Source: a virus
IMG/VR virus record: IMGVR_UViG_3300032156_000045
Coordinates: 1-35,249 of that record
Direction: 5' to 3' (one strand)
Length of the DNA stretch: 35,249 bases
The notes beneath the pieces are model-generated. The model ran no database searches. It was not told the origin of the DNA and saw nothing but the letters and a program-made list of their open reading frames with translations. Positions 1-35,249 of the stretch are shown here, piece by piece; within the stretch, counting starts at the first letter, position 1, and every line of letters starts with the position of its first letter. A program made the position numbers and the translations under genes.

Positions 1-71
1 CCGATTGTTTTTGTTGATATATCAAGCCCTAGTATCTTTGGCTTATTTCTTAATTTTAATTCATTCTCCAT
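1..71 (-). CDS. 5' end of a RuvC-like nuclease gene (partial)
   Basis: The minus strand opens with ATG at 71 and runs off the left edge after 23 codons. The peptide starts MENELKLRNKPK and continues ILGLDISTKTIG. A hydrophobic strand followed by an acidic residue and a small/Thr-rich turn is the first motif of the RNase H-fold RuvC/YqgF resolvases, where the Asp (here about residue 17) binds catalytic metal. Large phages often carry such an enzyme to resolve branched DNA before packaging. Only one motif is visible, so another RNase H-fold/ASKHA protein is possible. The gene lies 54 bases downstream of the 678-residue structural gene on the same strand, behind an A/T-rich gap with no Shine-Dalgarno. 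It marks the end of the structural block. Confidence 0.55.
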   Translation of the reverse strand, partial: MENELKLRNKPKILGLDISTKTI

Positions 72-125
72 TTAATTTCGATATTATAAACAATAAATAG
101 AGAATATTTTTTGCTTTGTAAAGAG
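72..125 (-). promoter_or_regulatory. A/T-rich intergenic gap with TATTTATT and TATAAT-like elements
   Basis: This gap separates the 678-residue structural gene from the RuvC-like gene. Read on the minus strand it contains TATTTATT at 99-92, then TTTATAATAT at about 89-80, then the ATG at 71. The TATTTATW word also occurs in three other intergenic gaps of the window. It could be a promoter for the downstream gene, because the function changes here from structural to DNA metabolism. No terminator hairpin is obvious. The assignment rests only on composition and recurrence. Confidence 0.25.
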
Positions 126-2162
126 TTAAATATCAATTTTAACTGCTACTACTTGACTTCCCACTCTAATTACTGGACTAGTTGTCTTTGCCATAACCAA
201 CACATTTTTGTTATCATCTAGTAGCGCAACTTCTGTAAATCTCTTAGGCTTACCTGAAATATATGATGGATTTTGCGTTGTAAGAAAATCAGTTGATGGT
301 AAATTAATTAAAAATCTCATTACTTCAACATCTGTTGCCCTCGCTAATTTAATACTTCCTGTAAACGGTTGTTCGTCGCCAAATTCAGGTAATATGGATG
401 GTTCGTCAGGCAACGGCCCTAGATAATTCTCTAAATCATATCTATCGCCAGTTTCATAATCAGTATTTGTTATAACAAATCTTGCTCCTCTTAGGTTTGC
501 AGGATCAATTATTCCGCCATAGTGATCAGGTATTTGTGCGGTAAAATCAATAGCTACCCATAAAGTGGGATCTGGTTGTTGTCCAGTTACGACCTTTTGT
601 ACTAATATTTTGAATGTGTCTGCAATATATCCTACTGTGGCATCCGCAGGTGATGTTTTCATAAACGTAAAACAATCATTGCTAAATTTAATTGAAACAT
701 CTCCTGTGGTTTCTGTTCCTACAATTTTAGAATAATGATTACAATGCATTCCATTAAGTCCAGAATCATAGCTATAACTAAGGAGATAAGTAACAAAAAC
801 AGTATCACCCGTTCCGCCTAATAATGGAGTATTCGGGTCTCCATTTTCATCACATTTCGAATCTGTCGGCACCATTGATATTCTAGGTATTGGCAATGTA
901 TGTCTCCTATTTGATTTATAATCTAGTATCGCAACTATTTCTTGATCATCAAAAACGATAAGTTGATGATTTACAAAAATTTTACCGACTTTATGCTCAT
1001 TTTCATCCAATAAATATCTAAATTTCATTTGATTTAACCTTGTATCCATCGCAGATGAATTGATATAATAATCAGTCGTATCCATCAAAAATCTACCTCC
1101 AATAGTCGTACCTGTATTTCTATCATAATACATAAAAGGAATATATACTTCAAAATATTCAATATCATCATTTGTTGAATGCGCGATATAATCCTCATAT
1201 TTAAATGTTAAATCAGGATCAATTAAAATGTCGGTTGGCTTGGTAAAATGCAAAATACTTAAAGAATGCTGTTCTTCTGGTAATACCATAATAACATCTC
1301 CAAAAGAATTCGTAATTGTCGTTCCTGTATTAGATGTCTGTCCTGATGATGTATTATATCCAAGAAATTCTTTTGTTGATACATAAACATTGCTTGTGTA
1401 TCCCGATAAACGCTCATCTTCTGTTGGATAATCCAATCCTGCTGGCTTTTGGCTCCAAACATTTTCCAGGTTCCATGAACCTTGCTGAGATGTATTATCC
1501 GTTATTTCGGTGCAAACCACTGTGCTTCCTGAATATTCATTAGATATAACTATAACGGATTGTGGCGTCAAACTTGATAAGTTTGGCATCCCCCTATCTA
1601 AAAATAATGTATTACCCGCAATTGATATTATTTTATAAACCAAAGATGTTGATCCGCTCATTATTACGTCGTTCATTCCTAAATTATGCATCACAACTGT
1701 AATGTATTGAGTATTATTAAATACCGCCCCATTAGGGACATTTAATTGATTTGATCCATCTATTACTGATATGTTAACCACCGCATACGGAGTTATAACT
1801 GATGTTCCATCACCTGTATCACCATCGAATTCAACATATTCTGAAACATATCCCGCTGGCCCCATATTATTTCTAATTGTTTTTGTTTCCGAAAATTGCT
1901 GCGGAATTCCATATGTCGTTCCTGTTAATGTAGATTCTGACACCTTATAAGGATATTTCACTTGAGAATCCTTATCCATTGGTGCTAAAACTTTTTGCGG
2001 TGGATTGGACATGCCATCAAAATCAGAAAATCCATAATCAAATTCAGAATCGCCTATTTGAAAATAAGAAATATTAAAATTACCCTGTGCAATTTTTTTC
2101 CTGCCATAATCGGTAATCCTTGCCGCTAAAATTCCTGAACTGTTTGCTTGTAAAAAACTCAT
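126..2162 (-). CDS. Tail-fibre/baseplate-like structural protein, 678 aa
   Basis: The N-terminus (residues about 12-45: ARITDYGRKKIAQGN, then FQIGDSEFDYGF) follows the pattern LTxxGRxxIAxG...xxxGDxExxY. That pattern recalls the N-termini of phage tail-collar/fibre proteins, where it attaches the fibre to the baseplate. The extreme C-terminus (FTEVALLDDNKNVLVMAKT) resembles the 'TEIALFDxxGNLVAxA' end of the same kind of fibre/baseplate modules. The middle is beta-rich, Gly/Thr/Asp-rich and unrecognised. There is no signal peptide, membrane segment or Thr-Pro linker, unlike its neighbours. It is the last gene of the structural run, 20 bases after the 585-residue gene. The start ATG at 2162 is preceded by AAATAAGAT and no Shine-Dalgarno. 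A structural role is likely; the exact position in the particle is unknown. Confidence 0.7.
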   Translation of the reverse strand: MSFLQANSSGILAARITDYGRKKIAQGNFNISYFQIGDSEFDYGFSDFDGMSNPPQKVLAPMDKDSQVKYPYKVSESTLTGTTYGIPQQFSETKTIRNNMGPAGYVSEYVEFDGDTGDGTSVITPYAVVNISVIDGSNQLNVPNGAVFNNTQYITVVMHNLGMNDVIMSGSTSLVYKIISIAGNTLFLDRGMPNLSSLTPQSVIVISNEYSGSTVVCTEITDNTSQQGSWNLENVWSQKPAGLDYPTEDERLSGYTSNVYVSTKEFLGYNTSSGQTSNTGTTITNSFGDVIMVLPEEQHSLSILHFTKPTDILIDPDLTFKYEDYIAHSTNDDIEYFEVYIPFMYYDRNTGTTIGGRFLMDTTDYYINSSAMDTRLNQMKFRYLLDENEHKVGKIFVNHQLIVFDDQEIVAILDYKSNRRHTLPIPRISMVPTDSKCDENGDPNTPLLGGTGDTVFVTYLLSYSYDSGLNGMHCNHYSKIVGTETTGDVSIKFSNDCFTFMKTSPADATVGYIADTFKILVQKVVTGQQPDPTLWVAIDFTAQIPDHYGGIIDPANLRGARFVITNTDYETGDRYDLENYLGPLPDEPSILPEFGDEQPFTGSIKLARATDVEVMRFLINLPSTDFLTTQNPSYISGKPKRFTEVALLDDNKNVLVMAKTTSPVIRVGSQVVAVKIDI

Positions 2163-2182
2163 ATCTTATTTAATTATTAGTT

Positions 2183-3940
2183 TTAACATATTCCGCTACC
2201 ATAGTATATTGATATTCCATATCTAGTATCAACGCCAGTAAAAGTATATGCATTATTATTAGTTGTCCAACAATGGCCACCACTTATTATTATATGTTCT
2301 CCCATTGAAACCCCAGTAAGAGTAACGATAACATTATATGACGCTCCTAATTGTAATGTCGATCCAGCGCTCTGTTGTCCTGCTGTTATTGGATAATATG
2401 GCGTGACGTCATTAACCAATACTCCATTTATCGCAACAGCACTAATACCGTACACGCCATTACTATTGGTAATCATTACTGATTGTCCAATTTTTGACGG
2501 CGTTGGAGACGGCGTTTTTGACCGCGTTGGAGACGGTGAACTCGGTGGACTCTCACCACTACAAGCTACGTTACATGTGTCATATGGGCCCCTACTTATT
2601 GTTAATGGCGAACCTCCAATAGGCTGTATAGTATTAACTAATAATACTTTTGCTCCACCATCGGTTGTATAATAATATTTCCCAATTGTTAGAAAAACTG
2701 TTGTTTGTATGTGAGCTGAACCAATAGTACCAGTGCAATTTCCGCCAGAACATCCATAAAATGTAACGCCATATCCCCAAATTGTGGACGAAGCACTTGG
2801 CGTTCTAGATGGCGTTAGTGTCATAGACGGTGTTTTAGATGGCGTTTTAGACATCGATAATGACGGCGTTTTTGATGGCGTCATTGACGGCGTTTTTGAT
2901 GGCGTCATTGACGGCGTTTTTGATGGCGTCATTGACGGCGTTTTTGATGGCGTCATTGACGGCGTTTTTGATGGCGTTTTTGATATCGTTATTGATGGTG
3001 TTGCTGATGGCGTTATTAATGGCGTTATTGATGGTGTTTTTGATGGTGTTACTAACGCTGGCGTTTTTGATGGTGTCGAAGACCGCGTTATAGATGGTGT
3101 TGGAGATTCCGTCATATATGGCGTTGAAAACGGCGTTTTAGATGGCGTTTTTGATATCGACATTGACGGAGTTTTTGATGGCGTCGGAGATGGCGTCATC
3201 AATGCTGGTGTTTTTGATGGTGTTGGCGTTACTGATATCGTTGAAGATTTTGTTATGGCTGGCGTTGCAGATGGCGTTTGAGACATCGTTTTTGATATCG
3301 ACACTGACGGCATTATTGATGGCGTTGGAGACGGCGTCGGATTAATTGAATTTAATACTATCAAAAATCGTCGATTAGGTGATAAAAATGTATTACTAAC
3401 ATTAATTGTTTTACCTGTATTCGGAAGAATTGTGTCTGAAAAAACAAATGGCGAAACAGAATCACTATCTCTAATTATCAATATATAGGATAATGCGTTA
3501 ACAATCTCGTTGTTAAAAATTTCAACATTTGTTGTATCTTCAACCGTGGTTCCTGTGTTTATATGATAATATATAGATTCGCCCTGATCTGGTAATGGAA
3601 TAAATGAAATTGGTCCAAATGATGCTGATGTAATATCAATACTTCCAGATTCTGGAAAAAACTCATTGGATATTTTCACATCTGAATATAAATGTTCCAT
3701 TGTTGATCCTGAACACCCAATACCACGATCGCCAGTATTTTCCAGCATAATTCCATACGATTCATCATTTATTGTAATTGTATGACCTGGAAATATTAAA
3801 CTTGATAATGGTACATTGGATTCAATTAGAAAAGGAACTGGCTCTGGATATCCATTAAGATCGTATCTATATTCGTAAATATTGAAACTACCGGCATCTG
3901 TGGTTGACGGAATTACTATTATTGTTACTTGATCTGCCAT
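2183..3940 (-). CDS. Modular adhesin-like protein with long Thr-Pro-Ser linker, 585 aa
   Basis: Four parts can be seen. Residues 1-200 form an unrecognised beta-rich domain. Residues 201-386 are a Thr/Pro/Ser array with units TPSK, TPSM, SISKTPS and KTPALVTPS. Residues 388-462 form a small Cys-containing domain (GVTFYGCSGGNC...YDTCNVAC). After a second short linker (463-483), residues 484-585 form a Gly-rich beta domain ending YYGSGIC. The Cys domain matches the C-terminal domain of the neighbouring 245-residue protein (FYNCS...LTVDKFYRLDD...YDNAC), so the two genes share a distal module behind unrelated N-termini. There is no signal peptide. The 46-base gap upstream carries TATTTATA. It is most likely a tail adhesin or decoration protein; no family is recognised for the N-terminus. 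Confidence 0.7.
   Translation of the reverse strand: MADQVTIIVIPSTTDAGSFNIYEYRYDLNGYPEPVPFLIESNVPLSSLIFPGHTITINDESYGIMLENTGDRGIGCSGSTMEHLYSDVKISNEFFPESGSIDITSASFGPISFIPLPDQGESIYYHINTGTTVEDTTNVEIFNNEIVNALSYILIIRDSDSVSPFVFSDTILPNTGKTINVSNTFLSPNRRFLIVLNSINPTPSPTPSIMPSVSISKTMSQTPSATPAITKSSTISVTPTPSKTPALMTPSPTPSKTPSMSISKTPSKTPFSTPYMTESPTPSITRSSTPSKTPALVTPSKTPSITPLITPSATPSITISKTPSKTPSMTPSKTPSMTPSKTPSMTPSKTPSMTPSKTPSLSMSKTPSKTPSMTLTPSRTPSASSTIWGYGVTFYGCSGGNCTGTIGSAHIQTTVFLTIGKYYYTTDGGAKVLLVNTIQPIGGSPLTISRGPYDTCNVACSGESPPSSPSPTRSKTPSPTPSKIGQSVMITNSNGVYGISAVAINGVLVNDVTPYYPITAGQQSAGSTLQLGASYNVIVTLTGVSMGEHIIISGGHCWTTNNNAYTFTGVDTRYGISIYYGSGIC
2492..2554 (-). repeat. Short second Thr-Pro-Ser linker in the 585-residue protein
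   Basis: Encodes residues 463-483 (SPPSSPSPTRSKTPSPTPSK). It separates the Cys-containing domain from the C-terminal Gly-rich domain. It uses the same words as the long linker, showing that the spacer is placed between individual modules and not only after the N-terminus. Confidence 0.75.
2783..3340 (-). repeat. Thr-Pro-Ser coding repeat array of the 585-residue protein
   Basis: About 558 bases encode residues 201-386. On the plus strand the array reads as variations on GATGGCGTTTTT. On the coding strand Thr-Pro is mostly ACGCCA or ACACCA, with Lys and Ser between. The unit is 4 residues (12 bases), with interspersed SISKTPS heptads. KTPALxTPS occurs twice in this array and again in the 1273- and 535-residue genes. 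Confidence 0.9.
2862..2981 (-). repeat. Four perfect tandem 24-base copies plus a diverged fifth
   Basis: Within the linker array, a 24-base unit starting GACGGCGTTTTTGATGGCGT on the plus strand repeats without change at 2862-2885, 2886-2909, 2910-2933 and 2934-2957. A fifth copy at 2958-2981 has two changes at its end. It encodes SKTPSMTP repeated. Perfect identity including third positions implies recent expansion by slippage or unequal recombination, unlike the rest of the array, which has diverged. Confidence 0.92.
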
Positions 3941-3986
3941 TATTTCCTAATATATTGTTTAATATAAATATCCGTTTTTAAAAATG
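3941..3986 (-). promoter_or_regulatory. Intergenic gap with TATTTATA element
   Basis: This 46-base A/T-rich gap lies upstream of the 585-residue gene. The minus strand reads TATTTATA at 3970-3963, 22 bases before the ATG at 3940, then an A/T-rich leader with TTAGGAAATA just before the start. The AGGA lies 7 bases before the ATG and is the nearest thing to a Shine-Dalgarno in the window. The gap may hold a promoter; it is recognised by recurrence only. Confidence 0.25.
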
Positions 3987-4724
3987 TTATGATGCACATG
4001 CGTTATCATAGCTATCATATCCAATTACAGGCTCAGTAAGAACAATAGAGTCTGGCCCTGTGATATAAACATCATATATATATACAATATCGGCGCTTGG
4101 GTCATCCAATCTATAGAATTTATCCACCGTTAAATTAACGGATGTGTTTATTCCGGCAAATCCTATTGGATATTCTATTGAACAATTATAAAATGCCGCC
4201 TTATAATAAAAAACTGTTTGCGATGTTGATGGCGATATTGTTGGAGTTATCGTTGGTGTTGCTGATATTGATAACGATGGCGATGGCGTTGCTGATATCG
4301 ATAATGACGGCGATATCGTTGCTGATATTGATAATGACGGCGTTACGGTTGGCGTTACTGATGGCGTTGCTGATATTGATAACGATGGCGTTACGGTAGG
4401 CGTTATTGACATACTAGGTGTTGGGGGCGCGCCTAATCTATATGCTATTTCATCATTTATTAGAATATTTTTAACCATCCATCTTTCTGGATATTCGATT
4501 TCTTGCCCCATAATCCAATATACTTGACCATAAACGAAATCGCCAATTAAATCTATTGTTGTTGTTCCTCCCGTAAATATTTGACCATAATCCGTATATC
4601 CACTATTAAGTGGATATGGATTAATACCAGGTGGGAATCCTACCACATCTGTTCCGGCTTTATAATATATTCTAAAGTCGTTTGGTATTGTAATTTCGGT
4701 TATTTTTATTCTAATATTGCCCAT
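3987..4724 (-). CDS. Small modular adhesin-like protein with Thr-Pro-Ser linker, 245 aa
   Basis: This is the shortest linker protein. Residues 1-99 form a beta-rich N-terminal domain with no recognised family. Residues 100-170 are a linker of PTVTPSLSISATPS units. Residues 171-245 form a Cys-containing C-terminal domain. That domain aligns by eye with residues 388-462 of the downstream 585-residue protein: FY-CS, then V-LT--K-Y, a DD/DGG-A-V turn, and Y-D-C/Y-D-NAC at the end. The two proteins differ upstream of the linker. There is no signal peptide or membrane segment. The gene sits 46 bases before the 585-residue gene and 22 bases after the lipoprotein gene. It is probably a tail adhesin or minor structural protein. 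Confidence 0.65.
   Translation of the reverse strand: MGNIRIKITEITIPNDFRIYYKAGTDVVGFPPGINPYPLNSGYTDYGQIFTGGTTTIDLIGDFVYGQVYWIMGQEIEYPERWMVKNILINDEIAYRLGAPPTPSMSITPTVTPSLSISATPSVTPTVTPSLSISATISPSLSISATPSPSLSISATPTITPTISPSTSQTVFYYKAAFYNCSIEYPIGFAGINTSVNLTVDKFYRLDDPSADIVYIYDVYITGPDSIVLTEPVIGYDSYDNACAS
4215..4427 (-). repeat. Thr-Pro-Ser coding repeat array of the 245-residue protein
   Basis: Encodes residues 100-170, dominated by TPSLSISAT units about 7-8 residues long. On the plus strand this appears as repeats of GATATTGATAAcGATGGCGTT with scattered substitutions. The same 21-base block occurs in the 1273-, 535-, 396- and 585-residue genes. Confidence 0.88.
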
Positions 4725-4746
4725 TATATTATTTAAATTTTATATC

Positions 4747-6681
4747 TTATGGTATATATTCATAAACTCCAATTTCTGGCGGATTATTTACGTTTGATCC
4801 GTCATAATCTTTTGATAATCCAACATCTATTCCATTATTTATTGCAGGGGAGCCTGGTTGTAAATGAAAATTAGTAGAAGATACAAATAATGGATTATCA
4901 GTATAATTATTCCGCGTGGTATTGTTTGTTGGCGACATTCCATTAAGATAAATTATATCATTATTTGCGTCGCCATAAAAAATATTATTTTCTATAGATA
5001 AATTGTCTATTGTTGTACCGCCTTCTCCATTACCATAGATTGAGCAATAATCAAAATTATAAATGATGTTATTTTGTATAGTAACATTGGTACTATGATC
5101 CGAATCTGGAAGCTCAATCCCCCACCTTGTGGTTGCTGATGAAGATCCAGTAAAAACATTATTCAAAATTTGTATATTATCAATAACTCCTGTTAATATA
5201 TGATCACAAACATCACAACCCCAATTAATTCCCCATCCTTTTGAATTTAACCCATTCGCCCCGATATTCTCAAAAATATTATATGATACCCTTATATTTT
5301 TTGTACTTACATTAGGATATTCAGTATTAACCATAAAACCTTGTGCAACATTTTTGATATGATTATATTCAATGATTACATCGTTAGTAATATGTTCTAG
5401 CAAAATTCCGCGAATATTTTCTCCAGCCAAAAGAGTTGTCTGCCCAATATTATTATTATGTATCCACACACAATACTCACTAGAACCCTTACCTAATGCT
5501 CGACAAATATCTATTGATCCTATTATATCATTATTATATATTTCCACTCCGCCTAGTGCGTTCCACATCTCAATAGCAAAATCCCAATGAGTTGATCCTG
5601 CAGATGGCCATCCATGAAGATACTTATGATGAATTGTGTTTTTATAGATTTTTAAATTTTTATTGAATCCCTCAACCATTCCAATACAATTTCCGTTTGC
5701 TCCATTTGATTTATTTTCAGTCATTGTGTTATTATAAACTAACATTCCATCGGTTCCAGTAATATGAAGAGCATCTCCTTTTGAATCTTCATTAAAATAT
5801 CCCGCACAATTAGTAACAATGTTATTATGAAATTCACATCCAGTGGCCCATCTATCATCTGGCGGCTCGCCATTATAGTATTTAATCCCAAACATTTTGA
5901 AATTAACAAATGTACAATTATATATTTTTACATTTCCTCTAAATCTTATTGTAATGGCGCCATATGCTGTTTGATTATTTCCATCCATTTTTATGCCTGA
6001 AATATGCTGATTACCATTTGTGTTTTCCGACCCGCTCTCTAAATGTATAGTAAATCCTGTTCCAGACATAATAGACTTAATTATTGATGTTGGGCCATCT
6101 CCCTCGATGCTGACGCCAGGCGCTAATCGGCATTGATCTTTTTCTGCTATTGTGCCAGGATTTATATGAATAATATTTCCTGATTTTGTTGCTTTTGTAC
6201 AAGCATATGAAAGTGTTGCAAAAGGGGCATTTATTGATCCGTTATTAATATTACTTCCAGTGTGAGATACATAATATGTTCCTGTAACACCTGACGATGT
6301 AGTGGTAAAAGAAACTTGAGATCCGTAACTTATTCCAATAGAATTTATTGCGTATGCTCTAATATAATATGTGGTACTAGAGGTTAAATTCACTAACGGA
6401 ATTATAAAAATACCAGTACCACCGTCATCACTAATTTTAGTACCCATTAAGACCGTTGGATTAGAAACGGTGCTCCAACATATACCTCTATCTATAATTG
6501 CTTTGTCTCCGCTTTTTACCACACAACCTCCACTAATAGCAGATGTAGATGTAATGAATGTTGCTTCTGTTGTTGTTACTTCTGGAACAGTTGGTTGATC
6601 AGGAGTGATAACTTTTTTTTCACAATAAAATAATTGTGATGCTATAAATAAAAAAATAAAAAAAATAGTTTTTGATTTCAT
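4747..6681 (-). CDS. Predicted lipoprotein with FN3-like and right-handed beta-helix domains, 644 aa
   Basis: The N-terminus MKSKTIFFIFLFIASQLFYC is a charged start, a hydrophobic core and a Cys at residue 20 followed by EKK, which looks like a type II (lipoprotein) signal peptide. The lipobox LFYC is atypical at the -1 position. Residues 33-128 match the FN3-like domain common in Bacteroidetes surface proteins (ITSTSAISGG, RGICWS, TTYYIRAYAINS, GSQVSFTT). Residues 135-644 form a parallel beta-helix of the pectate-lyase/DUF1565 type, rich in NNxI and YNNxI rungs. This helix is paralogous to residues 1-528 of the 1273-residue protein immediately upstream, with long identical DNA runs. A secreted lipoprotein is unusual inside a tail gene cluster. 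It could be displayed on the infected cell, or be a host-derived fusion. The role is unknown; glycan binding or cleavage is plausible for the helix. Confidence 0.75.
   Translation of the reverse strand: MKSKTIFFIFLFIASQLFYCEKKVITPDQPTVPEVTTTEATFITSTSAISGGCVVKSGDKAIIDRGICWSTVSNPTVLMGTKISDDGGTGIFIIPLVNLTSSTTYYIRAYAINSIGISYGSQVSFTTTSSGVTGTYYVSHTGSNINNGSINAPFATLSYACTKATKSGNIIHINPGTIAEKDQCRLAPGVSIEGDGPTSIIKSIMSGTGFTIHLESGSENTNGNQHISGIKMDGNNQTAYGAITIRFRGNVKIYNCTFVNFKMFGIKYYNGEPPDDRWATGCEFHNNIVTNCAGYFNEDSKGDALHITGTDGMLVYNNTMTENKSNGANGNCIGMVEGFNKNLKIYKNTIHHKYLHGWPSAGSTHWDFAIEMWNALGGVEIYNNDIIGSIDICRALGKGSSEYCVWIHNNNIGQTTLLAGENIRGILLEHITNDVIIEYNHIKNVAQGFMVNTEYPNVSTKNIRVSYNIFENIGANGLNSKGWGINWGCDVCDHILTGVIDNIQILNNVFTGSSSATTRWGIELPDSDHSTNVTIQNNIIYNFDYCSIYGNGEGGTTIDNLSIENNIFYGDANNDIIYLNGMSPTNNTTRNNYTDNPLFVSSTNFHLQPGSPAINNGIDVGLSKDYDGSNVNNPPEIGVYEYIP
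5447..5478 (-). repeat. 32-base identical segment shared with the adjacent beta-helix gene
   Basis: These 32 bases are identical to 9679-9710 in the 1273-residue gene. Both encode the beta-helix rung around EYCVWIHNNNIGQ. Further long matches occur nearby, for example the segment around 5160-5190 versus 9368-9400. Identity at synonymous positions implies a recent duplication or gene conversion between the two neighbouring genes. Confidence 0.85.
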
Positions 6682-6704
6682 TAAACATCGATTATTATAT
6701 TATG

Positions 6705-9700
6705 TTATGCATATATTCGTGCTCCTACCTGCCATAATCCATTTTGATCTTGTGTTGCTGGCGATACGCCCACAGTCCATACAGCTGAAGTTGATAATCC
6801 AGTTTGAAATTCGGATCCAACACTACTTGTTCCATAATTTAATCTTGCCGTTGGAACAAAATTGGTTGTATCAATGAAATTTGGATTTATGTCTATGCGA
6901 GAATGTGTATCATATCCTAATGCCTGCCACTGGGCGAAGTTATATGATGTCGTAGATCCATCATTTGCGGCAATTTGAAATATAGGCGCTCCAGACGAAC
7001 AATAGAAAATATTATAATCACTCACAAATCCAGTTCGAGAATTATTGTAAATTTTTATCATTACTACGCTCGATGTGGCATAAAAAATATTATTATATAT
7101 CTTAGTGTTGGTAGATCCTAGTGATGGAGTATAATCTCCATTTGGCGATATCAATATAAAGTACATACTTTGGCCATCGCTGCTATAAAATGTATTGTTA
7201 ATAAATTTTATACCATTTATTCCTTTAACTCTTCCCGCAAAATGGCCATTTTTAACGATATTATATGACGCCCCTCCATAGGTATTTGTCATATAGTTGC
7301 CTCCACTATCGCCAGATTTATATATGATACCATATGGCGCTGTTTGTAAATAATTGTATTTTACTGCTGCATTTATATTATAACCAACAATAACTCCATG
7401 AGTAATAATACCACCATATGATCCGCCAGCCCATACAATCTTATTTCCAGATACAACCTCTCCATCCATCCAATTGCTTGAGGAGCCAGGACCATCATCT
7501 CCTAATTGAACAACATATCCGCCTGTATTTATGGAACTAACATAATTGTTTCTAAATATAAAATTAGATGGCCCGCTAATATCTTTTGTGTACTTATAAC
7601 ATGCATATCCGGTATCAGATGTGGGATTATTATCTACCACATTCATTCCTTCAACTATATCATATCCTCCCGATAACGGCGATGTTGACGGCGTTCTGGA
7701 TATTGATAAGGATGGTGTTTTCGATGGCGTTTTCGATGGCGTTATTGATGTCGTTTTGGATATTGATAAGGATGGTGTTACTGTTGACGTTATTGATGGG
7801 GTTCTAGATATTGATAAGGACGGTGTTTTAGATGGCGTTATCGATGGCGTTTTTGATGGCGTTAGAAATGGCGTTTTCGATGGCGTTATGGATATTGATC
7901 TCGATGGCGTTTTTGATGGTGTTCTAGACGGCGTTACCAATGCTGGCGTTTTGGTCGGCGTTGGCGTTGGTGATTTAGATATCGACAATGATGGTGTTAC
8001 TGTTGATGTTATTGATGGCGTTAAAAATGGCGTTACCGATGGGGTTCCAGATATTGATAATGATGGAGTTACTGTTGGCGTTATAGACACTGTTTCAGAT
8101 ATTGATAATGACGGCGTAACTGTTAGCGTTTTAGTTGGCGTAATTGTTGGCGATTCTGCTGGCTCCATCGACGACGTTGTTGTTGGTGTTACTGTCATCG
8201 TTGGAGTTAGTGATGGTATTATTACTCCCGCTGGCAATTCTAATGTGCAATTTGCACTATCAACAAAAATTAATGTATAATTTCCCAATGTGATACCTGT
8301 AAAACAATATGTACCTGGTATGTAATGTATATTATCAGGCGCGACTGAAGGAGAAATTGAAACTGTTATTGGGTATTCTCCATAGCTTAATGTGTAACAT
8401 ATTGTAATGGTGCCAGCAGATTTAGTTTCGCTTGGCGTTATTGATGGCGTTTTTGATGGCGATAAAAATGGTGTTTTTGACGGCGTTATAGATACTGATA
8501 ATGTTGGCGTTATTGATGGCGTTATTGATGGCGTTTTAGATATCGATAATGATGGGGTTATAGATGGAGTTATAGATGGGGTTATAGATGGCGATAAAAA
8601 TGGCGTTACTGATGGCGTTGCAGATATTGATAGAGATGGCGTTTTTGATGGCGTTTTGGATATCGATAGAGATGGAGTTACTGTCGACGTTGATGATGGC
8701 GTTATTGATTGCGATATTGGCGGTATTATTGGTGGTGTTGTTGATGGCGTTCTGGATATCGATAACGATGGCGTTTTCGATGGTGTTAACGACGGTGATA
8801 AATGCGGTGTTGTTGACGGCGTTCTAGATATTGATCGAGATGGCGTTTTCGATGGAGTTATAGTTGGCGTTTTAGATATCGATAATGACGGCGTTTTTGT
8901 TGGCGTTTTTGTTGGCGTTAGCGATGGTGATGCGGCCGCACCGACATATTCATATACACCAATTTCAGGAGGATTACCTATAACATTGCCGTCCATATCC
9001 AGCGTTCCTGTAAGTCCAACATCAATGCCAGCATCATAAGCTGGAGAAAAAATAGAACTCAAACGATAATTAGGCTCAGTTTCGGATAAAGAAATAAATA
9101 ATGGATTTGTTTTTATTGGTGTAACTGGCGTATAATGTGTTGGAGTTATGCCATTAAATCGAACATTATCACTATAACCATTGCTATAGAATATATTATG
9201 ATCAATAGCAAGAGTATCTATTGTTACCCCACCTAAGGACCCTTGAGAGGCATATAAGGGAGCATAATCGAAATTATAAACTATATTATTCCTTACTATT
9301 ACATTAGTTGCCTTACCTGAATCTGGAAGTTCGATCCCCCACATTGTGGTTGCCGCTGAAGCGGCACTAAAAACATTATTCAAAATTTGTATATTATTAA
9401 TAGTGGTCGTTTCAACATGATCACAAACATCACAACCCCAATAAAATCCCCATCCCCTAGAACTTAGATTTGATGTCCCTATATTGTGAAAAATATTATA
9501 TGATATTCTTACATTTGTTACATTTACAGGGGGTTTATCCGGCGGCCCATATTGAGTATTAACATGAAAAGCTTGCGCGACATTTTTCACGAAATTGTGC
9601 TCAATAATTACGTCATTAACGCTAGATTCAAGTAAGAATCCATAAGTATATTCTGATGACATAAGAGCTGGCTGTCCGATATTATTATTATGTATCCACA

Positions 9701-10526
9701 CACAATACTCGCCAGAACCTTTGCCCCATGCTCGAGAAACATCTATTGCTCCTATTATATCATTATTATATATTTCATTTCCTTCATACCAGTTCCAAAT
9801 TTCTATTGCAAACGACCATGTTATTCGAGGATCAGTAATAGGAAATATTTTTGTAAATGTATTATGATGAATCTTAACATTTTTTAGATGGCCTTCAACG
9901 CCATCAATAATATTACCATTTAATCCGTCTGCTCTATTTATCGTTATAGTATTGCCAGATATTACTAATCCATCTTGCCCTCCAATATTTAAAGTTCCTT
10001 TAGAGTCACCGCCAGAATATGTTCCGAAATATCTGCTGCAATTAGTCATTACGCAATCAATAATTTTGTTATTTGTGGCAAAAGTTGCTGGCGGAGTTGA
10101 GACATCATTTCCATTTAGCATATAAATTGCATACCAATCAAAGTTAACAAAAGTACAATTAGATATTCTTACATTTCCTCGATTACGTACTCCTATTGCT
10201 GAATATCCATTATAGCTGTTACCATCCATTTTTATATTGGAGATATGTTGATTGCCATTAAAATTTAAAGAACCGCTATACAAATATATCGTATGACCCT
10301 TAGTACGATCAACAGTAGAACTTATTACAGAACTATCACCATCACCCTCAATACTTACGCCTGGCGCTAACTCAGTTTGTATTGATTCTGATATTATGCC
10401 AATGATATGAATTATATCACCAACGGTTGTAACATGAACAGCCGCATAATGAAGAGTTTTCCATGGCGCATCAAATGAACCATCTCCCAACGAATCACTT
10501 CCATATTCGCTTACATATCTCGTCAT
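6705..10526 (-). CDS. Multi-domain tail adhesin with two beta-helices and an SprB-like domain, 1273 aa
   Basis: Five segments are visible. Residues 1-528 form a right-handed beta-helix that opens with VSEYGSDSLGDGSFDAPWKT, the 'GSDxxxGSxxxPWKTL' entry of DUF1565/pectate-lyase-like proteins. Residues 533-701 are a Thr-Pro-Ser linker. Residues 705-765 form an SprB-like repeat (YGEYPITVSI...GNYTLIFVDSANC). Residues 770-950 are a second linker. Residues 955-1273 form a second, different beta-helix (FINNTFYS, IYNNIFYA, DYNIFYCSS) ending in NGLWQVGARIYA. The first helix is paralogous to the lipoprotein downstream but lacks its signal peptide and FN3 domain. Phage beta-helix proteins are often receptor-binding or capsule-degrading tail spikes. 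No catalytic residues can be assigned by eye. The start ATG at 10526 is preceded by a conserved 20-base element. Confidence 0.75.
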   Translation of the reverse strand: MTRYVSEYGSDSLGDGSFDAPWKTLHYAAVHVTTVGDIIHIIGIISESIQTELAPGVSIEGDGDSSVISSTVDRTKGHTIYLYSGSLNFNGNQHISNIKMDGNSYNGYSAIGVRNRGNVRISNCTFVNFDWYAIYMLNGNDVSTPPATFATNNKIIDCVMTNCSRYFGTYSGGDSKGTLNIGGQDGLVISGNTITINRADGLNGNIIDGVEGHLKNVKIHHNTFTKIFPITDPRITWSFAIEIWNWYEGNEIYNNDIIGAIDVSRAWGKGSGEYCVWIHNNNIGQPALMSSEYTYGFLLESSVNDVIIEHNFVKNVAQAFHVNTQYGPPDKPPVNVTNVRISYNIFHNIGTSNLSSRGWGFYWGCDVCDHVETTTINNIQILNNVFSAASAATTMWGIELPDSGKATNVIVRNNIVYNFDYAPLYASQGSLGGVTIDTLAIDHNIFYSNGYSDNVRFNGITPTHYTPVTPIKTNPLFISLSETEPNYRLSSIFSPAYDAGIDVGLTGTLDMDGNVIGNPPEIGVYEYVGAAASPSLTPTKTPTKTPSLSISKTPTITPSKTPSRSISRTPSTTPHLSPSLTPSKTPSLSISRTPSTTPPIIPPISQSITPSSTSTVTPSLSISKTPSKTPSLSISATPSVTPFLSPSITPSITPSITPSLSISKTPSITPSITPTLSVSITPSKTPFLSPSKTPSITPSETKSAGTITICYTLSYGEYPITVSISPSVAPDNIHYIPGTYCFTGITLGNYTLIFVDSANCTLELPAGVIIPSLTPTMTVTPTTTSSMEPAESPTITPTKTLTVTPSLSISETVSITPTVTPSLSISGTPSVTPFLTPSITSTVTPSLSISKSPTPTPTKTPALVTPSRTPSKTPSRSISITPSKTPFLTPSKTPSITPSKTPSLSISRTPSITSTVTPSLSISKTTSITPSKTPSKTPSLSISRTPSTSPLSGGYDIVEGMNVVDNNPTSDTGYACYKYTKDISGPSNFIFRNNYVSSINTGGYVVQLGDDGPGSSSNWMDGEVVSGNKIVWAGGSYGGIITHGVIVGYNINAAVKYNYLQTAPYGIIYKSGDSGGNYMTNTYGGASYNIVKNGHFAGRVKGINGIKFINNTFYSSDGQSMYFILISPNGDYTPSLGSTNTKIYNNIFYATSSVVMIKIYNNSRTGFVSDYNIFYCSSGAPIFQIAANDGSTTSYNFAQWQALGYDTHSRIDINPNFIDTTNFVPTARLNYGTSSVGSEFQTGLSTSAVWTVGVSPATQDQNGLWQVGARIYA
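7677..8219 (-). repeat. Second Thr-Pro-Ser array of the 1273-residue protein
   Basis: Encodes residues 770-950, between the SprB-like domain and the C-terminal beta-helix. It is built from TPSLSIS, SKTPSK and KTPALVTPSRTPS units. The KTPALVTPS word recurs in the 535- and 585-residue genes. Confidence 0.9.
8424..8930 (-). repeat. First Thr-Pro-Ser array of the 1273-residue protein
   Basis: Encodes residues 533-701, between the N-terminal beta-helix and the SprB-like domain. TPSLSISKTPS and SISRTPST units dominate. On the plus strand it is a dense run of GATGGCGTT words. Confidence 0.9.
9679..9710 (-). repeat. 32-base identical segment shared with the lipoprotein gene
   Basis: This is the partner of 5447-5478 and lies in the N-terminal beta-helix of the 1273-residue protein. 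The two copies are about 4.2 kb apart in direct orientation, so recombination between them could delete or swap the intervening linkers and domains. Confidence 0.85.
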
Positions 10527-10542
10527 TTTATATTAATTTATT

Positions 10543-10562
10543 TGTTTCTTATATATAATTAT
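10543..10562 (-). promoter_or_regulatory. Conserved 20-base upstream element (copy 1)
   Basis: The minus strand reads ATAATTATATATAAGAAACA and ends 16 bases before the ATG at 10526. A copy differing at one base lies at 16427-16446, 14 bases before the next linker-type gene start. The element may be a phage promoter core (TATATAAG) or a leader element. A weaker version, AATTAAATAAGA, precedes the ATG at 2162. Confidence 0.4.
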
Positions 10563-10588
10563 CTAAAAAAATATTTTCTAAAATGTTA

Positions 10589-13500
10589 TTACACACACGC
10601 AACTCCATTCCCGTTATTATACAAGGATTGAACTTCACAAGGCGTTAAAACTTTATTCCACACTGCAAGACCGTCTATCGAACCGTAAAGTGAAAAATTA
10701 GTTAGAATATTAGATTGACCTATGGTAATGGGCGTACTATTATTGCCATAATCTGGCGTAATAGTCATAGAATGCGGATTAGATAAATCGCCCACGCCAT
10801 CAACATACATACATACCTTCATTATGTTTGTATCCATAGTTGCTACAATATGGTGCCAATTTCCATCATTTACAGAAACGTCAGCTTGCGCGGAGCCGCC
10901 TGCATTACCATTCTGTGTTTCAAAAACTGGTTTTCCGTTATTTGCTTGAACATAAAGATTAACACCCCTGTTTGGAGAAAATCCTGATTTGTTATATATA
11001 AATCTATTATATGTTGTTGTGCCAGGAGTTAATTTAACCCAAACAGATATTGACATAGTTGGCGTTAGATTTAATCCCGTATCACCTCGGAGATATGATG
11101 TTGATGAATTAAACGATACTGCATATGTGCCAATTTTACCTGGCTGGTGATATGAAACAAGATTATTTATTGTTAAATCGTGATTATTGGCAGTGCTGTC
11201 ATAAACAGTACCACTTGCCTCTTCGAAATTCCAACAAGCCTCTAAGCTACCTGATGAGCATACCCTCCCATTTCCTCCACTATATAGAATTTCAACTTCC
11301 TGAGATGTTAAAACTCTATCCCATATGGCTGTTGCATCGACAAACCCTATAAGAGGATAATGATAACCAAGATGTTCCAGATTGCCAATCGTTGCGGGAA
11401 CATAAGTATTCCCATATGGTATAGGTTGTGAGCCATACCATTGCTCCATATTTTCATTCACTTCTAAGACTCCATCACGATATATTTTTAAAATTTTATC
11501 TACTGAATTAGTATCAATTGTGGCAACAATATGATGCCAATTTCCATCAGTAACTCGACCTGTTTCCTGAGTACCGTGTATATTAGTACCATAACTATCA
11601 CATAGATGAAGCCTTACTCCGCCATATATGGAGGGATTAATCATAAGAAAGTATCCACCATGATCGACTCCAGATTGTTTACTAACTTTGGAAAATATAG
11701 TTCTACCATAAAATGTTGTGCCAGCACATTTAACCCATGTAGATATCGATAATGTTGTTAACGCTAATGTATCACTTGTCATTGTACTAGCAAATGAGGT
11801 TGCTAATGGTAATTGAATACAATATGGCCCAACTTTACCTATTTGATGGAAATTAACACTATTTATTTGTGATAAATCGTTATTATTACTTGTACTATCA
11901 AGAATAGGAGCAGATGCATCTTCAAAATTCCAACAAGCCTGTAAACCAGTCTCAAATAAATTATTTGGGGGACAATTTAAACAACCGACAAATGTTCCAA
12001 TAGTATATGTTATGTTTCCAATAGGATTGGGACTATTAATTGAATGAATCACAATTGATGTAACATTATCGTCGACTGCGATTAATCCATTATATGAAAC
12101 ATATGTTCTGCCAGATTCATTAGTTACCACATGGTATGATGCTTTAAATATATTATCCACATATACATAAACCGTTAAATCAACTTCATTAAACAATGGC
12201 GTTACATTACCACTTGCTGATCCGATTACATAAAATCCATATAATGCGTGTTCATATTCTGTTGCTGGTAAACAAATTTCTTCGATATTGATTGCAATAG
12301 AAATAATCGGGGAAAATTCAAATATTCTTTCATCTATCCATTCTATTAGTGGTAGATAATAATCTGGGGGTGCTTGAGATGTTGTGTAGTTATTATAATT
12401 ATCACCATACAATAAAAAATGATTATTTGCCGCGTCATAATATCCTCTAACAGTGTACGATTCAACATATAATGTATTTGGGTCAAAACATCTTGGCATT
12501 TGATTTACTATATCTGTAATTGTAGTTACGGCAGGCGATTGTATATACCAATTGCTCGAATACGTTAAATTAGCTGTAATAACAGGAAGCGTATCTTCCA
12601 CTCCACCTAATCCTTGTACGGTTGTACTATTTGATGCTAACATAATATATTTATTGGTGATAACGCTATCAACAACTTTATAAAATATGCGAAAATATGT
12701 ATCACTATCGGTTGCATAATATCCATTCAATGTTTCATATCGGCCTTCCATATCAAAATATACTTTTCTTCCTACTATGGGCCCTTGCTGATCTGTATTA
12801 TTATAAAAAATAGTACATGTGGTTGGCGTTATTTCTACTCTTATTTCATGAGTAAAATAACTATCAAGTACACCTAGATTGGCTTCCGATAATGGTTCAC
12901 CATAATTAAATGCCCCCGCAACCATATGATCTATATTTAATGCTACTGCTGCCGCTTTAGTATCGGCGTCTATTTGACTAATAAAACTGAAACAATATCC
13001 AGCTGGTAAAGTATATTCCTGCGTTGGCGGTGTCACTAATAATTCAGCACAGTCCGTTAATGTCACAGTACGAAGAATTGCTGCGCTATACCATATTGTT
13101 CCCCCTGGATACTCAACTGGCATTCCCGATGTATATGGTAATAGCAACAATTTTTCAATAGCCACTACTGTTGTTGGATCATCGCATGGTACTGAATACA
13201 TAAATTGTTGTTTTATTGGATCTTCATTAACTAATGCATTTGTGGATGATAATTCTTTTACGGTTATTCCAGTTGTGGTTGGTTGATAATAGAAATAAAC
13301 GCCGTCACAATAATATCCGATTTTTTTATCTGTCATATTTTGTAACCTGCTTAAAATTCCGTTTAACTCGATATATGGACCATTTGTTCCGTTTTTCTCA
13401 AGATATTCTCCCAAAAATATTTTACAAACTTCTCGAACTATTTTTCTTTTCTGTGAAAAAATAGACCAAAGAAGTGATAATAGTAATATAGCCATAGGAA

Positions 13501-14791
13501 GCAATCCTATCGGAGTTAGGGTACTCGTTCCAATATTTGCAAAAAGCCAACCCGTATTTGTTCCGTAAAAGAGTTCTGGCATAAACGCTATTTCAAGTTT
13601 AAGATTTAAAAGCCACCAAACGAAAGTGAATGCTATTGAAAAACCCGCCGCCGCCAAAATTGCATATTTATCAATCATACTTTCTAAGTCGCCAAAACTT
13701 CCTGCTATGCCTGTATCTAAAAATATTGATCGATAATATCCTGCAGATAACTTATATAGCATATGTTGAAATCCTGTTATTGGATAAAACATCTCTTGAC
13801 CAAATGACCACTTAGCGAAGAAATCATCATTTGATAATTGTTTATTTATTGCATTATAACCCATCCAGTATTTGTATTTGGAAGGCGGAGGTATGGATGC
13901 TTTGGATATAACTTCACTTATTATTCCCGCTCTTGATAAAAGTACTTCAACACAAGCATCAACGGTATCATCGCCTGAATGATAATAACTTTGTGGCCCC
14001 TCAATTTTGATTCTTATTCTTGGCTTTTTGTGCCACCAATTTCGCCATATAGAAGTTCTAACATCATATATTTTTTTAGTGCCAAATCCTCTATCTAACG
14101 GCCCGCCAACCTTATACACTTTATTGTTGATATCGTATCCATAATAATATTGAGGAGAAACCTTATCAAACCAAGGCGAACACCATACTCTTGTTCCCAC
14201 ATCCCACAATAAAGGATTAACTTTTGAATATAAGTAAGTGTGTAGTTTAGGCGTATTTATTGAATCATATGGCGAATATACGTGTAATCCCGTATAGGCA
14301 GAATATAGAGGTACTGGAGTATCAACTTCACAAACAAAACTTATCGTTATTGAATTAAGATCTCCTGGATTTACATTATATTTTACTCCAACACTTAATA
14401 GAATTTCTAATTTATCTGTTACATTATTTTGATCTCCATTTACAATAATATATGGATTAATAGGAACGCCATTTGTTAATCGAAGATCATATAATTGAAG
14501 TGGCGTACCGTCAAATGGTACAAATAATCCATTAATGCCGTCTTTACCAACAGAAAATGGTGATCTGATTGGTGGAGGTGATTGAAAAGATACTCCGGCA
14601 TATAGCGCAGTTCCATTAAATGTTATCGTTAGCCCAGTAATATATCCATAATGTGTTTCAAAAGGGCCTATTTTTACACTACCCCATGCATATTTTAACC
14701 CTTTAATAGATGTTTCGGGATTAAATGATGGCTTACTATGAGTAAATTCACTACTAGAAAATGTTCTTGTTGTTGTTATTGTTGTTGCCAT
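10589..14791 (-). CDS. Large structural protein with membrane-like segments and tandem LamG domains, 1400 aa
   Basis: The N-terminal ~360 residues are Trp/Tyr-rich and unrecognised (WGSVKIGPFETHYGY, SIWRNWWHKKPRIRIKIEG). Residues about 372-445 contain two strongly hydrophobic segments (AILAAAGFSIAFTFVWWLLN and PIGLLPMAILLLSLLWSIF) followed by a basic stretch SQKRKIVREV, like a membrane hairpin. The centre is beta-rich. Residues about 940-1180 and 1182-1400 are tandem LamG/concanavalin-like domains, each with ACWNFE, a DSTxNNxDL turn, SxSxWVK, DGNWHHIVATxDT, and a VLTxxEVxxLYxxGNG end. Such domains usually bind carbohydrate. There is no Thr-Pro linker, unlike the genes on either side. The membrane-like hairpin is unusual in a tail protein and could act in membrane penetration or assembly. 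Confidence 0.7.
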   Translation of the reverse strand: MATTITTTRTFSSSEFTHSKPSFNPETSIKGLKYAWGSVKIGPFETHYGYITGLTITFNGTALYAGVSFQSPPPIRSPFSVGKDGINGLFVPFDGTPLQLYDLRLTNGVPINPYIIVNGDQNNVTDKLEILLSVGVKYNVNPGDLNSITISFVCEVDTPVPLYSAYTGLHVYSPYDSINTPKLHTYLYSKVNPLLWDVGTRVWCSPWFDKVSPQYYYGYDINNKVYKVGGPLDRGFGTKKIYDVRTSIWRNWWHKKPRIRIKIEGPQSYYHSGDDTVDACVEVLLSRAGIISEVISKASIPPPSKYKYWMGYNAINKQLSNDDFFAKWSFGQEMFYPITGFQHMLYKLSAGYYRSIFLDTGIAGSFGDLESMIDKYAILAAAGFSIAFTFVWWLLNLKLEIAFMPELFYGTNTGWLFANIGTSTLTPIGLLPMAILLLSLLWSIFSQKRKIVREVCKIFLGEYLEKNGTNGPYIELNGILSRLQNMTDKKIGYYCDGVYFYYQPTTTGITVKELSSTNALVNEDPIKQQFMYSVPCDDPTTVVAIEKLLLLPYTSGMPVEYPGGTIWYSAAILRTVTLTDCAELLVTPPTQEYTLPAGYCFSFISQIDADTKAAAVALNIDHMVAGAFNYGEPLSEANLGVLDSYFTHEIRVEITPTTCTIFYNNTDQQGPIVGRKVYFDMEGRYETLNGYYATDSDTYFRIFYKVVDSVITNKYIMLASNSTTVQGLGGVEDTLPVITANLTYSSNWYIQSPAVTTITDIVNQMPRCFDPNTLYVESYTVRGYYDAANNHFLLYGDNYNNYTTSQAPPDYYLPLIEWIDERIFEFSPIISIAINIEEICLPATEYEHALYGFYVIGSASGNVTPLFNEVDLTVYVYVDNIFKASYHVVTNESGRTYVSYNGLIAVDDNVTSIVIHSINSPNPIGNITYTIGTFVGCLNCPPNNLFETGLQACWNFEDASAPILDSTSNNNDLSQINSVNFHQIGKVGPYCIQLPLATSFASTMTSDTLALTTLSISTWVKCAGTTFYGRTIFSKVSKQSGVDHGGYFLMINPSIYGGVRLHLCDSYGTNIHGTQETGRVTDGNWHHIVATIDTNSVDKILKIYRDGVLEVNENMEQWYGSQPIPYGNTYVPATIGNLEHLGYHYPLIGFVDATAIWDRVLTSQEVEILYSGGNGRVCSSGSLEACWNFEEASGTVYDSTANNHDLTINNLVSYHQPGKIGTYAVSFNSSTSYLRGDTGLNLTPTMSISVWVKLTPGTTTYNRFIYNKSGFSPNRGVNLYVQANNGKPVFETQNGNAGGSAQADVSVNDGNWHHIVATMDTNIMKVCMYVDGVGDLSNPHSMTITPDYGNNSTPITIGQSNILTNFSLYGSIDGLAVWNKVLTPCEVQSLYNNGNGVACV

Positions 14792-14804
14792 TTGTTATTT
14801 ATTA

Positions 14805-16412
14805 TTAAGGTAAAGGACATTCTAATGATTCTCCATCACATATTCCATGATTTATTGGTATTCCAGTTGTTACTCCATATATTGTTGAGAATGCTTGCGA
14901 TCCATCAAGATAATATCCATTATCTACCACAGTAGTTAATGCGGCGTCTTTATACCAAGTAACACCTTCTATTCCATTTGCTTGATACAGCACTGGATCG
15001 AAGTATACTGTTACAGTTGTACCAAGATTTTCACCGCATAGTGTACAAGCGAATTGTTTATCATTATAACTTATTGTGCTTGGTATTGTTGCCGCAATAA
15101 AACATAAATCCAATGAAATTGGGCCATTATCTATAAAGTACCCATATATTTTAATATTATCAGTTTTAAATGTATATATGAGTGTTTCATCTTCTGTTAT
15201 CCAACTAATATTATTGATTGTAAATCGATCTGCGAGTTCATATGACCATCCAAGGAATGTCGTTCCGCCTGCTGGGTTTCCTACAGCTTCAACCACCATG
15301 CCATATGGCTCAGTTACGCCCATTCCTTGCGTCAAATCCCAGAAACGCAGAGGGTATGACGGCCCATCATAAAAGTATCGGTAAAATCCACTAGCGGTAG
15401 GTGTTAAATATATTGGAATAATTTCAATGTATATTCCGCTACAATCGATCTCCGTCCACCTATATACTATACCAGCATTATCTCGTACATATATATTATA
15501 TACTCCACCAGCAACTAGTCCCATAAATGCATATGTTGTATTATATATTGGGGCCGTAAGTGTAACGCCATTATTAATACTATATTGATATGGAGCAATT
15601 CCTCCACTAATAGTAATAGTAATCGTGCCTTCAGCACAACTAGATGCCACATTTGTGATTCTTAACGGTGGTACTACTGAACTTGTTGATGGCGTTCTAG
15701 ATGGCGTTATTGTTGGGGTTCTAGATATCGACAATGATGGCGTTTTAGTTGGCGTTGGCGATGGCGATAAATTTGGCGTCCTAGACGGCGTTCTAGATAT
15801 TGATAATGACGGCGTTCTAGATATTGATAATGATGGCGTCGCTGTTGGCGTTCTAGATATTGATAAAGACGGTGTTACTGTTGGCGTTACTGTTGGCGTT
15901 CTAGATATCGATAAGGATGGCGTTAGTGTTATGGATGGCGTTCTGGTCGGCGTTATAGATGGCGTTATAGATGTCGTGATGGTTGGTGTTGTTGTTGCTG
16001 TTCTTGACGGCGTTACCAATGCTGGTGTTTTGGTTGGCGTTGCTGATCGCGTTATGGTCGGTGTTATAGACGGTGTTATGGCTATGCTTGGTGTTATTGT
16101 CGGGGTAACAGTCGGAGTTGGCGTAGGCGTAGGTTCAATCGTAGTAAGATCTAGTGTAAAATCAAAATCACAATTATAATTAATATCAGAAATTTCAGCC
16201 ACTATATCGCATACTATAATATATCCCACACAATTTAGAGAATCGGTAAATGTCAATAAATAATCTCCTGATGGAATGTCAGTAAAAGCATATATGCCAG
16301 GGATCATATGTATATTTGTGGCGATTGTCGTTCCAGTGTTAAGTAACGACGCAAGCGTAACCGTTATTGGAAATGCTCCGTTAGTTACTGAATATGTTAT
16401 TACTGCCGCCAT
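14805..16412 (-). CDS. SprB-repeat-like adhesin with Thr-Pro-Ser linker, 535 aa
   Basis: Residues 4-70 form an SprB-like domain (ITYSVTNGAFPITVTL...PSGDYLLTFTDSLNC). Residues 94-246 are the Thr-Pro-Ser linker. Residues 250-325 form a second SprB-type repeat (ITNVASSCAEGTITITISGG, APYQYSINNG, GLVAGGVYNIYVRDNAG). The remainder (330-535) is Cys-containing and includes TWYKDAALTTVVDNGYYLDG, a turn pattern also seen in Bacteroidetes surface proteins. SprB is the gliding-motility adhesin of Flavobacterium-type bacteria; the phage protein is far smaller and has no secretion signal, so it is read as a virion adhesin built from the same repeat fold. The N-terminal domain resembles residues 705-765 of the 1273-residue protein. 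The gene starts 30 bases after the 2167-residue gene. Confidence 0.72.
   Translation of the reverse strand: MAAVITYSVTNGAFPITVTLASLLNTGTTIATNIHMIPGIYAFTDIPSGDYLLTFTDSLNCVGYIIVCDIVAEISDINYNCDFDFTLDLTTIEPTPTPTPTVTPTITPSIAITPSITPTITRSATPTKTPALVTPSRTATTTPTITTSITPSITPTRTPSITLTPSLSISRTPTVTPTVTPSLSISRTPTATPSLSISRTPSLSISRTPSRTPNLSPSPTPTKTPSLSISRTPTITPSRTPSTSSVVPPLRITNVASSCAEGTITITISGGIAPYQYSINNGVTLTAPIYNTTYAFMGLVAGGVYNIYVRDNAGIVYRWTEIDCSGIYIEIIPIYLTPTASGFYRYFYDGPSYPLRFWDLTQGMGVTEPYGMVVEAVGNPAGGTTFLGWSYELADRFTINNISWITEDETLIYTFKTDNIKIYGYFIDNGPISLDLCFIAATIPSTISYNDKQFACTLCGENLGTTVTVYFDPVLYQANGIEGVTWYKDAALTTVVDNGYYLDGSQAFSTIYGVTTGIPINHGICDGESLECPLP
15675..16133 (-). repeat. Thr-Pro-Ser coding repeat array of the 535-residue protein
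   Basis: Encodes residues 94-246, with units TPTVTPS, TPSLSISRTPT and KTPALVTPSRT. It is basic (Arg/Lys between the Thr-Pro pairs). The plus strand shows the same GATGGCGTT / GATATTGATAATGA words as the other arrays. Confidence 0.9.
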
Positions 16413-16426
16413 TTTTTATTTTAATA

Positions 16427-16446
16427 TGTTTCTTATCTATAATTAT
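16427..16446 (-). promoter_or_regulatory. Conserved 20-base upstream element (copy 2)
   Basis: The minus strand reads ATAATTATAGATAAGAAACA, matching 10543-10562 at 19 of 20 positions, and lies 14 bases upstream of the ATG at 16412. Its 5' end overlaps the stop codon of the 2167-residue gene. It is a candidate promoter or processing/leader element for the adhesin genes. Confidence 0.4.
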
Positions 16447-19400
16447 ACCAATGTTCCCGTATTTACAGTTTCCCATCCAGTGTCAAGAGGATTGTCTGTT
16501 CTCAAGAATGCCTTTCTTTGAAGTTCCCAATCTGTCGGTGGTGCATTTGTTAATATGAGATTATCCCAAGCTCTCCATAATATCCATTGATTTGTCAATC
16601 CATTAAATGGATTAGTTGCATAAAATCTAAATCCAAGGTTATAAAGCATAGTTTGTGTTAAGAAACCAGGCCTCATTCCTTCACTAATGAAGATATATGA
16701 CGTTACTTGGCGTGTTGCCTGATAATCGTTGACACTAATATACTTATATGCTGAAATTGGGTCTACAGATCTTACATGCGTTGTTCTTTGTGCTACAGGT
16801 ATTAAATTATTTTTCGTATAATTCATATTATTAATTGCATTTCTTGCTGCCTCCCAATTTTCATCACATGGAAGATCGGTCATACCATTACTTGGTATAA
16901 TATAATCAAAACGAATAGTTTTATTTATTGAATCATATGTTATTGGTGAGAAGAACGATATATAAAGATAGGTCGAAACTGTTGAGTCGCCACAATTACT
17001 AGGCGCGTACATCCAATTTATCATCCAATGTGAATAATATATCAGATTTGTTGAATCTCCAGTCGATGCAACCCATAAACCATAATCGGTTGTTGCTTTA
17101 ATAGAATTAATATTTGATACAAATTTATTGTAATCCGTAATGCTTGTGAATGTAAATGTTACACCTGTCGAAGTTGGTAATGCAGTTATCGTATCTGATG
17201 GCGTTGGTAAATTAGTACATGTAAAGAGGCCTGGACCATTCCATAAATAAACGGTGTATTGAGTATTTTTCCATGGATTAGTTATATATTGTGGATTTGT
17301 AAAGTTATAATTTGAAACTTTATTACCGCTAGCTGATTTAAACATATCGGTATAATTCCATATGAAATATTCAGACACCGATTTTTGGGTTGATTGCCAA
17401 TTTGTAAATCCGCTAATAGTATTATACATCACATTATAATAGCAATCAGGATCGCCAGAATATGCTATCATTGTCGTACCTGTCAGTATTTTACTTAAAT
17501 TCGAATCCATAAATGTTGTGTCAATATCACTATTTGATAAGCATTTTAGTCTAATATCCCAGTTAGTGTCATTATTGGTTGGTTCATAAACGGCTCCTAT
17601 TATTTCAATTTTTAAATAATCTCCTTCAGCATATGTAAATCCAGACAAATTAGTTACATATTTAGCCCCAACAGTTCCATTGGTCCATGGCCGATAATAA
17701 TACACTTTTGGATCTGTTGGATAATTTGCTGGGAATAAATCTGTTACTAAATATCCGCCGCCAGCGCTTCTTGTACCAACAACGAAATTATCTATTGTTG
17801 TACCACTCGTATTTGATGGGGTACAGTAAGAAATTATTAATTGATCTGCCACATCATATCCGGCGAATTCCCATGCAAAATATGCCGTATCGCCCGTTAT
17901 TTGAAATGATAATGATCTCGATTTTTTCTCATTAACATTAACATTATTTCTATATGTTAAAACAAATGGATATGTGGTTTCGGGATTATATGTAACACCG
18001 CAGGTAATTGGATTAATGACTATTGGCGTTTCATTAATACAGGTTAATAAATCTGGGCTATAACGAGTGCTTCCGCTAACCATATTTAAATATGGCGTAT
18101 ATGTAACACCGTTTAATATAACATATCTAATAACAGCATAATATGTTCCTTGCGGTACAACTTCATTTATAAACGGATGTTGCTGCTGAATATCAGGATC
18201 ACCTCCAACACCACTAATAAGTTCCGTCGTGCCAGTCACACTATTTAATCTCCATTCGATAACGTAATCACTAATAGTACAAATCGAACCAGAAGAAATT
18301 AAATGATTAGATGATAAGAAATATCCGCCAGTTGCTCCAGAAATTTGTAAATTACATATCGAACATTCACTATATGGTATAATCGGTGTAACGCTTGGTA
18401 CTGGCGTGAATGTCGGCGTAACGCTTGATGTCAGAGACAATGTTGGAGTAATGCTTGGCGTCGGAGATGGTGATGATTCGGGCACATTCTCTATATCAAT
18501 AAAATCAACATCTAAATAGCATGACATTGATGGGGCTGGCGTTGTAGATGGTGTTATAGATGGCGTTGTAGATGGCGTTGGAGATATCGTCGGCGTTATA
18601 GTTGTTGTTGTCGTTGGCGTAACTGATTTCGTCGGAGTCTTACTTGGCGTAATACTTGGCGTTAGTGTTATGGTTGTTGTTGGCGTTATGGTTGGTGTTG
18701 GAGTTATTGTCGGAGTTCTAGTTAGCGTTGGAGTTATTGTAGGTGTTGGCGTTAAACTTGGTGTTGTTGTTCTAGTTATGCTTGGCGTTCTAGTTATGCT
18801 TGGCGTTATCGTTGGCGTAACAGTTGGCGTTATTGATGACGTAACAGTTGGCGTTATGGATGGCGTAACGGTTGGCGTTATGGATGGAGTTGGTGTTGGA
18901 GATACTTCTACAATTACATTATCAGTACATCCAGTCCATTCACAAACAATATTGCGATCTCTTACATATTGTTGATTTATTGGCGAAGATTCGTCCTGTC
19001 CATATCCTTTAAAGTATTGAGCAAGAGTGTAATCTATAGTATCAAATTTTTCTTCGGTATATTTCATTATAATTCGATCAGTTGCTCCTGACATACCGTT
19101 AAATAAAATAATATTACCCGTATCTGAACTTCCAGACGCATTTAATTGGTAATATATCTTTTTATAATTATCATCACTGCAATAATTAAATGTAACTCCA
19201 GTTACTTCAATTGGAAATCCATATTGATTAATTAAAAAATCACCATTTTGAGTATCGCCAGTAGGTTTAACATATAAATCTTCAGGATATTTGTAATCAA
19301 AATGATATGGCACAGTTTCTAGCGTAAGGCTTATATTAGTATAAACTAATACTTTACTTGTTGGTAGAATTTCAAATTCATCGTTAATAATATGTGTTTT

Positions 19401-22400
19401 TACTGAGCTAAAACATTCTTTATTTTCAATAGTAATAAAATTATAATCAAATGCAAATTGATATCCATTAATTGATGCGTTATTAAAGTCATTACTATCT
19501 AATGAGCTGTAAGGTTTGAATGCCGCGGATAATAAACTATCCCCAATTGAAACGCTTTCAACTGTTACGCCGCTAAAACTTCCTGTCATTATTCCATCAG
19601 CAAGATCCGTCCATATCGATGGAACAGCTGGTGTACCGATAACTTTGTAGACGATAGTTCCTTTTCTTATGCCATAATCAAAACTTGGTCTGTATTCTGC
19701 TATTGGATTTCCAGTATATCCGCTAACGCCTGGAGAGACTTCAAGAACAACAAATTGTAATCCATCAACCTCTAGTCTTTGCTCGCAGTTCGCAGCATCG
19801 GTAAATATTAAATGAATAAGATCGCATTCAGTAAAGCCAGTTACCATAAACACGCATGGCTCAACTTGTTGTATTCTTGGGTAAACATTTACATCATCAT
19901 CACATTCTTGATGTACATAAACCGATCCTCTACCAAGTTCATCTCCAATTGCCCCTCTAACCGTAAAATATAAATCACCGACTAATAAACAATTTGTATC
20001 ACCGCTATAAATCGGCATCGATATTTCTACAAGCACTTCTAAAGAGCAATCCTGTTTTGTTAAATTAAAAATTGGAATAAAATAATAGTCAAATCCTTCA
20101 TGACATGTTTCATTATAATATTCATTTGACATTATAGTTATTTTTATTTTTTCAATGCTATCAATGTCAGTAAAATATTCTGATGTTATCGTATATCCAG
20201 TTTCAATAAGACTAATATCTGCCAGCAACAAATCTATTGTATCTTTCCAAATAGCCTTCATATCATCAACTGTATCTCCGCCATTGAACAATGACCAACT
20301 ATTATATGGATCGTCATATCCACAAATTAATGGAATATAATCAGATGTTTGAGTTAATATTGTACAATTATCACTTGGCGGGATATATGTTGAAAATGGC
20401 TTAAAATTAGGCGTGTCTCTGGTATATATCGTTCCATTTATAACAAGCGTTATTCGAAATGATATTCCGCCAAAAAGCCAAACTCCCCTAAAGCTAATTA
20501 ATGACATATCTTCTCCATCAATAGAACCTCCGCCAACAATTGTTTGAAGATCTTCACGAATCACAGTTTCAAAATCAGGATAAAGAGAATGTGTATATAT
20601 AATTGGGACACACGGCTGAATATGCACAAATTTTGAAATATTGCCTTTAGTAAAATACCCATTTTCAATTAGATTTCCGCCTAGCCATAGCGTTGTCGCT
20701 GGTACAAACTGATCTATTATGCTGGTCCAATAGGGACTTAATTTATTTATAAAATTACATATGGAAATATAATTGTAGGGTTTAAATTCGTTACTTTTTT
20801 GATAGGCGTCATATACTGCTATTATATCCACATAACCTCTATGATATTTCATAATATGCGAATTCCTGATAACGTCATTCAAGATTTCATCTAAAAATTC
20901 GGCAAATGTCCTACCAGTTTGTGGCATTAAATCATAAAAAGTCAACGATAAATCTCTAGATTTTCTATATATGTCATAATCTACCGCTCTATCCGCAGCT
21001 AAAAATACATTAATGTTTTTTCTATTTAATATTAATTTTGACGCATATTCATCAGTAACATTTTTGATTTTTTTATTATCAATTTCGGGTGATAAACCAT
21101 ATCCGTAATCCAATCCTGGAAGTTTTCGATATAGATTAAAATAATCTTCACCATATGTAAATGGTTTAGACATAGTTTTAATTACTTTTATTCTGCCAGA
21201 TAAATCTGAATTTGACGTGTCTAGAATATCGTGAGATCTATGATCTAATGTTTTTCTATACCATCCAGCACCTAGTTCAAAGAACACACTTCCATCAGAC
21301 GCGGTGATTTTTCGTGGTAATCCTGTTTCTTCATCAACAGGATATTCATCCCTTGTTAATGTTGTTGATCCTGTCAATTGTGTTAATGTATAACCAGTAA
21401 ATCCTGTGGCTCCTGTAGTTTCAAGATATTCAACAATATTAACCACTCTAATTCCTTGCATAGCCTCCCAAATATCATTCTCAACATTTTTTGATGGTAA
21501 CAATGCATCAACTTTATAAATGTATTCATCAAGTCTGATTATTGGCTCGGGAGCACCAATAAATTTTAAAAAGAATTCTATGGCTAATCTGGTTCCTTTT
21601 GATTTATATAAATTAGCAAGATTAACTAATATTCTTCTATAAAATTCGTGTTCTGCTTCAATTAAATTAACTCCTGTTAATATACCTTCATATTGAGTGT
21701 CGTGTCTTGTGTATAAAGAATCTGATAGGCTTTTTTCATCAAATAAGCTAGTAATTGAAAGACCAAGAGTTTCAGATAGATTTTTTAATAACAGATCAGG
21801 AACATTATTGATACCATCATAGCTTACATTTCTCATATAAGCAATATTGTCAATAAATTTTTTTACTTGATCGAAACTTTGTCCATAAATTTGAAATATA
21901 GATTCTATCTTTTTTTCTTCAGTATCAAATTCATAAAGTTGTGGGGATGTTAAAAATCTGATAATTAAATTGGATCTATAATTATCTATTTCATCTCCAA
22001 ATGAACTTATTTGATTAATATAAAAATCATAATCAATACCAGTTATTTGAATATTCCATCCGTCTCGTGATATTGGCCAGTTTGCGTATACAGTAATTAT
22101 GTCTGTGTTATATCCGCCGTTTGTTTCTCTTGATACATTAAACCCAGCATTAAATTTAGGATTGCTTTCCCTATTCAACAATACTACTTCTACTTCATCC
22201 AAACCCTTATAAAATTCTTCAACGACCCCATCATTTGGCCTTATTAAATAATTTTCAGTAAATTCAGTTGCCCCATTAAAACAATCGCCAACAACTTTTA
22301 TCTTGATTTTATTTTCTGTGTCTGGCTCAGTATATTCCAATATAGTATATGTAACACCACTTAGATCAAGAACATATTTTGTATATGATGAATAAAAATT

Positions 22401-22946
22401 CCTTATGCTATTATCTGTTGCGATTAATGTGGCAGATTTAGGCTCAACTAACACAACATCTAACGGATTATATATTAAGGAATATTGTACTTTAAACTCA
22501 GTAGTATATGAAATTGAATCGAATACAGAAGATTCGGCGCTTAAATTATTTAGTCCAACAGGCGATGTTGTATCAACAAGAACGGCAGCAGGATATAGGG
22601 TAATAATATTTGAAACTGAAACTCCAAGCCTTTGCTTTAATGATCCATAAAGAGAACGATCAGCATTGTTTTTATCGTTATTAAATTTAATATCTTGATC
22701 ACTATTACTTGTGCTAGCTGTATCGCTAGCTGTGGAAGTTTCTTGATTAATGTCCGCCAGTGTAAGAAAATCTGAAAACTGTTGCGATCTAAATTCTTTA
22801 CTATCCTTTTCAGGAATTACTTTATCAATAGCAAAGTTACCACCAGTCATTTCGCTGGAACCGTCAGTAAATTGCTGACCAACCAGAAAATCGCTAAATG
22901 TATCAGCTCCACTTGCGGCTTGACTAGGGACTTTGTATGTTGTCAT
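16443..22946 (-). CDS. Giant baseplate/tail protein with tail-protein-I-like region and distal adhesin part, 2167 aa
   Basis: The N-terminal ~120 residues are Ser/Asn/Asp-rich and probably flexible. Residues about 325-470 resemble phage tail protein I (P2 gpI type): [30 protein letters not shown], a LLxxLSETLGL helix, then [31 protein letters not shown]. The 'YxxKGTxxAIexflxxxG' signature is characteristic of baseplate wedge/tail proteins that join sheath or tube to fibres. A long beta-rich centre follows (it includes [14 protein letters not shown], an SprB-like ending). Residues about 1348-1471 and 1492-1521 are Thr-Pro-Ser linkers, and the last ~640 residues form an unrecognised Trp/Tyr/Cys-rich distal part. 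The protein thus covalently joins a baseplate part to an adhesin-like part. Its ATG overlaps the previous stop by one base (TAATG), implying translational coupling. Confidence 0.75.
18384..18473 (-). repeat. Short Thr-Pro-Ser array in the 2167-residue protein
   Basis: Encodes about residues 1492-1521 ([18 protein letters not shown] and following). It is separated from the longer array by about 20 residues containing [15 protein letters not shown]. Confidence 0.8.
18535..18903 (-). repeat. Long Thr-Pro-Ser array in the 2167-residue protein
   Basis: Encodes about residues 1348-1471. It is richer in TPTITPT and TTTTTITPT than the other arrays and lacks the TPSLSIS heptads, so it is a more diverged version of the shared linker. 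Confidence 0.87.
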
Positions 22947-23866
22947 TATGCTGTAATCGTATCAAAATTTAATGATTCGTCAATATCAGTTTTTTTCTCT
23001 CTAATTTCGTATAATGTTTCGTTATATTGATCTTTAATTTCATATAAATTGAATTGTTTGTAAATATGACGAGTACCATCTGGATCCTGACTATAGATCG
23101 TATAGATACCACTAGATATAGCTTTACTTTGATCTCCATAAAGAGCATATGCCAATGTTGAAGCGTCATGTTCAACCATTTCAATTTCAATTGTAACTGG
23201 ATTAAAATATGTGTTAGTTAAAATAATTGTTTGTTCAGGCTGACCGATATATGGAACAGTATTTGGCCTTGTTGACGGCGCAGAACTTGGGGTTATTGTT
23301 AAAAACATCAAATTTGTTGCGCTATCAGAATATCTATATCTAATCGCTTTCTGACTAGTATTTGTTAAATTTGTAGTGATTGGCTCGCAATAAAAATTAG
23401 ATGTAATAACTCTATAAAAATTTGGTATTTTTTTACTGTCGGTTGGGTTTATATACTCAATACGATATCCAACCAATCCTTGTGGAGAAAATTTATTTCT
23501 ATCAGTAGAAACCACATTTGATAAATCTATCACTAGTCCTCTAACTGATGGCAAAGACGCTAACACGCCACAGTCAGTTATCTTCGTTCTAATCTGTTTT
23601 GGCCTGAGGTGAAGGGTGTATATCCCCAAGTCAGAGAAGTTCCCTGATTCGAGTTTTAAATTATATAATCCACCCAAAATCTCAACATTTGCTACTCCGC
23701 CAGTCTGATCATTATGATAAACGGGTGTTAAAATTGACGCAGCATCCAATGTTTTCAATGTTACCTCTGAACTGGCGTTTCTATCAACCACATAATGATA
23801 TAATATTTCAACATCTTCTGGCGACACATCCGCGGGTCTAATTATCCCATAGCTACCTATACTCAC
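22946..23866 (-). CDS. Conserved-looking tail/baseplate component of unknown function, 306 aa
   Basis: A mixed beta protein without signal peptide, membrane segment or linker. It begins [20 protein letters not shown] and has a motif-like [15 protein letters not shown] around residue 80. The C-terminus is helical and charged ([20 protein letters not shown]). The start is GTG at 23866, because no in-frame ATG lies nearby; an AAAGAG sequence just upstream may help initiation. The start overlaps the end of the endonuclease gene by 14 bases, and the stop overlaps the next ATG by one. Position between baseplate genes suggests a baseplate part, perhaps where T4 encodes gp8-like wedge proteins, but no sequence match is recognised. 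Confidence 0.6.
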
Positions 23867-24641
23867 TCTTTATAATTTTATTATTTTTTTTATCAACAAC
23901 TAAAACATCAACGGGTTTTATGTTTTCGTTCACCCATTTTATTTTTTTCAATTGAGTTGTATCAATTTTTTTAGTCCATCTACTCGGCTTCTTTCCAATT
24001 AGTACATCATATGTATAATCCGATTTTATTTCTATATATGATTTATCGTCTAAAAAATCGGGATAATATACTCCAAATGGCGTGATTACCGATTCCGAAT
24101 TTTGTGGTAATTTTTTTCTTTCTTTCATAAGTTTTTCGATATAAAATTTTTCATATGTTCCATCACATATTAAACCATTAATTATATATCTTTTACATAC
24201 TCCACCAGTTTGTTTCCTTTTACCACTTTGAACTAGTTTTTGCTGGCCCAATTTTATGTTGAGACTAGCCTTTTCACTTCTTTTTTTCCCTGTTTGTCTT
24301 AAAGAAATTGATTCGCCTTTAGTTCTTCCAAAATCGCTATTATATATAAATTTCTCAACAAAATGCTCATTTAATTTTAATGCTTCAGATATATAGATTG
24401 GAGACTTGTGATCTATAATATACAATTCTTTAATTTTGTTTTTTGTTTCTTCATTTATTTCAATTTTTATTCCATTACTATATCCTGCTCGTAAAATGCC
24501 CATTTCTTTAAGTAATCTTCGAATTGGTAATTTACTTATTCCAAACTTTTTACCTATTTTTAAACATGAAAGTCTATTTTCATTATAGTCAAAAACTATT
24601 GAAAATATTTCTTTTTCTGTAAATTGTATTTTTTTCCTCAT
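23853..24641 (-). CDS. Free-standing homing-type endonuclease, PD-(D/E)XK fold, 262 aa
   Basis: The C-terminal domain carries the PD-(D/E)XK signature: GVYYPDFL around Asp195, then YIEIKS with Glu204 and Lys206, and an upstream helix with Glu164 (CDGTYEKFYIEKL). The arrangement '(C)DGtyE...L...G.YYPDF...YIEIK' is typical of a group of phage homing endonucleases related to Vsr-like nucleases. Residues about 24-50 (SCLKIGKKFGISKLPIRRLLKEMGIL) look like a helix-turn-helix, and residues 70-105 may form a second one, giving DNA recognition. The protein is Lys-rich, unlike its acidic/neutral neighbours. It lies between two structural genes in the same orientation, overlapping the next by 14 bases and ending in TAG. 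It is expected to spread itself by cutting alleles lacking the gene. Confidence 0.78.
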   Translation of the reverse strand: MRKKIQFTEKEIFSIVFDYNENRLSCLKIGKKFGISKLPIRRLLKEMGILRAGYSNGIKIEINEETKNKIKELYIIDHKSPIYISEALKLNEHFVEKFIYNSDFGRTKGESISLRQTGKKRSEKASLNIKLGQQKLVQSGKRKQTGGVCKRYIINGLICDGTYEKFYIEKLMKERKKLPQNSESVITPFGVYYPDFLDDKSYIEIKSDYTYDVLIGKKPSRWTKKIDTTQLKKIKWVNENIKPVDVLVVDKKNNKIIKSEYR

Positions 24642-24657
24642 ATATATAAATATGAAA
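24642..24657 (-). promoter_or_regulatory. TATTTATA element before the endonuclease gene
   Basis: The minus strand has TATTTATA at 24652-24645 in the 16-base gap, ending 3 bases before the ATG at 24641. It matches the element in the gaps at 3963-3970 and 33291-33298. The spacing to the start codon varies too much for an RBS role, so a promoter core or simple A/T richness are the alternatives. Confidence 0.22.
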
Positions 24658-25638
24658 TTATTGTTTTTTTACTTTGAAATATCCGCTTCCATATATGTCT
24701 AATTCACCAGTGCTATCGATTTCGCCTAATCGTAAGTTCCTTTCCATCACTCCCTGTTTGCCTCTTTCAATAAAAATATCTGAATAGATCTGAGGTTCAT
24801 CGAGAAACCCAATTAAATGTTCATTTCTTGTTATCATTCCATTATATAATTCTTCAACATAATATGATAGCGTATTTCCTGTTATATATGTGTAATTTTC
24901 AGGAAAGTCCATATAATATAAATCGCCATATACAGTATTGCCAGAAATTGTATATCCAGTATAGTATACTATCTCGCCATCAATTACTTTTGAAAGATAA
25001 TCTATATCACTATATGTGTTTGAACTTCCATAATTTCTTTTTTCATCAATTCTACTTTTTCCTATTGCTAAAAATGAAATTGTTACGCCAGTTACAGGAT
25101 CGGTATTACCTGTTAGTGTTGCATAATCCTGTAAATAATCTTGCGTTACATCTGTTATTACCGGATTAGAATATGGAATTGTAATTCCAGACAACGTACC
25201 AAGAGGATTTGGATATGTTATTCCCGAAAACGGGATATATATCTGTCTTTTTAATTTTTGAGTTTGCCACAGGGAATTAACAGTAATTTCTATATTATAT
25301 AATCCGCTGGCACCTGTATATGTATATAAAGCGTTTTTCAAATCGGTATCGTAAACCGTTGTCATATCTAATTCTGTATCACTTCCTTCACCCCAAGAAA
25401 TTGTAAAGACTGAATCAATAAGCGTTCTTAATTTATTTGTATTTATAGTATTATAAATTATAATTGTGTTTCCACTTCCACTATATGTAAAATTACAATA
25501 TTGCTCAATTTGCTCGATATCTCCATCAAATCCAACCATAATACCCATTTCATCTACCGAACTTTCTAAATAAATTGGTATTTGATATGTGATACCACTT
25601 GTTGACCCTGATAATATTTCATATCTATCTTTTCTCAT
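24658..25638 (-). CDS. Tail/baseplate structural protein of unknown function, 326 aa
   Basis: A beta-rich, Tyr/Thr/Gly-rich protein with many 'SGxTY' and 'TGxT' turns, as in its neighbours. The C-terminus IYSDIFIERGKQGVMERNLR followed by LGEIDSTGELDIYGSGYFKV looks like a conserved helical end seen in structural genes of large phages, possibly a docking segment; this is from memory of the pattern and not certain. The ATG at 25638 overlaps the stop of the preceding linker-tailed gene by four bases (ATGA), so the pair is probably translationally coupled. There is no signal, membrane segment or linker. The endonuclease gene follows after 16 bases. Confidence 0.6.
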   Translation of the reverse strand: MRKDRYEILSGSTSGITYQIPIYLESSVDEMGIMVGFDGDIEQIEQYCNFTYSGSGNTIIIYNTINTNKLRTLIDSVFTISWGEGSDTELDMTTVYDTDLKNALYTYTGASGLYNIEITVNSLWQTQKLKRQIYIPFSGITYPNPLGTLSGITIPYSNPVITDVTQDYLQDYATLTGNTDPVTGVTISFLAIGKSRIDEKRNYGSSNTYSDIDYLSKVIDGEIVYYTGYTISGNTVYGDLYYMDFPENYTYITGNTLSYYVEELYNGMITRNEHLIGFLDEPQIYSDIFIERGKQGVMERNLRLGEIDSTGELDIYGSGYFKVKKQ

Positions 25639-26825
25639 ACTGATGGACTTGGCGTTACTGATGGTGTTTCTGACGGTGTTTCCGTTGGCGTTTCTGTTGG
25701 CGTTATTGTTGGTGTTTCTGTTGGTGTTTCTGTTGGCGTTTCTGATATTGATAGAGATGGCGTTACCGTCGGTGTTTCTGTTGGCGTTACTGTTGGCGTT
25801 TCTGATATTGATAGAGATGGCGTTTTTGACGGTGTTACTGTTCTAGATGCCGTTTTTGATGGCGTTGCCGTTCTAGATACCGTTTTTGATGGCGTTACCG
25901 ATGGCGTCATTGTCGGCGTCTTTGTTGTGGATCTCGTTACTGTTGGGGTTATTGATGTTGTTGCAGATATTGATAACGATGGCGTTACCGATGGCGTTAC
26001 CGATGGCGTTGGGGGTATAATTGAGCTTGCCGAATCCGATGCTGCATAAAATTTAATTGGGCCTGTGCTACATCCAACTCTAATTTCTGTTGCCCCCGAA
26101 TAAATCATATATGAATAATCTGATCTATCAATAACCATCTTATAATACACATCCGTTTCCTCATTTATTGCATCAATATATCCCTTATCGTCATTTGTGA
26201 AACTTATGATTTTCCCATCGATTGTATTGAAAAATCTTGCGGCCATATAAAATGTATTGCCCGAAATTAATGTTCCGTTTAATACCGTGTTATCTTGAAA
26301 CCAAAATAAATACATATTTTCTTTATTTCTAAAATTCGATCCCATAAAAATAGGAACATATATGTATTCATTGTTTGGCGTGTATTTAACTTTCTCTCCC
26401 AATGCGATAGGTAAATGTTTGGTAAACACCAATTTTCTATTTGAACTATTTGGATTTTGTCCTTCTGGAATTTTATAAAATTCTAGCCTGAAAAAACTAT
26501 CGTTATCCTGTCTTAATACTTTACTGTTTTTTTCTGGCGTTAGTCCAATATATTGATAATTTAATCCGCCAGCATGCGTTGAGGGAATTTCATTATTGTA
26601 AAAATAGAAATAAAACCAAATATCTGATTGTTCAATGTTTTGCAATCCAACGCATGATTTATGTATATATCTAACCGTTTCAAAATTTACACTCGGATTA
26701 ATAATAGATTTTAAAGTGTCTTGTTCGAATTCTTGAAATGATTCTTCCCATCCCAAATCTGTTTTGAAATCGGTTTCGTTATTTAAAATAATATTTTGAT
26801 TTAAATCGTTTTTTAAAAATTTCAT
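25635..26825 (-). CDS. Structural protein ending in a naked Thr-Pro tail, 396 aa
   Basis: Residues 1-268 form a mixed domain rich in Phe/Tyr/Asn (DIWFYFYFYNNEIPS, YIYVPIFMGSNF, MYLFWFQDNT). Residues 270-396 are a Thr-Pro-Ser tail that runs to the stop codon; every other linker in the window leads into another domain. The tail changes charge: Lys/Arg separate the Thr-Pro pairs in its middle (TKTPTMTP, SRTATPSKT), and Glu replaces them in the last ~55 residues (SETPTETPTETP). The ATG at 26825 overlaps the previous stop by four bases (ATGA); a GTG two codons earlier is possible. The stop overlaps the next ATG. It may be a fibre or linker component, or a gene that has lost its distal domain. Confidence 0.65.
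   Translation of the reverse strand: MKFLKNDLNQNIILNNETDFKTDLGWEESFQEFEQDTLKSIINPSVNFETVRYIHKSCVGLQNIEQSDIWFYFYFYNNEIPSTHAGGLNYQYIGLTPEKNSKVLRQDNDSFFRLEFYKIPEGQNPNSSNRKLVFTKHLPIALGEKVKYTPNNEYIYVPIFMGSNFRNKENMYLFWFQDNTVLNGTLISGNTFYMAARFFNTIDGKIISFTNDDKGYIDAINEETDVYYKMVIDRSDYSYMIYSGATEIRVGCSTGPIKFYAASDSASSIIPPTPSVTPSVTPSLSISATTSITPTVTRSTTKTPTMTPSVTPSKTVSRTATPSKTASRTVTPSKTPSLSISETPTVTPTETPTVTPSLSISETPTETPTETPTITPTETPTETPSETPSVTPSPSV
25638..26018 (-). repeat. Terminal Thr-Pro-Ser array of the 396-residue protein
   Basis: Encodes the last ~127 residues. It contains two copies of TPSLSISET and several TETPT units. The plus strand shows GGCGTTTCTGTTGGCGTTTC-type words, a variant of the GATGGCGTT motif of the other arrays. 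Confidence 0.9.
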
Positions 26826-28564
26826 TGACACTTGGTTGGATCTTTTATGTAAAAACTGGTAATTTCATCTTTTTTGTTTGTATATACTTGTTCATTCCTC
26901 AAATAGAAATTAATATCTTTATGAATATAATGTATATCATTTAAATATGGGTAATCTGTACCATATCCATCTGTATCAATATATCCATCATCATATAAAT
27001 CCCTCCATCTCCACAATTTTTCATTAGAAAAATATATCGCGTTTTCAGGCAAGTTGTCTACCTTATCGGTACTTGATGTTTCAGTATATGGAGATAACTC
27101 TCTCATTTTATATCTATAATGAGGTTGATAATATAATCCAACGGGATTGTCAGCAGTCACACCAGAATATGTGCTACTTGTAGTTTGCCCATGATTAAAA
27201 ACATTTATATTTGTTATTATTTTATGGAACGCCTCTGAAATTATTCTTTCTTTCATTTCCTTGGAATTATATTCAACAAATGCCCCATATAAACTATCGC
27301 CCACATTCATTGTTCTTCCTGATGTGAAAGTAATTCCGCTTATAATGAATGTATCGCCCGATAATGCCATTTCATTTGATGTTGTGCCACTAAAATGTTC
27401 ATCAATCCATAAATCATGAAAATGAAATGAATATCCAACTTTTGGCGGATAATCAAACATTCCATTGCCATTTCTGAAAATTATAGTTGCATATAAATCA
27501 GTCGGAGTATAACCTAAATTATTCGTTATTCCTGTTAATATGAATGGTTCTTTAAAATCAAACAATACGGCTTCCATTCTATTTTTCTCGGCAATATAAT
27601 CATTAACTCCCGCGCTGTTTTCAAATAACAATTTTTTCTCATCTTGCCATATCGGAGATTCAAATCCAACTTTATCTATAACATAATCATCTGGTGATGT
27701 TAATAATTTATGCTGATGAACATAATATTGTGATTTAGATTTATCAATATCATTAATGTCAGTACATCTTTTACCCACAACTAACGCATTTAAAGTCCCA
27801 CCACTTAATTGAGATTTGGATATTTTAATAACATGATTTTCAGAATTATATATCTCATTGCCAATAGAATTAACGTAATACGGAACTGAATTTATTATAA
27901 CATATTCCCCTTGACTAATTCCGTGATGAACAGGACTGGTAAGCGTATATTCGGTTGATCCTGTTTGAACTCTGAATGGTATTCCATCCCCGCTAACAAA
28001 AGTTAATAAATTGTCTCCTTCAGTTTTTGTCGCTCCCGTTAAAGTATATTTCATTGGAAATGTTTCGGTATGAGCATATATATAGCTTAAATAAAGATTC
28101 CAATTAAAATATGGGGCATTAAAAGCAGTAATTATTTGATGTGTCGTTGATCCAGATGTGGTAAGTGTAAATCCAGAAAACGTATCTAAAGAATCTACCG
28201 AGATTTGCTCGGTAGTTTCACGATAAATGTCATTTCTTAAAAATGCGAATTCATCATATGGTAAATAACCACGAAAATCACCATCAGTTCCATTGCCCAA
28301 TATATATAATCTCTCTTTTATATAATCATAATCACTCATTCCAAAATATAAATTTCTAAAAATCATTTTCATTTTTCCGTAAAATTTATATCTCTTACAA
28401 TTGGATCTTTCATTTGCAAACTGTTCTGATAAGTTTAAAACAATATCCCTATCATCTGTTCTTAACAATGACTTTTCTTCTTCAAATCCAACACGTATCT
28501 GACTATCTACATCAGGCGCGTTTTCATATCTTAATTTAGGTAATATTATTTGTTTCTTTTCCAT
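26822..28564 (-). CDS. Putative baseplate structural protein, 580 aa
   Basis: It starts MEKKQIILPKLRYENAPDVD. An in-frame ATG 36 bases earlier would overlap the preceding gene by 35 bases; the chosen ATG at 28564 lies one base after that gene's stop codon, the usual spacing here. The first ~110 residues are charged and helical (DRDIVLNLSEQFANERSNCK, SDYDYIKERLYILGNG). The rest is beta-rich with Tyr/Gly/Thr turns and a C-terminus rich in aromatic and acidic residues. There is no signal peptide, linker or membrane segment. No family is recognised. Position after the gp6-like and 1572-residue genes suggests a baseplate wedge component. The stop overlaps the next start by four bases. Confidence 0.65.
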   Translation of the reverse strand: MEKKQIILPKLRYENAPDVDSQIRVGFEEEKSLLRTDDRDIVLNLSEQFANERSNCKRYKFYGKMKMIFRNLYFGMSDYDYIKERLYILGNGTDGDFRGYLPYDEFAFLRNDIYRETTEQISVDSLDTFSGFTLTTSGSTTHQIITAFNAPYFNWNLYLSYIYAHTETFPMKYTLTGATKTEGDNLLTFVSGDGIPFRVQTGSTEYTLTSPVHHGISQGEYVIINSVPYYVNSIGNEIYNSENHVIKISKSQLSGGTLNALVVGKRCTDINDIDKSKSQYYVHQHKLLTSPDDYVIDKVGFESPIWQDEKKLLFENSAGVNDYIAEKNRMEAVLFDFKEPFILTGITNNLGYTPTDLYATIIFRNGNGMFDYPPKVGYSFHFHDLWIDEHFSGTTSNEMALSGDTFIISGITFTSGRTMNVGDSLYGAFVEYNSKEMKERIISEAFHKIITNINVFNHGQTTSSTYSGVTADNPVGLYYQPHYRYKMRELSPYTETSSTDKVDNLPENAIYFSNEKLWRWRDLYDDGYIDTDGYGTDYPYLNDIHYIHKDINFYLRNEQVYTNKKDEITSFYIKDPTKCQ

Positions 28565-28565
28565 A

Positions 28566-31500
28566 TTAGCATTCAAAATTATTAAGTTCCACATAAACAT
28601 CTACTGAAGTATTCATTACTATGGGATCATCATATCCCATATGCAACATACCACCATAAGGCGGCACTGGTCGACAATGATCCACGCCATTACTATCTCT
28701 AATATGTAGATAAGATGGTATTGATCCTGATCCAAGAATTGTAATTAACATAGTATATGATCCAGTTCCGTATGGGGATTGTGTGGATCCATTACCACCC
28801 GCAACGTATGGAAGCCCAGGTAAACTAAGTGATGTGGACACAACTGACACATCTTCAATTCTATATAAGTTATCGTATGATTGATTCGAGGTGTATATTG
28901 TTGGATAACCCAAGAACGCTGATGGCGTTGGCGTTGGTGTTCTAGTTGGCGACGGTGATAATCCTGGCGTTAAACTAATGCTTGGGGTTACGCTTGGGCT
29001 TAGAGACGGCGTTGGTATTGGCGTTATCTCTGTTAATGGAATTGGGGTTGGCGTCGTAAATGCGCCTTTAGGTCCAAAATATTTTATCAATAAATCTAAC
29101 GCCGTTTTTTCTGGCCTTAATCCAAAATAAAATAAAAATGGAGTCGATAAAACCTGTTTAGCGTTATTTAATTCTCCATAATAATTTAATGCTGTTTGTG
29201 GTATAAACATCTCTCTATATCCATCTATATATGGATCTGGCTGTTCTACCCAAGTTTTATTAACCACAACATATATAATGCCGCCTTGCGGATCTTTAGT
29301 TGTGCCGCTTGTAGGTGGAACATATAGCCATAAGTCACCTTCAATATATTCTAATGCACCATTCTCGGATATGTTTGGAGTCTCATAACTAATTACTTCA
29401 AATCTTTCTAACATATCTTCTGTATCCCCAGTAAAAGCAAAAGTATTATGTGTAATCGTCATTGGCTTTAACAAATATTCTTCTTCGCCATCTGGCATTA
29501 AATAATTTGTACTAGTTGCCGTTACTCCACTTATTGAAAATAATCTTTGAAATTTCATAGACGCAACGGCTGATTTATCCCATGTTTGACTATCCGAATA
29601 ATCACCATATCTACCAAATCCTTCTTGTTGTTTATTCCATAAATAAAATGGCACCACTTGAGAATAATCGCCTAACCTATTATTTAAACATGACCTTATA
29701 AGCGCTCCGTTAGGATCTAATTTTAAATCTATTGATATGGGTGCGAATTCATTAGAACTATTTTTAAAATATATTCCAAATCGAGGATCTTCTGGATCCA
29801 TCAATTCTCCGTTATACATATTATAATGCGGTCCATCCAAATCAAACGCTTCGATACCAGCTTCACAATTGATAGACATTAACTGCGTAATATCTCCATC
29901 CAAAACCTTTATTCTAGTTTTAATTTGGGTAACGGGTTGTCCAGTAAAAAAATCATCAACGTCAAATTTAGAACTGGTAATATCCATTCTATAATTTATT
30001 GCATATTCAATAATATTTGCGGCATCTTGATATGATGTTGGTCCAATATCTCTAATTACAGAACATGCTGGATCTACCATTGGATCGTAACATATTTCGG
30101 ATAAAAACTCATCCCTAACTCCAACATCATAAAATGTTGTTGGATGTAGAATTTCCACAGTTTCATCTTTATAAAATTGGCCAATAAATCCTGACGACAA
30201 ATTATATGGCGTACATCGATAATAAAAATTCTTGTCTAGTATGTTATAAAACACAAGTTCTCTTGGATATCTTGTGCGTCGTTGATTTAAATCATATTCT
30301 CCTTCATTATCCCATCGTACCCTTTTATCGAATTTAAAAAAGTATAATATTCCATTCAACCAATTATCGATAAATGAGTAATTAAGAACGCCGCCACAGA
30401 AAAATAAACCAACCCTTTTTCGTCTATACCATTCCTGTATTGCTATAAAGTTGTTACTCTTACCTCTTATTACTGGAATTATAGTAAATATGCCATCTCT
30501 AAACTCGGAATATCCAGATTTGGTTTTTCTATCGTATATTGCTCTTCCAATTTTACTAAAATTTTTTCTATACGGCATTCTTAAAACGCCTACTGGTTTA
30601 GCAATAATTGTGGCCAATAAATAAATATATGGATATGCCGGCTGTGTTTTTGATTCCATAAATCCAGGACAATCTGGAGTATATGTTGCTGGTAATGTTT
30701 TTGGCGGAGTAACAGGTTGATATGAATTTTCATATGTCTGTCCTGTTGCCCATAGATATGCGTATACTATGCCTTCATTATATGTTTTATCATATTTGTC
30801 ACATCCTTCTTCAATATTATATACTGTCGAACCCGTTACTTGGGCCTCTTTTAAGATTCCTCTGTCATAAATTCTTAAAACAATATAAGAATCAGTATCA
30901 ATAATTGGATTTTCAGTATTATTGACTCCATAATCTATGCCTGTTAACTCATTAAATTTTTCGAGACTGAAAACTATTTCTTTATTTGCTCCATTATTGG
31001 TAATTATAATATCGTCAAATTGAATATCCTCTAAAAAGAATACCATAAATTCACTTACATTAGTGGTTTGTGGATCTCCCTCTGGTGTAATCCATCCATA
31101 TCCTTCAGCGACATATCTCGGCCCGCTGCCTTCGCCCTCAATAACTGTGGCATAAGTGTGTAAATCATCCAATTGCGGACTTGCGGATGAGTATGTTATA
31201 ATAGTTGATCCCGAGCACAAACCCTCCTCATCCCTTGCATATTCACCATCAAATATATTGTTTGTCGTCCCACCGCTAAAAAAACTTGGATCAGTTGATA
31301 AATTACGCATATCGGCGCTACTATTACTAACAAGACGAACGCCCATCGTCAATGTAATCCACTCATAATCAACTTCTATAGGCTCTATTTTAAATTTAAC
31401 TTCAGCAACTCTACAATATGTATCTGCAAATGATGTGTCCGATATTACTGCATCATCCGTTGTTGTGCATTCCTCACAATCAGGATAAATTGTTAGCGGG

Positions 31501-33284
31501 AGTTGTTGCGTAAATCTATCTTGAATTCTATATGCTAAGTCTTCTAATCGTTGCGAAAGCCCTCTAAAAGGTCTCCATTTCCAAATAACAAGATTATAAA
31601 AAAATCTAGATACAGTATAAAGAAACTTTCCTATTAATTCAGCAACTTTTACATTAATAACAGCAAAAATATATTGAATAAACAATAATACTTGACTTAT
31701 TATTAATGAGAATTTTGTTCTATTTCTATATCCAAAATTTGTTGGAAAATAATTTGCCTTAGAAGTACAATCTTCATCGGCTGTCGGCCTTATTTGCTTA
31801 ATTCCCAGAAACGCATCTCGTCTAGTACCCTCAAAATGTGAACCTTGAAAAGATGAAACGGCATAAACTTTACCATAAATAAATTTATAAAAATAATCTT
31901 CAGGTATATTATCATTATTCGTACCTAACATTAAATCGGCTTTATTGGCTTTTTCGGCCATTCCATAATTTGTGGAACTAGTTAATCCTGTTATTGGGGG
32001 AATTATTGTTATATAATCCTCAAATACATCTGAGAATTGATATGTTGCCAACATTCCATCGTTATACTCAATATTATCTGAATGTCCATGAGAAGTTCCA
32101 TCAGAATTTGGATTAAATTCTCTAATATTTGGTACTAAATATTTTGCTGCAGTTGTTTTACGGCCATCAAAATCTAGACTAAATCTAAATCTGGCAACAA
32201 CTGATGTTGCTATTCCTTTATTCGTATCATTTGTTACTTCTATTTCGCCAAATTCATTTGTATAATAATAATCCAAATTCATTGGTAAAATACCCATCAT
32301 AATGCCATCTTGATCGATAACTTCAGTAATATTAAGATATTCCAGTTCGGGATATTTTGTAATGCCGTCAGATGCTAAAACTTTTTTTCCTGTATAACGA
32401 ACACATTCTACTTTTCCAGTTGATGTTTGTAAATTACATTTATAACCAGTATTTTTTCTTATTTTTCCATTTCTTTTAACTGCGTCACTATTATCATCGG
32501 TTACAGATGATAATAAAATTAATGATATTGGTTCTATCTTAATACCTAAACTTGATAAGTCAAAGTCTGATCTTGTTATTCCTATTTCACACAATTCTTC
32601 ATTACCCCAGAATGGATAAACATTAACTGTCTGGTCATATGAAACTATTTGCGGTAATCCATCAATGTCAGAACTCGATTTAAATGCATAATATCTTTCA
32701 AATTCATCTATTCCAACGCCTTTTCTAAGAAAATCATATGGCCTAAGTGAAAAACATCCAATATCTGAAAGATCAATATCAATATGTAAAATTTGAGATC
32801 CAATTGGAACCCCCCATATCATATAATCGCCAGCGCTATTTGTTTTAACTGTATATTTGTAATAACTTTCAAATACTTCAAGAACCTCTTCTCTTGTTAG
32901 AATATCTTCCTGATCAAAAAATGTTCCTGTTGGCACGTGTCCTGAATGTTGTTGTCTTGCTGGTAATAAATTATAACGATATCCATTTTCGTCTTTATCA
33001 CTTACAGTTGTATATGGGTATAATTTTGAAATGACTGGATCATTTACATCCAGATCGGTTTGCGGAACAAAAATTGAAATCTTAGCGTTTGGAATACCAA
33101 ATCCATTATTGGCGGATATACGACCAACAACAACACCATATTCTGAACAACTTCCTGATGGAAAAATATCTTTTTGCGAGAATTTAAGCGACAAAATTTC
33201 CATCAAATCATATGTGTTTAAAATTTCCACATTAATTTTTTGATCTTTTCCAATATTCGTATATATTCTGTGCTTTTGTATCAT
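28566..33284 (-). CDS. Giant baseplate-associated protein with carboxypeptidase-regulatory-like fold and linker, 1572 aa
   Basis: Residues about 48-175 contain a pattern of the carboxypeptidase-regulatory-like/Cna-B beta-sandwich, split by an insertion: VVVGRISANNGFGIPNAKIS, then YTVKTNSAGDYMIWGVPIGS. Residues about 520-570 are strongly hydrophobic with aromatic and basic residues (SLIISQVLLFIQYIFAVINV, KFLYTVSRFFYNLVIWKW), resembling one or two membrane helices. The long centre is beta-rich and unrecognised. Residues about 1413-1455 are a Thr-Pro-Ser linker, and 1456-1572 form a separate C-terminal domain ending NNFEC. It directly follows the gp6-like gene, the position of the large wedge protein gp7 in T4, but similarity to gp7 is not visible. 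The ATG at 33284 follows TATTTATATATAAG with no Shine-Dalgarno. Confidence 0.7.
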   Translation of the reverse strand: MIQKHRIYTNIGKDQKINVEILNTYDLMEILSLKFSQKDIFPSGSCSEYGVVVGRISANNGFGIPNAKISIFVPQTDLDVNDPVISKLYPYTTVSDKDENGYRYNLLPARQQHSGHVPTGTFFDQEDILTREEVLEVFESYYKYTVKTNSAGDYMIWGVPIGSQILHIDIDLSDIGCFSLRPYDFLRKGVGIDEFERYYAFKSSSDIDGLPQIVSYDQTVNVYPFWGNEELCEIGITRSDFDLSSLGIKIEPISLILLSSVTDDNSDAVKRNGKIRKNTGYKCNLQTSTGKVECVRYTGKKVLASDGITKYPELEYLNITEVIDQDGIMMGILPMNLDYYYTNEFGEIEVTNDTNKGIATSVVARFRFSLDFDGRKTTAAKYLVPNIREFNPNSDGTSHGHSDNIEYNDGMLATYQFSDVFEDYITIIPPITGLTSSTNYGMAEKANKADLMLGTNNDNIPEDYFYKFIYGKVYAVSSFQGSHFEGTRRDAFLGIKQIRPTADEDCTSKANYFPTNFGYRNRTKFSLIISQVLLFIQYIFAVINVKVAELIGKFLYTVSRFFYNLVIWKWRPFRGLSQRLEDLAYRIQDRFTQQLPLTIYPDCEECTTTDDAVISDTSFADTYCRVAEVKFKIEPIEVDYEWITLTMGVRLVSNSSADMRNLSTDPSFFSGGTTNNIFDGEYARDEEGLCSGSTIITYSSASPQLDDLHTYATVIEGEGSGPRYVAEGYGWITPEGDPQTTNVSEFMVFFLEDIQFDDIIITNNGANKEIVFSLEKFNELTGIDYGVNNTENPIIDTDSYIVLRIYDRGILKEAQVTGSTVYNIEEGCDKYDKTYNEGIVYAYLWATGQTYENSYQPVTPPKTLPATYTPDCPGFMESKTQPAYPYIYLLATIIAKPVGVLRMPYRKNFSKIGRAIYDRKTKSGYSEFRDGIFTIIPVIRGKSNNFIAIQEWYRRKRVGLFFCGGVLNYSFIDNWLNGILYFFKFDKRVRWDNEGEYDLNQRRTRYPRELVFYNILDKNFYYRCTPYNLSSGFIGQFYKDETVEILHPTTFYDVGVRDEFLSEICYDPMVDPACSVIRDIGPTSYQDAANIIEYAINYRMDITSSKFDVDDFFTGQPVTQIKTRIKVLDGDITQLMSINCEAGIEAFDLDGPHYNMYNGELMDPEDPRFGIYFKNSSNEFAPISIDLKLDPNGALIRSCLNNRLGDYSQVVPFYLWNKQQEGFGRYGDYSDSQTWDKSAVASMKFQRLFSISGVTATSTNYLMPDGEEEYLLKPMTITHNTFAFTGDTEDMLERFEVISYETPNISENGALEYIEGDLWLYVPPTSGTTKDPQGGIIYVVVNKTWVEQPDPYIDGYREMFIPQTALNYYGELNNAKQVLSTPFLFYFGLRPEKTALDLLIKYFGPKGAFTTPTPIPLTEITPIPTPSLSPSVTPSISLTPGLSPSPTRTPTPTPSAFLGYPTIYTSNQSYDNLYRIEDVSVVSTSLSLPGLPYVAGGNGSTQSPYGTGSYTMLITILGSGSIPSYLHIRDSNGVDHCRPVPPYGGMLHMGYDDPIVMNTSVDVYVELNNFEC
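28921..29047 (-). repeat. Thr-Pro-Ser array of the 1572-residue protein
   Basis: Encodes about residues 1413-1455 (TPTPIPLTEITPIPTPSLSP and following to TPTPTPSAF). It is the shortest of the main arrays and uses more Pro-Ser than Thr-Pro-Ser, without TPSLSIS heptads. Confidence 0.82.
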
Positions 33285-33337
33285 CTTATATATAAATAGA
33301 AACTTCTCAGTTTTCTATAAAATACATAAAAAACAAA
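33285..33337 (-). promoter_or_regulatory. Intergenic gap with TATTTATA element upstream of the 1572-residue gene
   Basis: This 53-base A/T-rich gap follows the gp6-like gene. The minus strand contains TATTTATA at 33298-33291 followed by TATAAG directly before the ATG at 33284. No terminator hairpin is seen. If this is a promoter core, the transcript would be nearly leaderless; it may instead be an initiation-region signature. Confidence 0.25.
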
Positions 33338-35170
33338 TTAATATGTAGTCGAAGCAAGATTTTTTGTCCTTACTTTTATATCTAATGATGGAAATCTAAT
33401 TTGAAATATTTGATTTGACTTCATATAGATTGTGCTATCGGATTGTAAAATTTCTTTAGTTTCATTACTTACATATGACTGAGATACTTGTGATGATGAA
33501 TAATTTCCGCCTATTTTATTAAAAACTCTAACATCCACAACATTCACAACGCCAGCAACATTACCAATTTCTCTTTTTAAATCACCAACTAATAATGGAT
33601 CTCCCATTTTTCTTTTACTAACGTCAAAAAATGATATTATCTGTTCAATAGCTGATTTTATAATATCAGTTGAATTTTCGTTTTTATTAACCACCAAATC
33701 AACTTCTAGCCCCATATCTATTACTTCACCGCTTTGTATATCCAGATAGTCATTTAACATTCTGTAATTAGATAAGTAATTTAACACATTATCTTTCAAT
33801 GTATTTGAAACGGTATCAATTAAATTACCATTTTCATCATATGATAATAATTTAATTCTAACCTTATTATCTTCTTCCATTACATTAACTTTTGCAGGGG
33901 CCCCGTAAGTTGAAGGCATAGTTTCAATCATTGACTTATAATCATTTAATGTTACGGCTCTATTTTGAGCGGCAAAATTATAAGCTATCATATTTCTTAT
34001 CTCCTCAATTGTTGGAGCGTCCGCTCCTCCAATTGCTGGCGTAACATTTGTTACTCTCATTGATTGATTCACTTGACTATTTATTGACGCGTTTGGCCCA
34101 TTTACCGCAAAATCATATGAATCCATAGTTGTTATAACATTAACGCCAATATTTGTGTTTTTACCTCCACCAATTCTATATTTGACAAATAATGTTGTAT
34201 TTGATTTTGGAATGTTGCCTAGCGACATATTATTTAAAAATGTTGCGAGACTGACTTTCATTGTTCCATTCATATAATTGTCCAAATTATCCATTGGGTC
34301 AACATTGCCAGAACCAAAAGTCAATAAAAAATAACCTTCGGGCATATATTCCGTACAAAATTTATTACTGACTTTAACATAATCCCCAGCTTTGAAATTA
34401 TCGCTATCAGATGCTGATGTCGGATTTTCAATAAAAACTTTATCCTCAATCAATGATTTAACTTCATACCACTTATTTGGTGAAGATATAAATTCATCTG
34501 ATGTTGGATTTGATCCATAACTTGTACCGTCTTTATGAATAACCGCAGATACTCCTAAAACATTTTTTTCTGGGAGATATAATTTTAAAAATGGTTTTTG
34601 ATCTATATCGGTAACAACTTTTCTATATATTCTTGTTGTGCCATTAACAACGGCTTCTCTTTTTGTTATTGTATAAGATACCAGCTTTTTATTTGTGTTG
34701 AAATTTGGTATTTTTAATCTATTAGATTCTCCTTTGCTATTAAAAGGATTTGAAAAATCTACATCTTCAATAATTTCAAAAACCTGTCCGCCGCCCGAGA
34801 CTTGAGACCCAGCTTTTAATATTCCCTCATATCTTTCATCATCTTTATCTCCGTTAACTGGAACATTTATACTGAAGTCACATAAAGCAACGGATGGCCT
34901 GAGACCAGGTAATTTAATACCATATGTTTTAGCGATATGAAATAATGATTGTCTTTGCTGGGCAAAATCTAACATTGTTTCTTGCCATACTCTATCAATA
35001 TGGAAATGTAGGTTATCTGCAACAGCTGCGTTTAAATCCAATAAAACCGAATAGATCGATGCATCGTTAAAATTGGAAATTAAATCAGGATAGTATTGTT
35101 GCGTCAATTTAACCAAGTCATCTCGAAGACTGGCAAAATCCCTTATTGCATATGAAATTTGTTTTGCCAT
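33338..35170 (-). CDS. Baseplate wedge protein, T4 gp6 / baseplate-J-like, 610 aa
   Basis: The N-terminus ISYAIRDFASLRDDLVKLTQ followed by YYPDLISNFNDASI, and then VLLDLNAAVADNLHFHIDR, is the characteristic start of gp6-like wedge proteins of large myophages. Residues about 380-555 match the baseplate-J pattern: GGADAPTIEEIRNMIAYNFA, AQNRAVTLNDYKSMIE, and the LREIGNVAGVVNVVDVRV-like region near the C-terminus. Length (610) is close to T4 gp6 (660). In T4 this protein forms the ring joining the wedges of the baseplate, so the phage very probably has a contractile tail. The gene is followed after 53 bases by the 1572-residue gene and preceded by an unidentified gene ending 8 bases upstream. ATG at 35170 follows an A/T-rich ATATATAAA sequence. 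Confidence 0.88.
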   Translation of the reverse strand: MAKQISYAIRDFASLRDDLVKLTQQYYPDLISNFNDASIYSVLLDLNAAVADNLHFHIDRVWQETMLDFAQQRQSLFHIAKTYGIKLPGLRPSVALCDFSINVPVNGDKDDERYEGILKAGSQVSGGGQVFEIIEDVDFSNPFNSKGESNRLKIPNFNTNKKLVSYTITKREAVVNGTTRIYRKVVTDIDQKPFLKLYLPEKNVLGVSAVIHKDGTSYGSNPTSDEFISSPNKWYEVKSLIEDKVFIENPTSASDSDNFKAGDYVKVSNKFCTEYMPEGYFLLTFGSGNVDPMDNLDNYMNGTMKVSLATFLNNMSLGNIPKSNTTLFVKYRIGGGKNTNIGVNVITTMDSYDFAVNGPNASINSQVNQSMRVTNVTPAIGGADAPTIEEIRNMIAYNFAAQNRAVTLNDYKSMIETMPSTYGAPAKVNVMEEDNKVRIKLLSYDENGNLIDTVSNTLKDNVLNYLSNYRMLNDYLDIQSGEVIDMGLEVDLVVNKNENSTDIIKSAIEQIISFFDVSKRKMGDPLLVGDLKREIGNVAGVVNVVDVRVFNKIGGNYSSSQVSQSYVSNETKEILQSDSTIYMKSNQIFQIRFPSLDIKVRTKNLASTTY

Positions 35171-35178
35171 TTTATATA

Positions 35179-35249
35179 TTATTTGTAATATGATTCGTAT
35201 ACATCACTTGTTAGTCCATAATCTATTAAAACTAAGGCCATTCCACCTG
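35179..35249 (-). CDS. 3' end of an unidentified upstream gene (partial)
   Basis: The minus strand is open from the right edge to a TAA at 35181-35179. The visible C-terminus reads GGMALVLIDYG then LTSDVYESYYK. It ends 8 bases before the gp6-like start, in the same operon-like arrangement. In T4-type phages a small baseplate gene such as gp25 often precedes gp6, but 22 residues are too few to identify it. Confidence 0.6.
   Translation of the reverse strand, partial: GGMALVLIDYGLTSDVYESYYK

Follow-up and report, generated by a model that had tools for sequence, protein, structure and literature searches.

How does a phage come to carry the same kind of repetitive linker in seven of its genes, and do these linkers mark the places at which domains of virion proteins are exchanged? 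The question is raised by a stretch of 35,249 nt of an uncultured virus (IMG/VR record IMGVR_UViG_3300032156_000045, positions 1 to 35,249), which is referred to as the window. An earlier note had proposed that Thr-Pro-Ser linkers at module borders allow new receptor-binding ends to be attached to fixed virion-binding ends by recombination. A comparison with about 90 non-redundant relatives, which are metagenome contigs, points to the following account, which we hold with a probability of about 0.75: the linkers are stalks, which link conserved virion anchors to exchangeable, probably host-contacting modules, with junctions in or near the stalks.

Architecture of the linker genes

Thr-Pro-Ser-rich linkers are present in seven of the 15 genes of the window, as the earlier note had claimed, although it counted 14 genes. 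All seven (g2, g3, g5, g7, g8, g12 and g14) lie on the minus strand, as do all features described below, and encode products of 585, 245, 1273, 535, 2167, 398 and 1572 amino acids, respectively; g12, previously given 396 residues, has a GTG start. Prolines in the linkers are most commonly spaced by four residues (118 of 220), and TRF detects tandem periods of 12 bases. Six of the seven linker proteins match phrog_15511, a family of unknown function, at E<=6e-6 (g14 0.006); these matches run mainly through the linker, are compositional and define neither anchors nor modules.

The anchor of g14 (29058..33284, amino acids 1-1409) is a baseplate-region protein adjoining g15 (33338..35170), which resembles the baseplate wedge protein gp6 (PF04865 and phrog_6, E=7.8e-22). 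It is followed by a linker of 57 amino acids (28887..29057) and by module 96 (28569..28886), which resembles module 70; linkerless orthologues of g14 end at the residue at which the anchor ends (...FGPKGAF plus four to five amino acids), and a search of the g14 anchor against cultured phages gave no match. In g12, the anchor (26040..26831, amino acids 1-264) is followed by a linker (25638..26039) that forms the C-terminal end of the protein, and the linkerless orthologue of G002 ends ...IRFYST. The anchor of g8 (18903..22946, amino acids 1-1348) carries two linkers (18522..18902 and 18360..18482) and the distal module 35 (16446..18359), which is also found in G002, G003 and L019 and whose place is taken by other modules in L014, L015, L021, L026, L084 and L089. 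g7 consists of an N-domain, module 43 (16158..16412), a linker containing TPSLSIS and KTPALVTPS (15654..16157), and module 67 with a SprB repeat (14808..15653; PF13573, E=4.8e-8). The N-domain of g5 is a host-type beta-helix (8931..10526), which is 56% identical to g4 (4747..6681), a protein with a lipoprotein-like signal and a beta-helix. It is followed by linker 1 (8418..8930), an internal module 43 (8235..8417), which is N-terminal in the relatives G002 and G003, linker 2 with KTPALVTPS (7671..8234) and the distal module 97 (6708..7670). In g3, an anchor of 99 residues (4428..4724) is joined by a linker (4221..4427) to a remote copy of module 98 (3990..4220; 29% identity, E=2e-8). The anchor of g2 (3350..3940, amino acids 1-197) is followed by a linker of 189 amino acids (2783..3349), module 98 itself (2558..2782), a second linker (2480..2557) and module 70 (2186..2479), which sits on g13 and g5 in G002 and on g8 in L019.

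The linkers thus lie at module borders as described before, with the exception of g12, whose linker has no module downstream. The claim of recurring modules downstream holds for module 98 (g2 and g3) and for the distant kin 70 and 96 (g2 and g14), but the N-terminal parts are less unrelated than had been stated, since the beta-helices of g4 and g5 are related and the N-domain of g7 is found again inside g5. The AF2 model of module 98 (pLDDT 89.7) has no match in the PDB and one match in BFVD (E=1e-4), inside an 823-amino acid protein of an uncultured phage, and a search of viral contigs revealed no carriers beyond three already known relatives. The model of module 70 was too poor for a fold search (pLDDT 60.6), and a profile of g1 found no solved relative.

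With a gp6-like g15 and a UvsX-like recombinase (phrog_97) in the relatives G003 and G012, the virus bears the marks of a T4-like contractile-tailed phage. The nearest cultured phage is Flavobacterium immuto (26%), and the nearest cultured phages infect mostly Flavobacterium. Cellular relatives of the beta-helix module were found at 20 Bacteroidota loci (within GTDB, all hits were to MAGs of this phylum), and the proteins at these loci lack such linkers. Together with the SprB repeat, this suggests that the large phage probably has its host among the Bacteroidota. The modules may be receptor-binding adhesins, as suggested by the SprB match, by neighbours of the LamG and beta-helix type, by a weak match to BACON and by where the modules are placed.

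Turnover and transfer of distal modules

Linkers were masked when related loci were compared, as an unmasked run gave spurious low-complexity matches. Among linker-gene pairs whose anchors are 60-100% identical, the distal domains were unrelated in 43 of 272 and the same module was present in 229. Domains were called unrelated if BLASTP gave no match at 1e-3, so that some modules judged different, such as 96 and 70, may be remote homologues, and the pairs of genomes lack independence. The last 100 amino acids of length-matched linkerless genes were unrelated in only 2 of 2839 pairs over the same identity range. With rising anchor identity (60-75%, 75-85%, 85-95% and 95-100%), unrelated distal modules were found in 34/184, 2/47, 6/26 and 1/15 pairs of linker genes, compared to 1/1776, 1/628, 0/326 and 0/109 pairs of linkerless genes. 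Swaps are few in the 75-85% bin.

The swapped distal domains that the earlier note had predicted for related genomes are therefore frequent in linker genes and hardly ever seen in linkerless genes of the same phages; a fixed pairing of N-terminus and distal domain, with arrays varying only in length, was looked for and is not the pattern found. In the window clade, g14 carries module 96 in G000 and G001, module 72 in G003, another module in G002 and a domain in G004 that resembles BACON by eye; the BACON profile matched neither this domain nor the g11 module of G002. g13 ends without a module in G000 and G001 and with modules 70 and 106 in G002 and G003, respectively. g12 has a linker only in G000, module 98 in G001 and G003, nothing in G002 and a BACON-like module in G004, which scores below the curated cut-off of 25 (PF13004, E=0.0099, 16.3 bits).

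Full-length linkerless orthologues exist for 23 linker ORFs. In 21 of them, the distance between the end of anchor homology and the start of the linker is only 0-11 residues (27-28 residues in the other two), and the orthologue ends within 10 residues of the end of homology in 17 of 23, which indicates that linker and module hang from a virion protein that is complete by itself. Between genomes of at least 82% identity, to which the breakpoint counts were limited, 16 of 26 replaced segments have an edge at a linker compared to 5.1 expected. When all pairs with 70% identity or more were included, the counts were uninformative (left edge near a linker in 78 of 565, 124 expected), as divergent stretches of the backbone dominate.

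Modules also move between anchors and between phages. Of 48 recurring distal families, 31 occur on at least two anchors, and the same module can be found on different anchors in different phages as well as more than once within one phage; relatives likewise carry modules of the window on anchors other than those used in the window. In L113 and L143, unrelated anchors bear a common module with 84% DNA identity, although the backbone protein g1 of these phages is only 30% identical in amino acids, and L098 and L109 share a module of 77% amino acid identity, again on unrelated anchors, so that in both pairs one domain is highly similar and the others are unrelated. Conversely, the anchors of L107 and L109 are 88% identical and their modules unrelated; in this clear swap pair, homology ends exactly at the linker start. 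L107 also contains an internal C-terminal duplication (1069 nt at 80.8%). Exchange is concentrated in the linker genes of the baseplate and tail region. These comparisons of genomes show that modules are swapped at linker genes and transferred horizontally.

Linker sequence and the route of exchange

The earlier note had named three peptide words as shared by the seven genes; each occurs in several genes, but none in all seven. TPSLSIS or PSLSIS is present in g3, g5, g7 and g12 (23 copies of PSLSIS), KTPALVTPS in g2, g5 and g7, and TPSK in g2, g5, g8 (once) and g12, whereas the linker of g14 has none of the three and follows only a looser TPS/TPT grammar. The linkers also have DNA words in common, as had been noted: GATGGCGTT occurs 46 times in the window (0.18 expected), 45 times on the plus strand and, departing from the orientation claimed, once on the minus strand, and GATATTGATAATGA occurs five times on the plus strand (0.00 expected). 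On the coding strand, these words read ACG-CCA-TC (T-P-S) and TCA-TTA-TCA-ATA-TC (S-L-S-I-S). Threonine before proline is encoded by ACG in 68% of cases in linkers and already in 47% outside, and 18 21-mers are common to different genes of the window compared to 5.3 +/- 4.9 under synonymous shuffling. Most of the DNA sharing thus follows from the peptides and their preferred codon context, leaving a modest excess, and shared DNA words were dropped as the chief argument for exchange at the DNA level. Linkers of different genes in the window are identical in DNA over at most 26 nt at a stretch.

A stronger signal is found within genomes. Genes of one genome have 1028 linker words of eight amino acids in common (348 in shuffles, maximum 557), and over all genomes 181 such words are both private to one genome and shared between its genes (17 in shuffles, maximum 71). 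In the window, the genome-private words PSLSIS and TPALVTPS are shared by four and three genes, respectively. Linkers have thus been copied within genomes. A composition test of linkers of the same genome against orthologous linkers gave a significant but small difference (0.45 vs 0.385, p=0.0017).

In the proposed mechanism, Thr-Pro-Ser tracts would be extended stalks between anchors that build the virion (baseplate, tail) and interchangeable distal domains, which probably contact the host surface. Stalk and module form a C-terminal appendage (N-terminal in g5 only), without which the protein is complete. In the course of evolution, phages gain and lose modules, place copies of them on further anchors of their own and trade them with other phages, and the junctions lie within stalks or beside them; almost any junction inside a stalk would give a working protein because the stalk tolerates any in-frame length. 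By slippage and intragenomic recombination, stalks would swap and expand sequence among the genes of one genome, thereby creating short DNA homologies and a stalk dialect that is specific to each phage. Exchange may proceed by recombination within stalks, either UvsX-type or illegitimate. Profile searches of 15 relatives of up to 321 kb, records which may be fragments, revealed neither a reverse transcriptase (RVT_1) nor a resolvase/invertase or integrase (PF00239, PF00589), in agreement with the earlier proposal of exchange without reverse transcriptase or invertase.

Linker DNA itself may drive the crossovers, through homology or slippage. Genome-private shared words and recent module matches, some of which start 17-90 nt inside the linker, favour such a role; the limit of 26 nt on between-gene identity and the joining of module 98 to g12 of G003 by a GTSG repeat, which shows that TPS is not obligatory, argue against linker DNA as the exclusive driver. 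It is conceivable, though we rather doubt it, that stalk DNA has evolved as a platform for recombination, on which genome-private homologies let UvsX-type exchange move any module to any anchor during co-infection; many host-contact proteins could then vary independently with no dedicated recombinase. A serious competitor, to which we give somewhat less than even odds, is that the linkers are mechanical spacers: illegitimate recombination would occur anywhere, and selection would keep junctions in or beside a tolerant spacer with passive DNA. The GTSG junction, the L107/L109 homology that stops at the very linker start and the explanation of most shared DNA words by peptides and codon context would fit such spacers; however, the genome-private words indicate that linker sequence itself moves between genes, and the module matches that begin within linkers are likewise at odds with it.

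The tracts could also be mucin-like glycosylation or surface-shielding domains, functional in themselves and with incidental attachments. Their high Thr/Ser/Pro content and the g12 linker of the window, which ends the protein with nothing attached, would fit, but nearly all other linkers join two folded domains, turnover is concentrated in the attached domains and the linkers lack Asp, which is needed by a known O-glycosylation motif of Bacteroidota, D-(S/T)-hydrophobic; this explanation appears improbable. Even less probable is a loss of homology by fast point change with no exchange. Short modules do diverge faster than anchors (between G000 and G001, module 96 is 46% and g14 72% identical), but the same modules can be recognized on other anchors and in distantly related phages, with DNA identities as high as 84%, and where one protein has a module and another has none, the difference begins exactly where the anchor ends. 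Assembly chimeras formed at repetitive linkers were considered, as all relatives are metagenome contigs, and rejected as scarcely credible: swapped modules in G000-G004 are flanked by an unchanged gene order on either side, whereas genes would be skipped by a misjoin between linkers; 12 contigs contain the L098 gene without a single differing letter, as do three contigs for that of L143; the 26-nt repeat is shorter than usual assembly k-mers; and modules are only 55-80% identical in amino acids to copies elsewhere and were thus not copied by the assembler.

Significance and comparison with known systems

Host change of phages is usually studied for a single tail fibre; here, in a lineage of large uncultured phages, exchangeable domains hang on up to seven virion proteins through one kind of stalk, and junctions defined to a few residues mark positions at which an extra domain is tolerated in natural virion proteins. 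The comparison also yields a collection of module families carried by environmental phages, and opens to testing the question of whether repeat stalks promote recombination or simply allow it. Shuffled domains are already known from phage tails; as far as we could find, a stalk system over so many virion proteins is apparently undescribed, and a literature search gave no relevant paper on Thr/Pro repeats in phage tails.

Smug et al. 2023 (PMC10684548) described mosaic phage proteins with recently exchanged domains, including tail, receptor-binding and other host-meeting proteins, in a survey whose text does not mention linkers. The proteins described here are mosaics of the same kind, but exchange follows a repetitive stalk in up to seven virion genes per genome, some of which encode baseplate proteins whose counterparts in most relatives have no linker. 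BACON repeats are attached to the tails of crAss-like and other gut phages, in part because separate domains were transferred horizontally (de Jonge et al. 2019, PMC6949934). Both cases would involve a carbohydrate-binding-type domain of Bacteroidota on tail proteins; here, however, the BACON-like module is one kind among many and occurs singly, on the TPS stalks of g11, g12 and possibly g14. In many phages, virion proteins of several functional classes bear one kind of surface domain, the Ig-like domain (PMC7602432), whereas many unrelated module families sit on the repeat stalks, and the model of module 98 is without a PDB counterpart. Collagen-like repeats in prophage side tail fibres also place a repetitive segment in a modular tail protein, with domain combinations attributed to inter-prophage recombination (PMC3368898). 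These are Gly-X-Y trimers in side tail fibre genes, in contrast to a Thr-Pro-Ser stalk in seven virion genes. In the T-even adhesin gp38, glycine-rich motifs reportedly lie between variable segments that bind the host, and may aid recombination (Trojet et al. 2011). The alternation of short conserved repeats with variable segments is similar, but the gp38 motifs lie in the folded tip of one adhesin, whereas the repeats described here form long stalks between domains.

Linker genes in the window and its relatives

The 15 genes of the 35-kb virus contig all lie on the minus strand and are read in the sequence g15, g14, g13, g12, g11, g10, g9, g8, g7 to g2 and g1; g15 encodes a gp6-like baseplate wedge protein (PF04865, phrog_6). 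Thr-Pro-Ser-rich (TPS) tracts, referred to as linkers or stalks, are found in seven genes (g2, g3, g5, g7, g8, g12 and g14), in agreement with the earlier note; the three words from which it describes these linkers as built (TPSK, TPSLSIS and KTPALVTPS) do not occur in every one of the seven. Linker prolines are most frequently spaced by four residues. The DNA words GATGGCGTT and GATATTGATAATGA, which are the reverse complements of T-P-S and S-L-S-I-S codons, occur in 46 and five copies in the window, compared with 0.18 and 0 expected. Long antisense ORFs on the plus strand over the linkers (window 2784-3281, 7621-8280, 8407-9039 and 15625-16179) are most likely by-products of repeat composition. 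The HNH-like endonuclease gene g10 (window 23853-24641; phrog_8446, E=1e-4), inserted between g9 and g11, is missing from the same place in the close relatives G001-G004 and was probably inserted recently by homing.

Scans with the g8 anchor (the conserved N-terminal virion part before the first linker), g9 and g1 identified these four close relatives, whose backbone genes are mostly 60-90% identical, as well as 160 loci on contigs of up to 321 kb; 89 loci were kept once near-duplicates had been removed. Among loci that span 12 kb or more, 72 of 76 have TPS linkers, with a median of three genes per locus and a maximum of seven, which is reached by the window, G002 and the locus L157.

Anchors, stalks and distal modules

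In most relatives, g14, g13 and g12 are linkerless and the protein stops at the end of the anchor: g14 ends with ...FGPKGAFPSQE in L036 versus ...FGPKGAFTTPTPIPL in the window, and g12 with ...IRFYST in G002 versus ...IKFYAASDSASSIIPPTPSV. Full-length linkerless orthologues exist for 23 linker ORFs; anchor homology stops 0-11 residues short of the linker in 21 of these and 27-28 residues short in two. Linker and module together thus form an appendage to an otherwise complete virion protein. Within the window clade, the g14 appendage is module 96, module 72, another domain or one that resembles BACON by eye and has no Pfam match; g13 carries module 70, module 106 or none, and g12 either ends in a bare linker, bears module 98 or a BACON-like module, or has no appendage. 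Module 98 is found on window g2 and, distantly, g3, and on g12 in G001 (67% identical) and G003 (47%). Module 106 occurs on g13 of G003 and g2 of L094, which are probably the same phage because the L094 contig start and the G003 contig end share 127 identical overlapping bases.

Other arrangements were observed as well. In G002 (L006 16855-18330), a TPS linker, a BACON-like module and a stop break g11 after about 54 residues, and the remainder is a separate ORF starting at about residue 70. In G003 (L010 8418-9581, minus strand), an ORF named TnpB-like by eye (MIKSYKYRIEPT...) lies between g15 and g14; it is missing in the other four genomes of the window clade. Two adjacent genes of L084 (10918-17391 and 17398-18614) contain a module array, in which short linkers lie between five copies of a 90-residue module (family 53).

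A SprB repeat in g7, LamG domains in g6, beta-helices in g4 and g5 and a sub-threshold BACON match in one G004 module make it likely that the modules bind the host surface. Among 84,980 genomes, the cellular relatives of the g4/g5 beta-helices are 20 Bacteroidota loci without TPS linkers. g4 (window 4747-6681) combines a lipoprotein-like signal (LFYC) with a beta-helix that shares 56% identity with the g5 N-domain; it may be a Bacteroidota surface gene that was captured and was also the source of a tail module. The AF2 model of module 98 (window 2558-2782) is confident (pLDDT 89.7), small and mostly beta; it matched nothing in the PDB and one BFVD entry (E=1e-4), an uncultured phage protein.

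Turnover of distal domains

Genes were paired across genomes, the region that precedes the first linker was compared with the domains that follow it, and distal domains without a BLASTP match at 1e-3 were regarded as unrelated. Where anchors were 60-75, 75-85, 85-95 and 95-100% identical, linker genes had unrelated distal domains in 34/184, 2/47, 6/26 and 1/15 pairs, versus 1/1776, 1/628, 0/326 and 0/109 for the C-terminal 100 residues of genes without linkers in the same identity classes, the pairs not being independent. Swapped distal domains behind conserved N-termini, as the earlier note had proposed, are therefore common in linker genes and nearly absent from linkerless ones. Swaps at anchor identities of at least 60% affect seven anchor families (three single g8 labels merged into the g8 family), and 31 of 48 recurring distal families occur on at least two anchors, an upper figure since anchor clusters may be over-split.

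Single cases illustrate this turnover. Unrelated distal domains follow 95% identical g8 anchors in L021 and L026, and L107 and L109 carry unrelated modules on 88% identical anchors; the L109 and L098 modules share 77% identity and sit on unrelated anchors. In L113, whose genome is about 93% identical (DNA) to that of L109, an additional domain of some 100 residues is inserted into the L109 architecture between the anchor and the linker, exactly before the latter. L113 and L143 share a module with 84% DNA identity over 237 nt on unrelated anchors, and their g1 proteins are 30% identical. In L107, a C-terminal duplication of 1069 nt (80.8%) is shared by two genes of the same genome. Several such module matches start 17-90 nt within the linker, and others end at the linker border; of the 26 segments replaced between genomes that are at least 82% identical, 16 have a linker at an edge, compared with 5.1 expected by random placement. 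Assembly chimeras are unlikely as the cause of the swaps because gene order is kept around swapped modules in G000 (the window genome) to G004, the L098 and L143 genes are identical in 12 and three contigs, respectively, and the modules differ in sequence from copies elsewhere.

Linker sharing, exchange and known systems

Different genes have 18 21-mers in common, versus 5.3 +/- 4.9 expected from synonymous codon shuffling, the longest DNA run shared between genes is 26 nt, and ACG is used for Thr before Pro in 68% of cases in linkers versus 47% elsewhere. The sharing of linker DNA is thus mostly a result of shared peptides. The peptide sharing itself is unusual: PSLSIS occurs in 23 copies over four window genes and elsewhere only in a single gene of L019 and a single gene of L014; TPALVTPS is present in three window genes and no other genome. 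When the residue before it is included, KTPALVTPS is encoded in g5 and g7 by DNA that agrees at 28/30 nt. Across the 89 non-redundant loci, 1028 eight-residue linker words occur in at least two genes of one genome, versus 348 (maximum 557) when genes were dealt to genomes at random, and 181 versus 17 (maximum 71) of these are genome-private. Linkers within one genome therefore exchange sequence. Some relatives use other stalk dialects, e.g., TPTNTPTNT.

Exchange without reverse transcriptase or invertase, as previously suggested, holds in 15 relatives, in which neither these enzymes nor a resolvase or integrase were found (five are of 288-321 kb; records may be fragments). G003 and G012 encode a UvsX-like recombinase, and 11 of the 15 have weak matches to the RecA family. 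Most economically, modules would be exchanged by general recombination, either between short homologous repeats or illegitimately, and the stalk would accept any junction that stays in frame. It is plausible that stalk DNA raises the exchange rate; TPS is not obligatory, because G003 joins module 98 by a GTSG stalk.

Already established are the shuffling of domains in host-interaction proteins of phages (PMC10684548), the transfer of BACON in gut phages (PMC6949934), the presence of Ig-like domains on many virion proteins (PMC7602432) and tail fibres that are modular and collagen-like (PMC3368898). Relative to the open PMC literature searched, the newly added features are one repeat stalk across several baseplate/tail genes per genome, stalks added precisely where a complete protein ends, and genome-private stalk dialects.

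Follow-up and report, generated by a model that had tools for sequence, protein, structure and literature searches.

On balance we favour a reading in which the 644-residue protein encoded at 4747-6681 is an accessory insertion in a phage adhesin cassette, whereby a lipoprotein signal of host type and an FN3 spacer became fused to an adhesin helix, with the product still being exported. The window, i.e. the whole stretch analysed, is a 35-kb virus fragment from IMG/VR (35,249 nucleotides), and would derive from a contractile-tailed phage infecting Bacteroidota. The N-terminal part of the protein would supply the signal and spacer, and the C-terminal part a putative β-helix adhesin or carbohydrate-binding domain, held in common with the neighbouring gene (Table 1).

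The open reading frame begins with ATG, is the fourth gene from the left, and is separated by gaps of 22-23 nt from its two same-strand neighbours, the 1273-aa adhesin and the small TPS-repeat protein. The minus-strand genes of the window form a contractile-tail module; we assign the cluster to a phage tail because its baseplate wedge protein matches that of Flavobacterium phage immuto, in which the genes for tail fibre and spike likewise come after the wedge gene. An assembly chimera is unlikely, as the one-strand cluster, the short gaps and the composition all match. Several other features of the cluster deserve mention. TPS-rich (SITPSKTPS) linkers recur in many tail proteins of the window, at 2183-3940, 3987-4724, 6705-10526, 14805-16412, 16443-22946, 25635-26831 and 28566-33284, as well as in the relatives L003 and L017, and look like joints between modules; the protein at 14805-16412 also carries a SprB repeat (PF13573), another host gliding-adhesin motif. 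An HNH-type endonuclease-like gene (phrog_8446) of low GC content (26%) sits inside the tail cluster at 23853-24641 and is likely to be a homing insertion.

Table 1. Coordinates of the 4747-6681 gene, its parts and the neighbouring tail genes in the window.
Position	Strand	Feature	Basis or detail
4747..6681	-	644-aa ORF: export signal, FN3-like domain and right-handed β-helix	homology, Pfam, AlphaFold model
6622..6681	-	signal peptide MKSKTIFFIFLFIASQLFY plus Cys20 (residues 1-20)	atypical lipobox LFYC
6298..6621	-	short linker and FN3-like domain (residues 21-128)	Bacteroidota lipoprotein type
4750..6279	-	β-helix (residues 135-644)	sister of the N-terminal domain of 6705-10526
6705..10526	-	1273-aa tail adhesin	paralogous helix at residues 1-528, then TPS-rich linkers and C-terminal helix
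3987..4724	-	245-aa tail-cluster gene	small TPS-repeat protein
33338..35170	-	baseplate wedge protein	26% identical to Flavobacterium phage immuto wedge

A preliminary description of the gene had proposed a signal peptide ending in Cys20, and this is borne out. The protein opens with MKSKTIFFIFLFIASQLFYC, followed by EKK, and so combines a basic n-region with a hydrophobic core of nine residues (mean Kyte-Doolittle value 3.4) and a cysteine near residue 20; among the large genes of the window, it is alone in having such an N-terminus. Our call is made from a crude rule together with homology, of which the latter is the stronger part: Cys20 and the key FN3 residues are invariant in 15 of 15 aligned members (the 644-aa protein and 14 Bacteroidota N-termini), and homology spanning the signal, the cysteine and the FN3 domain rules out a chance hydrophobic N-terminus.

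The lipobox was rightly described as atypical, as its -1 position is occupied by Tyr, outside the small residues (S/G/A) of the usual rule, compared with Ser (17) or Gly (2) in 19 host members; we therefore claim a lipoprotein-type N-terminus, rather than lipidation. The lipoprotein surface-export motif (LES) has been given as C-X-K-(D/E)2 (PMC5080379), and a search of CEKKVITPD under a rule taken from the same source (K-(D/E)2, Q-A-(D/E)2 or S-acidic just after the cysteine) found no such motif following Cys20, so surface exposure is not predicted; a motif of this type is present in only 8 of the 19 host members. Two features of the N-terminus have thus drifted from the host type, namely the Tyr at -1 and the lack of the acidic surface-export motif, from which it follows that export is likely and lipidation plausible, with surface display not predicted. 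The chance of finding an intact signal under neutral drift is about 5% (1.5% with the cysteine also kept), if the signal is assumed to be as old as the helix duplication (the A/B split).

Residues 1-130 belong to a family of Bacteroidota lipoproteins with FN3 domains, with which they align unbroken from the signal into the FN3 domain. The Bacteroidetes-style FN3-like domain that had been suggested is upheld both by this family alignment and by the AlphaFold model, in which residues 31-130 form a confident β-sandwich (pLDDT about 97) with mostly FN3 domains as its PDB matches. The first 133 positions of the NCBIfam model NF049889 (BT0360 arabinanase) match residues 1-131 starting from position 1 (E 1e-9), a partial match that falls far below that model's cut-off; Pfam fn3 gave no match to the protein. 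The genomes with the closest cellular helices encode many proteins with a signal, a cysteine (then K/S-rich residues) and an FN3 domain, and among cellular proteins just weak or partial candidates were found for an FN3 domain followed by a helix.

The remainder of the protein is a β-helix (Pfam PF13229, 35 bits), modelled with pLDDT mostly above 90, and the proposed paralogy with the neighbouring tail adhesin is clear: residues 135-644 are 53% identical to residues 2-528 of the 6705-10526 protein over 531 columns (E 2e-161), with the rest of the adhesin (TPS linkers and second helix) missing from the 644-aa protein. Similarity between the two copies at the DNA level is uneven (75% over 521 bp, 68% over 281 bp). 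Synonymous divergence (dS) is about 1.1 and dN/dS is 0.35, so that the copies are not recent and have been under constraint, i.e. purifying selection. The 644-aa protein matched none of the solved structures by sequence, and the closest folds are a mixture of lyases, epimerases, glycosidases and tailspikes at low TM-scores; the fold therefore does not separate an enzyme from a binder, and we rejected an enzyme assignment made on this basis. Also rejected was a reading as T9SS cargo, as the protein ends at the helix and has no T9SS C-terminal sorting domain (CTD).

A genome scan returned 22 relatives of the helix, 21 of them in Bacteroidota MAGs. Nearly all cellular relatives with a readable N-terminus carry a Sec-type signal, with a lipoprotein-type cysteine in one (L039), and T9SS type A sorting domains are present in all seven C-termini tested. 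In the helix tree the window pair are sisters (support 97/96); phage L016 branches next to them, followed by a cellular clade of Bacteroidales, and at least four changes of the phage label are required. The family is a cellular one of Bacteroidota that has entered phages several times. Five other phage contigs hold the helix, with a signal in L016, L018 and L020 and without one in L003 and L017; the adhesin of L017, although syntenic, contains a helix from a different branch. Capture of a host lipoprotein gene, as had been put forward, is thus well supported as regards the N-terminal half of the protein and the cellular source of the helix family. The further idea, that this gene was the donor of the tail gene's helix, is possible, although a sister relation between the copies gives no direction.

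The lipoprotein gene is accessory. The gene at 126-2162 is common to four contigs at 44-80% identity, and in none of the four does anything correspond to the lipoprotein gene. L017 has its adhesin directly next to the homologue of 3987-4724, with a gap of 15 nt and no lipoprotein gene between them; this is the only clean empty site, because in the other three relatives the adhesin cassette at the flank either differs or is absent. In L149 (9960-10001), the entire cassette is missing between the homologues of a 2167-aa protein and of 126-2162.

Synthesising these findings, we suggest that the signal of the 644-aa protein probably still works, such that the protein is exported to the envelope of the infected cell, in all likelihood late in infection, there to be lipidated on Cys20 or, in view of the Tyr at -1, perhaps processed by signal peptidase I. 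As the lipoprotein holds the same helix as the virion adhesin, we infer that a masking or alteration of the receptor could follow; more tentatively, then, the exported helix might bind or alter the adhesin's receptor in the envelope, and in doing so limit re-adsorption of progeny to the dying cell or debris, or superinfection. The gene itself would have arisen through a general exchange, in which phages recruit secreted proteins of Bacteroidota, often along with their export signals, into their adhesin zones. Weighing on any export-based reading are the Tyr at -1, the missing LES, the absence of the gene from close relatives and the rarity of signals in cultured phages (5 of 134 ORFs, see below).

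A rather unlikely alternative is that the protein is a virion adhesin with a relic signal, that is, an alternative tail spike derived from a fused or captured host gene, mounted on the tail with its signal unused or tolerated. Its setting amid a one-strand adhesin cluster, the paralogy of its helix with the tail adhesin, the signal-less helix copies of phages L003 and L017 and the degenerate -1 position would all be consistent with this, but domain searches found no known tail-attachment domain in the protein, which, unlike its neighbour, also has no TPS linker; moreover, the hydrophobic core is intact, and there is no internal ATG before residue 79 from which a signal-less form could be made.

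The preliminary description had itself raised the idea of a decoy, in which a lipoprotein flipped to the cell surface shows the adhesin helix, occupies receptors and excludes other phages. We regard this as unlikely: the lipoprotein-type N-terminus and the shared helix would suit it, and there are parallels in a receptor-blocking phage lipoprotein, T5 Llp (PMC9586334), and in phage-encoded T9SS cargo for which superinfection exclusion has been suggested (PMC7468147), but the idea is weakened by the missing surface-export motif after Cys20 (PMC5080379) and by a location in the tail structural cluster, many superinfection-exclusion proteins being expressed early (PMC9586334), and Llp works from the periplasmic side without adhesin mimicry. 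Least probable of all is a passive cargo or domain reservoir, i.e. a gene taken from the host that plays no selected part in infection and is at most a donor of its helix to the tail gene by recombination, with which the accessory presence, the uneven DNA similarity and the other helix branch in the L017 adhesin would agree, but against which stand 644 open codons, the constraint on the helix pair and the intact signal core.

That a lipoprotein-like signal is odd within a tail cluster had been remarked on at the outset, and the observation can now be widened, as other Bacteroidota phage contigs also have export signals in their adhesin zones. In five other phage contigs (L007, L010, L014, L018 and L020), found through FN3/helix queries and hence not a random sample, Sec-type signals were called in 13 of 20 adhesin-zone ORFs compared with 9 of 113 elsewhere (p 6e-8), and still in 8 of 15 zone ORFs when the five genes found by the queries are removed (p 7e-5). 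This test applied a crude signal rule to ORFs of at least 140 aa, with the zone taken as the region between the tail and lysis genes, its boundaries set by hand and two start sites corrected by hand. The signal-bearing zone genes of these contigs include fibre-like and pectate-lyase-spike-like proteins. In the records of four cultured Bacteroidota phages (6H and phi12:1, with parts of immuto and of phi38:1), the rule picked out 5 of 134 ORFs, and no tail gene convincingly. When orthologues were sought in viral contigs, the signal-bearing fibres of L007, L018 and L020 matched just themselves; in the genomes of one Bacteroidota order it is mainly the C-terminal fibre-like domain of the L020 protein that recurs. 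In the literature we found nothing direct on signal peptides of Bacteroidetes-phage tail proteins, and phage DGR target proteins have been described as lacking signal peptides (PMC6199706).

Individual loci add to this picture. Four successive adhesin-zone genes of L007 (2989-11467) all have a Sec-type signal, some being fibre-like or pectate-lyase-spike-like, and the same region has a helix similar to that at the C-terminus of the window adhesin, the similarity being to part of a signal-peptide spike. A 72-kb viral contig (L016:4906-5880, G001) encodes a PorP/SprF-family T9SS outer-membrane protein (TIGR03519, 203 bits) just upstream of a 1911-aa protein with signal, helix and FN3, and a 92-aa ORF in L056 (5935-6213, G006), made up of a signal and a T9SS type A sorting domain (above cut-off), lies between signal-bearing spikes and the lysis cassette. 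It is conceivable, although rather unlikely, that a group of Bacteroidota phages routinely places Sec or lipoprotein signals on its adhesin-zone proteins, sometimes together with T9SS parts (sorting domain, PorP/SprF). Proteins resembling tail fibres would then be delivered into or onto the infected cell, where they could mask receptors or else meet the virion outside the cytoplasm.

Tailed phages are taken to build their tails in the cytoplasm, and export signals on adhesin-zone proteins therefore need explaining. The evidence suggests that Bacteroidota phages of this kind acquire genes for host surface proteins along with the signals for export, and that they may send tail-like proteins into the envelope of the infected cell. 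Working signals would mean that such a phage delivers its own receptor-binding domains, in copy, to the envelope of its host, which would offer a direct and testable way of controlling superinfection in Bacteroidota. Should the signals be relics, they still record that genes for host surface proteins have repeatedly moved into the adhesins of phages. The more interesting question is then why so many adhesin-zone genes of Bacteroidota phages carry export signals.

Amongst known proteins, the FN3 lipoproteins of Bacteroidota (NF049889 N-terminus, BT0360) share the signal, the invariant cysteine and the FN3 domain with the 644-aa protein, which differs in its Tyr at -1, in having no acidic surface-export motif, and in carrying a β-helix in place of the various C-terminal domains of the host proteins. 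Secreted β-helix proteins of Bacteroidota (L021-L041) have a helix 33-52% identical and a Sec signal, but mostly no lipoprotein cysteine, and many have a T9SS CTD; where FN3 is paired with the helix it follows it (G009 contig 159), whereas here it precedes it. BACON-domain phage proteins, some with T9SS sorting domains (PMC6949934), are similarly a case of Bacteroidota host surface domains taken into phage structural regions, although the domain is a different one and no lipoprotein signal was reported. T5 Llp (PMC9586334) is a phage-encoded lipoprotein that acts in the host envelope (as we suppose for the 644-aa protein) and blocks the receptor, which also guards against adsorption to fragments of cells; it is small and expressed early, works on FhuA from the periplasmic side and lacks an adhesin domain. 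Perhaps closest in kind is the T9SS cargo of cryophages (Bellas et al. 2020, PMC7468147), where host-type exported proteins are likewise found among the variable genes of Bacteroidetes phages and a role in superinfection exclusion or competition has been suggested; that cargo consists of enzymes with a T9SS type A CTD and a PA14 protein. Phage-encoded T9SS cargo has thus been reported before, whereas here a lipoprotein-type export tag and FN3 domain, with no CTD, are joined to a copy of the helix of the neighbouring adhesin.
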